Part shown: positions 1-57,155 of the stretch, piece after piece
Layout: each line of letters begins with the position of its first letter
Numbering within the stretch: position 1 is the stretch's first letter
NCBI GenBank assembly: GCA_947259095.1
Contig: CAMYLA010000024.1
Span: forward strand, 31,149-88,303
Direction: 5' to 3'
DNA: 57,155 bases
From: an uncultured Acidimicrobiaceae bacterium
GTDB taxonomy: Bacteria; Actinomycetota; Acidimicrobiia; Acidimicrobiales; SZUA-35
Notes under the pieces: generated by a model
Told to the model about the DNA's origin: nothing
Database searches by the model: none
Seen by the model: the letters and a program-made list of their open reading frames with translations, nothing else
Program-made: the position numbers and the translations under genes

Positions 1-655
1 CGGCCTCGGCCAAGCCGGCGGCCATCGGTGCCCACCAGGCTCGAACCGGGCCGCCGGCTGTGACTGCGATTTCTTCGGGCCGGGCGGTGTCCACCGCCGG
101 ACGGGTATCGGGCAGGGAGGTGACGAGGGCGATCGTTGCGCCGTGGGCGGCGACGGTCAACCAGCCGAGGGCCACGATCCCGACGTCGAGCTGTAGCAGC
201 ACCGCCCCGACGACGGTGCCGGCGGCCAGGCCGAGGTTGCTGAACTGGCCGATCCGGGCCATGACAGGCCCATAGCGGTCGGTGGCACCGACCGCCTTCA
301 ACTGATCGTGGATCATCGCTTCCCACGAGCCACTGGCCAGTGAGTCGTGGATCGCCCAGAGGGCGGCGCCGATGAACACACCGGGCAGGGTCGGCCACAC
401 CAGCCAGATGGCGATGCCAAGCCCCCGGATGGCGAAGGCGAAGCCGAGCAGCTTGCGGCGATCCACCCGGTCGGCCAGGGCTCCGCTCGGGATCTCCAGC
501 ACCAGTGCGATGAGGGCCCACACCAGGAACAGCGTCGAGATCTGTGCTGTGGTGATGCCATTGTCGTTGAACCACAGTGTGTAGACGGCGTAGACCGGGC
601 CGAACTCGTCGATGAACGACAGCGGGTACAGCCGGCGCCGAACCGAACCGATCAT
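1..655 (-). CDS. MFS transporter, N-terminal part (cut by window edge)
   Basis: The reverse strand reads an open frame from ATG at 655 to the window edge, about 218 residues. The protein begins MIGSVRRRLYPLSFIDEF and continues with hydrophobic helices; the loop A-D-R-V-D-R-R-K-L fits the helix 2-3 signature of the major facilitator superfamily. About six membrane segments are visible, so the missing part should hold the C-terminal half. The ATG overlaps the stop of the upstream CGNR gene (ATGA, 652-655), so the two are probably translationally coupled and the small regulator may control export. Substrate cannot be inferred. Confidence 0.8.
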   Translation of the reverse strand, partial: MIGSVRRRLYPLSFIDEFGPVYAVYTLWFNDNGITTAQISTLFLVWALIALVLEIPSGALADRVDRRKLLGFAFAIRGLGIAIWLVWPTLPGVFIGAALWAIHDSLASGSWEAMIHDQLKAVGATDRYGPVMARIGQFSNLGLAAGTVVGAVLLQLDVGIVALGWLTVAAHGATIALVTSLPDTRPAVDTARPEEIAVTAGGPVRAWWAPMAAGLAEA

Positions 656-903
656 GCGACCGATCGTTGCCGATGGCGCCGTTGGTAGCGGGCCTGACGA
701 TCCCGGTGGCTGCAGCCGTCGTGACACCACCGACGACGATGGTGGTGGCGGACGAACGGCATCGAGCAGTCGGCGGCGGCGCAGACATCGACGAGCGGGG
801 CCCGGTCGCCGAACGGTCCCTCCGGCAGGCGGTACAGCGTGTCGGCCACCTCCACCGCCAACGGCTCACCGAGGATCGGAAGCTCGTCGATCGATGCAAC
901 CAT
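652..903 (-). CDS. Shortened CGNR zinc-finger regulator (ABATE middle missing)
   Basis: The 83-residue product starts like an ABATE/CGNR regulator (ELPILGEPLAVEVADTLYRL, residues 6-25) and then jumps to the C-terminal CGNR-type finger, with C-x4-C, the segment RRRWCHDGC and a basic tail with repeated Arg. Known CGNR proteins are roughly 180-200 residues, so about 100 residues between the N-terminal motif and the finger are absent, without a frameshift. The CGNR tetrad itself is degenerate (CSHR). It overlaps the MFS gene by 4 bp. It may be a remnant of a transcription factor or a minimal DNA-binding form. The family call rests on the two end motifs. Confidence 0.55.
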   Translation of the reverse strand: MVASIDELPILGEPLAVEVADTLYRLPEGPFGDRAPLVDVCAAADCSMPFVRHHHRRRWCHDGCSHRDRQARYQRRHRQRSVA

Positions 904-1058
904 CCTCGCCGACGGTAACGGGAGTATCTTTCCGTCAGGGGCTGTTTGCCTTTTTTCGCCGGGGTCCGCCGGCCCCGCCCCCTCTCAAAACCCGGAGGCT
1001 GCGACGGGCATTCCGATCCACCGGCCGGCCGCTGGCAGCGACCGACCCGGGCCACCGG

Positions 1059-2252
1059 TCAGATGACCACGCTCTCCAGGAACGGCTCGTTGTCGAGAAT
1101 CCGCTGGTAGCCCAGCTCGCTCATGTCGATGGTCCGGTAGCCGCCGTGGACGATCAATTCGCTCACCGCCCGGCCGACGGCCGCCGACTGCTGGAGGCCG
1201 TGGCCGGAGAAGCCGTTGGCGAACAGGAAGTTGGGCACGCTTGGCGGTGGGCCGATCACCAGGTTGTGGTCCAGCACGTTGTATGCGTACTGGCCACCCC
1301 AGGAGGTGACCACCCGGACCCGATCGAAGGCCGGAACGTACGTGGCCAGTATCGGCCAGATCAGTTCTTCGAACTCGTGGTGGCGGGCGCCCAGATCGTC
1401 GGGGTCGACCGCCCGATCGTCGACGGGGACCGCACCGGTCACGTAGTGGTGCTGCTCACGCCGGAAATGCACCCCCTCCGGTGTGACGGTCAATGGCACG
1501 TTGTGTTCGATCGGGGTGGCGCAGTCGAAGACGAAACTGGTCCTGGCCCTCGGCTCGACCGGCAGTTCGAGGCCGACCATGGCCGCGATCTGCGCGGCCC
1601 GGGTGCCGGCGGCGTTCACCACGCTGCCGCAGGCCACGGTCCGGCCCGAAGCCAGCACAACCGAATGCACCCGGCCACCATCGACGACGAGATCCACCAC
1701 CCGATCGGTGAGGTAGCGAACGCCGTTGTGCACCGCTCGGCGGCGGAAACCCTGGAGGAGCGCCCAGCCGTCGAACGACCCTTCGCGCATCGAACCGAGG
1801 CGGGCCCCGACCAGGGTGGTGGTGTCGAGGAACGGGAACCCAGCCGCCACCTCGTCCACGGTCAGCATCCGGCTGCCGGCTCCGTTGGCCTGCTGGAGTT
1901 CGGCGTCACGTCCCAGGGTTGCCAGGTGACCGGGATCGTCGGCCAGGAACAGGTAGCCGGTGCCCCGGAAGTTGATGAGCGGGGCCTCGCCCTCGACTTC
2001 GGTGTTGTGGTCGAAGTTGTCGATGAAGTCCATCCCGAACCGGCTGATCTCGATGTTGACCGGATTGGAGAACTGCTCCCGAATGCTGTTCTGGGCCCGG
2101 CTGGTCTGGGCCGACTCGTAGCTGGGGTCTGGCTCGATCACCAGCACGGTGCCGTCGAAGTCGGGGTTCTCGCTGAGGAAGTAGGCCACCGCCGAACCGA
2201 TCACCGCACCGCCGACGCACACCACATCGAAGGCCGGGAGCTCGCCGCCCAT
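1059..2252 (-). CDS. FAD-dependent oxidoreductase (DAO / sarcosine-oxidase-like)
   Basis: A 397-residue protein with an N-terminal Rossmann dinucleotide fold (FDVVCVGGAVIGSAVAYFL) and the C-terminal glycine-rich FAD motif FANGFSGHGLQQS, typical of D-amino-acid/sarcosine oxidase family flavoenzymes. It probably oxidises a secondary or N-methyl amine. It is the last gene of a hydantoinase-type operon: hyuB ends at 2264. I chose ATG 2252; a GTG at 2267 overlaps the hyuB stop as GTGA and is a real alternative (5 more residues). In this context it could act on an N-methyl amino acid released from a hydantoin-like amide (inference). Confidence 0.85.
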   Translation of the reverse strand: MGGELPAFDVVCVGGAVIGSAVAYFLSENPDFDGTVLVIEPDPSYESAQTSRAQNSIREQFSNPVNIEISRFGMDFIDNFDHNTEVEGEAPLINFRGTGYLFLADDPGHLATLGRDAELQQANGAGSRMLTVDEVAAGFPFLDTTTLVGARLGSMREGSFDGWALLQGFRRRAVHNGVRYLTDRVVDLVVDGGRVHSVVLASGRTVACGSVVNAAGTRAAQIAAMVGLELPVEPRARTSFVFDCATPIEHNVPLTVTPEGVHFRREQHHYVTGAVPVDDRAVDPDDLGARHHEFEELIWPILATYVPAFDRVRVVTSWGGQYAYNVLDHNLVIGPPPSVPNFLFANGFSGHGLQQSAAVGRAVSELIVHGGYRTIDMSELGYQRILDNEPFLESVVI

Positions 2253-2263
2253 CTGCCGGCCGC

Positions 2264-3880
2264 TCACGGCGAGATGTAGCCCTGGGCCCGGTCGTTCTCC
2301 ACGGCCGCCGGATCGCGTTTTGCCGGGTCGCCGAAGCCTCCGCCGCCCGGCAGTTCCAGGGTCAGTCGCCGACCGGCCGGGACGTCCTGTCTCCCTTTGC
2401 CATCGAATGGTGAACCGTCGTCCAGGTAGACCTTGCCCGCGGCCCCGTCGCCGCCGCCGAAGCGGCCCCGGGCCGGGTGGTCGACCCGGTCGAACATGGC
2501 CGAGAACTCGAACCGGTAGCCGTCTGTCGGGCCGATCTCGATGATCTGACCGAGCCCGCCCCGCTGCCGCCCGATGCCGCCGCTGTCTGGCCGGATCTCC
2601 TTGCGCCACACGATGATCGGGCCGACCTGTTCGGTGGCCTCGGTGCTCATCGTGCGGACTCCGGAGGGGAAGGCGGTTGCGGTCAACCCGTCGAGGCTCG
2701 GGCGGGCACCGGTGCCGCCGCTGTTGAACATCAGCAACTCCACCGGTGCCAGCGGTTGCCCGGTGTCGGCCGAGCGGGCACTGACCTGGAAGTTCCACAG
2801 CGCCCCCGCCCCTTCGGCCGGCACCACGTCCGGCAGGGCCTCGGCCAACGCCCCCAGGCACAGGTCGGTCACGAAATGGCCGATCACGTGGCGCACGGCC
2901 ACCGGATCGGGGTGCCGGGCGTTGAGGATCACCCCCGGCGGGGCGCTGACCGTGAACGGCAGCAACGAGGCGTGGTTGTTCGGCAGCCCAGGGGCCAGGG
3001 CCACCAGCATCCCATAGGTGAAGTAGGCCTGGGCGTAGGTGAGCGGCACGTTGATCCCGAACCGGCTGAGCGGTGAGGTGCCGCTGAAGTCGGCGTGCAT
3101 GCCGCCCTCGTCGACGGTGATCGCCGTCGCCAGGGTGATCGTCTCGTTGTAGCCGTCGACCTGCATTCGATTGCGGTAGGTCCCCGGCTTCACCGCGGCC
3201 AGGGCCTCCATGGTTGCGGTGCTGGTCCGATCGAAGACGAACCGGGCCAGGTCGTCGATGTCGGTCAGGTCGAACTCGTCGAGCATCGACAGCAGCCGGC
3301 GACGACCGGTTTCGTTCGAGGCGGCCAGGCCGTGGATGTCGCCAACCACCTGATCCGCCTCACGGACGTTGTTGCGCACGATGTTGACCAGATCCCGGTT
3401 CAGCTCGCCCCGGTCGACCCATTTCATGATCGGGATCCGGATGCCCTCCTCGTACACCTCGGTGGCATCCGGGCCGAAGCCACGGCCGCCGATGTCGACG
3501 ACGTGGGCCGTCGAGGCGAAGAACCCGATGAGCGCGTCGCCGTGGAACACCGGGGTGGTCACGGTGATGTCGTTGAGGTGGCCGGTGCCCTTCCAGGGGT
3601 CGTTCGTCAGGTAGACGTCCCCGGGGTGGATCCGGTCGGGTCCGATGTCGTTGATGAAATGGGCCACCGCGGCGGCCATGGTGTTGACGTGGCCCGGGGT
3701 ACCGGTGACCGCCTGGGCCACCATGCGACCCTGCCGGTCGAACACACCGGCCGACAGGTCGCCGGCCTCGCGGACCGAGGTGCTGAAGGCAGTGCGGATC
3801 AGGGTCAATGCCTGCTCCTCGACCACCGAGATCAGCCGGTTCCACATGATCTGGAGGTGCACGTCCCGTTGCCTGCTCAT
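2264..3880 (-). CDS. Hydantoinase B / oxoprolinase family, B subunit
   Basis: A 538-residue protein of the HyuB / N-methylhydantoinase B / acetone carboxylase alpha family. Visible family segments are VYLTNDPWKGTGHLNDI, FFASTAHVVDIGG, and the Gly-rich C-terminus PGGGGFGDP. It forms a two-subunit, ATP-dependent amidohydrolase with the A subunit encoded immediately upstream. The ATG at 3880 overlaps the hyuA stop (ATGA). Full length compared with the usual 520-580 residues. The substrate (hydantoin, N-methylhydantoin, 5-oxoproline or another cyclic amide) cannot be told from sequence alone. Confidence 0.9.
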   Translation of the reverse strand: MSRQRDVHLQIMWNRLISVVEEQALTLIRTAFSTSVREAGDLSAGVFDRQGRMVAQAVTGTPGHVNTMAAAVAHFINDIGPDRIHPGDVYLTNDPWKGTGHLNDITVTTPVFHGDALIGFFASTAHVVDIGGRGFGPDATEVYEEGIRIPIMKWVDRGELNRDLVNIVRNNVREADQVVGDIHGLAASNETGRRRLLSMLDEFDLTDIDDLARFVFDRTSTATMEALAAVKPGTYRNRMQVDGYNETITLATAITVDEGGMHADFSGTSPLSRFGINVPLTYAQAYFTYGMLVALAPGLPNNHASLLPFTVSAPPGVILNARHPDPVAVRHVIGHFVTDLCLGALAEALPDVVPAEGAGALWNFQVSARSADTGQPLAPVELLMFNSGGTGARPSLDGLTATAFPSGVRTMSTEATEQVGPIIVWRKEIRPDSGGIGRQRGGLGQIIEIGPTDGYRFEFSAMFDRVDHPARGRFGGGDGAAGKVYLDDGSPFDGKGRQDVPAGRRLTLELPGGGGFGDPAKRDPAAVENDRAQGYISP

Positions 3881-6042
3881 GATGTCGGCCCTTCGGTTGC
3901 CGCCGATGCTCGGGTCGTTGCCGCTCTGGTGATCAGGAGGGTCCCGTCCCGCTGGAGGACCGCCCGATGATGGGATCCGAGCACGGTGGTGGTCTGGGGC
4001 TCGATGATGACCGCCGGCCCCGGAACCTCATGGCCGGGCTGCAGCGCCCTTCGTTCGACGATGGCGGCATCCACCACCTCCCGGACCGCAGGGTCGAAGA
4101 TCGGGCGATGCTGCCCGGAGGTGACGGTGCGGGACCGGGACACCACGTCGATCGGCGGTGGCCGTTCGACCACCGAAGCCACCCGGACCGACCAGCTCAC
4201 CGCCTCGATGGTCACGTCGTCGATGGCCCGACCGAAGAACTCTTCGTAGACCTTGGTGAACGCCGCACTGAGCAGCCGGGCCGCGAACCCGTCGAACGGG
4301 GCCTCACCGAGGCGAACCGGGATCTCCCACCCCTGGCCCTTGTAGCGCATCGACACCTGCCGTTCGATCGTCACCTCGGCATCGGTGCCATTGCGGACGA
4401 ACGATTCGGCTTCGGTGGTGAGTGCGGCCAGGACCCGGTTGACACCGTCGACGTCGAAGTCGTCGGTCGTCGTGTAGTGGCTGCGGACCGTCTCATAGGC
4501 GAACGGGGCCTGGAGGAACCCGATGGCCGAGCCGACCCCGGCTCCCAGCGGCACCAGCAGCTCGTCGATACCCAGCTTGTCCATCAGCCGGGCCGCGTGC
4601 AATGGTGCCCCGCCGCCGAAGGCGATCATCGTGTGGCCAATCAGGTCCTTGCCGTTCTCGACCGCATGGACCCGGGCCGCGTTTGTCATGTTCTCGTCGA
4701 CCATCTCGGCGATGCCGATGGCTGCGGTGTCGACGTCCATGCCGAGCGGCCGGCCGACCGCGGCATCGATGGCGGCGGCGGCCAGATCCGGGTCGAGCGT
4801 GATGGTCTCGGCCCCGAAGGTGTCGGGATGCAGTCGACCGAGACGAAGGTTGGCGTCGGTGACCGTCGGTTCGGTGCCGCCCAGTCCGTAGGCGGCAGGC
4901 CCGGGCTCTGAGCCGGCGCTGCGGGGCCCGACCCGGATCTGGCCCAACCTGTCGACCCCGGCGATCGAGCCGCCACCGGCCCCGATCTCGATCATCTCGA
5001 TGACCGGGATGGAAATCGGCATCCCGCTGCCCTTCTTGAACCGTGTGGACCGGGCCACCTCGAAGGTCTTGGCCGTCTGGGGGGTGTAGTCCTCGACCAG
5101 GGCGATCTTGGCCGTTGTGCCGCCCATGTCGTAGGACAGCACCCGGTCACGACCGAATCGGGCCGCCAGCTCGGCGGCGAAGATGGCTCCGCCGGCCGGG
5201 CCGGACTCGATCAGCCGGACCGGGAACGCCACTGCGGTCTCCACGCTGATCAGACCGCCGCCAGAGTGGATCAGATGGAGCGGGCAGGTGGCGCCTGCGG
5301 CCAGGAGTCCGTCCTGGAGTCGGACCAGGTAGGAGGCCATGAGCGGTTGCACGTAGGCGTTGGCGCACACCGTGTTGAACCGTTCGAACTCCCGCATCTG
5401 GGGTGAGACCTCGGCGCTGATCGATACTGCAACATCGGGCAATCGTTGCCTGAGCATGTCTCGGAACCGTCGCTCGTTGACCGGGTTGCGGTAGCTGTGG
5501 AGGAACCCGACCGCCACCGACCGGTAGCCGCCGTCGGCCAGTTCTCCGATGACCCGCTCGGCCCCGGCCTCGTCGAAGGGGGTCAGCTCCTCGCCCCGGG
5601 CGTTGAGCCGTTCGGAAACGGTGAATCGATCCCGCCGTTCGATCAGCGGTGACGGCAGCACGATGTCGAGGTCGTACTGCTCGAAGCGGCTCTCGGTCCT
5701 GGTTTCGATCACGTCCCGGAACCCCTCGGTGGTGACCAGCGCGGTTCTGGCTCCCTGGCGTTCGATCAGGGCGTTGGTGGCGAGGGTGGTCCCATGGACG
5801 ATCTGGCCGACGTCGGCCAGATCGATTTGGTGGGCCGCGGCCAGGGTCTCGATGCCGTCCAGGATGCCGATCTCCGGGCCGTCGTGGGTGGTGAGCACCT
5901 TGGTCGAGACGAACGAGCCATCTGTCTGCTGGAGCACGATGTCGGTGAAGGTGCCACCGACGTCGGCCCCGATCCGCAGCGGGCCGGTATCGTCGCGGTT
6001 GTCCGGGTTGGCGGGCTCGGGGTTCTCGGTCGGTTGGGTCAT
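3877..6042 (-). CDS. Hydantoinase A / oxoprolinase family, A subunit
   Basis: A 721-residue HyuA-type ATPase subunit. The N-terminal actin-like nucleotide motif GADVGGTFTDIVL, then HGTTLATNALIER, SGPAGGAIFAA, DMGGTTAKIALV and IAFGGGAPLHA are all present in order. In the family this subunit phosphorylates a cyclic amide or ketone substrate and the B subunit completes hydrolysis or carboxylation. Start ATG 6042 lies 3 bp after the SDR-remnant stop. Length is normal (about 690-720). An operon with an ArsR regulator upstream and an FAD oxidase downstream points to an inducible N-heterocycle or N-methyl amide catabolic unit. Confidence 0.9.
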   Translation of the reverse strand: MTQPTENPEPANPDNRDDTGPLRIGADVGGTFTDIVLQQTDGSFVSTKVLTTHDGPEIGILDGIETLAAAHQIDLADVGQIVHGTTLATNALIERQGARTALVTTEGFRDVIETRTESRFEQYDLDIVLPSPLIERRDRFTVSERLNARGEELTPFDEAGAERVIGELADGGYRSVAVGFLHSYRNPVNERRFRDMLRQRLPDVAVSISAEVSPQMREFERFNTVCANAYVQPLMASYLVRLQDGLLAAGATCPLHLIHSGGGLISVETAVAFPVRLIESGPAGGAIFAAELAARFGRDRVLSYDMGGTTAKIALVEDYTPQTAKTFEVARSTRFKKGSGMPISIPVIEMIEIGAGGGSIAGVDRLGQIRVGPRSAGSEPGPAAYGLGGTEPTVTDANLRLGRLHPDTFGAETITLDPDLAAAAIDAAVGRPLGMDVDTAAIGIAEMVDENMTNAARVHAVENGKDLIGHTMIAFGGGAPLHAARLMDKLGIDELLVPLGAGVGSAIGFLQAPFAYETVRSHYTTTDDFDVDGVNRVLAALTTEAESFVRNGTDAEVTIERQVSMRYKGQGWEIPVRLGEAPFDGFAARLLSAAFTKVYEEFFGRAIDDVTIEAVSWSVRVASVVERPPPIDVVSRSRTVTSGQHRPIFDPAVREVVDAAIVERRALQPGHEVPGPAVIIEPQTTTVLGSHHRAVLQRDGTLLITRAATTRASAATEGPTS

Positions 6043-6044
6043 GA

Positions 6045-6293
6045 TCAGAGCTCGTCGATCTTCATCACGTCACCGGTGAGGTACGAAGCATCATCGGAGG
6101 CCAGGAACAGGGCGGCCCCGGTCATGTCGTTCGGCTCGCCGATCCGGCCGAGGGACACGTTCTCACCCCGCAGCCTGCGCTGCTCGATCGGTAGCCCGGC
6201 CCCGACCCCGGCGAAGCGCTCGGCGATGGCTCGGCCGATTCCCCGGCCCGCTCCGGTGACCAGAACGACCTTGTTCTCGAGCGACTCGTACAT
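6045..6293 (-). pseudogene. Short-chain dehydrogenase with the catalytic middle deleted
   Basis: The 82-residue frame begins as a perfect SDR N-terminus (cofactor motif VTGAGRGIG) and from about residue 31 switches to an SDR C-terminus (GRIGEP, ALFLASDDASYLTGD). The NAG motif, the catalytic Ser, the YxxxK pair and roughly 150 residues around them are absent, yet the frame is kept, so this is an in-frame internal deletion and not a frameshift. ATG 6293 is preceded by GGAAGGG at good spacing. It sits between arsR and hyuA in one operon; the frame-preserving loss would spare translation of downstream genes. It cannot be an active dehydrogenase. Confidence 0.8.
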
Positions 6294-6314
6294 CGATGTT
6301 CGGTTCCCTTCCAA

Positions 6315-6647
6315 TCAGATGTCCGACAGCCCGCCGACGAGGTCGGCGATCGCCGGCTCGTCCCGCCGGTAGTAGGTCCAGCCCTGGCGGCGGGTGGCGA
6401 TGATCAGGCCGGCATCGACCAGAACCTTGAGGTGGCGCGACGCAGCCGGTTGGCTGACACCGAGCTTGTCGCCGATGAACAGGTTGCATGCCCCGTGTTC
6501 GATCGGGTCGCCGTGCTCCTGGGCCGGGAAACTCGCCACCGGATCCTTGAGCCACGCCAGGATCTGGAGACGGCGGGCGCTGGCCAGCGCCTTGAACGAG
6601 GCTTCCAGTGCTGTGGCGGCCGGCGCCGTGGCCGTGGTCGAAGACAT
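6315..6647 (-). CDS. ArsR-family transcriptional regulator
   Basis: A 110-residue winged-helix repressor. The helix-turn-helix segment LGVSQPAASRHLKVLVDAGL (residues about 65-84) and the wing RRQGWTYYRRD are clear. It carries one Cys before the HTH (GACNLF) and no obvious metal-binding Cys cluster, so a small-molecule ligand is possible. It is the first gene of the SDR-remnant/hyuAB/oxidase operon and faces the divergent hydratase gene at 6790. A perfect inverted repeat straddles its start codon (6643-6672), suggesting autoregulation; the transcript is probably leaderless. Confidence 0.88.
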   Translation of the reverse strand: MSSTTATAPAATALEASFKALASARRLQILAWLKDPVASFPAQEHGDPIEHGACNLFIGDKLGVSQPAASRHLKVLVDAGLIIATRRQGWTYYRRDEPAIADLVGGLSDI

Positions 6648-6672
6648 AACGATATAGCTAACATGTTATGTC
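6643..6672. promoter_or_regulatory. Inverted-repeat operator over the arsR start
   Basis: GACATAAC (6643-6650) and GTTATGTC (6665-6672) form a perfect 8-bp inverted repeat with a 14-nt spacer, which also holds part of the 10-bp palindrome TAACATGTTA (6659-6668). On the minus strand TAGCTA (6660-6655) could be a -10 box with TTGCGT (6684-6679) 18 bp upstream, placing the transcription start at or next to the arsR ATG (6647). The symmetric AT-rich block in GC-rich DNA is what an ArsR dimer site should look like; binding by this ArsR is inference. Confidence 0.6.
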
Positions 6673-6789
6673 GACCGGACGCAATCGAACAATGATGTTG
6701 CGGGCTGCGGCCGGGCTGGTCCCGGTGCCAGCCGGACTGGTTCGGATGGCGGGCGGGCGGGTCGCGCCGATGGGTTCTAGGATCTGGCC

Positions 6790-7629
6790 ATGCCTCCATC
6801 GCCGCCCTCCGCAGGCTCGACCCGGCCACAGGCCGACGACCCGGCCGGCCGCAGAGATGCGCTGGCCATCCGGCTGATCGAGGCCAGGGAGCAGGGCCGG
6901 CCCATCGAGCAGGTTCCCCTGGCCGAAACCCCGGTCGACGCCGCCGAGGCCGAGCTGGTCGACGATCGGGTGGCGGCCATGACCGGTTGGCCGGTCCTCG
7001 GCTGGAAGATCGGATGCACCTCCGAGCAGGCCCAGAAGGTGCTCGGTCACTCCGAGCCGTTCGCCGGGCGGATCTACTCGGTGTTCGACAGCGGCCACAG
7101 CTTCACAGACCAACAGCTCTGCGCCGAGCCACGGTTGGAGGGGGAGTTCGCCTTCACCCTCGGTCGGGACCTGCGGCCCGAGACCACCCACCGGTCGGGC
7201 CTCGCCGCCGTGGGGGTCGGCGCCGCCATCGCCGAGTTCCGGCCGGCCATCGAGCTGGTCGGTGGCCGCTACGCCAACTTCATCGGCTTGCCGGTTCCCC
7301 TTTTGATTGCCGACGCCGGTGCCAACTCCCATCTGGTCCTCGGGCCGCCGGTGAGCGCGGCCGACCTCGACGGCCTGGACTCGGTGGCGGTGACGATGTC
7401 GGTCGACGGCTCGATCGTCGGGCGGGGAACCGGTGCCGAGGTACTGGGCCATCCGCTCGACGCGCTTGCCTGGTTGGTGGCCCATCTCGGTCGGCGGGGC
7501 ATCCCCTTGACCGAGGGGCAGACGGTGACCACCGGCTCGGCCACCGGCGTGTCACCGTTCCCCGGTGGGACCACCGCCATCGCCGGCTTCGACGGGATCG
7601 GTTCGGTCTCGGTCGGCCGGTCCGGCTGA
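6790..7629 (+). CDS. 2-keto-4-pentenoate hydratase-like protein (FAH superfamily)
   Basis: A 279-residue protein with the architecture of MhpD/XylJ-type hydratases: LGWKIGCTS near residue 75, the metal-ligand segment EPRLEGEFAF, then AEFRPAIELVGGRYANF, and a C-terminal turn TTGSATGVSPFPGG. Such enzymes add water to 2-hydroxy-dienoates in aromatic meta-cleavage pathways, or act as 4-oxalocrotonate decarboxylases. It is divergent from arsR and may share its operator region. The first 25 or so residues are a low-complexity Pro/Ser extension; a later start is possible. Confidence 0.85.
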   Translation: MPPSPPSAGSTRPQADDPAGRRDALAIRLIEAREQGRPIEQVPLAETPVDAAEAELVDDRVAAMTGWPVLGWKIGCTSEQAQKVLGHSEPFAGRIYSVFDSGHSFTDQQLCAEPRLEGEFAFTLGRDLRPETTHRSGLAAVGVGAAIAEFRPAIELVGGRYANFIGLPVPLLIADAGANSHLVLGPPVSAADLDGLDSVAVTMSVDGSIVGRGTGAEVLGHPLDALAWLVAHLGRRGIPLTEGQTVTTGSATGVSPFPGGTTAIAGFDGIGSVSVGRSG

Positions 7630-7711
7630 CGCTCGGCTCCGTCGCACCGACCACCTGGGGCGAGCCGACCCCGCCTCCGTCCACGCCCATCAACCGTTGG
7701 CAGGGTGGCGC

Positions 7712-8815
7712 TCAGCGTGGCGGTGAGCTCTGCCGGAGATCGAACTCGGTCGAGGCCATGACCCGACCGGCGACCTGGAGGTCGACCCGATGGACGCCCC
7801 GGTGGTAGCGCCGGGTCGACGCGGTTTGGATGAGCCGCTTCTTGGAGAGCACCAGGGATCGCCCTGGTTCAATGGTCCGGGTCGCCCACTTGAACACCTT
7901 CGGTGAGCTGGTGCCCGATGCGGTGACGTGATGGATCACGAAGTCGATCACCAGGAGCTGGTCGGCGTCGGCCACTGAGCGGAGTCCGGCGGTGAGCTCG
8001 ATTCGCTGGCCGAGGTCGATGGCCGCCGGGCTGCAGTCGAAACCATCCACCTCGACTTCGGGATCGGTGGTGAACCCAAGCACGCCCAGGGCCCCGGGGT
8101 GCCCCTGCTTCACCAGGGTCCGCAGGGCATGGCGGACCAGACGATCATCGACCGGATGCTCCTCCCCGGTCCATCCGGTCACGGTGGCCACCACCAGATC
8201 GGGATGCGATTTCGTCAGGTCGTTGAGGTGGTTGGCCACCGATCGGCGAACGGTCGCGGACTCGTCGTGTCGAAGCACCCGGAGCAGCTCGAGTCCGATC
8301 TCCGGGTCGTCCAGGATGGCCTGGACCTTCGGCCCCCAGGGCAGCAGCGGTCTGGTGCCCTCCGAGGCCAGGCGGCGGACCGCCTCGTCCGGGTCCTCGA
8401 CCCAGCGGCGGAGACGGCCTCGGGTCTGATCGAGGTGGTGGTCGAGGAACGGACGGACGGCGAACTCGCAGGACCATCGCCTGGTCAGCTTCTCCATGGC
8501 GTCCAGCGATTCGGTCGGGTGGTCGACGCCGTGGCGCTCCACGAAGGAGCAGAGAGGCCACGAGGCCCACTCCCCGGGGTCGGTCTCGGCCACCGCCACC
8601 ACCAGCGACAGTGCGGCCGGGTAGCCGTCGGGGAGGTGGTCGGCCAGCAGGTCGGCCACCAGGTTGACCCGGTCCTTGAGCTCGAGTTGCGGGAACCGGC
8701 TCATCGCCTCGGCGGTGAACGCCGCCGCATCGAAGCCGGGGCGGACCTCGACGAACCGGTCGGCCAGGAGTTCAACCGTCCGGCGGTCCAGCCGGTTCTT
8801 CAATGGTTCGGCCAT
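7712..8815 (-). CDS. DNA alkylation repair (AlkD-like HEAT) protein
   Basis: A 367-residue all-helical protein. It matches the AlkC/AlkD HEAT-repeat glycosylase family: MAEPLKNRLDRRTVELLADR at the start, the segment DEAVRRLASEGTRP LLPWG, and the HEAT repeat with RRSVANHLNDLTK. The C-terminal third (from about residue 265) is beta-rich and resembles the extra Ig-like domain seen in some AlkC-like members. It would remove alkylated purines from DNA. The ATG at 8815 overlaps the stop of the small upstream frame (TGATG). Confidence 0.85.
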   Translation of the reverse strand: MAEPLKNRLDRRTVELLADRFVEVRPGFDAAAFTAEAMSRFPQLELKDRVNLVADLLADHLPDGYPAALSLVVAVAETDPGEWASWPLCSFVERHGVDHPTESLDAMEKLTRRWSCEFAVRPFLDHHLDQTRGRLRRWVEDPDEAVRRLASEGTRPLLPWGPKVQAILDDPEIGLELLRVLRHDESATVRRSVANHLNDLTKSHPDLVVATVTGWTGEEHPVDDRLVRHALRTLVKQGHPGALGVLGFTTDPEVEVDGFDCSPAAIDLGQRIELTAGLRSVADADQLLVIDFVIHHVTASGTSSPKVFKWATRTIEPGRSLVLSKKRLIQTASTRRYHRGVHRVDLQVAGRVMASTEFDLRQSSPPR

Positions 8816-9153
8816 CAGTTCTCCCTCGGTGCGGGGGACCCCGCCGCCTCAACGTAGACGGCGGGAGCGCCGATCACGACCGGGCCGGTTCCGGTCAACG
8901 GGGTGCGGAGTGACCACGGTCGATCGGCCATGGCCACCCGCCGGACCATGGTGACAGGCCAACGATCGCTGCGCCCGAGGACCAGGGCCCGCCAGCTTCG
9001 GGTGGTGATTTCGGATCTCGATCGGCGACGAGGGGGCGATCTGCGACGGTGAGGAGGTTGCGGCGGCCGGAGACCTGCAGACCCGCACAGACCCGGAGAC
9101 CTCCAGACCCGGTGAGCCGGAGGCGCGGACACGATTCCCGCAGGCCTCGTCAT
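8815..9153 (-). CDS. Doubtful small frame upstream of the AlkD-like gene
   Basis: A 112-codon frame ends with a stop that overlaps the next ATG by one base, as in a coupled gene pair. Its N-terminal half is Arg/Pro-rich and low in coding character; only the last 50 residues (from about SDRWPVTMVRR) look protein-like. I recognise no family. It could be the truncated tail of a lost gene or chance. The DNA from 9060 to 9130 holds loose repeats of CAGACCCG-like units. I see nothing else convincing in 8816-9188 apart from the upstream region of the SDR gene at 9189. Confidence 0.25.
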   Translation of the reverse strand: MTRPAGIVSAPPAHRVWRSPGLCGSAGLRPPQPPHRRRSPPRRRSRSEITTRSWRALVLGRSDRWPVTMVRRVAMADRPWSLRTPLTGTGPVVIGAPAVYVEAAGSPAPREN

Positions 9154-9188
9154 TGCCGGTCCGGGGGAGTGGCGCTTAGTGTCTGGGC

Positions 9189-9977
9189 ATGAACGAAGGT
9201 GAGGAAGGACTGGACGGCAAGGTCGCCATTGTCACCGGCGGCGGGGCGCTCGATGACGGGATCGGCAACGGTCGGGCGGCGGCATTGCTGCTGGCCCGAG
9301 CCGGCGCCAGGGTGGTGGTCGTCGACCGCAAGCCGGAGCTGGCCGAGCGGACGGCGGCCATGATCGACGATGAAGGGGGCGCAGCGGTGGCGGTTGCCGG
9401 CGATGTCACCTCCGACGACGACTGCGCATCGATCGTCGCCACCGCCATCGAGGCCTTCGGTGGCGTCGACATCCTGGACAACAATGTCGGCATCGGCAGC
9501 CGAGGTTCGGTCGTCGATCTCGAGCCATCGCAATGGGAGCGGGTGATGAACGTCAACGTCGCCTCGATGTTCCTCATGTCGAAACATGCGATCCCGGCCA
9601 TGATCGAACGAGGTGGGGGGGCCATCGTCAACGTGTCGTCGATCTCGGCGTTGCGACCCCGTGGCCTCACGGCCTACTCCACGTCGAAGGGCGCCGTGAT
9701 CGCCCTCACCAGGGCGATGGCCGTTGACCACGGCCGGGACGGGATCAGGGTCAACTGCGTCGCCCCCGGCCCGGTCTACACGCCGATGGTGGCCGGGCCG
9801 GGCATGAGCGATGAGTTGCGGGAGCGGCGGCGCAACGCCTCCCCGTTGAAGATGGAGGGCAGCGGTTGGGACGTCGGCAATGCGGTGGTGTTCCTGGCAT
9901 CGGCCAGGGCCCGCTACATCACCGGCCAGACCCTGGCCGTCGACGGAGGCGTGACCCTGACCGCGGCCAGTCGTTGA
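9189..9977 (+). CDS. SDR family oxidoreductase
   Basis: A 262-residue classical short-chain dehydrogenase. The cofactor loop is TGGGALDDGIGNG (an extended glycine loop), an acidic residue follows beta 2 (VVVDRK, NAD-preferring), the NAG-like motif is NNVG, catalytic Ser is in NVSSIS, and the active-site pair is YSTSK. The C-terminus GQTLAVDGGVTLT is canonical. It probably interconverts an alcohol and ketone. It precedes the GrdB-like selenoprotein by 79 bp in the same direction but there is no evidence of a shared function. Confidence 0.9.
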   Translation: MNEGEEGLDGKVAIVTGGGALDDGIGNGRAAALLLARAGARVVVVDRKPELAERTAAMIDDEGGAAVAVAGDVTSDDDCASIVATAIEAFGGVDILDNNVGIGSRGSVVDLEPSQWERVMNVNVASMFLMSKHAIPAMIERGGGAIVNVSSISALRPRGLTAYSTSKGAVIALTRAMAVDHGRDGIRVNCVAPGPVYTPMVAGPGMSDELRERRRNASPLKMEGSGWDVGNAVVFLASARARYITGQTLAVDGGVTLTAASR

Positions 9978-10056
9978 TGCCAATCTGACCGACGACCGTC
10001 CGTCGTTCTAGCATCTGCTGAAGAACTCGCGGCCGCCATCTCGATCAGGAGTAACG

Positions 10057-10953
10057 ATGACCGAAACCCGCCGAACCCATCGCTCCCATGTGAGCTACAT
10101 CGACAAGTCCAGGGAGTACTACGCCGCCCACGGCTATGAGCAGCCGTACCGATGGGCGGCCAATGATGAGGCACCGTTCACGCCGCTACCCAAGCCGCTG
10201 TCGGAGTGCAAGGTGGGGTTGGTCACCACGGCCTACTTCCTGCCGGACGGCTTCGTGTACCGGGTCCCGTCCGACCTGCCCCGGATCCCGGCCACCGCCA
10301 CCAAGGGCCAGATCGACAACCTCGACACCAGCCATCTGTCGTGGGCCAAGGACGAGACCCACACCGACGACCCCAACAGCTTCCTGCCGCTGACCCAGCT
10401 CGAACGGCTGGTCGACGAGGGTCGTCTCGGTTCGCTCTCCGAGCGGTTCTACTGCCTCCCGACCCAGTTCAGCCATCGCCAGACGCAGCGCCGCGATGCG
10501 CCACAGATCCTGGAGTGGATGGAGGAGGACGACGTCGACGTTGCGTTGCTCGTGCCGCTTTGACCGGTCTGCCACCAGTCCGTGAGTCTGGGCGCACGAC
10601 ATTTTGAGCAAGCAGGTATCCCGACGGTCGTGGTCGGCTCCGCCCGCGACATCGTGGAGGAGGCCGGGGTGGCCCGGTTCCTCTTCGTCGACTTCCCGCT
10701 GGGGAATCCGTGCGGCAAACCGGGCGACGTCGACATGCAACGGAGCATCGCCGAGTCGGCGGTCGATCTGCTGGAGCGGGCCTTTGTGCCCCGGACCACC
10801 GTCCAGGCCCCGTTCGTCTGGGACGAGGCCGATGACGATTGGCGGCTCCGGTTCATGCACGTCGGCGACGACAACCGGGGCGACCTGGCCGAGGCCGGCG
10901 CCGAGCGCCGCCGCCTCCAAGAGGAGATTCGGGAAGGTACGCCGGCGGGCTGA
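10057..10953 (+). CDS. GrdB/PrdB-like selenoprotein (Sec169, U-x-x-C)
   Basis: Two consecutive frames (10057-10563 and the continuation to 10953) are in phase and separated only by TGA at 10561-10563. Read as selenocysteine this gives a 298-residue protein with the redox motif U169-P-V-C172 inside VALLVP-U-PVCHQS, the environment of the selenoprotein B family of glycine/sarcosine/betaine/D-proline reductases. Similarity continues on both sides without a break. AGGAG at 10047-10051 precedes ATG 10057. A hairpin follows the UGA (10575-10591). Members like this in aerobes are of unknown substrate; a thiol/selenol redox role is likely. The alternative, a nonsense mutation, is disfavoured by the motif, the hairpin and two further selenoprotein genes nearby. 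Confidence 0.85.
10575..10591 (+). promoter_or_regulatory. Candidate bacterial SECIS of the GrdB-like gene
   Basis: Arms CCAGTC (10575-10580) and GTCTGG (10586-10591) pair with one U-U mismatch and enclose the loop CGTGA. The loop starts 17 nt after the UGA, within the usual 16-37 nt for bacterial SECIS elements, and has G at loop position 2. The CGUG loop is shared with the other two selenoprotein genes of the window. Lower stem pairing is weak. Confidence 0.6.
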
Positions 10954-11006
10954 CCGCCGGCCCGGTGTAAGGCGGCGGGCTGACCGCCGGCCCGGTGTGA
11001 GGCGGC
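10941..11006. repeat. Duplicated terminator-like hairpin, 30-bp units
   Basis: Between the convergent selenoprotein and sulfurtransferase genes a 30-bp unit occurs twice (first copy from about 10945, second from about 10975). The first copy forms a perfect hairpin with arms GCCGGCGG (10941-10948) and CCGCCGGC (10954-10961) and loop GCTGA; the TGA in the loop is the stop codon of the selenoprotein gene. The second copy has one arm mismatch. No U-tract follows, so this would be a GC-hairpin type, possibly bidirectional, terminator. Confidence 0.65.
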
Positions 11007-11031
11007 GAGCCGCATCGACTGCGGCCGGTTG

Positions 11032-11877
11032 TCAGATGTCGAGTGGTAACCCGGCGGCCTGCCACTCGCTGAGAGAGCCGTCGTACACGCCGATGTTCTC
11101 GTGGCCGAGCCTGGACAGGGTGAAGGCATCACTGGTGGCGGCGATGCCCCCGCCGCACCAGGTGATGATGCGGTCGCCGCCGACCCCTGCGCCCTCGAAC
11201 ATCGACCGCAGCTCGTCCAGTGGTCGGTAGCGGTGGGTCTCGGGGTCGACCAGGTGCACGGCATACACGTTCTTCGAGGACGGGATGTGGCCGGGGCGTC
11301 CGTAGCCGGTGTCGGTACCGGCGTGGACGGCCGGCGACAGGGCGTTGACCAGACAGACCGCCTCGTCGCCGGTGGCGGCCTCCACCTCGGACCGGCCGAC
11401 CACCAGGCCCGATCGGGGCTCGGCGATCAGCGTGACCGGTTCGTGTTCAGGCCCGGCCCCGGTGGAGGTCGGCCGGCCCTCACCGGTCCACGCCTTCCAA
11501 CCGCCGTCGAGCACCGCGGCGTCGTCGAAGCCAATCGACTGCAACAGCCACCACACCCTGGTGGCCCACATGTTGAACGCCCGGTCGTACAGCACCACTC
11601 GTGTCCCGGCCCCGATGCCCCTCCTGGCGAACGCCTCGGCCAGCCCGGCCGGTTCAAGGGCGGTGAACCGCAGGGCCGAGTCGGGATCGGAGAGTTCGGC
11701 CGCCTGGTCGATGAACCCGCTCCCCGGTATGTTGCCCGCTGCGAACGCCTCCGCGCCGGACTCGATTCGATAGCCGCCCCCATCGGTCGGTCGGAGGAAC
11801 ACGGTGCAATCGAAAACCCGGAGATCGTCGGTTCCGAGTTTTGCCGCCAGTTCGTCGGTGGAAACGAGCACGTCCAT
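11032..11877 (-). CDS. Thiosulfate / 3-mercaptopyruvate sulfurtransferase (tandem rhodanese)
   Basis: A 281-residue two-domain rhodanese. The inactive N-terminal domain has LRVFDCTVFLRP and GSGFIDQAAELSDP; the C-terminal domain carries the catalytic loop TWCGGGIAAT with the sulfur-accepting Cys. The loop CGGGIAA departs from the mercaptopyruvate CGSGVTA and the thiosulfate CRxGxxA types, so donor preference is uncertain. It would transfer sulfane sulfur to cyanide or a thiol. It lies next to a selenoprotein gene, but convergently, so no operon is implied. Confidence 0.9.
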   Translation of the reverse strand: MDVLVSTDELAAKLGTDDLRVFDCTVFLRPTDGGGYRIESGAEAFAAGNIPGSGFIDQAAELSDPDSALRFTALEPAGLAEAFARRGIGAGTRVVLYDRAFNMWATRVWWLLQSIGFDDAAVLDGGWKAWTGEGRPTSTGAGPEHEPVTLIAEPRSGLVVGRSEVEAATGDEAVCLVNALSPAVHAGTDTGYGRPGHIPSSKNVYAVHLVDPETHRYRPLDELRSMFEGAGVGGDRIITWCGGGIAATSDAFTLSRLGHENIGVYDGSLSEWQAAGLPLDI

Positions 11878-11968
11878 GGCTTGGCCTTTCAGTAGAGGGC
11901 TCGGGATCGTGAACCTAGGCCCGATCGCTTCCCGGTACCAGCCGCCTGGGCTCTAACCTGAAGGCGGT

Positions 11969-12502
11969 ATGACGTTCCAGCCAAGCACCGAAGAACTCTT
12001 GAACCGCAACAACGAGTACGCCGTGGAGTTCCACGACAGCGAGCTGCAGGTCCGCCCGAAGCGGCAGCTGGCCATCGTGGCCTGCATGGATTCGCGGATC
12101 GACACCTTCGCCATCCTCGGCCTGGGCAACGGCGACGCCCACATCATCCGCAACGCAGGCGGGATCATCACCGACGACGTGATCCGCTCCCTGTGTCTTT
12201 CGCAACGGTTCCTCGGGACCAGGGAGATCATCCTGGTTCATCACACCGACTGCGGCCTGCAGTCGGTCGACGAGGCCATCTTCCGCGACGAGCTCAACGC
12301 CGAGCTCGGGGTGAAGCCGTGGTGGTCGCTCGAGGCCTTCTCCGACCCGTTCGACGATGTCCGCCAATCGATCCAACGGCTCTACATGACACCCTTCGTT
12401 GCCTACAAGGAGCACATTCGGGGTTTCGTCTACGACGTGACCACCGGTCTGCTCGACGAGGTCCAGGGCAGCAGACCGGTCGACGAAGACCGCTCAACCT
12501 GA
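11969..12502 (+). CDS. Beta-class carbonic anhydrase
   Basis: A 177-residue beta carbonic anhydrase with the zinc ligands in order: Cys in ACMDSRID (with the Asp-Arg dyad), then His and Cys in HHTDCG. GNGDAHIIRNAGG is the family's substrate-access segment. It converts CO2 and bicarbonate in the cytoplasm. The length is that of the short beta forms of actinobacteria. It is divergent from the sulfurtransferase and ends shortly before a 25-bp tandem repeat. Confidence 0.93.
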   Translation: MTFQPSTEELLNRNNEYAVEFHDSELQVRPKRQLAIVACMDSRIDTFAILGLGNGDAHIIRNAGGIITDDVIRSLCLSQRFLGTREIILVHHTDCGLQSVDEAIFRDELNAELGVKPWWSLEAFSDPFDDVRQSIQRLYMTPFVAYKEHIRGFVYDVTTGLLDEVQGSRPVDEDRST

Positions 12503-12514
12503 GCCATCACTGTC

Positions 12515-12583
12515 CTCACGGTGCTTCCAGCACGGTGTGCTTACGGTGCTTCCAGCACGGTGTGCTCACGGTGCTTCCAGCAC
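12515..12583. repeat. 25-bp tandem repeat made of a gene's last codons and stop
   Basis: Units begin at 12515, 12540 and 12565; the first two are 25 bp and differ at one base, the third is complete for 19 bp. On the minus strand the third copy is the authentic end of the PEP-utilising gene (last codons plus TGA at 12568-12566), so copies 1 and 2 are duplications of that end into the intergenic space. Each contains GTGCT and AGCAC arms around GGA, a small hairpin that may act as terminator between the convergent genes. Confidence 0.8.
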
Positions 12584-14293
12584 CTTGATCGTGCCTTCGG
12601 TGCCGTCGACCTCAACCAGCATGCCGTCCTGGAGCCTGGCGGTCGCCCCGTCCACGGCAACCACGCAGGGGATGGCCAGCTCCCGGGCCACGATCACCGC
12701 ATGGCTCATCAGCGCCCCGACATTGACCACCACCGCCGCTGCGGGGAGGAACAGCGGGGTCCACGAGGGGTCGGTCAGGGGGGCAACCAGGATCTCGCCT
12801 GGTTCCAGGGCGCTACAGTCTGCCGGATCGAGCACCACCCGGACCCGGCCGGTCGCCACCCCGCTGGAGCCGGCGTTGCCGGACAGCTGCCCACCGACAT
12901 GGATCGCCTCCGGTGGTGCCTGCTGTTCGGCCTCGAGTTCCTCGATGGTCGGCACCTCGTTCTGGGAAGTGATGAAGAAACGTGGCTCGACCGCGCTGAA
13001 CCGGGCGTGCAGGGCGGCGCGCTCGGCCAGGACCTCGGCCATCGAGGCCGGGTCTTCCAGGTAGGCCGGCAGCTCGGTCTGAGGGTAGAGCAGGGCCACC
13101 GCCACCGGATCGGGATTGCCACCTCGCTCGGCGGCTCGCCGGACCAACTCCCGGTAGGCCTGCTTTGCTGCCAATGACGCTCGGACCGCCCGATCCCTGG
13201 TTGCCTCACGGGCCTGGGCCCAGTACGGGGCGGCCTTGATGGCCCGATCGAAGTTGGTCCGGTCGAGGAAGTTCAGGTGGGGTCGGATCTCAGCGATCGC
13301 CGCCTCCCGTCTTGCCTGATCATCGGCCAACCGGGACGCCGGAGACAGGTCGGTGTCGGACCGCCGCATCACGTCGACCGCGGCCAGTGCGAGCTCCGGG
13401 GTGTTGTCCCAGGTCCGGCTGGACAGCTCCCAGTCGTTGGGGCCCCGATGACCGTGCTTGGCCACGAAGGCCTTGAACGAGGTGAGAAAATCCTCGGCCG
13501 TCGGCGTGCCGGCCAGCCGGTCGGCCAGGTCGTCGACCCCGCCGTCGAACGCCTCCATCAGAACGGGCTCGGCCTTGACCAGCTTGGCGATGTCGTTCAG
13601 GTCATGGGAGTACTGGGCCGAGCGGACATCGCCGGCAGCCCCGATCAGGTGGGTGACCAGGCCGGGTTGGCCCGCCGCCACCGCCGCATCGGCCAGAACC
13701 CCGGACACGATGGCGGCGATCGCCGTGGACTTCATGTGGTTGCCGAACACCGGCCCGAAGGTGTCACCGTAGAAGGAGAGATAGTCCAGCAGCACCGAAT
13801 CGGGGGCGTCGAGCGGCGGCCGCCTGGCTTCGATCACCGCCGTTCTGGTGAAGCTGTCGGCCACCACCGGCGGTAGCTCCTTGGTGCCCAGGGCCTTCAG
13901 CACCGTGCGGAGGATCTTGATCGATGACCGCAGGCTCTTGTCGCCCTTGCGGGGCACATAGGTCGGGGGATCGCCCTCGCCGAAGAACGACACGTCGATC
14001 GCCTCGGCCGACGAGCCGGGGGCCCGGACACCCATCATCCGCAGGTAGGAGAGGTTGAGATAGGAGTAGCCGCCGTAGAGCCCGATGATGACAGGGTCGT
14101 CGCTGGCGAAATCGGACTTGGACAGGATGCCGAGCTCATCGTAGGCGCTGCGCCAGGCGGCCTCGGCGGGGATGACCGCCAGCTCGTAGGTCAGGGCCGT
14201 GATGACCTCGGGAAACACCTCGCCGATGTTGCCCCTGGTGTTGATCGGCCACCGAGGGTCGATCTTGCCCTCGATGATCCAGCGTTGTCCCAT
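12566..14293 (-). CDS. PEP-utilising enzyme mobile-domain protein
   Basis: A 575-residue protein whose C-terminal 100 residues are the swivelling phosphohistidine domain of PEP synthase/PPDK-type enzymes: GVATGRVRVV, then GALMSHAVIVARE with the phosphorylatable His, and IPCVV. The N-terminal 450 residues resemble the central region of rifampicin phosphotransferase and PEP-synthase-like proteins (NTRGNIGEVFPEVITAL, FVAKHGHRGPNDWEL), but the ATP-grasp domain is absent. It would need a partner to phosphorylate the His, or act as a subunit. ATG 14293 is the only sensible start. No ATP-grasp gene is adjacent. Confidence 0.8.
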   Translation of the reverse strand: MGQRWIIEGKIDPRWPINTRGNIGEVFPEVITALTYELAVIPAEAAWRSAYDELGILSKSDFASDDPVIIGLYGGYSYLNLSYLRMMGVRAPGSSAEAIDVSFFGEGDPPTYVPRKGDKSLRSSIKILRTVLKALGTKELPPVVADSFTRTAVIEARRPPLDAPDSVLLDYLSFYGDTFGPVFGNHMKSTAIAAIVSGVLADAAVAAGQPGLVTHLIGAAGDVRSAQYSHDLNDIAKLVKAEPVLMEAFDGGVDDLADRLAGTPTAEDFLTSFKAFVAKHGHRGPNDWELSSRTWDNTPELALAAVDVMRRSDTDLSPASRLADDQARREAAIAEIRPHLNFLDRTNFDRAIKAAPYWAQAREATRDRAVRASLAAKQAYRELVRRAAERGGNPDPVAVALLYPQTELPAYLEDPASMAEVLAERAALHARFSAVEPRFFITSQNEVPTIEELEAEQQAPPEAIHVGGQLSGNAGSSGVATGRVRVVLDPADCSALEPGEILVAPLTDPSWTPLFLPAAAVVVNVGALMSHAVIVARELAIPCVVAVDGATARLQDGMLVEVDGTEGTIKVLEAP

Positions 14294-14392
14294 GCCACTC
14301 CTCGTCCGCTCGATGGGGAAAGCGATGTGGGGAGAGAGGGTACCGCACCGACTCCGATGCGGATAGTTGATGGCCGCAGGTCGGCTTGGAGC

Positions 14393-15301
14393 TCAGGAGA
14401 AGTCGTACAGCGTTGTCGGGTTGTCGACCAGGATCCGGTTCCGGACCTGCTCGTCTGGGGCGTATCGGACCAACAGATCCAGCAGGTGGCCCTCGTCCGG
14501 CATGATCGCCATATTGGGATGAGGCCAGTCCGTTCCCCACAGCACTCGATCCGGTGCGGCGTCGATCAGGGCTCTGGCGAACGGGATCACGTCGTCGTAG
14601 GGGGCGACCTTGCCTGCGGTCAACCGCTCGGCGCAGGAGATCTTGACCCAGCACCGCTCGTCCCGGGCCATGAGGGCCAGGAGCTGCTGGAACGGTTCCT
14701 GCTCCACCCCCTCGTCGGCCGGCGGCCGTGCCATGTGGTCGATCACGTACGGCACCGGCATGGCGGCCAGCAGGTCGGCGTGGGTCGGGAGGTCCTTGGC
14801 GTCGAAGTGGAGCACGATGTGCCAGTTCAGTTCGGCCACCCGGTTGACCAGCCGCCAGAAGGTATCGAGGTCGGGGGCGCCGCCGAGGTGGGCCACGAAG
14901 TTGAACCGGGTCCCCCGGACACCGACCTCGTGGAGGTCCTCCAGGTCGGCATCGGAGAACGATTCGTCGATCATCGCCACCCCGGCGTAGCGGCCGCGAC
15001 CTCGTTTGATGGCATCGACCATGGCGGTGTTGTCGGTGCCGTGGCAGCTGGCCTGGACGAACACCGCCCGACTCAGCCCCAGTCGTTCCTGGAGCCGCTC
15101 GAAGTCCTCGATGCCCGAGTCCGGTGGGGTGTAGGAGCGCCCGGGCGAGAACGGGTATCGGGCCGCCGGTCCGAAGATGTGGCAGTGGGCGTCGCAAGCA
15201 TCGGGCGGAGGCGTGAACGCCGTCGGCGCCGACGCCAGTGGGATCGGACCGGGCACCGTTGGGACGGGAGCCGCATCGTGAGGTGGGTTTTGAGTGGCCA
15301 A
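14393..15301 (-). CDS. Amidohydrolase, 2-pyrone-4,6-dicarboxylate hydrolase (LigI)-like
   Basis: A 302-residue TIM-barrel metal-dependent hydrolase. It has ACDAHCHIFGPAARYPFSP, with the HxH motif at the barrel start, VIDHMARPP, and WGTDWPHPN near the C-terminus carrying the catalytic Asp. These are the signatures of the LigI subgroup, which opens 2-pyrone-4,6-dicarboxylate to 4-oxalomesaconate in protocatechuate 4,5-cleavage. The next gene encodes a PrpF/GalD-like tautomerase that handles exactly this product, which strengthens the call. Other lactonases of COG3618 are the alternative. Confidence 0.82.
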   Translation of the reverse strand: MATQNPPHDAAPVPTVPGPIPLASAPTAFTPPPDACDAHCHIFGPAARYPFSPGRSYTPPDSGIEDFERLQERLGLSRAVFVQASCHGTDNTAMVDAIKRGRGRYAGVAMIDESFSDADLEDLHEVGVRGTRFNFVAHLGGAPDLDTFWRLVNRVAELNWHIVLHFDAKDLPTHADLLAAMPVPYVIDHMARPPADEGVEQEPFQQLLALMARDERCWVKISCAERLTAGKVAPYDDVIPFARALIDAAPDRVLWGTDWPHPNMAIMPDEGHLLDLLVRYAPDEQVRNRILVDNPTTLYDFS

Positions 15302-15349
15302 GACCTCTCCTGGGTGGTTCGGGGTGGTCCGTCGAGCATCGGCCGGGTG

Positions 15350-16453
15350 TCAGGGCCGGGGAAAGGCGACGCCGTCCATCAGCTTGCGGGCGGTTCGGAT
15401 GATGCCGGACCGTTCGGCCACCGGCCTGCCGTCTTCGTCGAACGAAACGGTGATGGCGGCCTCGAAGCCGCCGGTCGGGTGTTCCAGGAGCACGGTGTCT
15501 CCGGGGTCGGTCGACCGAGCGACCTGGGCCGCCGGCGAGCCGGGCAGCCTGGCTGCAGTGGCAACGCTCACCGCCCCCAGTACCCCGATGGCCTGGTGGC
15601 AACGGTGGGGAATGAACGTCCTGGTGCTGAGGGCCCCCGATCCGGTGGGCGGTGAGACCATCGTCAGCTTTGGCACGGTGGCCTCGGCCACGTCGCCGAG
15701 GCCCATGATCGGCCCGGCCGCAAGCCGGATCGACTCCAACCGGTGCCGCAGGCCGGTGTCGGTCTCCAGCTCGACCGGGGACTCGGTGCCGACCACGCCC
15801 ATGGCGTCGGCTCGCATCACCACCACCGGCATGCCGTTGTCGATGAGGGTCACCTCGATGCCGTCGATGGTGTCCACCACGTTGCCGGTCGGCAGCAACG
15901 CCCCGCACGACGAACCGGCGACGTCGTCGAAATCGAGCCGGATCGGGGCCCCTGCGCCCGGCACGCCCGCCACCACCGCATCGCCGTCGTAGACCACCCG
16001 ATCGCCGTCGAGCCTCACCGTGGCGGTGGCGGTCCCCCCGGTGTTGCGGAGTCGGATCCCGACCCGGGCCAGGCCGTCGTGTGAGCGGGGAAACGTCGAC
16101 GGGTCGAGCAACCGGCGCTCGAAGGCGAACGGCGCCACCGCGGCCAACATGTTGCCGCAGTTCTGCCGATCGCTGACCAACGCCTCGTCGACGGAGACCT
16201 GGAGAAACAGGTAGTCGAGATCGGCGCCGTCTGTGCCGTCGACCGACACGATCGCCACCTTGCTGGTCAGCGGGTGGGCACCACCCAGGCCGTCGATCTG
16301 GCGCTCGTCCGGCGACCCCATCAACCGCAGCAGCAGATCGTCCCGCTCATCGGGATCGGCCGGCACATCGGCACCGTCGAGCACCAGGCCCTTCGAGGTG
16401 CCGCCCCGCATCAGCATCACGGCAACGCCATCGACCGCAGAGTTGCCGGACAT
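15350..16453 (-). CDS. PrpF/GalD-like 4-oxalomesaconate tautomerase
   Basis: A 367-residue protein of the PrpF isomerase family, built from two diaminopimelate-epimerase-like halves. MLMRGGTSKGLVL at the start, QIDGLGGAHPLTSKVAIV and QNCGNMLAAVAPFA are diagnostic. PrpF enzymes isomerise aconitates; GalD interconverts 4-oxalomesaconate tautomers in gallate and protocatechuate breakdown. Its position 48 bp upstream of the LigI-like gene, same strand, supports the GalD role. No ring-cleavage dioxygenase or hydratase/aldolase of this route lies in the window. Confidence 0.85.
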   Translation of the reverse strand: MSGNSAVDGVAVMLMRGGTSKGLVLDGADVPADPDERDDLLLRLMGSPDERQIDGLGGAHPLTSKVAIVSVDGTDGADLDYLFLQVSVDEALVSDRQNCGNMLAAVAPFAFERRLLDPSTFPRSHDGLARVGIRLRNTGGTATATVRLDGDRVVYDGDAVVAGVPGAGAPIRLDFDDVAGSSCGALLPTGNVVDTIDGIEVTLIDNGMPVVVMRADAMGVVGTESPVELETDTGLRHRLESIRLAAGPIMGLGDVAEATVPKLTMVSPPTGSGALSTRTFIPHRCHQAIGVLGAVSVATAARLPGSPAAQVARSTDPGDTVLLEHPTGGFEAAITVSFDEDGRPVAERSGIIRTARKLMDGVAFPRP

Positions 16454-16501
16454 CGGGTCAAGTGTGCCAAGTGGCGTGGCGGTTGTCGACCGGGCGCAGG
16501 G

Positions 16502-17551
16502 TCACTCCTGGCTCACCCGCTTCACCAGATCCAGTGCCCGGCCCAGCGTTGCCACCCGCTCGTCCAGCGTGCGCCCGGCCGGGGCCAGCCGGAGGGTGTC
16601 GACGCCGGCGTCCCGGTAGGCCCGGATCCTGGCCGCCACGCTGTCATCGTCGCCAAGCAGGTTCGTCTGCAGCACCAGCTCGTCCGGCACTGCGGCGATG
16701 GCCTCGTCCCGCCTCCCGTCGACCCAGAGTTGCTGGACCTCGATACAGGCTTCCTCGAACCCTGCCCGACGGTAGGCCTCGTTGTAGAAGTTGGTGGTTG
16801 GCGAACCCATGGCTCCGAGGGAGAAGGCGGTCCCCGCCCGGTGGGGCTCCATCAGTTCATCGAGATCGTCGCCGAAGCGCACCGAGCCACCGACCTGCAC
16901 GTCGATGTCTGCCATCGATCGGCCCGCCGACTCGGCCCCCTGCCGGATCGAGTCCAGGAGGGCCCCGCCGGCCTCGGGGACGAAGGAGGTTCCGACCCAA
17001 CCGTCGGCCACCGCCCCGGTCAGCTCCAGGGCCTTCGGGCCGAGCGTTGCCAGGTAGACCGGGATCCGGTCGTCGGCCGGTTGGGCCAGCCGCAACGCCT
17101 TGCCCTGACCGCCGGGCCGGGGCAGCACGTACTGGTTGCCGTCGTAGACGAGCTTCTCGCCGGCGAAGGCGAGGCGGAGGATGTCGACGTACTCCCGCAG
17201 CCGCTCGAGCGGCCGGGCGAACGGCTGACCGGTCAACCCCTCGACGACCTGGGGGCCACTGACCCCGAGGCCCAGCACGAACCGGCCGTCGGAGATGGTC
17301 GACATGGTCATGGCGCTCATCGCTGCCATCGACGGCGCCCGGGCGCTGACCTGCATGATCCCGGTGCCGAGCTTGATCCGATCGGTCACCGCCGCCAGAT
17401 AGGCCAGCGTGGTCAGGCAGTCCTGGCCCCAGGCCTCGGCCGACCAGCAATAGTCGACGCCGAGTTTTTCGGCCTCCGTGATGAAATCGACCTGCTGCTG
17501 CCAGTCCTCCTTGCCGCTGGCCGCCCCTCCCACTCCCACTGCTGTTCTCAT
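16502..17551 (-). CDS. LLM-class F420-dependent oxidoreductase
   Basis: A 349-residue luciferase-like barrel protein. Motifs are DYCWSAEAWGQDCLTTLAYL, the family loop KLGTGIMQVSARAPSMAAM, and GRFVLGLGVSGPQVVEGL with IYLATLGPKALEL later (here VYLATLGPKALEL). Actinobacterial members mostly use coenzyme F420 rather than FMN. It may oxidise an alcohol or reduce an unsaturated acid; substrate unknown. It begins a leftward run with PrpF and LigI-like genes (49-bp spacing) and is divergent from the sulfatase operon. Confidence 0.88.
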   Translation of the reverse strand: MRTAVGVGGAASGKEDWQQQVDFITEAEKLGVDYCWSAEAWGQDCLTTLAYLAAVTDRIKLGTGIMQVSARAPSMAAMSAMTMSTISDGRFVLGLGVSGPQVVEGLTGQPFARPLERLREYVDILRLAFAGEKLVYDGNQYVLPRPGGQGKALRLAQPADDRIPVYLATLGPKALELTGAVADGWVGTSFVPEAGGALLDSIRQGAESAGRSMADIDVQVGGSVRFGDDLDELMEPHRAGTAFSLGAMGSPTTNFYNEAYRRAGFEEACIEVQQLWVDGRRDEAIAAVPDELVLQTNLLGDDDSVAARIRAYRDAGVDTLRLAPAGRTLDERVATLGRALDLVKRVSQE

Positions 17552-17686
17552 GCCCCGACACTACGCCTCCCGGTCGGGTCGGCAAAAGCGCCGATGGCCA
17601 CGTCTGGCGGTCCGGCTTCGGTTCGGAGCCTGGTGATGCCATCGTGCCGCTTTCCCCTCGCCGACCGGTGCACCATGATGTGAGCC

Positions 17687-19480
17687 ATGTCGACACCATC
17701 ACCACCACTGGCCGGATCGCCTCGGGACTCCTTCGCCCCCGATGGCTCGGCCACCGCCGTCGGGCCCCGTGGTCAGGTGGCCCACCGCGACCACATCGCC
17801 CACAGCGAACGGTTGGCCAGGAAACTGTGGGCGGTCCGGCCCGGGGTCTGGTGCCTGGTCGGCAACGGGCTGTCCAACCAGACCTTCATCGAGGGGCCGG
17901 ACGGGCTGATCGCCATAGACACCGGCGAGTCACGAGAGGAAATGGCCGAAGCGTTGCGAGTGGTGCGGGCCGAGACCGATGCCCCGGTGGCGGCGGTGAT
18001 CTACACCCACTTCCACTACGTCGCCGGCACCGCGGCCATCATCGACGCCGACCCGGGGGCCGAGGGACTGCCGATCTGGGGCCACGAACGCATCGTCGAC
18101 AACCGGCGGCGGATGGGCTCGGAGGTCAACACCGTGGCCGGCCGTGGGCTGGTCCACCAGTTCGGCATCCTGCTCCCCGAGGACGGCCCGGACGCCCTGG
18201 TCAACGTCGGCCTCGGACTGGAGTTCCGCCGCCGGGATCACGCCCCGTTCACCCCCGGCTTCCTGGCCCCGACCAACACCATCGCCGGCCCGACCTCGGC
18301 CACCATCGCCGGCTTGCGGGTCGAGTTCGTGCCGGCCCCGTCCGATGCCGATGATTCGCTGACGATTTGGTTCCCTGAACTGTCGGTCTGTGTCAACAAC
18401 CTGTGCTGGCCTGCGCTGTTCAACGTATTCGCCATCCGGGGTGAGGAATACCGCGACCCCAGGCTGCTGCTGACCGGGCTCGACCACATGATCTCCCTCG
18501 ACGCCGGACACCAGCTCGGCACCCACGGGCCGCCGATGTCCGGCGCCGACGAAATCCGAGCCGAGCTGACCACCTACCGGGATTCGATCCAGTTCCTCTG
18601 GGATCAGACCGTGCGGGGGATCAACCGGGGGCTGACCCTGGACGAGCTGATCGGGTTCGTTCAGCTGCCGGCGGCCTACGGGCGATCATTCCGGACCAGG
18701 CAGTTCTACGGGATCGCCGAGCATCACGTCCGCCAGATCCACGCCGGGCTGCGGGGTTGGTTCGATGGGAACGAGGCGTCGCTGCTGGCCATGCCGACCT
18801 GCGAGCGGGCCAGGCGGATGATCGCCGGGTTCGGCGGGGCCGACGAGGTCCGGGCCCAGGCCCAGGCGGCCCTGGCGGCCGACGATCTGCGGTGGGCGCT
18901 GGAGCTCTCCAGCTGGCTGGTCCGCTGCGAGGAGGACTCGAACGGCCGAGCCGACGGTGGCACCGACCAGGACCGGGCGTTGCTGGCGGCTGTGCTGCGG
19001 ACCGTGGCCCAGCGAACGACCTCGGCCAACCTGCGGAACCACTGCCTGACCCGGGCCCTGGAACTCGACGGTTCGCTGGATCTGAGCCGGTTCCGGATCC
19101 ATCGCTTCGGTCGGGCCGAGGTGCTTGCCAACCCGCCCCAGATGTACGTCCACACCCTTCGGGTGCTGCTCGACCCGGTTTTGGTCGAGGGGCTCGATGA
19201 GCACGTCCGCTTCGAGTTCGACGGGGGAGGGGTGGCCGGGCTTCACGTCCGCAACGGGGTTGCCGCTCCGACCGACGGCGTCGACGCCCGCTCGGCCATC
19301 GCCCTGGACCATCAGACCTGGGCCGACCTCCTGTCGAACCGGCTCACCTACGACGATGCGGTCGACGCCGACCGGATTCGGTTGACCGGCGACCCGGCTC
19401 GGATCCGGGCCGCGCTTGGAGGCCTCGATCACGATGCCTTCCGCCTACCGGCAGGGGCCGGGCCGGCGTCGTCATCATGA
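17687..19480 (+). CDS. Alkyl-sulfatase-like metallo-beta-lactamase protein with altered metal motif
   Basis: A 597-residue protein with the three-part layout of SdsA1-type alkylsulfatases: N-terminal metallo-beta-lactamase fold, a helical dimerisation domain (about 330-440, with FYGIAEHHVRQIHAGLRGWFDGN) and a C-terminal sterol-carrier-like domain. The usual HxHxDH motif reads THFHYVAGT, so the Asp and second His of the canonical zinc site are missing. Other ligands (HQLGTHGP) remain. It may use one metal or be a divergent hydrolase. It overlaps the arylsulfatase by 4 bp (ATGA), so both are one operon for sulfate-ester use. Confidence 0.82.
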   Translation: MSTPSPPLAGSPRDSFAPDGSATAVGPRGQVAHRDHIAHSERLARKLWAVRPGVWCLVGNGLSNQTFIEGPDGLIAIDTGESREEMAEALRVVRAETDAPVAAVIYTHFHYVAGTAAIIDADPGAEGLPIWGHERIVDNRRRMGSEVNTVAGRGLVHQFGILLPEDGPDALVNVGLGLEFRRRDHAPFTPGFLAPTNTIAGPTSATIAGLRVEFVPAPSDADDSLTIWFPELSVCVNNLCWPALFNVFAIRGEEYRDPRLLLTGLDHMISLDAGHQLGTHGPPMSGADEIRAELTTYRDSIQFLWDQTVRGINRGLTLDELIGFVQLPAAYGRSFRTRQFYGIAEHHVRQIHAGLRGWFDGNEASLLAMPTCERARRMIAGFGGADEVRAQAQAALAADDLRWALELSSWLVRCEEDSNGRADGGTDQDRALLAAVLRTVAQRTTSANLRNHCLTRALELDGSLDLSRFRIHRFGRAEVLANPPQMYVHTLRVLLDPVLVEGLDEHVRFEFDGGGVAGLHVRNGVAAPTDGVDARSAIALDHQTWADLLSNRLTYDDAVDADRIRLTGDPARIRAALGGLDHDAFRLPAGAGPASSS

Positions 19481-21834
19481 GCGAGACCGGGGCGCCGAAC
19501 GCCATCCCCAGACCGACCGCAGCATTCGAAGGCAGGATCGGCACCTACATCCCGGACTCCGAGGCTGTGCCACTCGAGCCGGCGGGGGCCCCCGATGGTG
19601 CACCGAACGTGGTGCTGATCATGCTCGACGACGTCGGGTTCGGTTCGCCGTCCACCTTCGGCGGCCCGGTCCCGATGCCGACCGTCGATCGGGTGGCGGC
19701 CGGCGGCCTTCGCTACAACCGGTTCCACACCACCGCCCTGTGCTCGCCGACCAGGGCGTCGCTGTTGACCGGGCGCAACCACCATGCGGTCCACATGGGG
19801 GGCATCACCGAGATCTCCAACAGCTTCCCCGGCTACGACTCGGCCATCCCCCGGGAGTCGGCCACGGTGGCCGAGATCCTGCGGCAGCACGGCTATGCCA
19901 CCGGCTGTTTCGGGAAGTGGCACCTCACGCCATCCTGGGAGCAGAGCCCTGCCGGCCCGTTCGACCGGTGGCCGACCGGCATGGGTTTCGACCGCTTCTA
20001 CGGGATCGTCGGCGCCGAGGCCTCCCACTGGGAACCGGCCGCCTACGACCAGACCACACCGATCGAGCCTCACCTGCACCGGCCCGACGGTGCGCCGCCG
20101 TACCACCTGACCGAAGACATTGCCGACAAGGCCATCGAGTGGATCCAGCGGCAGCGGGTGTCGGCGCCGGATCGGCCGTTCTTCTGCTATTTCGCCCCGG
20201 CCGCGGTCCACACCCCCCATCACGTCGGCCCGGACTGGATCGAGCGGTTCAAGGGTCGCTTCGATGAGGGCTGGGACGCGCTACGAATCGAGATCCACCA
20301 GCGCCAGCTGGACTTGGGGGTGATCCCGGCCGACACGGTGCTCACACCGCGCCCGGACCAGGTCCCGGCCTGGGCCGACTACCCCGATCGCTACAAGCCG
20401 GTGGCCAGCAGGTTGATGGAGACCTTCGCCGCCTTCCTGGCCCACACCGACGCCCAGGTCGGCCGGGTGCTGGACGCCGTCGATCGCCTCGGTGAGGGCG
20501 ACGACACGCTGGTCATCTACCTCACCGGCGATAATGGTGCCTCGGCCGAGGGCACGATTCACGGCGCCTGGGCCGCACCGTCGTTCCAGAACGGGATCGA
20601 CGAGGACCCCGAGTGGCTGCTGGAACACATGGACGACTTCGGCTCGGCCCGGTGTGAGAACCACTTCAACATCGGTTGGGCGTGGGCCCTCGACGCACCG
20701 TTCCAATGGATGAAACAGGTGGCCTCCCACTTCGGTGGGACCAGGAACGGCCTGGCGGTGTCGTGGCCGAAGCGGATCGCCGACGCCGGTGGGCTGCGGA
20801 GCCAGTTCCATCACGTCAACGACATCGCCCCCACCATCCTGGAGGCGGCGGGGATCGACTGGCCGGATCGGGTCGACGGGATAGACCAGCTGCCGGTCGA
20901 CGGCACCTCGATGGCCTACTCCTTCGACCAACCCGATGCCCCGAGTACCCACACCACCCAGTACTTCGAGATCCTCGGCAATCGGGCCATCTATCACGAC
21001 GGCTGGATGGCCTCCTGTTTCCACGGTCGGGTGCCGTGGATCCGGCTGGCAGCCTACGAGTTCGACGGGCCCCAGGAACGGTGGGAGCTGTACGACATCG
21101 CAAACGACTTTTCCCAGAGCGACGACCTGGCGGATCGGCACCCGGAGAAGTTGGCCGAACTGCGGGAGCTGTTCCATGCCGAGGCCGGCCGAAACGGCGT
21201 GTACCCGCTGCGGGACGCCGGCTCGCCCCGGAGTGGCCCGTTCCGCACCCCCCGGTCGCTGGGGTCACGGCGGCGGATGACCTACACCAAGGCCCATGTT
21301 CGTATGCCGGAGCGTTCGGTGGTCGACCTCAAGAACGCCTCCCACGAGATCACCGCCGAGCTGGACATCCCCGACGGTGGGGCCCAGGGGGTGATCGCCT
21401 GCCAGGGTGGCAACATGGCCGGCTGGTCGCTCTATCTCGACACCGACGGTCGGCCGACCTACCTCTACAACTGGTTCGGCAAGGAACTCACCACCGTCTC
21501 CGGTCACGCACTGGGGCCGGGCCATCACGAGCTGGCGGTCCACTACGATCACGACGGCGGGTTCGGGGCCGGCGGTGAGGTCCGGTTGGTGGTCGACGGG
21601 GCCGAGACCGACCGGGCACGAATCGAGCGGACGGTGCCGATCGTGTTCTCGATGAGCGGCGAGACCTTCGACGTCGGGGTCGATACCGGTGCCTCGGTCG
21701 GCGACTACCCACACGATTTCCGCTGCACCGCCGACATCGTGGGCGTCACCCTCGAACGCCTGTCCACCCCCGATGCCGCAACCCGGAAGGCCAGGGCCGA
21801 CGGTGAGTTCCGGGCCGGCATGAGGGCCCAGTAG
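19477..21834 (+). CDS. Type I arylsulfatase
   Basis: A 785-residue sulfatase. The metal-binding Asp pair is in IMLDDVGFG, and the formylglycine site is C89 in ALCSPTRASLLTGRNHH, so a formylglycine-generating enzyme must act on it. VIYLTGDNGASAEGT and the FGGTRNGLAVSWPKRI segment are typical of the large actinobacterial/cyanobacterial arylsulfatases. The last 200 residues form a beta-rich C-terminal domain. No signal peptide is seen, so it is probably cytoplasmic, as is its partner. ATG overlaps the upstream stop. Confidence 0.93.
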   Translation: MSETGAPNAIPRPTAAFEGRIGTYIPDSEAVPLEPAGAPDGAPNVVLIMLDDVGFGSPSTFGGPVPMPTVDRVAAGGLRYNRFHTTALCSPTRASLLTGRNHHAVHMGGITEISNSFPGYDSAIPRESATVAEILRQHGYATGCFGKWHLTPSWEQSPAGPFDRWPTGMGFDRFYGIVGAEASHWEPAAYDQTTPIEPHLHRPDGAPPYHLTEDIADKAIEWIQRQRVSAPDRPFFCYFAPAAVHTPHHVGPDWIERFKGRFDEGWDALRIEIHQRQLDLGVIPADTVLTPRPDQVPAWADYPDRYKPVASRLMETFAAFLAHTDAQVGRVLDAVDRLGEGDDTLVIYLTGDNGASAEGTIHGAWAAPSFQNGIDEDPEWLLEHMDDFGSARCENHFNIGWAWALDAPFQWMKQVASHFGGTRNGLAVSWPKRIADAGGLRSQFHHVNDIAPTILEAAGIDWPDRVDGIDQLPVDGTSMAYSFDQPDAPSTHTTQYFEILGNRAIYHDGWMASCFHGRVPWIRLAAYEFDGPQERWELYDIANDFSQSDDLADRHPEKLAELRELFHAEAGRNGVYPLRDAGSPRSGPFRTPRSLGSRRRMTYTKAHVRMPERSVVDLKNASHEITAELDIPDGGAQGVIACQGGNMAGWSLYLDTDGRPTYLYNWFGKELTTVSGHALGPGHHELAVHYDHDGGFGAGGEVRLVVDGAETDRARIERTVPIVFSMSGETFDVGVDTGASVGDYPHDFRCTADIVGVTLERLSTPDAATRKARADGEFRAGMRAQ

Positions 21835-21836
21835 CC

Positions 21837-21949
21837 GGGAACCCTCCGGGTGGGAACCCTTCGGGTTCCTCGAGTTCGGCTGTGCCGAACGTCGGGTAAG
21901 GGGAACCCTCCGGGTGGCTCGAGTTCGGCTGTGCCGAACGTCGGGTAAG
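21837..21949. repeat. Duplicated hairpin repeat downstream of the arylsulfatase
   Basis: Two copies of a composite unit follow the stop codon. GGGAACCCTCCGGGTGG occurs at 21837-21853 and 21901-21917. A 32-bp block starting CTCGAG and containing GTTCGGC-TGT-GCCGAAC (7-bp perfect hairpin) occurs at 21869-21900 and 21918-21949, identical in both. A third, slightly diverged block lies at 24254-24281. The hairpins may terminate the sulfatase operon. The recurrence across a decayed island suggests a REP-like or recombination-prone element. Confidence 0.8.
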
Positions 21950-21951
21950 GG

Positions 21952-23090
21952 TGTGGGGGCCGAATATTCGGCCGTGTGGGTTGACCAGGACAAACGCGGC
22001 CGATGCTGATCAGCGGTGTCTCGCATCCTCTACCACTTCATCGCCGCGCTCGCCCGTCTCGCTTTTCGTTCCGGCCGTTCCAAGGACCTCGAGATCATCG
22101 TCCTACGCCATCAACTCGCCGTCCTGCGCCGCCAGATCGACCGGCCCGCACTCAGCGACGATGACCGGACGTTGCTGAGCGCGATCGCAGCCGCGCTCCC
22201 CCGGTTTCGTCGAACCGGCTGGCTCGTCACCCCCGACACCCTCCTCCGATGGCATCGCCGGCGAGTCGCTCGCCACTGGACCCAATCCAACCGAAGACCA
22301 GGACGACCACCAACGTCTGTCGAACTCCGCAGACTCGTCCTCCGTCTCGCGTCCGAGAATCCGGCCTGGGGCTACCGACGCATCCACGGCGAACTCCTCA
22401 GCCTCGGCCACCGCATCGCCTCCTCGACCGTATGGAAGATCGTCAAAACCCACAGCATCGACCCTGCCTCGAACGCTCTGAAGTCACCTGGTCGCAGTTC
22501 CTTCACTCTCAGGCAGCGGTGGCCTGCGACTTCTTCACCGTCGACACCGCCCTGCTCCGCCGCTACTACGTGCTGTTCTTCATCCCCACCCGCCAAGTCT
22601 TCTACGCCGGCACCACTCCCAACCCCACCGGAGCCTGGACCACCCAAGCCGCCAGCAACCTGTTCCTCCGCCACGCCAACCAGCTCGCCGGTTCACGAGC
22701 ACTGGTTCGCGATCGGGGTAGCCAGTTCATCGACACCTTCGACGAGATCTTCCGAACCGAAGGCCTCAAGGTCCTCAAGACACCAGTCCGCACTCCGGTC
22801 GCCAACACGTTCGCTAGACGCTGGATCGGATCGATCCGCCGCGAACTCCTCGACCGAACCATCCTCTGGAACCAACACCAATTGGAGCGGCTCGTCGTCG
22901 ACTACACCGAGCACTACAACAACCACCGACCCGACCGCTCCCTCAACCAGCTACCACCGCTGCCACCCGAGCCTTCACCCCACGCCGATCCCCCCAGGCT
23001 CCGAGTCATCAAATCGACCCGCTGCGACGGACTCATCCACGAGTACCGAAATGCCGCCTGACCAGCCACGATGCGATATTCGGCCCCACA
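21952..23090 (+). mobile_element. Degenerate insertion sequence, integrase-core type, about 1.14 kb
   Basis: Imperfect terminal inverted repeats bound a transposase remnant: TGTGGGGGCCGAATAT at 21952-21967 and the reverse complement of TGTGGGGCCGAATAT at 23076-23090 (one G fewer). The internal gene spans 22016-23061. I could not see a clear target-site duplication. The single transposase gene has an HTH followed by an rve-type core, as in IS3/IS481-related elements. It is not mobile on its own because the transposase is damaged. Confidence 0.75.
22016..23061 (+). pseudogene. Transposase with integrase core, frameshifted and catalytic Glu lost
   Basis: The first frame (22016 to about 22468) encodes an HTH region with DLEIIVLRHQLAVLRRQI and AWGYRRIHGEL. 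The rest (about 22468-23061) continues in another frame with the catalytic Asp segments DFFTVDT and VRDRGSQFID. A one-base loss between 22465 and 22468 explains the shift. In the third catalytic segment the expected N-x-F-A-E-R reads NTFARR, so the DDE glutamate is replaced by Arg. No A-rich slippery site is present, so programmed frameshifting is unlikely. Both defects make it inactive. Confidence 0.85.
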
Positions 23091-23157
23091 GGGCGTTCGA
23101 CACGGCCCTCTATCCGCTTCCGCCCAGGGTTCGGTTTGACCCAACTCGTCGCTGGCG

Positions 23158-23841
23158 TCAGCGGGCCCGTTCGAGCAGACCGAGATCGACGAGGCGTTGA
23201 CGTCGGCCGAAGACGATGAGGGCATCGCCGTCGTCGAGGGTGACGTCGGCGGGTGACTCGCCGATCAGTTTCTGACTGCGGCGTACCGCCAGGACCGTGA
23301 CGCCTGGCAGAGCTTGACCGAGACCTCGCAGGCTCCGGGGTGCGTCGGGGGGCTGCGCCACAACCTCGGCGGCCGCCACAACGAAGTCGTCGTCGAGGCT
23401 GAGCAGCTCCTGGCCGGATCCTTCGAGCGCGGGTAGAAGCCTGGATTGTGCATAGTGTTGGCCGAGTCGCTCCAGGGCGCGGGTGACCGGGCGGTTCAGC
23501 ACGGCGAGCAGGATCAACACCACGCCGGCAACGGTCACCAGAGAACGGTCTTTCGTGCTACCCGGACCGGGAGCCACGAAGCCGATCAGGACGCTGACCA
23601 CCAGCGTCGGTGTGCCCAGGGCACCGACGAACATTGCGGCCATGATAATCCGGCGGCGCACCGGGTGGTTGACCACGTTCTCGGCTTCCGATGTCGTGAA
23701 GCCGGCGCCGCTGAAGGCCGACCGAGCCTGGAACGAAGCCACCCGAGGTGGGATGCCGGTAGCGATCAGAGCCCCCGTTGCCAGCTGCGTGAACACGAGC
23801 GTGATGACGGCGACGACGAGAAACGTGGCGATGGCGTACAT
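23158..23841 (-). CDS. Membrane protein with TrkA-C (RCK-C) domain
   Basis: A 227-residue protein with three likely membrane helices (residues about 3-28, 65-88, 100-118) and a cytoplasmic C-terminal domain from about 145, ending GDALIVFGRRQRLVDLG, which fits the RCK-C/TrkA-C ligand-binding fold. The segment ARSAFSGAGFTTSEAENV between helices 1 and 2 recalls the pore loop of TrkH-type potassium transporters. It may be a small potassium channel or regulator. It is the only apparently intact gene in the decayed island. Confidence 0.72.
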   Translation of the reverse strand: MYAIATFLVVAVITLVFTQLATGALIATGIPPRVASFQARSAFSGAGFTTSEAENVVNHPVRRRIIMAAMFVGALGTPTLVVSVLIGFVAPGPGSTKDRSLVTVAGVVLILLAVLNRPVTRALERLGQHYAQSRLLPALEGSGQELLSLDDDFVVAAAEVVAQPPDAPRSLRGLGQALPGVTVLAVRRSQKLIGESPADVTLDDGDALIVFGRRQRLVDLGLLERAR

Positions 23842-23997
23842 GACGACATCCTCTCAGAGCCACCGGACGTGCGTGCGCAGGAGCATCACATGTTTCGGGG
23901 GTCCGGGCTGGTCGTTCAGTCCTGGCTGTCCGCTACCAGCCCGTGATACAGCGCATAGCGGGCCGCCGCCGGGCGATTCTCAATGCCCAGTCTGGCC

Positions 23998-24212
23998 ATG
24001 TCCGACTCTGTCGAAGACCTCATCGAACCCACCGATCTCCAGCAGCGCTCGACGCCAACCCAGGGGCGCGAGCAAAGTGGGACGGCTTCTCGCCGAGCGA
24101 GCGCAAGCTCATGCTGTGTTGGGTCGTCAGCGCGGCCCGACAGAGCACCAAAGCAAGACGAATCGAGGAAATCGTCCAGAAAGCAGCTCACGGCCAACGA
24201 GCCCGAGGCTAG
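23998..24212 (+). pseudogene. YdeI/OmpD-associated-type C-terminal domain, frameshifted
   Basis: From ATG 23998 the frame reads SDSVEDLIEPTDLQ; near 24040 the homology moves to another frame, AALDANPGARAKWDGFSP then LCWVVSAARQSTKARRIEEI, and ends at 24212. The tail has the Lys/Arg-rich helix pattern of the YdeI family, which crosses oxidative and peptide stress functions. A single indel near 24040 would restore one product of about 71 residues. Either the gene is dead or the base is an assembly error. Confidence 0.6.
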
Positions 24213-24253
24213 ACGGCGGACTTCCAACAGTTTCCGCTTGAATCGAACACTTG

Positions 24254-24281
24254 CTCGAGTTCGGCTGTGCCGAACGTCGGG
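24254..24281. repeat. Third copy of the CTCGAG / GTTCGGC hairpin repeat
   Basis: CTCGAG followed by the 7-bp hairpin arms TTCGGC and GCCGAA and GTCGGG matches the first 28 bases of the blocks at 21869 and 21918, then diverges. It sits between two convergent broken genes, 2.3 kb from the first pair. Confidence 0.8.
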
Positions 24282-24290
24282 GGTAGGGCG

Positions 24291-25130
24291 CTAGAGCGGC
24301 AGGCCGAAGATCAGGATCGTGGCCATGGCCAGCCCGATGAGGTGGCGCCGATGATGGCCGACGTCTGACTGCCGATTGCCGCCAGCAGGAGCAGCAACGG
24401 CATGCTGACACCGATCTTCTCCGACACCACGAAGATGGCGGTGCCGTTGATCTCGGTGTCCGGCCGGAGGAACAGCACCAGGATCGAGCCGAGGAGGGCG
24501 ACGAAGACGACGGTGGAGACGATCTGGGCCACCCGCATCGTCGAGATCCGTTGCTCGGCGCCGAACCGCACACCGATGTAGCGCGACGCCTCGAAGCCCT
24601 GGACGATGGCGAACAGTCCGATGATCTTGCGGTATTCCTCGATGCCGGGCTCGGGTGCGGCCTCGAGTTCCCAGGGCCCACCGAGCGCCTCCTGCAAGTT
24701 GAAGATCAAGAAGGCGACCAGCACGCCGAAGACCGCGGCGAGGTTGAAGGCCGTGGTCTGGTCGCCCTTCTCGTTGAGCCACTTCATGCCGCCGAAGTAG
24801 CCGACGACGGCGATCGCTGCCCCGTACGAGCCGGTCGCCGGTGTCCCTGAGTGGTTCGTACTGGCGGATGTTGTAGGAGATGGCGAACCCGGTGGCGATG
24901 GCGACGAGGCACACGCCGAGCATCACCAGCGGAGCGGTGAACCCGGCGAGGAGGACGATCGCCGGCGACAGGATGATGAACCCGACGTCCATGATGTTGG
25001 CCAGAGGCACCACCGTTGCCTGGTAGCGCTTCGACCGTTGGACGGTGGGGCGGTAGAGGAAGTACGCGATGACGGCGATCGTCGCCAGCGCCAGGGACAT
25101 GGCCACCCATTGATCGGATTGGCTCCGCAT
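24291..25130 (-). pseudogene. Unknown multi-pass membrane protein with two compensating frameshifts
   Basis: Reading from ATG 25130, hydrophobic helices (VAMSLALATIAVIAYFLY, GFIILSPAIVLLAGFTAPLV) continue to about 24840, then the frame turns Arg-rich. The membrane character resumes in another frame (GYFGGMKWLNEKGDQTTAFN to about 24348) and returns to the first for the last residues (IGLAMATILIFGLPL). One extra base near 24835 and one lost base near 24347 would explain this. The inferred intact product is about 279 residues with six or seven membrane segments. I do not recognise the family. Confidence 0.75.
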
Positions 25131-25245
25131 CGCCTGCCGCTCCTGTCCGCTGTTGTTGCCTGTCGAACCCGATCGCTAGATTGGGGGCTGCCCAGCGACC
25201 ACTTCCATCGAGCCCGCATGGCTTGAACGACGGGGCCGGCGAGCC

Positions 25246-26553
25246 CTACAGGTCGTACAGGTCGCCGAGGTCGAGGATGGTGGTGAGCTCGTCGAGGGCC
25301 CGGTCGGATTCGCCGGCCAGGGCAGGGTCGGCCAGATCGTTCGGGGTGAGCTCGTCCCGGTAGTGGGCGTCGACCCAGCGCTCCAGCTCGGCAAGGAGCG
25401 GTTCGTCGAGCAGCACCCGACCGGTCAGCGCTCGACGTTCGGCGTCGGTCAGCACCACTCGGAGCCGGAGGCAGGCCGGGCCGCCACCGTTGTGCATGCT
25501 CTCCCGGAGGTCCAGGCTGTGGACCGAAGCGATCGGGTTGCCGGGGTCGGCCACCGCCTCGGCCAGATAGGCCGCGGTGCTTTCGGTCTCATCGACCTCG
25601 GCCGGGGCGATCAACGTCATCGATCCATCCGGCAGCGTCACCAGCTGGGAGTTGAACAGGTACGACGAGATCGCATCCTCGAGCGGCACCCGATCGGCGG
25701 CAACCTCGACCAACCTGACCGGCAAGCCGTCGATGGCCGCGCTCAGGAGCCCGGGATCCTCGAACGCCGACTGGTGGGCAAGGACAACATCCTCGTTCAC
25801 CACCGAGACGACGTCGTTGTGGAAGGCGCCGGCGTCGATGGCGGCATCGGCCTGGCGGACGAACAGCACCCGGTTGGGGGCGACCCCGTGACTTCGGCTG
25901 ATCAGCTCCCCGGCCAACCTGGTTTGACGGCGGGGAAAGCCTCCGGGGCTGACCGGTTCATCGGCATCCCGCCCGTAGACGAACACCTGGAGGCCCGGTT
26001 CACCGTGGCTGGGGGTGAGCCGCCCGTGGTTGGCCGCGCCCTCGTCGGCGAAGGCCGCGGCCCCAGGTAGGGGATCGTGGACCTCGAATCTGGCCTGGTC
26101 GGCGAAGATGGCGGCCAGGATCCGCCCGGTTTGGCCGGACTCGAACGACCGGTGGGTGGTGGACGACAGGTTGGCCGGGGTCAGGTGGACCCGCCGGTCC
26201 GCTGTGTCGGCCGACGGCGAGACGGTGGCGGCGTTGGCGGCCCACATCGGCGAGGCCGACATGATGGCCGGGACCAGCTGCGGTGACCGGCGGTGGACGT
26301 CGGCCGGGGTGGCGTCGGGACCGAACCCCAGCCGGCGGAGGATGTTCGGATCGGGGCGGCGTTGTGGTGGCAACACCCCCTGAGCCAGCCCCAGCTCGGT
26401 CAGCAGCCGCATCTTTGCCAGCCCTTGGCGGGCGGCCCGGCGAGGGCTCGACACCATGCCGGCATGGCCCATCGAGGCCCGATTGCCGAGCGACAGCCCC
26501 GCGTAGTTGTGGGTTGGGCCGACCAGTCCGTCGAAGTTGACCTCGGCGGTCAT
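25246..26553 (-). CDS. astB: N-succinylarginine dihydrolase
   Basis: A 435-residue AstB. It begins AEVNFDGLVGPTHNYAGLS, has ANAATVSPSADT, the catalytic His in AFHNDVVSV, and near the C-terminus NGGGPACLRLRV with the catalytic Cys. It hydrolyses N2-succinylarginine to succinylornithine, ammonia and CO2, step 2 of the arginine succinyltransferase pathway. I chose ATG 26553 because it overlaps the astA stop (ATGA) and gives the family N-terminus; a GTG at 26565 would add four residues. Confidence 0.95.
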   Translation of the reverse strand: MTAEVNFDGLVGPTHNYAGLSLGNRASMGHAGMVSSPRRAARQGLAKMRLLTELGLAQGVLPPQRRPDPNILRRLGFGPDATPADVHRRSPQLVPAIMSASPMWAANAATVSPSADTADRRVHLTPANLSSTTHRSFESGQTGRILAAIFADQARFEVHDPLPGAAAFADEGAANHGRLTPSHGEPGLQVFVYGRDADEPVSPGGFPRRQTRLAGELISRSHGVAPNRVLFVRQADAAIDAGAFHNDVVSVVNEDVVLAHQSAFEDPGLLSAAIDGLPVRLVEVAADRVPLEDAISSYLFNSQLVTLPDGSMTLIAPAEVDETESTAAYLAEAVADPGNPIASVHSLDLRESMHNGGGPACLRLRVVLTDAERRALTGRVLLDEPLLAELERWVDAHYRDELTPNDLADPALAGESDRALDELTTILDLGDLYDL

Positions 26554-27569
26554 GGTCGAGGGCACACCAGCGGCGCCGCGGCCAGCAGGGCGTCATCGGC
26601 GATCCCGACCGCGGCCGCCAGCTCGGCGTCGATGGTGATCGTGGCCGAGTGGTCGATCGCCACCGAGGCTCGGACGACCAGGAACGGGTCGACGGTGGCG
26701 ACCGACACCAGGGTGTCGATCGGGCCACCCCGGCCCAGCCTGGCCCGGCCGTGGGTCCGGCACCGACCGGTGACCGTCTCGTCGAGCTCGGCCACCACGG
26801 TGGGGCCGCCGTCGATCGGGTCGTACATGCCGTTCGGCGTCAAGCCCTCGGCCCGAAGCAGATGGAATGCCGGCATCGAGGCGGCATTGACCGGACCCAA
26901 CGATTCGAGCACCTCGGCGGTCAGCGGCCGGACGTTGCCGGCCAGCTCGTCCAGCCGGTCGGGTTCACCGATGAGCGCCAGTTCGGCCTCGGTCGAGGTC
27001 TGCCAGTGCGGAGCGAGGTGGGCGCCGAAGCAGCGCCAGAACGGCGCCGAGCCATCGGCGTCGAACCGGCCCCGAAGGTGGGAGGCCACCGTCTCGGGGA
27101 TCTGGCTGTGGACCAGGTGGAGCAGCATGAAGCGACCCCGCGACAGCAGCGTGCCCAGATGCCGACCTCTGGCTCGTGGCCCGAGGAAGCTGGAATCCAG
27201 TTCGGTCCTGGTCCAAGGGGCCGAGGTGCTGTGCATGATGAGGCCCTCGCCGTCATCGCTGGTGGTGACCTTCACCGCCAGGTTGGCAACCGCTCGCTTG
27301 AAGGTCACGCCGGTCAGGCCCAGCAGCTCACCGCCGGTGTCGCAGGCCAGGAACAGCAAACGACGTTTTGCGCCATCGTCGAGCCGGAACGAGCCGGTGG
27401 CCAGCGCAGCCACCGTGTCGGCGGTGTCGAGACAGGCCTGTTCGGCCGCTGGTGCCGAGCCCGGCAACGACGACATGCCGATCACTTCGGTTGCGGCCGG
27501 GGCCAGCAGCTCCCAGATCGCCTCGGCGTCGTCAACCTTGGCCGGCCGCAGCAGGACCGGCGCCCTCAC
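26550..27569 (-). CDS. astA: Arginine N-succinyltransferase
   Basis: A 339-residue AstA acetyltransferase-like enzyme. VLLRPAKVDDAEAIWELL opens the GNAT-like fold; SSFLGPRARGRHLGTLLSRGRFM and the PFWRCFGAHL segment match the family. It transfers succinyl from succinyl-CoA to arginine, step 1 of the pathway. GTG 27569 overlaps the M20 gene stop as GTGA, so translation is coupled. Only astA and astB of the usual astCADBE set are present here. Confidence 0.92.
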   Translation of the reverse strand: MRAPVLLRPAKVDDAEAIWELLAPAATEVIGMSSLPGSAPAAEQACLDTADTVAALATGSFRLDDGAKRRLLFLACDTGGELLGLTGVTFKRAVANLAVKVTTSDDGEGLIMHSTSAPWTRTELDSSFLGPRARGRHLGTLLSRGRFMLLHLVHSQIPETVASHLRGRFDADGSAPFWRCFGAHLAPHWQTSTEAELALIGEPDRLDELAGNVRPLTAEVLESLGPVNAASMPAFHLLRAEGLTPNGMYDPIDGGPTVVAELDETVTGRCRTHGRARLGRGGPIDTLVSVATVDPFLVVRASVAIDHSATITIDAELAAAVGIADDALLAAAPLVCPRP

Positions 27570-28780
27570 GTTGGTCCACCGACCGATTCCGTCGATCGCC
27601 GGTGGGCCCGACGGAGGACCTCGGCCACCACTGCGGCCCGCTGGGGGATGCTGTCGACGTCGGCGAACTCGGCCGAGCTGTGGATGCCTCCGCCGGCGAT
27701 GCCGAGGCTGTCGACGTTCGTCAGTCCGGCGGCGGCGAGATCGTTGCCGTCGCAGCAGCCCCCGGTGTCCTCCGGGGTGATCTCGGTGCCGAGCTGGGCG
27801 GCCGCATCCGAGACGTCGGCCAGCATGTGGTCCAGCGCCGCGGTCCGGACCTTCGGGGGCCGGGTCGAGATCCAGATCAGCTCGACGTCGAGATCGGACT
27901 CCTCGGCGGCCTCGGCGAACCGCTGCTCGATCCACCGCTGGTCCTCGGGCGACTCGACCCGCATGTTGAACCCGGCCATGGCGAAGTCGGGGACCACGTT
28001 CAGCGCACCCCCGCCGGAGATCCGACCGCAGTTCACCGTCACCCCCGGCCGCTGGTTGTGGGCTTCGAGCCGGGCCACCAGCGCCGCCAGCCCGAGGATG
28101 GCCGAGCGGCCCTCGTGGTGGGCCCGCCCGGCGTGGGCCGCCACCCCGCGGACGACGAGGTGGCCGATGAGTGAGCCCTTCCGGGCCGCGGCCACCCCAC
28201 TGGACGGCAGGGCCGGTTCGAAGCCGAGGCCGATGTCGGCCGCGTCGGCCGCCTCCCGCAGCAGACCTTTCGAACTGATGGAGCCGATCTCCTCATCGGG
28301 GACCACCAGCAGTTCCCAGCCGATCTCGGCTCCCCATGCCACCGTGTCGAGATGGCGCAGTACCTCACCGGCCAACACCAGGCCGCCCTTGCAGTCCGCC
28401 ACCCCCGGCCCGAGCAGCCGTCGATCGGCGACGGTGACCGATTGGAACGGGTCATCGGGTGCGAACACGGTGTCGAGGTGGCCGAACAGGCAGACCCGGA
28501 ACGGGGCGTCTGCCCGCTTGACGGCCCGCAGCGCGTTGCCGACCGGCCGGGCGCTGCGGATGCCGTTTGCGTCGAGGACCGGCGACGGGTCGACCGGGAT
28601 CGACTCCAGGGTGTCCGGCGAGAGCCGGGTCACGATGTCGGCCAGCCGTTCCCCGCACCGATTGACCCCTTCGGGGTTGTAGGACCCGGAGTTGATCTCG
28701 GCCAGCGACACCACTGTGGCGGTCAGTTCGTCGAGCCGGTCGGCCAGCGCCGCTCGGAGCGGTTCGGTGGTGATCGTCAT
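27566..28780 (-). CDS. M20-family metallohydrolase (amidohydrolase/carboxypeptidase)
   Basis: A 404-residue di-zinc hydrolase of the M20/ArgE/DapE group. Visible metal and catalytic motifs are FGHLDTVF, GPGVADCKGGL, VPDEEIGSISSK, and the C-terminal HSSAEFADV; the dimerisation domain includes GVAAHAGRAHHEGRSAI. Close to the glutamate carboxypeptidase subgroup. It lies directly upstream of astA with a 4-bp overlap, so it is part of the arginine succinyltransferase operon. Because M20 enzymes deacylate N-acyl amino acids, it could replace AstE as succinylglutamate desuccinylase (inference). Confidence 0.88.
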   Translation of the reverse strand: MTITTEPLRAALADRLDELTATVVSLAEINSGSYNPEGVNRCGERLADIVTRLSPDTLESIPVDPSPVLDANGIRSARPVGNALRAVKRADAPFRVCLFGHLDTVFAPDDPFQSVTVADRRLLGPGVADCKGGLVLAGEVLRHLDTVAWGAEIGWELLVVPDEEIGSISSKGLLREAADAADIGLGFEPALPSSGVAAARKGSLIGHLVVRGVAAHAGRAHHEGRSAILGLAALVARLEAHNQRPGVTVNCGRISGGGALNVVPDFAMAGFNMRVESPEDQRWIEQRFAEAAEESDLDVELIWISTRPPKVRTAALDHMLADVSDAAAQLGTEITPEDTGGCCDGNDLAAAGLTNVDSLGIAGGGIHSSAEFADVDSIPQRAAVVAEVLRRAHRRSTESVGGPT

Positions 28781-28816
28781 GTCGATTCGTCCTTCTGTCC
28801 TGGTTGATGCGGCCGG

Positions 28817-29911
28817 TCACGGCTGTCGATGTCGATCGGCCTCCACAAGCATGGCCCGAAGGACCCCGGAGGAGACGTTGGCCCCACACGACACCACGGC
28901 CACCGTGGAGCCGGGGTGCTCGCTCCCGTATCGCTCGGCTGCGGCCAGTGCCACCCCGGCCGCCCCCTCCACCAGCTCGTGATGGTCGTCGATCATGTTG
29001 GCCACCGCCATCGCGATCTCGGTTTCGCTGACCGCAGTCCAGCGATCCACCAGGTCCCGACAGATCGGAAAGGTGATCGACCCCGGTTCCACGGCACCGG
29101 CGGTGCCGTCGGAGAAGGTTGCGGTCGCCGGCGGGGCCACGATGGTCCCGGCCGCCACCGAGGCGGCCATGGCCCGGTCGTTGGCCGGGGAGGCGCCGAT
29201 CACCACCGTGCCCGGTGCGTGGGCGGCCAGCCCCGATGCGATCCCGGAGATCAAGCCGCCGCCGCCAACCGCCGCCACCACCGCATCGAGTGGCCCGATG
29301 CCGAGGGCCGCCACATCCTCGACGAGCTCGGCGGCGATCGTGCCCTGGCCGGCGATGATGTGGCGATCGTTGTATGGCGAGATGTAGACCAGTCCCTTGT
29401 CGTCGGCCGCATCGCCTGCCGCCGCCTCGGCCAACGCGGTGTCGGTTCCGCCGACGGTCACGATGGTGGCCCCGAGGCGGGCGATGGCGTCGACCTTGGA
29501 TTGTGAGGCGCCGGCGGGGAGATAGACCATGCACGGCACCCCCCTTGTCGCGGCGGCGGTTGCCACCCCGATGCCGTGGTTGCCCGAGGATGCGGTGACG
29601 ATGCCGCCGGCGGCCTGGTCCTCCGGCAGTGCGAACACCTTGTTCATTGCGCCCCGGAGTTTGAAGCTGCCGGTCAGCTGACGGTGTTCGGCCTTGATCA
29701 ACAGCGTGGCCCCGGTCCGGTCCGACATCGGGCCCGAGGCCAGCAGCGGCGTCCGGCTCACCCGACCTGCGATCCGGCCGGCCGCCGCTTCGATGTCGGC
29801 CGCTGCCACCTCGGTCAGCTCGGTGACCTCGGTGTTGGAGCTCGTCCCGGTCGCCGTCCGGCCAGGCCGGGATCGGGTCTCGACGGTGTGGTGGTCATGG
29901 GGCGAGGTCAT
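28817..29911 (-). CDS. Threonine/serine dehydratase-like PLP enzyme
   Basis: A 364-residue fold-type II PLP enzyme. The PLP Lys is in LTGSFKLRGAMNK, the substrate loop is TASSGNHGIGVA, the phosphate cradle is VGGGGLISGIA, and the pyridine-N partner region is VVSCGANVS. There is no C-terminal ACT domain, so it is a catabolic-type threonine or hydroxyaspartate ammonia-lyase. The first 35 residues are low-complexity and a later start is possible. It sits 36 bp upstream of the M20/ast genes, same strand, and may be co-transcribed in amino-acid catabolism. Confidence 0.88.
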   Translation of the reverse strand: MTSPHDHHTVETRSRPGRTATGTSSNTEVTELTEVAAADIEAAAGRIAGRVSRTPLLASGPMSDRTGATLLIKAEHRQLTGSFKLRGAMNKVFALPEDQAAGGIVTASSGNHGIGVATAAATRGVPCMVYLPAGASQSKVDAIARLGATIVTVGGTDTALAEAAAGDAADDKGLVYISPYNDRHIIAGQGTIAAELVEDVAALGIGPLDAVVAAVGGGGLISGIASGLAAHAPGTVVIGASPANDRAMAASVAAGTIVAPPATATFSDGTAGAVEPGSITFPICRDLVDRWTAVSETEIAMAVANMIDDHHELVEGAAGVALAAAERYGSEHPGSTVAVVSCGANVSSGVLRAMLVEADRHRQP

Positions 29912-30077
29912 GGGGAAGCCAGTCTAGAGACGATTGTTTATGCCGGAAGCCATAGTGGGTTCCAACGGTGCCGTACCTATATTTGAGAACTGATTCGCGC
30001 CGTTCTCCGGTGCGGGTGGCCGGTGGGGGAGGAACCCTCTCGGCTCAGACCCGAGGTAGACGAAAGAAGGAACGATC

Positions 30078-30719
30078 ATGAGTTTGCGTCTTGGGGACGA
30101 AGCGCCCAATTTCACCGCCATGACCACCGAAGGCGAGATCGATTTCCATGAGTGGAAGAAGGATTCGTGGGCCGTGTTCTTCAGCCACCCTGCGGACTTC
30201 ACCCCGGTGTGCACCACCGAGCTCGGACGGACCGCAGCGTTGAAGGACGGCTTCGCCGCCCGCGGCGCGAAGGTCATCGCCGTCTCGGTCGATTCGGTCG
30301 AGGATCATCACGGCTGGGCGCCCGACATCGGCGAGGTGTCCGGCACGTCGCTGAACTTCCCGATCATCGCCGACCCCGATCATGCCGTGTCGGAGTTGTA
30401 CGACATGATCCATCCTGGCGAGGGCGACACCTCGACGGTTCGCTCGGTGTTCGTCATCGACCAGAACAACAAGATTCGACTGTCGTTGACCTATCCCAAG
30501 TCGACCGGCCGCAACTTCGACGAGATCCTGCGGGTGATCGACAGCCTGCAGCTCACCGACCAGTACGCGGTGGCGACCCCGGTCGATTGGGTCAAGGGCG
30601 ACCGGGTGATCGCCTCGCCCGCCATGTCGACCGAGGACGTCCAGGCCAAGTTCGACAACGTCGAGGTGGTCAAGCCCTACCTCCGCTACGTCGACGATCC
30701 GGCGGCCAGCGCCTCCTGA
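30078..30719 (+). CDS. 1-Cys peroxiredoxin (Prx6 type)
   Basis: A 213-residue peroxiredoxin with the peroxidatic Cys45 in HPADFTPVCTTELG and the Prx6-type C-terminal domain (TPVDWVKGDRVIASP, then KPYLRYV). It reduces hydrogen peroxide and alkyl hydroperoxides in the cytoplasm. AAGAAGGA precedes the ATG. Its stop overlaps the start of a rhodanese gene (TGATG at 30717-30721). This position is Cys, not Sec, unlike other redox genes of the window. Confidence 0.95.
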   Translation: MSLRLGDEAPNFTAMTTEGEIDFHEWKKDSWAVFFSHPADFTPVCTTELGRTAALKDGFAARGAKVIAVSVDSVEDHHGWAPDIGEVSGTSLNFPIIADPDHAVSELYDMIHPGEGDTSTVRSVFVIDQNNKIRLSLTYPKSTGRNFDEILRVIDSLQLTDQYAVATPVDWVKGDRVIASPAMSTEDVQAKFDNVEVVKPYLRYVDDPAASAS

Positions 30720-31018
30720 TGAGTTCTTCAATGCACTCCGATCATCCAGCAACCGATTACGTCACCGCCGTCGGCGCAGACGGTCAGCTCGTCGATGTCC
30801 GGGAACCGGGCGAGGTCGCCGGGGGCACGCTTCCGGGCGCGGTCAACATCCCCCTCGGCGACCTGCCGAGCCGGGTCGATGAGCTGGACCGTTCCCGGCG
30901 GGTCGTCACGCTGTGCCGCAGCGGGGGTCGCAGCACCCAGGCCGCCGAGTTCCTGACCTCGGCCGGGTTCACCGATGTGATCAACCTGTCTGGTGGGATG
31001 CTGTCGATACAGGATTGA
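30719..31018 (+). CDS. Single-domain rhodanese
   Basis: A 99-residue rhodanese domain: LVDVREPGEVAGGTLPGA, INIPLGDLPSR, and the active-site loop VTLCRSGGRST. It carries sulfane sulfur as a persulfide. ATG 30719 overlaps the peroxiredoxin stop by one base; ATG 30731 is a second candidate. Co-translation with peroxiredoxin suggests a role in sulfane-sulfur or peroxide handling. The last 38 bp overlap the convergent copA 3' end. Confidence 0.9.
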   Translation: MSSSMHSDHPATDYVTAVGADGQLVDVREPGEVAGGTLPGAVNIPLGDLPSRVDELDRSRRVVTLCRSGGRSTQAAEFLTSAGFTDVINLSGGMLSIQD

Positions 31019-33257
31019 CTGGCGCCGCCGAGGGCTCTGCGCCCGATGGCCGGTAGCCGACGAAGCGGCGAAGCCGGAGGCTGTTGGAGGCGACGAACAC
31101 CGACGACAACCCCATGGCCCCGGCGGCGATCATCGGGTTGAGTACCCCGAAGGCCGCCAGCGGGATGGCCGCGGCGTTGTAGGCGAAGGCCCAGAACAGG
31201 TTGCCCCGGATGACCATCAGGGTCCGCCGGGCCAAGGCGATGGCGTCGGCCACGGCTCGAAGGTCGCCGCTGACCACGGTGAGATCCGATGCCTCGATGG
31301 CCACGTCGGTACCGGTGCCCACCGCAATGCCGAGATCGGCCTGGGCCAGTGCCGGCGCGTCGTTGATCCCGTCGCCGACCATGGCCACCCGGTGACCGGC
31401 GGCCTGGAGCCGTTTCACCTCGTCGGCCTTGCCGTCTGGGAGTACTTCGGCGATGACCGTGTCGACACCGATGGCCTCACCGACCGTGTCGGCGGTGCGG
31501 CGGTTGTCGCCGGTCAGCAGCGTGACCGAGAGGCCGAGGTCGTGGAACGCGTCGACCGCGGCGGCCGAGGTTGGCTTGATACGGTCGGTCACCACCAACA
31601 CCATCTCGGCCCGACCGTCGCGGCCGGCCAGGACTGCGGTTGCGCCCCGTCGCTCGGCGGCCTCGGTAGCCCGCTCGATCTCGTGGGGCACGTCCTGGAA
31701 CAACAGCCGGCGTCCCACCGCCAGATCGACCCCGTCCACGACGCCGGTCACGCCGTAGCCCGGCCGGTTTGCGAAGTCCTCGACGGTCCGGTGGTTGGCT
31801 GATGCTTCGCTGATGGCGTTGGCGATCGGATGCTCGGACCTGGCTTCGAGGGAGGCGGCCAGATCGAGCAGGGTGGAGGAATCGACGGCGATCGTCGAGG
31901 GCACGACGACGTCGGACAGCTCCATCCGACCCTCGGTGGCGGTGCCGGTCTTGTCCAGGATCACCACATCGACGGCCCTGGTGTCCTCCAGCACTTCGCC
32001 CCCTTTGATGATGACCCCCAATTGAGCTCCCCGACCGGTCCCGACCATGATCCCCAACGGGGTGGCCAGGCCGAGGGCGCAGGGGCAGGCGATGATGAGC
32101 ACCGCCACCGCGGCGGTGAAGGCCTCGTTCGCCGGATGACCGGTGGCGAACCAGCCGATCAGCGTCAGCAGGGCGATCCCGATCGCGGTCGGCACGAAGA
32201 CCGCCGACACCCGGTCGGCCAGCCGCTGGACCGCAGCCCGGCTGCCCTGGGCCTCCTCGACCAGGCGGATGATCTGGGCCAGGGCGGTGTCGGCCCCGAC
32301 CCTGGTGGCCTCGACCACCAACGAGCCGCCGACGTTGATGGTGGCACCGATGACCTCGTCACCGGGGCCGATCTCCACCGGCACCGGTTCGCCGGTGACC
32401 ATTGCGGTGTCGACCGCGCTCGAACCCTCGACAACCACGCCGTCGGTGGCGATCCGCTCGCCGGGCCGGACGACGAACCGCATGCCGACTGCAATGGCGT
32501 CGACGGGGACGTCGGTGCCGTCCTCCAGCCGTGCGCTGGGGGCGCCAAGGTCGGCCAGGGCTCGGATGGCGTTGCCGGACCGGCGGGTGGCCCGCAGCTC
32601 CAGCCACTTGCCGAGCAGGATGAGGGTGACGATGACGGCCCCGGTCTCGAAGTAGATGTGGCCGCCGTCGATCCCGGCCATCAGCACCACCGCCGACCAG
32701 ACCCACGACGACAGCGAACCGATCGACACCAGCGTGTCCATCGTGGTGGCGCCGTGGCGGAGGTTGCGGACCGCATTTCGATGGAACGACCAGCCGGACC
32801 AGAACACCACCGGGGTGGCGAGTGCCGCCACCACCCACTCGTAGCCGTCGAACTGCAGTGCCGGGATCATCGACAACAACATGGTGGGGATCGACAGGAC
32901 AACGCCGACGATCAGACGCCGCCGGAGATCGGCCTCCCGCCGTCGTTCGGCCTCGGCCACCGGATCGCTCGGGGGCCCGTCCGAGGTGGGGTCGGACCGT
33001 TTCTCGCCAGCGGTCGCCTCGGCACCGGGCGATGGTCGGTCGATCAGGCCGTAGCCGAGGTCTTCGATGACGGTCCGGAATTCGTCGTCGTCGATTGTGC
33101 GCTGGGACAAGACGGTGGCTCGACCGGTGGCGAAGTTGACCCGGGCGTCAGCAACGCCGTCGATCTTGGCCAGGCCGGTTTCGACGCGGTTGGCGCAGGC
33201 CGCACAACTCATGCCGTCGATGGCCAGCTCTGCTCGTTCTTCGTCGATCGCGCTCAT
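30981..33257 (-). CDS. copA: Copper-translocating P1B-type ATPase
   Basis: A 758-residue heavy-metal ATPase. One N-terminal HMA domain has the metal motif M16-S-C18-A-A-C21. The membrane core has IIACPCALGLA, the phosphorylation site is DKTGT, then SEHPIANAI and GDGINDAPALAQ. CPC together with C-terminal NLFWAFAYNAAAIPLA and MGLSSVFVASNSLRLRR fits the Cu(I) subgroup. It exports copper from the cytoplasm. A MerR-type promoter lies right before its ATG, and the MerR gene is 96 bp upstream. Confidence 0.95.
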   Translation of the reverse strand: MSAIDEERAELAIDGMSCAACANRVETGLAKIDGVADARVNFATGRATVLSQRTIDDDEFRTVIEDLGYGLIDRPSPGAEATAGEKRSDPTSDGPPSDPVAEAERRREADLRRRLIVGVVLSIPTMLLSMIPALQFDGYEWVVAALATPVVFWSGWSFHRNAVRNLRHGATTMDTLVSIGSLSSWVWSAVVLMAGIDGGHIYFETGAVIVTLILLGKWLELRATRRSGNAIRALADLGAPSARLEDGTDVPVDAIAVGMRFVVRPGERIATDGVVVEGSSAVDTAMVTGEPVPVEIGPGDEVIGATINVGGSLVVEATRVGADTALAQIIRLVEEAQGSRAAVQRLADRVSAVFVPTAIGIALLTLIGWFATGHPANEAFTAAVAVLIIACPCALGLATPLGIMVGTGRGAQLGVIIKGGEVLEDTRAVDVVILDKTGTATEGRMELSDVVVPSTIAVDSSTLLDLAASLEARSEHPIANAISEASANHRTVEDFANRPGYGVTGVVDGVDLAVGRRLLFQDVPHEIERATEAAERRGATAVLAGRDGRAEMVLVVTDRIKPTSAAAVDAFHDLGLSVTLLTGDNRRTADTVGEAIGVDTVIAEVLPDGKADEVKRLQAAGHRVAMVGDGINDAPALAQADLGIAVGTGTDVAIEASDLTVVSGDLRAVADAIALARRTLMVIRGNLFWAFAYNAAAIPLAAFGVLNPMIAAGAMGLSSVFVASNSLRLRRFVGYRPSGAEPSAAPVNPVSTASHQTG

Positions 33258-33263
33258 ACCACC

Positions 33264-33295
33264 ATCCTAGGGGTTCCAGCCGACTGTAAGGTCAA
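33264..33295 (-). promoter_or_regulatory. MerR-type copA promoter with 20-bp spacer
   Basis: On the minus strand TTGACC (33295-33290) and TAGGAT (33269-33264) are separated by 20 bp, the over-long spacing that MerR-family activators correct. The spacer holds an imperfect dyad, CTTACAG and CTGGAAC, with TT-x-CAG mirrored by CTG-x-AA. A transcription start about 7 bp downstream would coincide with the copA ATG at 33257, so the mRNA should be leaderless. Confidence 0.75.
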
Positions 33296-33353
33296 GGCGG
33301 GACCCGGAGAGGTGCCGGGGAGACCGGACCGATGAGCAGCCCGGAACCTCCAC

Positions 33354-33758
33354 TCAGGACCGGACGGTGGCGATGACCTGACAGCGGTTGGGGTCGGTGC
33401 AGGTGCTCGGGTCGAGGGCCTTTGCCCGGTCGGCGAGCTCGGTCAGCGTCTGCCGGGCCGCCTGCAGTCGCTCGATCTGCTGGTCGAGTAGGTCGAGGTG
33501 CTGCTCCAGGAGCGCCGTGGTGTGGGCGCAGGACCGCCGGCCCGACCCCTTCAGCTCCAGTACCGATGCGATCTCCGACAGGCTCAGCCCGGTGGCTTGG
33601 GCATCGCGGACGAATCGCAGCCGTTCCAAGGCATCGGGGTTGTAGTTGCGGTAGCCGGCGTCGGTTCGGTCCGGCTCGGCCAGCAGGCCGATCGACTCGT
33701 AGTAGCGAATTGTCTTTGTCGACACATCCCCGAGGTCCGCCAGCTCGCCGATTCTCAT
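33354..33758 (-). CDS. MerR-family heavy-metal-responsive regulator
   Basis: A 134-residue MerR protein. It starts MRIGELADLGDVSTKTIRYY, the canonical winged HTH, followed by GLLAEPDRTDAGYRNY. A dimerisation helix leads to a metal loop with C-x5-C (STCTDPNRCQ); another Cys lies in RRSCAHT. The pattern is that of CueR/ZntR-like sensors; with copA downstream, Cu(I) is the likely signal. I chose ATG 33758 because the family N-terminus begins there. Confidence 0.92.
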   Translation of the reverse strand: MRIGELADLGDVSTKTIRYYESIGLLAEPDRTDAGYRNYNPDALERLRFVRDAQATGLSLSEIASVLELKGSGRRSCAHTTALLEQHLDLLDQQIERLQAARQTLTELADRAKALDPSTCTDPNRCQVIATVRS

Positions 33759-33978
33759 CCTCCCAACGTAGCGCCGCTGCAATGGCCGGAAACCGTGCGC
33801 TTCCGGGCTCGGCTCCCTGAAGAAACGCGATTCTTTCGAATTGACGCGAAAATAGTTCGAAGTTCCAACGAAACAGCATGGATTCTTGTCATTGGGGGTC
33901 CCATCGTGAAGAGAAGCATGAGAAGCGGCTCGTGCCGATGAACCCGGACCAGCACCCGGGCCGACCAAAGGGTATGCC
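33759..33978. promoter_or_regulatory. Divergent merR / aceA intergenic region
   Basis: The 220-bp gap is unusually AT-rich around 33825-33900. TTCGAA occurs at 33835-33840 and 33856-33861 (21 bp apart, two helical turns), with TTGACG, a possible -35 box for aceA, between them at 33841-33846. This is a candidate regulator site for isocitrate lyase; I cannot name the factor. AAAGG before ATG 33979 is the aceA ribosome-binding site. Confidence 0.4.
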
Positions 33979-35571
33979 ATGACCAGCTACAAGACCGATA
34001 TCGAAGCCTTCGCCTCCCTCCGAGAGAGTCGGGGTGAGGCGTGGAACGCCATCAGCCCGGAATACGCCGCCAGAATGAAGCTGCAGAACCGGTTCAAGAC
34101 CGGGCTGGACATCGCAAAGTACACCGCGGCCATCATGCGCCGCGACATGGCCGAGTACGACGCCGATTCCGCCCGCTACACCCAGAGCCTCGGCTGCTGG
34201 CACGGCTTCATCGGCCAGCAGAAGATGATCGCCATCAAGAAGCACCACGGCACGACCGCCAAGCGCTACCTCTATCTGTCGGGATGGATGGTGGCCGCCC
34301 TCCGCTCCGAACTGGGCCCGCTGCCCGACCAGTCGATGCATGAGAAGACCACCGTGCCGGAGTTGGTGGAGGAGCTCTACACCTTCCTCAAGCAGGCCGA
34401 CGCCCGGGAGCTGAACCACGTGTTCCGCGATCTCGATGCGGCCAGGGAGTCCGGCGACACCGCCGGGGAGCAGGTCGCCCTCGACGCCATCGACAACTTC
34501 GAGACCCATGTCGTGCCGATCATCGCCGACATCGACGCCGGCTTCGGCAACGAGGAGGCGACCTACCTTCTGGCCAAGAAGATGATCGAGGCCGGGGCCT
34601 GCTGCATCCAGATCGAGAACCAGGTCTCCGATGCCAAGCAGTGCGGTCACCAGGCCGGCAAGGTCACCGTCCCCCACGAGGACTTCGTCTCCAAGATAAA
34701 CGCCGTTCGCTACGCCTTCCTCGAGCTGGGGGTCGAAGACGGGGTGATCGTGGCCCGCACCGACTCCCTCGGTGCCGGCCTGACCCAGAAGATTCCGGTG
34801 ACGTCCCAGCCCGGCGATCTGGCCGGCCAGTATCTGTCGTTCCTCGAGACCCAGCCGGTCACCATCGACGAGGTCGCCGACGGTGAGGTGGTCCTCAAGC
34901 AGGACGGGCAGCTGGTCCGACCGACCCGGATGCCAAACGGCCTCTACAAGTTCCGGGATGGGACCGGGTTCGACCGGGTGGTGCTCGACTGCGTGACCAG
35001 CCTGCGAAACGGCGCCGATCTGTTGTGGATCGAGACCGAGAAGCCCCATGTCGGCCAGATCAAGGAGATGGTCGACGCGGTTCGGGAGGTCATTCCCGAC
35101 GCCAAGCTGGTGTACAACAACTCACCGTCGTTCAACTGGACCCTCAACTTCCGTCAGCAGGTCTATGACGCATGGGCCGAAGAGGGCAAGGACGTCACGG
35201 CCTACGACCGTGATGGCCTGATGAGCGTCGACTACGACGACACCCCGCTGGCCACCGAGGCCGACGTTCGTATCCAGTCCTTCCAGGCCGATGCCGCCCG
35301 CGACGCCGGGATCTTCCACCACCTGATCACCTTGCCGACCTACCACACCGCCGCGCTGTCGACCGACAACCTGGCCCGTGGTTACTTCGGCAAGGATGGG
35401 ATGCTGGCCTACGTGGCGGGTGTGCAGCGTCAGGAGATCCGCCAGGGCGTACAGACCGTCAAGCACCAGGACATGGCCGGCTCCAACATCGGCGACGATC
35501 ACAAGGAGTACTTCTCCGGTGAGCAGGCGCTGCTGGCAGGCGGCAAGGACAACACGATGAATCAGTTCTAG
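33979..35571 (+). CDS. aceA: Isocitrate lyase (long form)
   Basis: A 530-residue isocitrate lyase. IADIDAGFGNEEATYLLAKK binds the metal and substrate, the catalytic loop is KQCGHQAGKV (KKCGH in most), and IENQVSDA and PSFNWTLNF are family segments. The length of about 530 fits the long bacterial form and not the 430-residue enteric form. It splits isocitrate into succinate and glyoxylate, allowing growth on acetate and fatty acids, in line with the many acyl-CoA genes around. No malate synthase is in the window. Confidence 0.95.
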   Translation: MTSYKTDIEAFASLRESRGEAWNAISPEYAARMKLQNRFKTGLDIAKYTAAIMRRDMAEYDADSARYTQSLGCWHGFIGQQKMIAIKKHHGTTAKRYLYLSGWMVAALRSELGPLPDQSMHEKTTVPELVEELYTFLKQADARELNHVFRDLDAARESGDTAGEQVALDAIDNFETHVVPIIADIDAGFGNEEATYLLAKKMIEAGACCIQIENQVSDAKQCGHQAGKVTVPHEDFVSKINAVRYAFLELGVEDGVIVARTDSLGAGLTQKIPVTSQPGDLAGQYLSFLETQPVTIDEVADGEVVLKQDGQLVRPTRMPNGLYKFRDGTGFDRVVLDCVTSLRNGADLLWIETEKPHVGQIKEMVDAVREVIPDAKLVYNNSPSFNWTLNFRQQVYDAWAEEGKDVTAYDRDGLMSVDYDDTPLATEADVRIQSFQADAARDAGIFHHLITLPTYHTAALSTDNLARGYFGKDGMLAYVAGVQRQEIRQGVQTVKHQDMAGSNIGDDHKEYFSGEQALLAGGKDNTMNQF

Positions 35572-35660
35572 TGTCCTGAGTCGGGCCGGGTCTGGTTCCC
35601 CAGGCCCGGCCCTGACACGTCGACTTGAGCTCCCCCGAGGGCACCTCTAGGTTCTGGCGG

Positions 35661-36398
35661 GTGGAAGACGTTCATTCGCTGCTCCGGTCCCACCGCTCGA
35701 TCCGAAAGTTCGTCGACCAGCCGCTCGGCGACGACATGGTGGCCGACATCGTCCGCAGCGGCCTGTCGGCGGCGACGTCGAGCAATCTCCAGGCGACGAC
35801 GGTGATCCGGGTCCGCGACCCGGACAAGCGCCGCAGGATCTCCGAGGTTGCCGGTGGCCAGCAGCAGATCCTCACCGCCGGTGCGTTCATGGTGTGGTGC
35901 GCCGATCTGGCCAGAACCGGGAAGGCCTGCGAGATGGCCGGGGGGACGATGACGTCCGGGATGACCGAGCAGTTCATCATCGCCACCGTCGACGTCGCCC
36001 TGGCGGCCCAGAACGCAGTGGTTGCGGCGGAGGCCCAGGGCTTCGGCATCTGCTACATCGGCGCCATCCGAAACGATCCGCAGACCGTGGCCGACCTGCT
36101 CGAGTTGCCCGATCACGTGTATCCGGTGTTCGGACTGTGCATCGGCGTGCCGGACCAGGACCCCGAGGTCAAGCCCCGGCTTCCGATCGACGTGGTGCTG
36201 AAGGACGACGTCTATCGGGACGACGGTGACGAGGAGCGAATCACCGCCTACGACGAGACCATGCGGGCCTACTACCGAACCAGGACCGGCGGGACCAAGG
36301 ACAGCTCCTGGACCGAGGAGATGGCGAGGCTGGTCGACGGCGAGCGGAGGCCCCATATGCGGGAGTTCCTGGCCAAACGGGGGTTCGAGCTGCGATGA
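35661..36398 (+). CDS. NfsA-type NADPH-dependent nitroreductase / flavin oxidoreductase
   Basis: A 245-residue FMN enzyme. It begins with HSLLRSHRSIRKF, has GLSAATSSNLQATTVIRV for FMN binding, then AAEAQGFGICYIGAIRN and VFGLCIGVP, all typical of the NfsA/FRP group. It would reduce flavins, quinones or nitro compounds with NADPH. GTG 35661 is chosen because it opens the conserved N-terminus; in-frame TTG 35625 is less likely. It overlaps the VOC gene by 4 bp. Confidence 0.9.
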   Translation: MEDVHSLLRSHRSIRKFVDQPLGDDMVADIVRSGLSAATSSNLQATTVIRVRDPDKRRRISEVAGGQQQILTAGAFMVWCADLARTGKACEMAGGTMTSGMTEQFIIATVDVALAAQNAVVAAEAQGFGICYIGAIRNDPQTVADLLELPDHVYPVFGLCIGVPDQDPEVKPRLPIDVVLKDDVYRDDGDEERITAYDETMRAYYRTRTGGTKDSSWTEEMARLVDGERRPHMREFLAKRGFELR

Positions 36399-37138
36399 CC
36401 GTTTCCTCGATGCGTCTCCGGCAGATCGCCCTCGTGGCGGCCGAACTGCGGCCGGTCGAGCAGGCCATCATCGACCGGCTCGGCCTCGAGGTCTGCTTCC
36501 GGGACCCGGGACTGGCTGCGTTCGGCCTCCGTCACGGCCTGTATCCCATCGGCGACCACATCCTGGAGGTGGTGGTCCCGAAGCAGCCGGGTACCACCGC
36601 CGGGCGATACCTGGACCGGCGGGGTGGCGACGGTGGCTACATGGTGCTGGTCCAGGTCGGCGACGTCGAGGCCGAGCGGCACCGGGTGCTCGATGCCGGA
36701 TTCCGGATCATCCACGACGGTGGTGCGACCCAACCTACGGTGGCGGCCGGCGAGCAGCCGGCCAGGATCCGGGGGATCCACCTCCACCCCAAGGACGTCG
36801 GCGGTGCCATCCTCTCCATCGATCAGGCCGACCCGCCTGGGAGTTGGGGCTGGGCCGGCTACGACTGGGAGTATCACCGCCGCGATGACGTGGTCACCGA
36901 TCTGGTGGCGGTGGAGCTCCAGGCCGACGACCCGGCCGACCTCGCCGATCGATGGGCCAAGGCCCTGGGCCGACCGGCCGACGGCGCCAGGATCGAGCTC
37001 GACGATGCGGTGATTCGATTCGTGGCCGCCACCGACGGACGAGGCGACGGCCTGGCCGCCGCCGATCTGGTGGCCGCGGAGCGATCCAGGGCCGGCGAGA
37101 CGATCGAGGTGTGCGGGACCCGGTTCAACCTGGTGTGA
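36395..37138 (+). CDS. VOC (glyoxalase/dioxygenase-like) family protein
   Basis: A 247-residue protein with two vicinal-oxygen-chelate modules. The first begins with LRQIALVAAELRPVEQAI and includes HGLYPIGDHILEVVVP; the second begins about residue 165 (DDVVTDLVAVELQADDP). HLHPKDVGGAILSID provides a metal-binding-type segment. It may be an isomerase, lyase or binding protein; the substrate is unknown. ATG overlaps the nitroreductase stop (ATGA), suggesting a joint detoxification role. Confidence 0.75.
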   Translation: MTVSSMRLRQIALVAAELRPVEQAIIDRLGLEVCFRDPGLAAFGLRHGLYPIGDHILEVVVPKQPGTTAGRYLDRRGGDGGYMVLVQVGDVEAERHRVLDAGFRIIHDGGATQPTVAAGEQPARIRGIHLHPKDVGGAILSIDQADPPGSWGWAGYDWEYHRRDDVVTDLVAVELQADDPADLADRWAKALGRPADGARIELDDAVIRFVAATDGRGDGLAAADLVAAERSRAGETIEVCGTRFNLV

Positions 37139-37164
37139 GCTGCCGCCACCGGCCATGACAGTGG

Positions 37165-37204
37165 CGCCGATGCCGATGCCGATACCGATGCCGATACCGA
37201 TGCT
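37165..37204. repeat. Hexamer repeat GATGCC/GATACC
   Basis: About six tandem copies of a 6-bp unit (GATGCC alternating with GATACC, so a 12-bp higher-order period) fill the gap between the convergent VOC and AhpD-like genes and touch the latter's stop codon (CTA at 37203-37205). Confidence 0.7.
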
Positions 37205-38321
37205 AGGACGAGCTGTTGTCGAACAGCGCGTCGACGGTGGTGAACTCGGCGGCCGCAATCTCGTCGACTCTGGAGTTGGCGGCGCCACCGAGTTGGTCGA
37301 GGGCCAGTTCGTCGCGGAGCTGCGCACTCACCGCGGCCAGGCCGTCGTCGATGGGGATGCCGGTGCCGTCGGCCACCCTCACCAGGCCGGAGAAGGCGGT
37401 GACGGTGGCTGCGGCATGGGCGGTGCCGGCCGGCCCGATCCGATCCAGCAGCCGGTTGCGGAGCGGGTCGACCTCGTCGGTGGCCAGGACGACCGCCTCG
37501 GCGAAGTCGATCAGCAGCCCACCTTCGGCGATGCCGATGGCGGCATCGCCTCCCCGCTCGCCATGCTCGACGCCGGCCACCGTGGCCGACACATCGACGT
37601 CCAACCCGGCATCTTCGCTGCTCGCACGGAGCAGCGTGGTGTGGGCGGTCGTTCAATAGAAGCACTCGTTCATCGCCGCCACCCGCGATGCCACCAACTC
37701 CACCTGGGGCCGGGTCAACGGTGTCTGCCATTGCAGCGAGGAGAATCCCGGCGCCGAATAGGTGGGGACCGAGACGCAGCGGAACAGCTTGTTGGCCTCG
37801 GGAACGAGACTCAGCGCCCGGGCGACGTTGGCCGCCGGGAACGGGTCGAGGGCCACGACGTGGGCGCCGATGTCGCCGAGGCCGTCGGGCCGCAGCCTGC
37901 TCGGCTCACCCTCGCCGGCGCGGGGGAGCGGCGTCCGGGCCACACCGACCGCCTCGGCGAAGACGTCGACCATCACCACGGTGGCGACCACCGCGATCAG
38001 CTCCACATAGGCCCCGTCGCCGATGTCGGCGATGGCCTTCTCGGCCCAGGGTCGATCGATGCTGCCGGCGTCGAGGGTGATCCTGTCGACGATGGCAACC
38101 GCCCCGTCGCTCAGCCCGGCCTGGGACGGCGTGACCGTCCGCAGCCACGGTGGGGTGGCACGCAGCGAGAACAGCAGCCGGGCCCGCTCGGCGATGGCGA
38201 TCCGCTCCGCTGCCGTCCACCATGTTCCGGGCCGAGCCAGCATGTCCCAGGCGTCTCGATGGGATCGGGCGATCTCGTCGCCGACGGCAACCGGCGTGTC
38301 GTCATAGGTGAACAGGGTCAT
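37203..38321 (-). CDS. AhpD-like selenoprotein (C220-x-x-Sec223)
   Basis: The frame from ATG 38321 meets TGA at 37655-37653 and continues in phase to 37203. Reading the UGA as Sec gives 372 residues with AAMNEC-FY-U-TTAHTTLLR, the CxxC...H motif of AhpD / carboxymuconolactone-decarboxylase proteins with Sec in the second position (C220, U223, H227). Homology-like sequence extends across the UGA. A perfect 8-bp hairpin follows. AhpD proteins are thiol reductases or peroxidases; a Sec form should be a strong peroxidase or reductase. The gene stands alone between convergent neighbours. Confidence 0.88.
37616..37636 (-). promoter_or_regulatory. Candidate bacterial SECIS of the AhpD-like gene
   Basis: Minus-strand arms CGCTGCTC (37636-37629) and GAGCAGCG (37623-37616) are perfectly complementary over 8 bp and enclose loop CGTGC. 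The loop begins 24 nt after the UGA (37655-37653) and has G at position 2. These match bacterial SECIS rules. It is the best of the three hairpins. Confidence 0.75.
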
Positions 38322-38396
38322 GGCCGAAGCTTAGGCCGGGCCCGGACGCCGGGCCCAGCGTGACGTTCCGGGGCCGCCCCGGCAAACCGCAGCCTC

Positions 38397-38696
38397 TCAG
38401 TGGGACCGCACACAGGGCAGGATCGGGCCCCGGTCGAACGGCGCCGGGACCACGCCGAGCGGCCGGTAGACGGCGGGCGGGACCGAGATGTCTGCACCGC
38501 CGGACCCGGCCAGTACCGTGACCGAACGGGGTTCGAAACGATCGATGATCAACGAGGCGAGATGCCGACCGGCGTTCTCCATCATCTGGATCAGCTCGAT
38601 CCGCAGGTCCTCGATCATCACCCGATCGACCTCGATCATCTGCTGTTCGGTCAACCAGCCCAGTTCATCGGCGTTGACCGGCGGGTGGCGATCCAT
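38397..38696 (-). pseudogene. YjeF/NAD(P)HX epimerase with internal deletion
   Basis: The 99-residue frame starts like a YjeF_N epimerase (LTEQQMIEVDRVMIEDL, MMENAGRHLA, VTVLAGSG) and jumps at about residue 67 to the family's C-terminus (ADISVPPAVYRPLGV, FDRGPIL). The central 130-150 residues holding the rest of the NAD(P)HX site are gone, without frameshift. ATG 38696. It is divergent from the SDR gene at 38805. Activity is very unlikely. Confidence 0.78.
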
Positions 38697-38804
38697 CACC
38701 GACCGGACTGTACTGCGGCCCCGGACGAACCGCAGGCCCGGGCCGCGGGGTTCAGCGGCTCGGAAACTGTACAAGCCGGGCCGCCCGGTGCCAGGCTGAG
38801 ACCC

Positions 38805-39701
38805 TTGCCGGAACACCAGAGCAGGCACGCGGACCACGACCCCTATCACAGTCACAGCTTCGAGGAGCTGTGTGCCCTGCCGATCGCCTACCGGGACGGC
38901 CTGTTCGACGGCCAGGTCATCCTCATCACCGGCGGCGGAGGCGCCATCGGCACCGCCATGGCAACCCTGTTCGGCCGGCTCGGGGCCACCATCGTGGCCT
39001 GCGGCCGGAACCCGGCATCGCTCGACACCCTCGGCGACCGGCTGAGCTCCATCGGCGTCGAGGTGTTCACGAAACCGATGACCATTCGAGATCCCGACCA
39101 GGTGGCGGCGTTGATCGACGACACCTGGCAGCGCTACGGCAGGCTGGACCTTGCGATCAACAACGCCGGTGGCCAGTTCACCAGCCCCGCCATCGACATC
39201 TCCCCCAAGGGCTGGCATGCGGTGGTGGAGACAAACCTCTACGGCACCTGGTACGTGATGCAGGCTGCGGCCAGGCGTTGGCTGGACGAAGGCCGGCCCG
39301 GCAACATCATCAACATCTCGACCATCCAGGGCCGGGCCTCGGTCGGCATTCCCCACACCGCGGCGTCGCGGGCCGGTGGGGTGGCACTCACCAGATCGTT
39401 GGCGGTTGAATGGGCGCCGCATCGGATCCGGGTCAATTCGATCGCGGTCGGGGTCATCGCCAGTGAAGGGCTCAAGACCTACCCGCCCGAGGCCAGGGCC
39501 AGCTTCGGTCACAACCCGATGCGCCGACTTGGCGATGTCTGGGATGTGGCCCAGGGTGCGGCCTACCTGGCGGGCCCAACCGGTGACTTCGTGACCGGCA
39601 CCCACCTGGAGATCACCGGCGGGGAGCATGTCTGGGGCGAATACTGGCCGCTCGGCAAGCCGGAGTACTTCGAGCTCGACAATCCCGAGACCGCCGATTG
39701 A
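38805..39701 (+). CDS. SDR family oxidoreductase (first gene of UGSC operon)
   Basis: About 298 residues. VILITGGGGAIGTAMA binds the cofactor, NNAGGQFTSP is the NAG region, catalytic Ser lies in INISTIQG. The expected YxxxK reads H-T-A-A-S-R (ASRAGGVALT), so Tyr and Lys are replaced and a reductase of the dienoyl-CoA reductase type is more likely than a classical alcohol dehydrogenase. No ATG exists near the N-terminus; TTG 38805 is the best start. It leads the thiolase/DUF35/UGSC array (47-bp gap to the thiolase). Confidence 0.8.
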   Translation: MPEHQSRHADHDPYHSHSFEELCALPIAYRDGLFDGQVILITGGGGAIGTAMATLFGRLGATIVACGRNPASLDTLGDRLSSIGVEVFTKPMTIRDPDQVAALIDDTWQRYGRLDLAINNAGGQFTSPAIDISPKGWHAVVETNLYGTWYVMQAAARRWLDEGRPGNIINISTIQGRASVGIPHTAASRAGGVALTRSLAVEWAPHRIRVNSIAVGVIASEGLKTYPPEARASFGHNPMRRLGDVWDVAQGAAYLAGPTGDFVTGTHLEITGGEHVWGEYWPLGKPEYFELDNPETAD

Positions 39702-39748
39702 TCTCGGACCGAGCGGGCCGAGGTGGGGAGCGGACTGAAAGGAAGGCT

Positions 39749-40933
39749 ATGGAGCAGCGCACGATCAAGGGCCGGGTTGCCGTCGTCGGCATCGGCGAAA
39801 CCACATACTACAAACGGGGCCAGTCGCCCGATCCGGAGTTCAGACTGGTGTTGGCGGCCATCCGCAACGCCTGCGACGACGCCGGTCTCGACCCGAGAAC
39901 CATCGACGGGTTCACCTCCTACAGCAACGACCGGAACATGCCGGCCCGTCTGGCCAACGCCTTCGGGCTGCCGGAGCTGCGATATTCGGTGATGCAGTGG
40001 GGCTCCGGTGGTGGGGGTGCGGCGGCGGCGATCGGCAATGCGGCAGCGGCGGTCAACGCCGGCTACGCCGAGTGCGTCGTTGCCTACCGGGGTCTGGCCC
40101 AGGGCCAGTTCGGACGGTTCGGGGCCGGAGCGAAGGTCAACTCGGTGAGCGGGCCGGCGGCCTTCACCGTGCCATACGGGGTGATGTCGCCGGCCCAGAC
40201 CTACGCCATGAGAACCACCAGGCTCTTCCACGAGCACAACATCTCGCCCGACACCCTGAAGGCGGTGGCCATGGCCGCCTACCACCACGCCCAGAACAAC
40301 CCTCGAGCGGTGATGCACGGCCGGGTCCTCGACGCCGAGACCTACGACCAGGCCCGCTGGATCACCGAACCGTTCCGGCTGTACGACTGCTGCCTGGAGA
40401 ACGACGGCGCGGCGGCGGTCATCGTGATGTCGGCCGATCGGGCCCGGGACGTGACCGACACCCCGGTCTACCCGTTGTCGATCCAGCAGGGTGGTCCCCA
40501 TCGTTCGGGGGCCGGGGTCCACAATCAACCCGACTACGCCACGTCGAGTTTCAAGACCACCGCACCTCACCTCTACGCCCAGGCCGGGGTGGGACCACAG
40601 GACGTCGACGTCGTGCAGTCCTACGAGAACTTCACCGGGGCGGTGGTGATGAGCCTGATCGAGCACGGCCTGTGCAGCTACGAGAACGCAAACGAGGTGT
40701 TGACCTTCGAGAACCTCACCGCACCGGACGGCGACCTGCCGCTCAACACCAGCGGCGGCAACCTGGCCGAGTGCTACATGCACGGGTTGGGGCTGCAGAT
40801 CGAAGCCATCCGCCAGATCCGGGGCTCGTCGACCAATCAGGTTGCCGGGGCCAAGGTCGCCCTGGCCAACGCCGGACCGATGGTCGAAGTCGCCAGCACC
40901 GCGCTCTACGGCACCGAGGAGGCGCTCTCATGA
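39749..40933 (+). CDS. Thiolase-like acyltransferase
   Basis: A 394-residue thiolase-fold protein of the lipid-transfer/SCPx-like group. It begins VAVVGIGETTYYKRGQS, has GGGGAAAAIGNAAAAV in place of the usual reactive-Cys helix (no nucleophilic Cys there), and NTSGGNLAECYMHGL near the C-terminus. Such proteins pair with DUF35 Zn-ribbon partners, and here one follows with a 4-bp overlap. Substrate is probably an acyl- or steroid-CoA; retro-aldol chemistry is known for relatives. GAAAGGAAGG precedes ATG 39749. Confidence 0.88.
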   Translation: MEQRTIKGRVAVVGIGETTYYKRGQSPDPEFRLVLAAIRNACDDAGLDPRTIDGFTSYSNDRNMPARLANAFGLPELRYSVMQWGSGGGGAAAAIGNAAAAVNAGYAECVVAYRGLAQGQFGRFGAGAKVNSVSGPAAFTVPYGVMSPAQTYAMRTTRLFHEHNISPDTLKAVAMAAYHHAQNNPRAVMHGRVLDAETYDQARWITEPFRLYDCCLENDGAAAVIVMSADRARDVTDTPVYPLSIQQGGPHRSGAGVHNQPDYATSSFKTTAPHLYAQAGVGPQDVDVVQSYENFTGAVVMSLIEHGLCSYENANEVLTFENLTAPDGDLPLNTSGGNLAECYMHGLGLQIEAIRQIRGSSTNQVAGAKVALANAGPMVEVASTALYGTEEALS

Positions 40934-41409
40934 GCGACGTCACCAGCGATCGACCCGGCCCCTACCTGGCTCCGGGCCTGGCCGCCCCCCGCCCGGCCCG
41001 GGACGGGCTCGACGGACCGTACTGGTCCGGGGCCCGGGAACATGTGCTACGGGTGCAGCGCTGCGACGACTGCGGCACCTTCCAGTGGGGCCCGGAGTGG
41101 ATGTGCCACCACTGCATGAGCTTCGACGTCGGTTGGACCCAGGTCGAGCCCCGAGGCACGATCTACAGCTGGCAGCGGCCCCACCACCCGGTTCACCCGG
41201 CGCTGAACGACCAGGGCCCCTACCTCGTGGTCCTGGTCGAACTGCCCCACGCCGGCGGGATCCGCATGGTCGGCAACCTGTTGGGCGACCCGCTGCAGGA
41301 GGTGGTGATCGGAGCCGACGTCGATGCGGTGTTCGAGGACCACGACGATGCAGATCCACCGTTCACGCTGGTCCAGTGGCGGGTCGGGACCGGCGGGGTG
41401 GACCGATGA
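40930..41409 (+). CDS. Zn-ribbon / OB-fold DUF35 protein
   Basis: A 159-residue DUF35-type protein: the zinc ribbon is RCDDCGTFQWGPEWMCHHC (two C-x2-C pairs), followed by an OB-fold segment with YSWQRPHHPVHPAL and VVLVELPHAGGIRMVGNL. These proteins act as partner subunits of thiolase-like enzymes. ATG 40930 overlaps the thiolase stop and its own stop overlaps the UGSC start (both ATGA), so all three are translated in a chain. Confidence 0.92.
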   Translation: MSDVTSDRPGPYLAPGLAAPRPARDGLDGPYWSGAREHVLRVQRCDDCGTFQWGPEWMCHHCMSFDVGWTQVEPRGTIYSWQRPHHPVHPALNDQGPYLVVLVELPHAGGIRMVGNLLGDPLQEVVIGADVDAVFEDHDDADPPFTLVQWRVGTGGVDR

Positions 41410-43286
41410 CGGGAACCGCTTCGACCGAACCCCGCCCCGACGCCGGCCCGCAGGAGGTGGCCGCCGGTGATGGCCGGCCGACATACGAGGTGGTGTGGCC
41501 CAAGTCGGCGATGGGGATCCAGCCGCAGCGCTCGGCCCCTCGGCTCGATTCGTTTGACGGCAGCCGGATCGCCTTCCTCTGGGACTACGTCTTTCGTGGC
41601 GACGAGTTGTTCCCGGCCCTGGAGCGAGCGCTGCTCGACCGTTTCCACGGTGTGGAGATCGTGGGCTACCAGGAGTTCGGCAACACCCACGGCGCCGATG
41701 AGAAGGAGCGGATCGCCACCCTGCCGCAGTTCCTCCGGGACCGCCACATCGATGCGGTGGTCTCGGGGATGGGTTGTTGAGGTAGCTGCACGCCCGCCGT
41801 GATGCGGGCATCCATCGCAGCCGAGATCGCAGGGTTCCCATCGGTGTCGATCGTCTGTCCTGGGTTCGAGGGTCAGGCCGTGGCCACCGCCAGAGGTCAC
41901 GGCCTCGACGATCCGGCGTTGGCGCTGACCACCGGTCACGTCGATGCCCAGTCCACCGAGCGGATGCTCGGCGACTTCCTCGACGACACGGTGGGGCAGA
42001 TCGTCGCCGCCCTGACCGGGTCCGGACGATCGGGGGCCACGGCCCCGGCCCCGGCCGACGAGGCCCTCGCCCCGGTCGGTGCCGGGGTCGACGGGGATGT
42101 GGCCCCGGTCGGTGCCGGTGTCGGTGCGGTGGCCGAACCGTCGGCGCTCGATGTGGTCGCGGTGGGCACGATCGACGAGATCAACCGCCGGTTCGTCGAG
42201 CGTGGCTGGTCGGACGGCTCCCCGATCATCCCCCCCACCAGGGACCGGGTCGAGGCCTTCATCGGCCCATCGGGCCACGATCCATGGAAGCGGCTGGGCG
42301 TGGCGGCGTCGTCGGGCCGGGACATGACCATCTGGTCGATCGCCGTCAACGGGGTGATGGCCGGGTGCCGGCCGGAGGACCTGCCGGTGCTGATCGCCGC
42401 CGCCGAGGTGCTGGCCGACCCCCGCTACGGCATGGAGCACTCCGGCAACACCACCGGGGCAGACGCGCTGATGATCGTCAACGGTCCGGTGGTTGACGAA
42501 CTCGGATTCAACCACGGCCCTGGCGCACTGCGGGACGGCGCCCCGGTCAACACCAGCATCGGTCGCTGGCTCCGACTCTACCTCCGCAACGTCGGCGGCT
42601 TCACCGCAGACGAGCACGACAAGGCCACGTTCGGCAACACGTTCCGGGTGGTGCTGGCCGAGGACGAGGCGGCGCTGGCCGACGTCGGCTGGGCACCGCT
42701 CAGCGCGGAGTTCGGCTTCTCCCGAGGCGACGACGTGTTGACCATGGTCCGCCTCAATTCGGGGGCCATCATCGGTAGCGTCTTCGGCGCCGACCCGGAG
42801 CAGATCGTGCCGTATCTGGCAGACGGCGTGGCCGGGATCGGCGGCTGGGACCTGACCCACAACCACGGCCTCGGCCATCACCAGTTCCGGCCGCTGCTCG
42901 TCCTGTCGCCGATCCTGGCCCGGACCTTCGCCGCCGCCGGCTGGTCGAAATCCGAGGTCCGCCGGGCCCTGTTCGAGCAGGCCAGGATTCCGGCTCGACG
43001 CTACGAGAAGCTGATCGGCGAGTGGAGCAACCTCAGTGCCGGTCGGCCCCGGTTGGTCGACCTGGTGGCCGACGGGCACCTCCCGGTGGTCTTCGCCGTC
43101 GACGACGACCCCGATCGTCCGGTCCCGGTGGTGGTCGATCCGGGCCACATCATGATCGCCGTGGCCGGGGACCCCAACCGGACAAACGCCTTTGTGTTCA
43201 GCAACGACGGGCCTCACGGCGACTACACGGCCAAGGCCATCGACCGGCGGCCAGCCGACGATCTGGTCTGTCGGATCGAGCCCTGA
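41406..43286 (+). CDS. UGSC-family selenoprotein with large C-terminal domain
   Basis: ATG 41406 overlaps the DUF35 stop. TGA at 41778-41780 interrupts a continuous frame to 43286. Read as Sec it gives 626 residues with M-G-C124-U125-G-S-C128, the exact signature that names the UGSC (seleno)protein family. The N-terminal 125 residues (FDGSRIAFLWDYVFRGDEL, NTHGADEKERIATLP) and residues 126-205 fit the family on both sides of Sec. A Gly/Ala/Pro linker (about 205-245) leads to a 380-residue domain opening GWSDGSPIIPPTRDRVEAF, with VNGVMAGCRPEDLPV and HNHGLGHHQFRP. Function is unknown; the operon suggests acyl-CoA-linked selenol redox chemistry. Confidence 0.9.
41792..41809 (+). promoter_or_regulatory. 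Candidate bacterial SECIS of the UGSC gene
   Basis: Arms GCCCGC (41792-41797) and GCGGGC (41804-41809) pair perfectly around loop CGTGAT. The loop begins 17 nt after the UGA (41778-41780), the same distance as in the GrdB-like gene, with G at loop position 2. Confidence 0.7.
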
Positions 43287-43354
43287 GTCGAGCCCGCTGG
43301 GCCCGTCGCCAGGCGGTCGTTGACGGCCGGGGCGGCTGGTCGGTCCTGGCCGGG

Positions 43355-44500
43355 GTGTGGGCGGTCTATGCCGCCTTCGGACTGCTGGTGGCCAGCACCG
43401 GCGCGCTGGTACCGCTGATCCAGCCCGATCTGGGGTTGACCGACGGTGAGATGGGTCTCGTGCTCGGTGCCTGGCAACTGTTCTTCATCGGCTCGTCGAT
43501 CCCGGCCGGGCGGATCATCGACCGGTTCGGGATTCGTCGGGCCCTGCTCGGTTCGATGGTGGTCATGTTGGCATCGGGCCTCGGGCGGGCCGTTGCCCAG
43601 GACTTCCTGAGCCTGTTCGCCGCGGTCGCCCTGTTCGGGGTCGGGGCGCCGATCGTCTCGACCGGGGCGCCGAAGGTGGCGGCCAGCCTGTTCGACGGGT
43701 CCCGCCGCCGGACCGCCGTTGCGGTGTACAGCACCGCCCCCGGCATCGGTGGCGTGCTCGGCCTGGCGTTGCCGACGAACGTGATCGGGCCCCTGGTCGG
43801 CCAGAACTGGCGGTGGGTGATGGTGGTGGTCACCGCCCTGGCCGCGGTGGGTCTTGTGATGTGGGCCGTGGTTTCCCGGGGGCTCGATTCTGTGCTGGTG
43901 CCCGGTGGCGGCCCCGGCCTGTCGGAGTACCGGGCCATCGCCGGAACGCCGGTGGTGCGATTCGTCCTGGCCCTGTCGATCATCAACTTCTTCACGGTCC
44001 ACGGCGTCGGCCAGTGGATCGTGGCCATACTCACCGACGCCGGCTGGACCAGCCAGCAGGCCGGGCTCTGGGCCGCCTTCGGCACCGCCGGCGGTCTGGT
44101 CGCCAGCTTCGCACTGCCTCGGGCCGCCACACCTCGGCTGCGGCCCTACCTGATGGTGACCTCGCTGGTCCTCGGCGCCGCATCGCTGTTCTTCCTCCAG
44201 TCCACCGAGGTGGTGGTGCTCGTCCCGGCGGTGCTGGTGGCGATGATGACCCGCTCGGCCCTGATGCCGCTCTTCTCGTTGACGTTGATGGATCACCCCG
44301 ACGTCGGCCCGGAGAGGATCGCCGCCGCCACCGGGTTGTTCTTCACCATGGCCCAGATCGGTGGGGTCGCCGGTCCTGCGGCCACCGGGTTCCTGTCGGA
44401 TCGAACCGGTGGTTTCACCGTGCCGCTGCTGATTCACAGCCTGTTGATGTTGGGGATCGCATCGGTGATCGGCTTCGGCTATCGACGGGCCCTGGCATGA
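43355..44500 (+). CDS. MFS transporter
   Basis: About 381 residues and 12 membrane helices. The helix 2-3 loop GRIIDRFGIRRALLGS is the MFS signature. It resembles nitrate/oxalate or CynX-like MFS members. It follows the UGSC gene; the coding frame is open from before the UGSC stop, but no ATG is present. GTG 43355 starts just before the first helix; a CTG at 43283 is unlikely. It probably imports the substrate of the SDR/thiolase/UGSC array (inference from order). Confidence 0.82.
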   Translation: MWAVYAAFGLLVASTGALVPLIQPDLGLTDGEMGLVLGAWQLFFIGSSIPAGRIIDRFGIRRALLGSMVVMLASGLGRAVAQDFLSLFAAVALFGVGAPIVSTGAPKVAASLFDGSRRRTAVAVYSTAPGIGGVLGLALPTNVIGPLVGQNWRWVMVVVTALAAVGLVMWAVVSRGLDSVLVPGGGPGLSEYRAIAGTPVVRFVLALSIINFFTVHGVGQWIVAILTDAGWTSQQAGLWAAFGTAGGLVASFALPRAATPRLRPYLMVTSLVLGAASLFFLQSTEVVVLVPAVLVAMMTRSALMPLFSLTLMDHPDVGPERIAAATGLFFTMAQIGGVAGPAATGFLSDRTGGFTVPLLIHSLLMLGIASVIGFGYRRALA

Positions 44501-44564
44501 CCGGGTTCCCGAGGTGCCGGCGACCCGATTTTGCGGTTCGATGGCCAGCGGCGATGATGAGGCC

Positions 44565-45551
44565 ATGACCGAGCATGGCAACGAGGAGGTCGGGGGCGGG
44601 GCCCTGTCGTGGCGGATCGGCGACGTCACCGTGGTGCGGGTCGAGGAGAACATCGTCGGCCTCCCGACCAAGGTGCTGGTGCCGGACATCACCCGGGAAC
44701 AGATCGACGCCCAGCGGCCGTGGGTCGATCCCTACTTCATCGATGACCGGGCCGGCGCCGACGGCGCCGACGGCACTGGAAGCGCCGGTGGCGAGCCCGA
44801 GGGCGATGGGCCGGTGCTGCGGCTGTCGCTGCACTCGTTCGTGATCGATGGGGACGGGCCGACCATCGTGGTCGACACCTGCGTCGGTCCCGACCCGGAG
44901 CGGGCACTGGAAGGCGATCCCGGCTTCGCCGACCGGTTGGCGTCGACCATCGACGGGGGATTGCAGGCGGTTGACGTCGTCGTCTGCACCCACCTGCACT
45001 TCGACCATGTGGGTTGGAACACGATCTCGGTCGACGGGCGGCTCGTCCCCACCTTCCCCAACGCCCGCTACCTGGTGACCAGACCGGAGATGGACGAGTT
45101 GGAGCGCGACGATCACATGGCGGTCAACGAGCCGTCGATCAGACCCCTGGCCGAGGCCGGGGTGCTGGACGTGATCGAGCTCGACGGCTCCGGCCACCGC
45201 ATCACCGATCACGTCCGGCTGATCTCGACGCCCGGCCACACCCCCGGACATGTGTCGGTGTTGATCGAATCGCAGGGAGCCAGCGCCCTCATCACCGGCG
45301 ACGCCTTCCACAGCCCGTTGCAGTTCGCCTATCCGGAACTGGCGGCGTGGCGATTCGACAGCGACCCGACCCAGTCGACCGAGACCCGGTTGTCGATGAT
45401 CGATCGTTTCGCAGATACCGACACCCTGGTCCTCGGCACCCACTTCGCCCCGCCGACCGCAGGGCGGCTGCGCCGCAGCGGCGACGAATCGCAGGTGTGG
45501 TTCGACGCAGGCTCCGTGGCCCCCGCACCGACGGCCGGGCCAGATCGTTAG
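44565..45551 (+). CDS. Metallo-beta-lactamase-fold hydrolase
   Basis: A 328-residue MBL protein with an intact HxHxDH zinc motif (THLHFDHVGW), the later His in STPGHTPGHVSV, Asp in LITGDAF, and final His in GTHFAPPTAG. It resembles quorum-quenching lactonase/glyoxalase II types. It could hydrolyse a lactone or thioester made by the upstream acyl-CoA genes. ATG 44565 follows GATGAGG; ATG 44541 is an alternative. Confidence 0.88.
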   Translation: MTEHGNEEVGGGALSWRIGDVTVVRVEENIVGLPTKVLVPDITREQIDAQRPWVDPYFIDDRAGADGADGTGSAGGEPEGDGPVLRLSLHSFVIDGDGPTIVVDTCVGPDPERALEGDPGFADRLASTIDGGLQAVDVVVCTHLHFDHVGWNTISVDGRLVPTFPNARYLVTRPEMDELERDDHMAVNEPSIRPLAEAGVLDVIELDGSGHRITDHVRLISTPGHTPGHVSVLIESQGASALITGDAFHSPLQFAYPELAAWRFDSDPTQSTETRLSMIDRFADTDTLVLGTHFAPPTAGRLRRSGDESQVWFDAGSVAPAPTAGPDR

Positions 45552-45575
45552 CGCCGTCGCCGATCCGTCGGCGGA

Positions 45576-46325
45576 TTACGGTGCGCAGCCTTCGGGGGCG
45601 AGGCGGGCGTCGACCGCGGTTATCGCAACGCCGTGATCGGGATGGAGATCGATCAGGTTGAACACCTCGGTGGCCGCCACCCCGTACGGGGCGCCCGAGT
45701 ACCAGGCCGGCACCGACCCCGAGCTCACGTCGGTCCTGACGTGCCAGTGGCCGAGGGCCACGTAGTCGGCGGCGGTGGCCTCGATGTCCAGTGGGGTGAG
45801 CGGTGATGATCGACCCAGCCCGCCGAGGTCGCTCGACTCGTAGTGGCCGTGACCGAGCACCACCCACCAGGCATCGTCCCGGGGTCTGCCCGGTGCGTCC
45901 TCCAGGGGCCGGAAGGTCCGATCGTGGATCGGCATGGCCTTGCCCCACAACACCAGCGCCCCGTCGAGCAGCTCCACCGTCGTCCCCTTCGGGTCGTCGA
46001 GGAAGATCACCTCCGACGGTCCGACCGCGTGTGGTTTGTAGAGGGAGCCCTCATCGTGCACGTCGTGGTTGCCGTTGATGACGACGCAGGGGGCGCCGAG
46101 GTCGCCGAGCCGCTCCAGCACCGTGGCGACGAACCGATCGTCGACCCGCTGGTTGTCGAACAGGTCGCCGACCACGAGCACCGCATCCGGTTCCTGCTCC
46201 GCCACCGACGCCTCGATGGCGGTCAACGGACAGAGGCAGTGGTCGGTGTGGCGACCATGATCGGGGGCGCGGAAGCCCCCGCCGAGATGGACGTCGGAGG
46301 TGTGGAGCAGCCGGACCGGTCTCAT
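45576..46325 (-). CDS. Calcineurin-like metallophosphoesterase
   Basis: A 249-residue phosphoesterase. All metal motifs are visible: HTSDVHLGG, VVGDLFDN, INGNHDVHD, LGHGHY and ALGHWH. Close to the SbcD/YkuE-like group, but with no SbcC partner. It may cleave phosphodiesters or nucleotides. ATG 46325 overlaps the Rieske oxygenase stop (ATGA), so both are translated from one transcript. It converges on the MBL gene with a 24-bp gap. Confidence 0.9.
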   Translation of the reverse strand: MRPVRLLHTSDVHLGGGFRAPDHGRHTDHCLCPLTAIEASVAEQEPDAVLVVGDLFDNQRVDDRFVATVLERLGDLGAPCVVINGNHDVHDEGSLYKPHAVGPSEVIFLDDPKGTTVELLDGALVLWGKAMPIHDRTFRPLEDAPGRPRDDAWWVVLGHGHYESSDLGGLGRSSPLTPLDIEATAADYVALGHWHVRTDVSSGSVPAWYSGAPYGVAATEVFNLIDLHPDHGVAITAVDARLAPEGCAP

Positions 46326-47515
46326 CGCAGGGCGTCGGCCCCGGGGTTGGCCTTGGCGCCCGGCTGGAGCAGCCTGTCGAGCGACCGGTGGAAGTGGCTG
46401 AGCGCCGCTTCGTTCCGTCCGTACATCACCTCCGGCAGGGCGCCGGAATCGAGGTTGCGCTGAATCTGTTCCATGAGCGGGAAGTCCTCGGTGCCGGTCA
46501 CCTCGAGCAGCACGTCGAGGTTCTTGATCAGGTGATCCCGCAGGTCGTCGTTCACCGGCCCCGAGGTGGCGTACACCGAGGTGGTGGTCCTGGTCGTTCG
46601 CACATCGATCGGCTCGATCCGCCACACCTCGAAATGGTCGAGCTGGAACACGATGAGGGCGTTTGGCACAACGAAGTACTGGATGGTGGCGTACGGCAGG
46701 ATCGAGCGCCGGGGCCGAGGTTTGTCCATCTCCTCCAGGATGTTCTTGCGGAACGCAGTGGCCGACATGTTCCGGCCCATCGGTTCGAAGATCATGCAGT
46801 CGGAGTTGAAGTAGGGGGCGATGGTTGCCCGATGCAGGGTCCGGATGTGGTACACCTCGGTGAAGGTGTCGAGGACCAACTTCCAGTTGATGTTCCAGGT
46901 GTGAACCCTCGATTCGACATGGATCTGATCGGCGATGCCGAAATCGGCCAGATCGTCGGCCGCCCCGTCGAGCACTGCGTCGAGGTCGATCGGTTCGGTG
47001 CCGCCGGGGCGGACGAAGACCAGCCCGTCCCGCTCGGCCACCGCAACCGGGTGCAGTGCGCAGTCCCGGTCGACGTCGTCGAACGATCCGTACGACGCCG
47101 GGCGGGCCTTGAGCGTGCCGTCGAGCTCGTAGGTCCAGGCGTGGTAGGGACACGACATCGAACGCAGCGCCGACACCGGGCCATATGGCTCGGCGGTCGG
47201 GGCCAGCACCGGGGCGCCACGGTGGCGGCAGGCGTTGACCATGGCCCGCAGCCCTCCGTCTGGCTGGCGGATCACCGCGATGGGGATCCCGTCGAAGCTG
47301 GCGGTGCGGTGGTGGCCCGGCTCCGGGAGCTCACAGCTGAGGGCGAAGAACACCGGGCCCTCCCGGAACAGCAGCCGCTGCTCGGTCTCGAACCGGCCGG
47401 GGTCGGTGTAGGCCGCAGCGGGGTTGACCATGCTGTGCTCGGCGTGCAGCCCGGCCATGCCGGGGCCGGCCGCGGCCACCCGATCCAGCAGTTCCATCTG
47501 ACGTTCGTGGCGCAT
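46322..47515 (-). CDS. Rieske-type aromatic ring-hydroxylating oxygenase, alpha subunit
   Basis: A 397-residue oxygenase. The Rieske [2Fe-2S] ligands are in NACRHRGAPVL and MSCPYHAWTYELDG; the mononuclear iron site is DTFTEVYHIRTLHR with a later Asp in the DHLIKNLDVLLE region. It would hydroxylate or demethylate an aromatic or other ring with electrons from a separate reductase, which is not in this window. No beta subunit is adjacent, as for monomer-type (Rieske demethylase/phthalate-like) enzymes. Confidence 0.92.
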   Translation of the reverse strand: MRHERQMELLDRVAAAGPGMAGLHAEHSMVNPAAAYTDPGRFETEQRLLFREGPVFFALSCELPEPGHHRTASFDGIPIAVIRQPDGGLRAMVNACRHRGAPVLAPTAEPYGPVSALRSMSCPYHAWTYELDGTLKARPASYGSFDDVDRDCALHPVAVAERDGLVFVRPGGTEPIDLDAVLDGAADDLADFGIADQIHVESRVHTWNINWKLVLDTFTEVYHIRTLHRATIAPYFNSDCMIFEPMGRNMSATAFRKNILEEMDKPRPRRSILPYATIQYFVVPNALIVFQLDHFEVWRIEPIDVRTTRTTTSVYATSGPVNDDLRDHLIKNLDVLLEVTGTEDFPLMEQIQRNLDSGALPEVMYGRNEAALSHFHRSLDRLLQPGAKANPGADALR

Positions 47516-47638
47516 ACCGACAACCGACCTCTCGAGCTGTCAAAACCCTAGGGTGGCCGAACGATCCGGGCAAAGCAGGCCCCGGCCGGGCCGGTCATCG
47601 GCTTGTCGGTCGGCCCCGGGGTGATGGAGGATGGGTCG

Positions 47639-48925
47639 ATGGTTGCCCAACAGGTTCAAGCCCCGATACCGGGCGATGCTGTGGCCGACGGACCGGTCGA
47701 CGACGACGGCGGGGTCGAGGCCGCCCTCCGTCGGGAGGTTCGGGACTGGCTGGCCGACAATTGGCACGAGGACAACCGCCGGTCCGACCGGCGGGCCGGC
47801 TGGCTGGCGCAGGTCGTCGACTCCGGTTGGGCCGCTCCCAGCTGGCCACGTGATCGTCACGGCCGGGGGCTCGACCCGAAGCTCAGTCGAGTGGTGGAGG
47901 ACGAGTTCAAGGCGGCCGGGGCCGACGGCTCCGGCCAGGACATGGCCAACCTCTGGGCCAACACGCTGCTGGCCTACGGGAGCGATCCGCTCAAGGACCG
48001 GTTCATCCGGCCCCTGATGCTGGGTCAGGTGAAGATGTGCCTGCTGTACTCCGAGCCCGGTGCCGGCTCCGATCTGGCCGGCATCCAGACCAGGGCCGAA
48101 CGAGACGGCGACGAGTGGATCGTGAACGGTCAAAAGGTCTGGACCTCGGGCGGTCGGCAGGCCCAGTTCGCACTGCTGATCGCCCGTACCGACTGGGACG
48201 TACCGAAACACCAGGGCATCAGCTTCTTCTTCTTTCCCATGGACCAGCCCGGTGTCGAGGTCCGGGCACTGCGCCAGGCCACCGGCGACGCCAGGTTCAA
48301 CGAGGTGTTCCTCACCGAGGCCCGAGTGCCGCAGGCCAACATGCTCGGCGAGTCGAACCGCGGCTGGCGGGTATTGCAGACGGCGCTGGCCTACGAGCGG
48401 GTGGCGATGGGCCAATCGCCCCTCCGCCGGGCCTCGACCGACGGCGGCGGCGCAGTACGTGCGGCCGACGACGAACGTGCCGCCCCGGTCCCTGATCTTT
48501 CGCTGGTCGATCTGGCCGCCGATGTCGACCGGGCCGGCGACCCGGTGACCCGGCAGCGGCTGATGTCGCTCCTGGCGATGGGGCAGGTCAATGAGTGGAA
48601 CGGTCAGCGGGCAAAGGCCGAGCTCGAGAACGGCACCTCGTCGCCGACCGCCTCGTTCGGCAAGCTGGCCATGTCCGGCATCCTCCACACCGCGGGGAGC
48701 CTGCAGACCGAGCTGTTGGGAGCCGAGGCCACCATCGGTGGCGCCGACTCGCCTCGTGCTGCCGACGCCACCTACTCGCTGCTCAACGCCTTCTTCACCT
48801 CGATCGGCGGTGGCACCGATCAGATCCAGCGCAACATCATCGGCGAACGTCTCCTCGGCCTGCCAAAGGAGCCATCGGTCGACCGGGACCTGCCCTTCCG
48901 GGAGGTCCCGAAGCCGACCGGTTGA
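47639..48925 (+). CDS. Acyl-CoA dehydrogenase
   Basis: A 428-residue flavoenzyme. LLYSEPGAGSDLAG binds FAD and substrate, NGQKVWTSGGRQAQFALL follows, and the C-terminus has the FAD-binding SIGGGTDQIQRNIIGERLLGLP. It oxidises an acyl-CoA to its enoyl-CoA. A stretch of about 70 residues around 270-330 is Asp/Ala/Arg-rich. GGAGG at 47626-47630 makes ATG 47639 the start, over ATG 47624. It is divergent from the Rieske gene. Confidence 0.92.
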   Translation: MVAQQVQAPIPGDAVADGPVDDDGGVEAALRREVRDWLADNWHEDNRRSDRRAGWLAQVVDSGWAAPSWPRDRHGRGLDPKLSRVVEDEFKAAGADGSGQDMANLWANTLLAYGSDPLKDRFIRPLMLGQVKMCLLYSEPGAGSDLAGIQTRAERDGDEWIVNGQKVWTSGGRQAQFALLIARTDWDVPKHQGISFFFFPMDQPGVEVRALRQATGDARFNEVFLTEARVPQANMLGESNRGWRVLQTALAYERVAMGQSPLRRASTDGGGAVRAADDERAAPVPDLSLVDLAADVDRAGDPVTRQRLMSLLAMGQVNEWNGQRAKAELENGTSSPTASFGKLAMSGILHTAGSLQTELLGAEATIGGADSPRAADATYSLLNAFFTSIGGGTDQIQRNIIGERLLGLPKEPSVDRDLPFREVPKPTG

Positions 48926-49014
48926 AGCACCCGGCGAGCGGTGAATTTTCGGCCGACGGGCCGGGTCCTGTAGCTTCGACTGGTGGCTACGTCTCTGCTG
49001 TTCCGGTGCCGGCG

Positions 49015-49968
49015 ATGAGTGCCGGCGAGCGACTGCCCGGCGCCCCGGTGCCGATGGAGTACTGGGACGGGGCCGGGGTCCGCATCGCCGGTGACCGCTG
49101 GGGCGACCCCGGCGGCCCGCTGGTCATCCTCCAGCACGGCGGGGGCCAGACCCGTCACGCCTGGCGAGGGGTGGGCGAGACCCTTGGCGACGCCGGCTAC
49201 AACGCGGTGGCCATCGATGCCCGAGGTCACGGTGACACGCCGTGGGCTGCCGATGGCAACTACGACCGCGACATCATGATCGAGGATCTGGCCCTGGTGG
49301 TCGGCCAGCTCGACGCCGGCCAACCGATCCGGGTCGGCGCGACCATGGGGGGCAACACCAGCCTGGTCGGCGCGTCCATGGGGGGCAACACCAGCCTGGC
49401 CGCGCTTGGGGAGGGGCGGATCGAGGGCCGGGCCCTGGTGCTGGTCGACATCGCCCCCCGGATCCGGGCCAGCGGGACCAAGAAGATCGGTCAGTTCATG
49501 AGTCAGAAACCCAACGGCTTCGACTCGCTGGAGGAGGTGTCCGACGCCATCGCCAACTACCAGCCCCACCGGACGCGGCCCCGTTCGCTCGACGGTCTGG
49601 CCAAGAACATCAGGCTGGGGGCCGATGGTCGCTACTACTGGCACTGGGATCCGGCCTATCGGAAACGCCCGTTCATGACCAGGGAGGAGATCCGGGTCAG
49701 GACCCGACGGCTGGAGGAGTGCGCCCGCAACCTGACCCTGCCAACGCTGCTGGTCCGTGGTGGGCTGTCCGATGTGCTGGACGAGGCGGGGGCCCAGGCG
49801 TTCCTGGCCCTGGTGCCCCAGGCCGAATACGTCAACGTGAAGGATGCCGCCCATATGGTGGCAGGCGATCGAAACGACATCTTCGGCGATCGGGTGATCG
49901 AGTTCCTGAACCGGGTTGCCCCGCCGCCGCCACCCACGCCGCCCACGACGACACCGCCGCCGACCTGA
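49015..49968 (+). CDS. Alpha/beta hydrolase with duplicated nucleophile elbow
   Basis: A 317-residue alpha/beta hydrolase. LQHGGGQTRHAWRG forms the oxyanion region and AIDARGHGDTPWA is typical. The nucleophile elbow is present twice in tandem: VGATMGGNTSL then VGASMGGNTSL, an 11-residue (33-bp) repeat. Only the second keeps the G-x-S-x-G serine; the first has Thr. Catalytic Asp probably in LVRGGLSDVLD, His in KDAAHMVAGD. A Pro/Thr-rich tail ends the protein. Its substrate is unknown; it may accept an ester linked to the nearby CoA ligase. Confidence 0.88.
   Translation: MSAGERLPGAPVPMEYWDGAGVRIAGDRWGDPGGPLVILQHGGGQTRHAWRGVGETLGDAGYNAVAIDARGHGDTPWAADGNYDRDIMIEDLALVVGQLDAGQPIRVGATMGGNTSLVGASMGGNTSLAALGEGRIEGRALVLVDIAPRIRASGTKKIGQFMSQKPNGFDSLEEVSDAIANYQPHRTRPRSLDGLAKNIRLGADGRYYWHWDPAYRKRPFMTREEIRVRTRRLEECARNLTLPTLLVRGGLSDVLDEAGAQAFLALVPQAEYVNVKDAAHMVAGDRNDIFGDRVIEFLNRVAPPPPPTPPTTTPPPT
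49333..49398 (+). repeat. 33-bp in-frame tandem duplication
   Basis: 49333-49365 and 49366-49398 differ only at one base (ACC versus TCC, Thr versus Ser). The unit encodes eleven residues of the nucleophile elbow of the alpha/beta hydrolase. Confidence 0.95.
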
Positions 49969-50018
49969 TGTCGCCGGCCCGGTATCACCGGCTGCGCCGA
50001 TGGTGGCCTCCCGGCTCG

Positions 50019-51086
50019 TCAGCCGGCGGTTGCGGTCCGTGACCCGTAGTGGTGGGTCATGTTGTCCGGGTAGCTGCGGGTGAAGTAGTTCCACAGCTGC
50101 TCGCCGTAGGTGGCCGGCTTGTGGTGGCTGCCCATGTCACCGACCCCGGCCTCGGTTTCGTGCTTGCGGGCCATGAACCCGGCCGAGGCGTGGTGGGGGC
50201 TGGCCGCCACCGCATCGGCGAACCGCCGGTCGAGGGGCAGCGGCGCCAGCGGGGTGTCGAGCGAGGGGCCGTGAAAGTAGCCGGTCGAGAGGCGCTCCCG
50301 GGGTGAGATCACCCGATGGGGAGTCGCCACGAGGTAGTTGCCGGTGACCCCTTGTAACATCTCGCCGAGATTGATCACGAACGAGTCGGCGACCACCGGG
50401 ACGTCGATCCAGTCACCGTCCTGGTTCTGGACCTGGAGGCCGGGCGTCGGCCCCGGCGCCAGCACGGTCAGGAACCCGGCATCGTGGTGGGCGTTGACCC
50501 CGGCGCCACCGTCGGGTGTCGGCGGGTAGTGGATGAACTTGGCCAACGACATCGGTTTCGAGCCGAAGAACCGTTGCAGGTGGTCGGCATCCAACCCCAA
50601 CCCGACCGACAACGATCGCAACAGGCGCTCGGCCAGGCCACCGAGGGCTTCGAACCACGCCAGCGACAGTTCCCGGTGCCGGGGCAACACATCTTCGGGC
50701 AGCCACTGGTTTTGGCCCAGCAGTCGCAGGTATGCCGGCTCGACGGTGGGCGGCAGCGCCGGCCACTCGGTCCAGATGTCGATCTGTTCCCGGATGTCGG
50801 GCCGGTTGTTGGTGTACTCGGTGCCCACCGGCTCCCAGCCCCGGAAGTGGCGGGACCCCAGCTTGTCGATCAGCAGCTTGCGTTCCCGGTCGAGTGCGAA
50901 GAACCGCTCCATCATCTCGAACACCGCATCGACCAGGGCCGGGTCCACACCATGGTCGACCACCAGGAACAAGCCGATCTCGTGGCAGATCCGGCACAGC
51001 TCATCGGCCAGCTCCGGGTCCGGTGCCTCGGCGCCGAGGCCGGCCAGGCTGACGACGGGAATCTCGTCGAAGGCTGCGATGGTCAT
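50019..51086 (-). CDS. 2-oxoglutarate/Fe(II) oxygenase, isopenicillin-N-synthase-like
   Basis: A 355-residue non-haem iron oxygenase. The N-terminal DIOX_N region is IPVVSLAGLG and IGLFLVVDHGVD. Iron ligands are H and D in VNAHHDAGFLTVL and a distal His in VATPHRVI; the 2OG or substrate Arg-x-Ser is in RERLSTGYFHGPS. Such bacterial enzymes hydroxylate or desaturate small molecules. It converges on the alpha/beta hydrolase and is divergent from the CoA ligase. Confidence 0.93.
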   Translation of the reverse strand: MTIAAFDEIPVVSLAGLGAEAPDPELADELCRICHEIGLFLVVDHGVDPALVDAVFEMMERFFALDRERKLLIDKLGSRHFRGWEPVGTEYTNNRPDIREQIDIWTEWPALPPTVEPAYLRLLGQNQWLPEDVLPRHRELSLAWFEALGGLAERLLRSLSVGLGLDADHLQRFFGSKPMSLAKFIHYPPTPDGGAGVNAHHDAGFLTVLAPGPTPGLQVQNQDGDWIDVPVVADSFVINLGEMLQGVTGNYLVATPHRVISPRERLSTGYFHGPSLDTPLAPLPLDRRFADAVAASPHHASAGFMARKHETEAGVGDMGSHHKPATYGEQLWNYFTRSYPDNMTHHYGSRTATAG

Positions 51087-51149
51087 GACCAGAGCCTAGC
51101 TTTGGCCGGCGTGGGCGGCCTGGGCGGGCCGGTGCCGCCTTGCTACCGT

Positions 51150-51230
51150 GACCGGCGAGGAGGACCGGCGAGGAGGACCGGCGAGGCGGTCCGGCGAGGA
51201 GGACCGGCGAGGAGGACCGGCGAGGAGGAC
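51150..51230 (+). repeat. 13-bp tandem repeat carrying Shine-Dalgarno-like GAGGAG
   Basis: Six copies of a 13-bp unit (GACCGGCGAGGAG; copies 3 and 4 vary at one base each) run from 51150 to 51227, then a partial copy, and GTG follows at 51232. Each copy carries AGGAGG or GAGGAG, complementary to the 16S rRNA tail. The last AGGAGG ends 3 nt before GTG 51232, which is short spacing. Confidence 0.9.
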
Positions 51231-51231
51231 T

Positions 51232-52797
51232 GTGGCCACAATCGATCGTTGGATCGCCCACTGGGCCGAGCACCGCCCCGATCATCCGGCGGTCCGGTTC
51301 GAGCGGCGCTCGCTGACCTACCTCCAGCTGCCCCACCACGTGCTGGCCATGGTCCGCTGGCGGGCCGGCCGCGGCGTCGGCCACGGCGACCGGGTGGTGT
51401 TCTACGGGCTGAACCGGCCGGAGCAGCTCATCCTGCTGTTCGCCTGCGCTCGGATCGGGGCCATCCTGGTGCCGCTCAACAATCGGCTGTCGGTGGCCGA
51501 GCACCGGTACCAACTCGCCGACGCCGACCCGGTCCTCGCCCTGGCCACCGACGGGTTCGGCGAGGCGCTGGCCGCGGCTCGACCCGGTGCGGCCACCGGG
51601 TCGATGGCCATCGTCGATCTCGACGCCGACCAGGGGTGGACGGCGACCGGGATCGACCCGACGACCGGCGCGGCGGAGCGGGAGGGATCGGCGGCCGGAG
51701 CGGTCGGGGCCGACGACGCCGTCCTCATGGTCTACACGTCCGGCACCACCGGCCGACCGAAAGGGGCGATCCACAGCCAGCGGTCGCTGTTCCACACCGT
51801 GCTCAACGGGGTGGCCCAACAGGATCTGACCGCCGACGATCGGGTGCTCACGGTCCTGCCGCTGTTCCACGTCGGTGGGCTGAACATCCAGACCCTGCCT
51901 GCGCTCCACGTCGGTGCCACCGTGCAGCTCCAGCGGCGGTTCGATCCCGGGGACTGCCTTGAGGCGATCGCCGACTATCGCCCGACCCAGACCCTGTTCG
52001 TACCGGCGGTGATGCAGGCGGTGCTGGCCCACCCGGATTCGGCGTCGGTCGACTTCGGGTCCCTACGGGGCCTCAACGCCGGTTCGTCGGTCATCCCCGA
52101 GCACCTGATCCGGGGCTTCATGGATCGAGGGGTGCCGGTGGGCCAGGTCTACGGCTCGACCGAGACCGGCCCGACGGCGATCGTCCTGCGGTACGAGGAC
52201 GGACCGGCCCATGTCGGGTCCTGTGGCAAGGCCGCGCTGCACACCGAGTTGCGGATCGTCGACGGCGACGATGCCGATGTCGGCCCCGGTGTGGCGGGTG
52301 AGATCCTGGTCCGTGGCCCCCATCTGTTCGTCGGCTACTGGCGGCAACCGAGCGCCACCGCAGCCGCCTTCGTCGACGGCTGGTACCGGACCGGCGATGT
52401 GGCCCGCCGGGACGACCAGGGCTTTGTCCACATCGAGGACCGGTTGGACGACGTGCTGATCTCCGGTGGCGAGAACGTGTACCCGGCCGAGGTGGAGAGC
52501 GTGTTGCTCGAGCACCCGGGAATTGGCCAGGTTGCGGTCATCGGTCGAGCCGACGCTCGCTGGGGCGACATCCCGGTGGCGGTCATCGAAGCGGTGGGAG
52601 ATCGCCCGGTGCCGACGGTGGAGGAGTTGCGGGCCTGGTGCAACGATCGGCTGGCCCGGTTCAAACAGCCCCGGGCGATCGTCGTGGTCGATGAGCTGCC
52701 CCGGACTGCGCTTGGCAAGGTGACCAAGCACCTGCTGCGGCAACGGCTGGCCGACGGATCGGGCGGGGCGGGGCCGGTTCGGCCGCCTACTCGGTGA
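51232..52797 (+). CDS. Acyl-CoA synthetase / AMP-dependent ligase
   Basis: A 521-residue adenylate-forming enzyme. Motifs in order: YTSGTTGRPKGAIHS (P-loop), YGSTETGPTAI, WYRTGDVARRD, ISGGENVYPAEVE and the C-terminal catalytic Lys in PRTALGKVTKHLL. It activates a carboxylic acid to an acyl-CoA. The start is placed at GTG 51232, where family similarity begins. A GTG at 51148 would read through the 13-bp repeat as two copies of a 13-residue Arg/Gly-rich peptide; both are possible. The 3' end overlaps the TadG-like gene by 11 bp, convergently. Confidence 0.92.
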   Translation: MATIDRWIAHWAEHRPDHPAVRFERRSLTYLQLPHHVLAMVRWRAGRGVGHGDRVVFYGLNRPEQLILLFACARIGAILVPLNNRLSVAEHRYQLADADPVLALATDGFGEALAAARPGAATGSMAIVDLDADQGWTATGIDPTTGAAEREGSAAGAVGADDAVLMVYTSGTTGRPKGAIHSQRSLFHTVLNGVAQQDLTADDRVLTVLPLFHVGGLNIQTLPALHVGATVQLQRRFDPGDCLEAIADYRPTQTLFVPAVMQAVLAHPDSASVDFGSLRGLNAGSSVIPEHLIRGFMDRGVPVGQVYGSTETGPTAIVLRYEDGPAHVGSCGKAALHTELRIVDGDDADVGPGVAGEILVRGPHLFVGYWRQPSATAAAFVDGWYRTGDVARRDDQGFVHIEDRLDDVLISGGENVYPAEVESVLLEHPGIGQVAVIGRADARWGDIPVAVIEAVGDRPVPTVEELRAWCNDRLARFKQPRAIVVVDELPRTALGKVTKHLLRQRLADGSGGAGPVRPPTR

Positions 52798-54373
52798 GAC
52801 GCACCGGGTCGCCGATCACGGACGCTCGCCAGGTGGTGGTCTCATTGCTGTCGTTGGAGTTGTTGACGTACACCAGTTTCCACCAGCAATCCGTACCGTT
52901 GCACGGCGTGGTGGAGATCGGGACCCGCAACCGCACGGTTCGATCCTGGAACCAGTTCCTCTGGCTCTGGCTGGGATTGCAGTTGCCGCCGGCCGGCGAC
53001 GTCACCGCCGAGTCGCCGCCGCAGAGCTGATTGAACGGACCGGCATCGGTGGTGTAGTAGTTGCCGCCGTCGTAGCCGAACTCGTCGACGTCGATGGTGT
53101 CCCAGGTGAAGTTGGCGAAGTTGCCGAACGGGTCCTTGACCTTGACCGCGTCGATGCCATCAGCCGGGTCGAACAGGAGGATCTCCAGCGTGTTGCCGGC
53201 GTACTCGTCGTCGACCTCGGCCAGGTAGAGCTCGGAGTCGGTGAACGAGCTCGGCGAGCCGGCACCGAACATGGCGGCCTGGGTGAAGGCCCCCATCCAG
53301 TTCAGGGCGGAGATCACCGGGCAGTTGGGGTTGGTGGTCGAGACGCAGGTGTTGCCGGAGCCGTCGACCACCCGGATCGAGTACAGCACCCGGCCGCTGC
53401 CGCCGGCGTGTTTGGCCTGGAAGACCCAGCGCCCGGCGGCGGTCCCCACGTCGTGGAAATCGGTCCAGGTGGCGTCGTCACCGGCCGCCGACCAGTTGCA
53501 GGGGCCGGTGTTGATCTCCCGACCGAAGGTGTCGGTCTCGACCTGGTTGGCTGCGGCCACGTTGTCATAGTCGTTGAACGGCGTCAGGTCCGGGGCGTAG
53601 AGGGTGTAGTCGGCTCGGCCCTGGTTCTGGGTGAAGCAACTGCTCCTGATCTGGAGGAACCAGTTGGCCCCCGACGCACCGGCCGGCACATCGATCACGT
53701 AGAGGTAGCCGCGGCTGTCGTAGTTGGGATTGGATCCGGTGCGACCGTTGATGGAACTGATGAGATCGCCGGCGTTCCGGTTGTTGGACTCGGGCAGGAT
53801 GTTGAGCCAGAAGTTGTCGGGGTTCGGTGCGTCGACGCCGTTGCCGAGGGCCGAGGTCGGGTTGCTCATCGACAATGGTTTCACGTATTCGGCGGTTCCC
53901 TGGCCCGGGATGCCGACCCCGCCGACACCGGCCAAGCCGGCCAGGAAGATGTCACCCGAGGATTTCATCGACACCCGCAGCTCCTGCGGACGGATCGAGT
54001 CGACCATGACCGCCGGGTTGCCGCCGATCGCAGCGGCGTCCAGGTCGGCCTGGGAGGCAACCAGCACCGCGGTCGGATAGCCGTTGAGCCGGATGGTCTC
54101 CAACGCGATCTGGGCCGCCTTGGCCTCGTCCGGTAGCCACACCACACCGGCCAGGGCCCCGGCGTCGACCGCCCGTTGCACCCGTTGACCCTCGACGTAC
54201 CACGCCCCGACATCGGTGGCGAAGGCGGCGAAGATCATCAACGGGATCAACAACAACGCCGTCGCCGCCATGACATAGCCCCCGTCGGGGGCGCCGGGGT
54301 GAGAGCCCCCGTCGGGGGCGCCGAGGTGAGAGCCGACAGCCGACGGCGGGGTGGTGGGAGTCAGCCGTTTCAT
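52787..54373 (-). CDS. TadG-like pseudopilin/secreted membrane-anchored protein
   Basis: A 528-residue protein. After a short tail with a duplicated SHxGAPDGG unit, a membrane helix (YVMAATALLLIPLMIFAAFATDVG) and WYVEGQRVQRAVDAGALAGV match the TadG/Flp-pilus N-terminus. The rest is a long Asn/Gly/Asp-rich extracellular region with eight or more Cys, many spaced for disulfides (CVSTTNPNCP, CGGDSAVTSPAGGNC). It is probably anchored outside and linked to Flp/Tad pili. ATG 54373 overlaps the upstream TadE stop. No TadA ATPase is in the window. Confidence 0.8.
   Translation of the reverse strand: MKRLTPTTPPSAVGSHLGAPDGGSHPGAPDGGYVMAATALLLIPLMIFAAFATDVGAWYVEGQRVQRAVDAGALAGVVWLPDEAKAAQIALETIRLNGYPTAVLVASQADLDAAAIGGNPAVMVDSIRPQELRVSMKSSGDIFLAGLAGVGGVGIPGQGTAEYVKPLSMSNPTSALGNGVDAPNPDNFWLNILPESNNRNAGDLISSINGRTGSNPNYDSRGYLYVIDVPAGASGANWFLQIRSSCFTQNQGRADYTLYAPDLTPFNDYDNVAAANQVETDTFGREINTGPCNWSAAGDDATWTDFHDVGTAAGRWVFQAKHAGGSGRVLYSIRVVDGSGNTCVSTTNPNCPVISALNWMGAFTQAAMFGAGSPSSFTDSELYLAEVDDEYAGNTLEILLFDPADGIDAVKVKDPFGNFANFTWDTIDVDEFGYDGGNYYTTDAGPFNQLCGGDSAVTSPAGGNCNPSQSQRNWFQDRTVRLRVPISTTPCNGTDCWWKLVYVNNSNDSNETTTWRASVIGDPVRLTE
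54277..54330 (-). repeat. 27-bp tandem duplication within the TadG-like gene
   Basis: Two 27-bp copies (54277-54303, 54304-54330) differ at one base. They encode the repeated SHxGAPDGG near the N-terminus. Each contains a GCCCCC-GTC-GGGGGC hairpin. Confidence 0.9.
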
Positions 54374-54996
54374 CCTGACCTCGGTTCCATCCGCATCACC
54401 GTTCGCTCGGTGATGGTGTAGCCGCCGATCGGGAACAGACCGGTGAGCCACGGCTGGTCGTACTCCACCCAGACACCGACCCAGTCGCCGGTGTTGAGGC
54501 CCCGATCACGGACCGATGGACACCAGTTGGACGACTTTGCGCTGCCGCAGTCCGGACCGTCGGTGAAGCGGCTCACGTTCAGCACATCGGCCAGGTCGGC
54601 GTTCACGTAGACGTTGCAGTTGACCCCGCCCGGCGACACGGTCACCGCAGCGGCGATGCACGCCGATGGGGGCGCACCGCCGGCCGAGGTCGCCTCGTAG
54701 ACCACCACCCGCTGGACGTCTGTCCAGCGATCGTCGAAGGTGGCCTTGATCGAGCGGAGGGCCACCTGGTCGGCCCGCTCCTCCTGCCCGGTCTGGGTCA
54801 CCGCTCTGGCCCCGCTCCTGGCGGCCTGAACCACTGTCTGATCCTGGCCCCAGGCCACCGTGATCTCGAAGATGCCGAGCACCAACACGATGAGCAGCGG
54901 CATCACGATCGACAGTTCGACCAGGATGGCCCCCCGCTCGCTGCCGAATCCCGTCCGGTCCGCTCCGCCGCGCCTGGGGCGGCGGCCGCCGGCCAT
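54370..54996 (-). CDS. TadE-like pseudopilin
   Basis: A 208-residue protein. GSERGAILVELSIVMPLLIVLVLGIFEITVAWGQ is the TadE pattern: a short basic leader, a conserved Glu and one long hydrophobic helix. VVQAARSGARAVTQ follows as in the family. The external part has five Cys and ends near GGYTITERTVMRME. ATG 54996 overlaps the next TadE stop by one base (TGATG). It is a minor pilin or pilus-assembly protein. Confidence 0.85.
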   Translation of the reverse strand: MAGGRRPRRGGADRTGFGSERGAILVELSIVMPLLIVLVLGIFEITVAWGQDQTVVQAARSGARAVTQTGQEERADQVALRSIKATFDDRWTDVQRVVVYEATSAGGAPPSACIAAAVTVSPGGVNCNVYVNADLADVLNVSRFTDGPDCGSAKSSNWCPSVRDRGLNTGDWVGVWVEYDQPWLTGLFPIGGYTITERTVMRMEPRSG

Positions 54997-55616
54997 CAGC
55001 TGCCGTCCGGTTCGACTTGGGAGACCGTCGACCCGGAGAGGTCCTGGGTCTGGCCGATCACGCCGGTGATGTAGCGGTGGTCGGTTCGAACGTAGACCCC
55101 GACCAGGTCGAGGTCCCCGGACAACGAGGTGTTGCGGTCGCCAGGGCACCAGAATCGATCGACCGCCGAGGCGCCGCAGCCGAAGTGGGCCGACTCGGTG
55201 ACCCCGTCGGCCAGGAAGTATGGCCGGTTCAGGTCGGCCGGCAGGTAACGATTGCAGGGCCGGACCGGGTCGGCGGCGCTGGCCACCGATTGGCTGTGGC
55301 ACAGCGGGTTCATCTCGTCGCCCACCTCGTCGATCCGGTAGACGACCACGTAGTCGAGCTCCAGCAGACCGAAGTCTCCCAGTTTCTCGCCAACGGTCGA
55401 AAGGATCTCGAAGTCGGCGTTGCGCCTGGCGTCGAACACACCGGCCGATCGGGCCGCCGCTCGGGAGGCGTTGGTCGTCGTCAGGTCACTGAAGGCCAGG
55501 AGGCCCAGTTCGAACACGGTGAATATCAGCAGCAGGAAGACCGGCGTGGCCAGCCCGGCCTCGATCAAGGACGCACCACGCTCGCTGCGCCGTCCTCTCG
55601 TGCGGTTGCTGGCCAT
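54996..55616 (-). CDS. TadE-like pseudopilin (first of the cluster)
   Basis: A 206-residue paralogue of the previous gene. RSERGASLIEAGLATPVFLLLIFTVFELGLLAF is the leader and helix; TNASRAAARSAGVFDARRNAD matches the post-helix segment. The external domain has Cys residues (NPLCHSQ, RPCNRY, HFGCGAS, FWCPGDR) in the same order as its neighbour, so the pair may share a fold. First gene of a three-gene TadE-TadE-TadG operon reading leftwards. Confidence 0.85.
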   Translation of the reverse strand: MASNRTRGRRSERGASLIEAGLATPVFLLLIFTVFELGLLAFSDLTTTNASRAAARSAGVFDARRNADFEILSTVGEKLGDFGLLELDYVVVYRIDEVGDEMNPLCHSQSVASAADPVRPCNRYLPADLNRPYFLADGVTESAHFGCGASAVDRFWCPGDRNTSLSGDLDLVGVYVRTDHRYITGVIGQTQDLSGSTVSQVEPDGS

Positions 55617-55673
55617 CGCCCACCCGTCGGCCCGCTCCCGAATTTTGTTACGGTTCCGGCTGGATCGGCCCGG

Positions 55674-56870
55674 TCAGAACGGTTCCAGCTCCTCGCCGAG
55701 CACGAAACGGCCGAGCTGGTGGTGAACCCGGTCCCGGTGGGCGTTGATGTGGAGCGGCATGGCCTGGAAGTCCCGCCAACGTCGATCGAACGAGCCGGAC
55801 TCCCGGAGGCCGTTCCCGCCCATCGATCGCAGGATCAGGCCCATCGCCTGATTGAGCTGGTCGAGTACCGAGGCCGAAATCGCCATCTGTCGCAGGTGGT
55901 CGGCCTCGTCCGGAATCCGCTGGTCGGTGATACGCCGGTCCACCTCGTTGCAGGCCGCCGTCGTCGAGGCCTCGGCGGCGGCGATCAAGGCTGCGGCCTG
56001 ACCGAGGTTGACCTGGATGGTCGATCTGGTGACCATGGCCTTGCCCATGATCGAGCGCCTGGTCCGAACCTGTTCTGCGGTCTCCTCGAACGCCGCTCTG
56101 ACCAGGCCGACGCCCATCCAGGCCAGCCAGAGATCGCTGATCCCGACCCAGTCCTCCCGGTAGCGGTGGCCCACCACCGGCATCGCCCGGAGGGTCTCGG
56201 CCCGGTTCGCCCCGTACCACCGGACACAGCGATCGAGGGGAACGATCACATCGGTGTAGTGGATGTCGTCGGTGGCCGAGGCCCGAACCCCGCTGCCATC
56301 CCAGGACGGATCGATCTTCACCCCCTCCTGGTCTATGGCCACCACGGTGAACCTGATGTCGAGCGGTTCGACTCGTTCACCGCCCTCGTCGCAGACCACG
56401 AAGGCGGTTCCGGCCCAATCGGCGTACCGGCATCCCGAGCCGAAGGCGCCCCGGCCGTTGATGCGAACCCGGTCGCCCTCGATGCCGGCCTGCACGCCGG
56501 ACCCGGCGCCGGCCGGGAAGCAGACCCACTGTCCTCCCTCCACGATGGCCGTCAGCAGATCCCGGTGATCGGGGCCCAGGGTGCCGGCGAACAGGTGGAA
56601 CACCGCAAGGTGGTTCCACAGCGTCCAGGCGGTGCTGGTGCAGTTGGCCGCCACGGCTTCGAGTTCTCGACCGATCTGGAGTATCGACGCCTCGAGGCCA
56701 CCGATGTCGGCGGTGGCGGCCAGCTTCATGATCGGTGCCGCCTTGAGGTTTGCCACCAGGTCGGGATCGAGGCTGCGGGTGCGATCGGCGTGGTCGGCCT
56801 GGTCGGCGATGGCCGGGAGCAGGGCGTCGATCGATCGGGGTGGCCCGGGAGGAAAGAAGACCGACGTCAT
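55674..56870 (-). CDS. Acyl-CoA-dehydrogenase-fold flavin protein (HpaH/DszC-like)
   Basis: A 398-residue protein with the helical ACAD fold. CTSTAWTLWNHLAVFHLFAG resembles the flavin monooxygenase/DszC group, RINGRGAFGSGCRYADWAGTAFVV matches the beta domain, and ILRSMGGNGLRESGSFDRRWRDFQAMPLH matches the C-terminus. It lacks the EGTxxIQ motif of true acyl-CoA dehydrogenases, so a flavin-dependent monooxygenase or hydroxylase with a separate reductase is more likely. It is divergent from the enoyl-CoA hydratase (86-bp gap). Confidence 0.82.
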   Translation of the reverse strand: MTSVFFPPGPPRSIDALLPAIADQADHADRTRSLDPDLVANLKAAPIMKLAATADIGGLEASILQIGRELEAVAANCTSTAWTLWNHLAVFHLFAGTLGPDHRDLLTAIVEGGQWVCFPAGAGSGVQAGIEGDRVRINGRGAFGSGCRYADWAGTAFVVCDEGGERVEPLDIRFTVVAIDQEGVKIDPSWDGSGVRASATDDIHYTDVIVPLDRCVRWYGANRAETLRAMPVVGHRYREDWVGISDLWLAWMGVGLVRAAFEETAEQVRTRRSIMGKAMVTRSTIQVNLGQAAALIAAAEASTTAACNEVDRRITDQRIPDEADHLRQMAISASVLDQLNQAMGLILRSMGGNGLRESGSFDRRWRDFQAMPLHINAHRDRVHHQLGRFVLGEELEPF

Positions 56871-56956
56871 GATGCGAACCCTAGTGGTCCGCAGTCGGGG
56901 CCCGCCCGTCGAGCGCGGAGCTGGCGTGCCCCGGAGCGACGGGCTGTACTGAGGGG

Positions 56957-57155
56957 GTGGATCAAGAACAACCGTTGGTGATGAGAGATGATCGGGAAGG
57001 CGTGGCCACGCTGACCCTCAACCGTCCCGAGAAGCTGAACGCGCTGACCCCGGCGCTGTTCATGGAGCTGCGGGAGCACGTCGACCGGCTGGCCGAGGAC
57101 GATTCGGTCGGCTGCGTGGTGTTGACCGGCGCCGGCCGCTCATTCTGCGCCGGCA
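56957..57155 (+). CDS. Enoyl-CoA hydratase/isomerase, N-terminal part (cut by window edge)
   Basis: GTG 56957 follows GAGGGG and opens a frame to the window end (66 complete codons). GVATLTLNRPEKLNALTP and VVLTGAGRSFCAG are the crotonase-fold signatures, the latter forming the first oxyanion-hole element. It would hydrate or isomerise an enoyl-CoA. Confidence 0.9.
   Translation, partial: MDQEQPLVMRDDREGVATLTLNRPEKLNALTPALFMELREHVDRLAEDDSVGCVVLTGAGRSFCAG

What the first reader, a model, noticed from the sequence alone, without database searches (positions are those of the whole stretch)
10057..43286. Three selenoprotein genes in 57 kb of an apparently actinobacterial genome
Three unrelated redox families (GrdB/PrdB-like, AhpD-like, UGSC) each carry exactly one in-frame UGA at the position where a redox Cys/Sec is expected, with homology on both sides. 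One could be a mutation; three at active-site positions are not chance. Automated annotation will split each into two fragments (10057-10563 and downstream; 38321-37653 and downstream; 41406-41780 and downstream).
Basis: partly seen in the sequence, partly recalled or inferred. Interest (0 to 1): 0.93.

Follow-up and report, generated by a model that had tools for sequence, protein, structure and literature searches.

The report
Three selenoprotein genes in an actinobacterium
Three genes in this likely actinobacterial genome fragment each carry one in-frame UGA that relatives keep as UGA or, in two of the three families, replace with cysteine, and the same genome assembly holds the genes for selenocysteine, so they are predicted to make selenium-containing redox proteins of known families, in an assembly with at least 18 such UGA sites.

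Summary
Each gene is open on both sides of one TGA (10561-10563 +, 37655-37653 -, 41778-41780 +). In the loci read, the site is TGA in 29 of 30 (PrdB-like), 26 of 30 (UGSC) and 27 of 27 (AhpD-like); all five exceptions are TGC. The assembly (G000) has tRNA-Sec, selA-selB and two UGA-containing selD genes. A hairpin after the UGA has conserved pairing; its apical GU is GC in all five Cys forms. UGSC genomes without a UGA form mostly lack selA. So the selenoprotein reading is supported, short of protein data. All three families are known as selenoproteins (PMC2398784), so these are new members of a known kind. Added here: at least 18 verified UGA sites in this assembly; UGSC nearly always occurs with a partner domain that has no family model (80 genomes have both, of 82 and 82), fused to it in the window; UGSC and the PrdB-like protein look distantly homologous; the PrdB-like genes are orphans, as no PrdA/GrdE-type gene was found. 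What these proteins reduce is unknown.

The parts
10057..10953 (+). GrdB/PrdB-like orphan selenoprotein gene, read through UGA (298 aa)
   Evidence: PF07355 24.2 bits over 22; TIGR04483 85 bits, below cut-off 300
10561..10563 (+). in-frame UGA (Sec169), U-P-V-C-H
   Evidence: TGA in 29 of 30 loci read (the window's own among them), TGC in 1; C in 35 of 35 database rows of A3
10574..10592 (+). SECIS-like hairpin (family register), apical GU at 10582-10583
   Evidence: single-sequence z-score +0.57, so support is comparative only
37203..38321 (-). AhpD-related selenoprotein gene (NF041238, CFYUT), 372 aa
   Evidence: 294.9 bits, cut-off 175
37653..37655 (-). in-frame UGA (Sec223), C-F-Y-U-T
   Evidence: TGA in 27 of 27 readable loci of 30 fetched (the window's own among them)
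37616..37636 (-). SECIS-like hairpin, apical GU at 37627-37626
   Evidence: (z -1.67 on 50 nt, -2.93 on 43 nt)
41406..43286 (+). UGSC selenoprotein fused to a partner domain (probably 'Unknown_1' of the 2008 GOS paper, by inference), 626 aa
   Evidence: PF24696 86.5 bits, cut-off 25
41778..41780 (+). in-frame UGA (Sec125), C-U-G-S-C
   Evidence: 26 TGA, 4 TGC of 30 loci read; TGA in the 24 of 25 related fused loci that cover the site
41792..41809 (+). SECIS-like hairpin, apical GU at 41799-41800; codons CCC GCC GTG xTG CGG
   Evidence: each of CCC, GCC, GTG and CGG is the only codon used in 24 of 24 fused sequences
42126..43283 (+). C-terminal partner domain, no Pfam or NCBIfam match
   Evidence: best NCBIfam row E 0.65, chance level
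39749..40933 (+). thiolase-like gene (Thiolase_C_1) upstream of UGSC; neighbourhood not conserved
   Evidence: seen in 1 of 25 related loci
40930..41409 (+). ChsH2-like zinc-ribbon/OB protein, overlapping the UGSC start
9189..9977 (+). short-chain dehydrogenase upstream of the PrdB-like gene

Best explanation
Each of the three genes is interrupted by one UGA that is very likely read as selenocysteine, with the help of a predicted hairpin just after the UGA and of the selA, selB, selD and tRNA-Sec genes found in the same genome assembly. Shown: the frames; UGA or Cys at one aligned position in the PrdB-like and UGSC families, and UGA alone in the AhpD loci read; the machinery genes; conserved pairing of the hairpin with an apical GU (G with U or G in AhpD); GC instead of GU in the five Cys forms. 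Inferred: actual Sec insertion and redox function. The most likely roles, inferred, are thiol/selenol reductases: the AhpD-like protein as a CxxU peroxide or disulfide reductase; the PrdB-like and UGSC proteins as UxxC enzymes whose Sec lies between a beta strand and the next helix in predicted models. UGSC would work with its partner domain as a two-part enzyme, fused here. Their substrates are unknown.
For: Site codon in the loci read: PrdB-like 29 TGA, 1 TGC; UGSC 26 TGA, 4 TGC; AhpD 27 TGA (30 best loci fetched of each); fused UGSC 24 TGA of 24 covering loci, 25 fetched. Machinery in the same assembly: tRNA-SeC with anticodon tca, selA 404 bits and selB 275 bits on one 4.8-kb contig, two selD with UGA at GAUACK. 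Hairpin: 169 of 189, 206 of 208 and 165 of 208 cells paired, against at most 109, 120 and 106 with one side slid by up to 4; apical GU 27 of 27 and 26 of 26, in AhpD G 26 of 26 and U 17 of 26; GC in 5 of 5 Cys forms. Synonymous sites are fixed over the hairpin and mostly vary around it. UGA forms go with selA: UGSC 65 genomes with and 1 without; stop-free forms only, 3 with and 11 without, Fisher 4e-10; PrdB-like 60 of 62 genomes with a UGA form have selA and both with stop-free forms only lack it; AhpD 27 of 27.
Against: No protein or 75Se data. The genome is a MAG of 229 contigs with 7.1% contamination, so contig membership is not certain; GC of the selAB contig (68.6%) and of the first 16 kb of the tRNA-Sec contig (65.7%) fits the window (68.3%). 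Single-sequence folding of two hairpins is no better than shuffles (PrdB-like z +0.57 and +0.46; UGSC -0.62 and -0.34), and in several relatives the minimum-energy fold is another one. The register was chosen from the same sequences. Cells with changes on both sides of a pair are no more frequent than in slid registers for AhpD (7 cells, slid up to 9) and few for UGSC (6 cells, slid at most 1); only PrdB-like stands out (41 cells, slid up to 21). The Cys forms still pair (6 of 7 and 29 of 32 cells), so it is mainly the GU that separates them. AhpD has GG in 9 of 26 loops and gave no Cys form. Two genomes with UGA in PrdB-like matches lack selA (70 and 79% complete); the second is also the UGSC exception. 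For the selA count, forms were classed by stops inside the match, and only the loci were read at the codon.
Confidence: 0.96

Rival explanations
1. The UGA codons are mutations or sequencing errors and the genes are broken.
For: The assembly is a draft MAG; another TGA in the window (6317-6315 -) does join two coding stretches by accident.
Against: The codon is kept in genomes of many genera, only TGA or TGC was seen in the loci read, and coding quality continues after it.
Confidence: 0.01
2. UGA is read through by another route, such as UGA as tryptophan or general suppression, not as selenocysteine.
For: None found.
Against: The site alternates with Cys, not Trp, in the loci read; the two genes at 6045-6647 end in TGA; tRNA-Sec and selAB are present; the apical GU goes with the UGA form.
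Confidence: 0.01
3. Regulated termination: the short products ending at the UGA are the main form, and Sec insertion is a minor or selenium-dependent route.
For: UGA is a stop codon; SECIS-dependent insertion is commonly incomplete (established knowledge, no call).
Against: The parts after the UGA are conserved and hold the second motif cysteine.
Confidence: 0.02

Closest known systems
AhpD-related (seleno)protein NF041238 (CFYUT)
   Same: Nearly full-length match over cut-off, same CxxU site
   Different: Nothing notable; 3 matches in this assembly, 2 of them read at the site
UGSC family (PF24696, NF041046); UGSC/Unknown_1 fusion of the GOS survey (PMC2398784, passages seen)
   Same: UGSC motif; a fusion with an unknown domain was reported there in 2008
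   Different: Divergent: 45 bits against the NCBIfam cut-off of 125. That paper suggested a thioredoxin-like fold; profile and model here point to an alpha/beta domain related to GrdB/PrdB
D-proline reductase PrdB / glycine reductase GrdB (TIGR04483, TIGR01918, PF07355)
   Same: UxxC site; similarity over residues 39-242 to PrdB and 27-166 to the C-terminal part of PF07355
   Different: Below the PrdB and selenoprotein B cut-offs; no PrdA/GrdE-type gene found in this assembly
Bacterial SECIS (E. coli fdhF type; recalled, no call)
   Same: Hairpin inside the coding region just after the UGA, with G and U in the apical loop
   Different: Stem starts at nt 14, 15 and 20 counted from the U of UGA, so the AhpD hairpin sits further away; GG in 9 of 26 AhpD loops

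Membership tests
AhpD-related selenoprotein NF041238 | score over curated cut-off 175 | tested here: met
   294.9 bits, residues 15-344 of 372
UGSC family | Pfam PF24696 cut-off 25 | tested here: met
   86.5 bits
UGSC family | NCBIfam NF041046 equivalog cut-off 125 | tested here: not met
   45 bits; a stand-alone UGSC of this assembly scores 121.7. So a UGSC-type domain, not the NCBIfam equivalog
D-proline reductase PrdB | TIGR04483 cut-off 300 | tested here: not met
   85.2 bits
D-proline / glycine reductase complex | PrdA/GrdE-type partner (PF09338) in the genome | tested here: not met
   no match in G000 (96% complete); 13 of 228 genomes of the class have one
GrdB superfamily | PF07355 cut-off 22 | tested here: met
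   24.2 bits, only just, residues 27-166
Selenoprotein (Sec) gene | in-frame UGA aligned with Cys in homologues | tested here: met
   PrdB-like and UGSC; for AhpD only UGA forms were seen
Selenoprotein (Sec) gene | selA, selB, selD, tRNA-Sec in the genome | tested here: met
   MAG with 7.1% contamination
Selenoprotein (Sec) gene | SECIS hairpin downstream | tested here: met
   comparative pairing and apical GU; single-sequence z-scores weak for two of three, and covariation above slid registers clear only for PrdB-like
Selenoprotein (Sec) gene | Sec found in the protein | not testable with these tools
   needs mass spectrometry or 75Se
Thioredoxin fold (suggested for UGSC in 2008) | thioredoxin-like structure | tested here: inconclusive

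The most novel reading that the evidence does not exclude
Acidimicrobiia are an overlooked selenoprotein-rich clade, and UGSC with its unnamed partner is an uncharacterised two-part selenoenzyme whose Sec domain shares ancestry with the GrdB/PrdB reductases; the many orphan PrdB-like copies would be separate Sec reductases that work without a PrdA/GrdE subunit.
Probability: 0.5. Interest if true: 0.65.

Novelty: new member of a known kind. Interest (0 to 1): 0.45.

Why it matters
Gene prediction with the standard stop codons cuts these proteins in two, in databases as well: 65 of the 120 listed PrdB-like relatives are fragments that end at the UGA. In the passages that I saw, reviews name deltaproteobacteria, clostridia and Synergistota, mostly anaerobes, as the selenoprotein-rich groups (PMC5029168, PMC13188914), and the second has no occurrence of 'acidimicrob' or 'actino'. 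Yet 154 of 228 genomes of this class carry selA. The genome also points to a test bed for what UGSC and orphan PrdB-like proteins reduce.

Tried and rejected
Other selenoproteins in the window: five further TGA had coding-like sequence on both sides. 6317 is an ArsR-type gene and a truncated SDR; 28819, 55676 and 16504 are neighbouring genes that share a frame; 23254 was not followed. None of the five aligned U-to-U with another candidate, but that set held no AhpD relatives and so missed the AhpD gene too. A two-member cluster (L128, L133) was not followed.

Thiolase/ChsH2 neighbourhood as a functional link to UGSC: seen in 1 of 25 related loci (L191), some of which end too near for a fair test. 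In a clustering of predicted genes from 40 fetched loci and the window, only the UGSC partner was constant near UGSC (20 of 20 loci), and nothing but the family itself near PrdB-like genes (20 of 20); the next commonest, an enoyl-CoA-hydratase-like family by look, was in 6 and 9 of 20.

Rfam on the window: no match at gathering scores. Papers, listings only: selenoprotein with Acidimicrobi 2, selenocysteine with Acidimicrobi 3, selenoprotein with Actinomycetota 14, none on this subject by title and abstract start; UGSC with selenocysteine 8, selenoprotein with UGSC and AhpD-like 5, selenoprotein with PrdB and UGSC 3, 'UGSC family' with selenoprotein 0. Passages were seen in PMC2398784, PMC13188914 and PMC5029168.
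Full report
Check of the observation. The three read-through frames are present at the stated places. Reading TGA as Sec gives a 298-aa PrdB/GrdB-like protein (10057-10953, U169), a 372-aa AhpD-like protein (38321-37203 on the minus strand, U223) and a 626-aa UGSC protein (41406-43286, U125). A codon-usage scan over the window and four other stretches of the same assembly kept 8 of 907 TGA, 2 of 239 TAG and 0 of 25 TAA with coding-like sequence on both sides. The three genes are among the eight. Four of the other five are ordinary (an ArsR-type gene followed by a truncated SDR; neighbouring genes that share a frame) and one was not followed, so this test alone would not be enough.

The site in relatives. 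Searches of 228 genomes of the class returned the PrdB-like family in 64 genomes, the UGSC domain in 82 and the AhpD-like family in 27. In the 30 best loci fetched for each family I read TGA in 29 of 30 (PrdB-like), 26 of 30 (UGSC) and 27 of 27 readable (AhpD-like); all five exceptions are TGC. The window's own gene is one of the loci for PrdB-like and AhpD. In a scan of named genomes, 24 of 25 loci with the fused UGSC protein cover the site and all 24 have TGA. Of the 120 listed PrdB-like hits in a database of predicted proteins, 65 are cut where the window's fragment ends and all 55 long ones hold C-P-x-C. The AhpD search gave no Cys form, so for that gene the UGA/Cys exchange was not seen; it scores 294.9 bits against the curated seleno-family NF041238, whose cut-off is 175.

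Machinery. The assembly that holds the window (G000, 6.39 Mb, 229 contigs, 96.5% complete, 7.1% contaminated) has a tRNA-Sec with anticodon tca (64.8 bits, cut-off 47), selA (404 bits) directly followed by selB (275 bits) on a 4.8-kb contig, and two selD genes, each with UGA at GAUACK. GC is 68.6% for the selAB contig, 65.7% for the first 16 kb of the tRNA-Sec contig and 68.3% for the window. Forms were then classed by whether a TGA lies inside the match. UGSC genomes with a TGA form have selA in 65 of 66 cases, those with stop-free forms only in 3 of 14 (Fisher 4e-10; two genomes whose rows were not printed are left out). For PrdB-like genes, 60 of 62 genomes with a TGA form have selA, the two others being 70 and 79% complete; both genomes with stop-free forms only lack it. 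All 27 AhpD genomes have selA.

Hairpin. After each UGA a stem with a small loop can form. Folding single sequences is not convincing for two of the three: z is +0.57 and +0.46 for PrdB-like, -0.62 and -0.34 for UGSC, -1.67 and -2.93 for AhpD (50 and 43 nt), and in several relatives another fold is preferred. Comparison is better: in a fixed register, 169 of 189, 206 of 208 and 165 of 208 cells pair, against at most 109, 120 and 106 with one side slid by up to 4. Changes on both sides of a pair exceed the slid registers clearly for PrdB-like (41 cells, slid up to 21), on few cells for UGSC (6, slid at most 1) and not for AhpD (7, slid up to 9). The apical GU is in 27 of 27 distinct PrdB-like and 26 of 26 UGSC sequences; in AhpD the G is in 26 of 26 and the U in 17 of 26. 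The five Cys forms still pair (6 of 7 and 29 of 32 cells) but all have GC instead of GU. In 24 fused UGSC genes the codons CCC, GCC, GTG and CGG of the hairpin are each the only codon used, while most codons around them vary; the TGT before the UGA is also fixed in these 24. The role of GU and of this placement is recalled from E. coli fdhF work, not from a call.

Size of the set. In this assembly the UGA was read at the family site in 9 of 9 PrdB-like, 5 of 5 UGSC, 2 of 2 selD (the two over the cut-off) and 2 of 3 AhpD-like matches; the third AhpD-like match has one TGA inside but was not read. That is at least 18, with the contamination caveat. One paper calls six or more selenoprotein-rich; the passages seen name deltaproteobacteria, clostridia and Synergistota, mostly anaerobes (PMC5029168, PMC13188914). 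Whether this organism is aerobic was not tested.

Whose genome. Most of the 25 named relatives of the fused UGSC protein are titled Acidimicrobiales, Acidimicrobiaceae, Acidimicrobiia or Actinomycetota, and one (L191) shares the neighbourhood; so the class is taken to be Acidimicrobiia, by inference.

What the proteins are. The PrdB-like protein passes PF07355 only just (24.2 against 22) and fails the PrdB (85 of 300) and selenoprotein B (35 of 65) cut-offs. No PrdA/GrdE-type gene was found in the assembly; 13 of 228 genomes of the class have one. It is therefore filed as a GrdB/PrdB-like orphan, not as D-proline or glycine reductase. The UGSC domain passes Pfam but not the NCBIfam equivalog. 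The C-terminal part has no Pfam or NCBIfam match above chance level, yet the family is large: 3864 proteins with E up to 0.001 among 7994 scored. The whole fused protein matches 82 of 228 genomes, nearly all printed rows lying in the partner part; UGSC is found in 82 and both in 80. In 18 of 20 loci that I fetched, and in the window, the two are fused or neighbours on one strand; L121 has no UGSC motif and in L126 they are 4 kb apart (the choice of loci was not blind). The 2008 ocean survey reported a UGSC/Unknown_1 fusion (PMC2398784, passages seen); that it is the same domain is inference, as its figure was not seen.

Relation of UGSC to PrdB-like. Profile comparison aligns 72 columns with the two UxxC motifs in register (93.6%, score 54.0); 0 of 150 column or block shuffles reach it, though the best block shuffle has 45.9 and 87%. 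PF24696 also gives a weak hit to the PrdB-like protein at the same place (E 0.23). Predicted models (mean pLDDT 87.9 and 84.4) put both Sec positions, modelled as Cys, between a strand and the next helix. This supports distant homology without proving it, and is against the thioredoxin fold suggested in 2008 without excluding it.

How it most likely works. Shown: frames, site conservation, machinery genes, hairpin conservation. Inferred: SelB with Sec-tRNA reads the UGA with the hairpin; the proteins act as selenol/thiol redox enzymes. Committed guess: AhpD-like, peroxide or disulfide reduction through CxxU; PrdB-like and UGSC, reductive chemistry through UxxC, UGSC together with its partner domain. 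The genes upstream of UGSC (thiolase-like, ChsH2-like, SDR) suggest acyl-CoA or ring metabolism nearby, but that neighbourhood is seen in 1 of 25 related loci, so it says little about function.

Verdict. The genes are new members of known selenoprotein families; the added interest lies in the large set in one Acidimicrobiia assembly, the constant UGSC partner and the orphan PrdB-like genes.

Noticed in passing
codon before the UGA in L057-L116, L157-L186, L191-L215: The third base of the codon just before the UGA is T more often than in the codons upstream (8-11%): 23 of 23 fused UGSC read, 19 of 26 UGSC, 8 of 29 PrdB-like, 7 of 27 AhpD; 0 of 5 Cys forms. Possible local context rule for Sec insertion.
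   Followed up: partly
window 6045-6293 -: Short-chain dehydrogenase that is far too short (82 aa, start and end present by look), right after an ArsR-type gene and in the same frame.
   Followed up: no
L204, L206, L207, L213: Fused UGSC protein, 59-62% identical and with TGA at the site, in records titled Candidatus Binatia or Binatota or Desulfurellaceae: possible transfer between phyla.
   Followed up: no
G000:C27:8618-9541 and C83:1757-2680: Two selD genes, both with UGA; an AhpD-like match with one TGA lies 1.7 kb from the second. Could be paralogues or contamination.
   Followed up: partly
L139 8590 -: One PrdB-like copy of this assembly has U-P-L-D instead of U-P-x-C: the second Cys of the motif is Asp.
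   Followed up: no
window 37166-37203, 51150-51230, 21852-21951, 10943-11007, 12511-12583: Short tandem repeats, several at gene ends (13-bp unit x6.2 at 51150; 12-bp unit at the end of the AhpD-like gene).
   Followed up: no
window 15350-17539, 27566-29911, 54996-56870: Neighbouring genes in the same frame separated by one TGA: false positives for a UGA read-through screen.
   Followed up: yes
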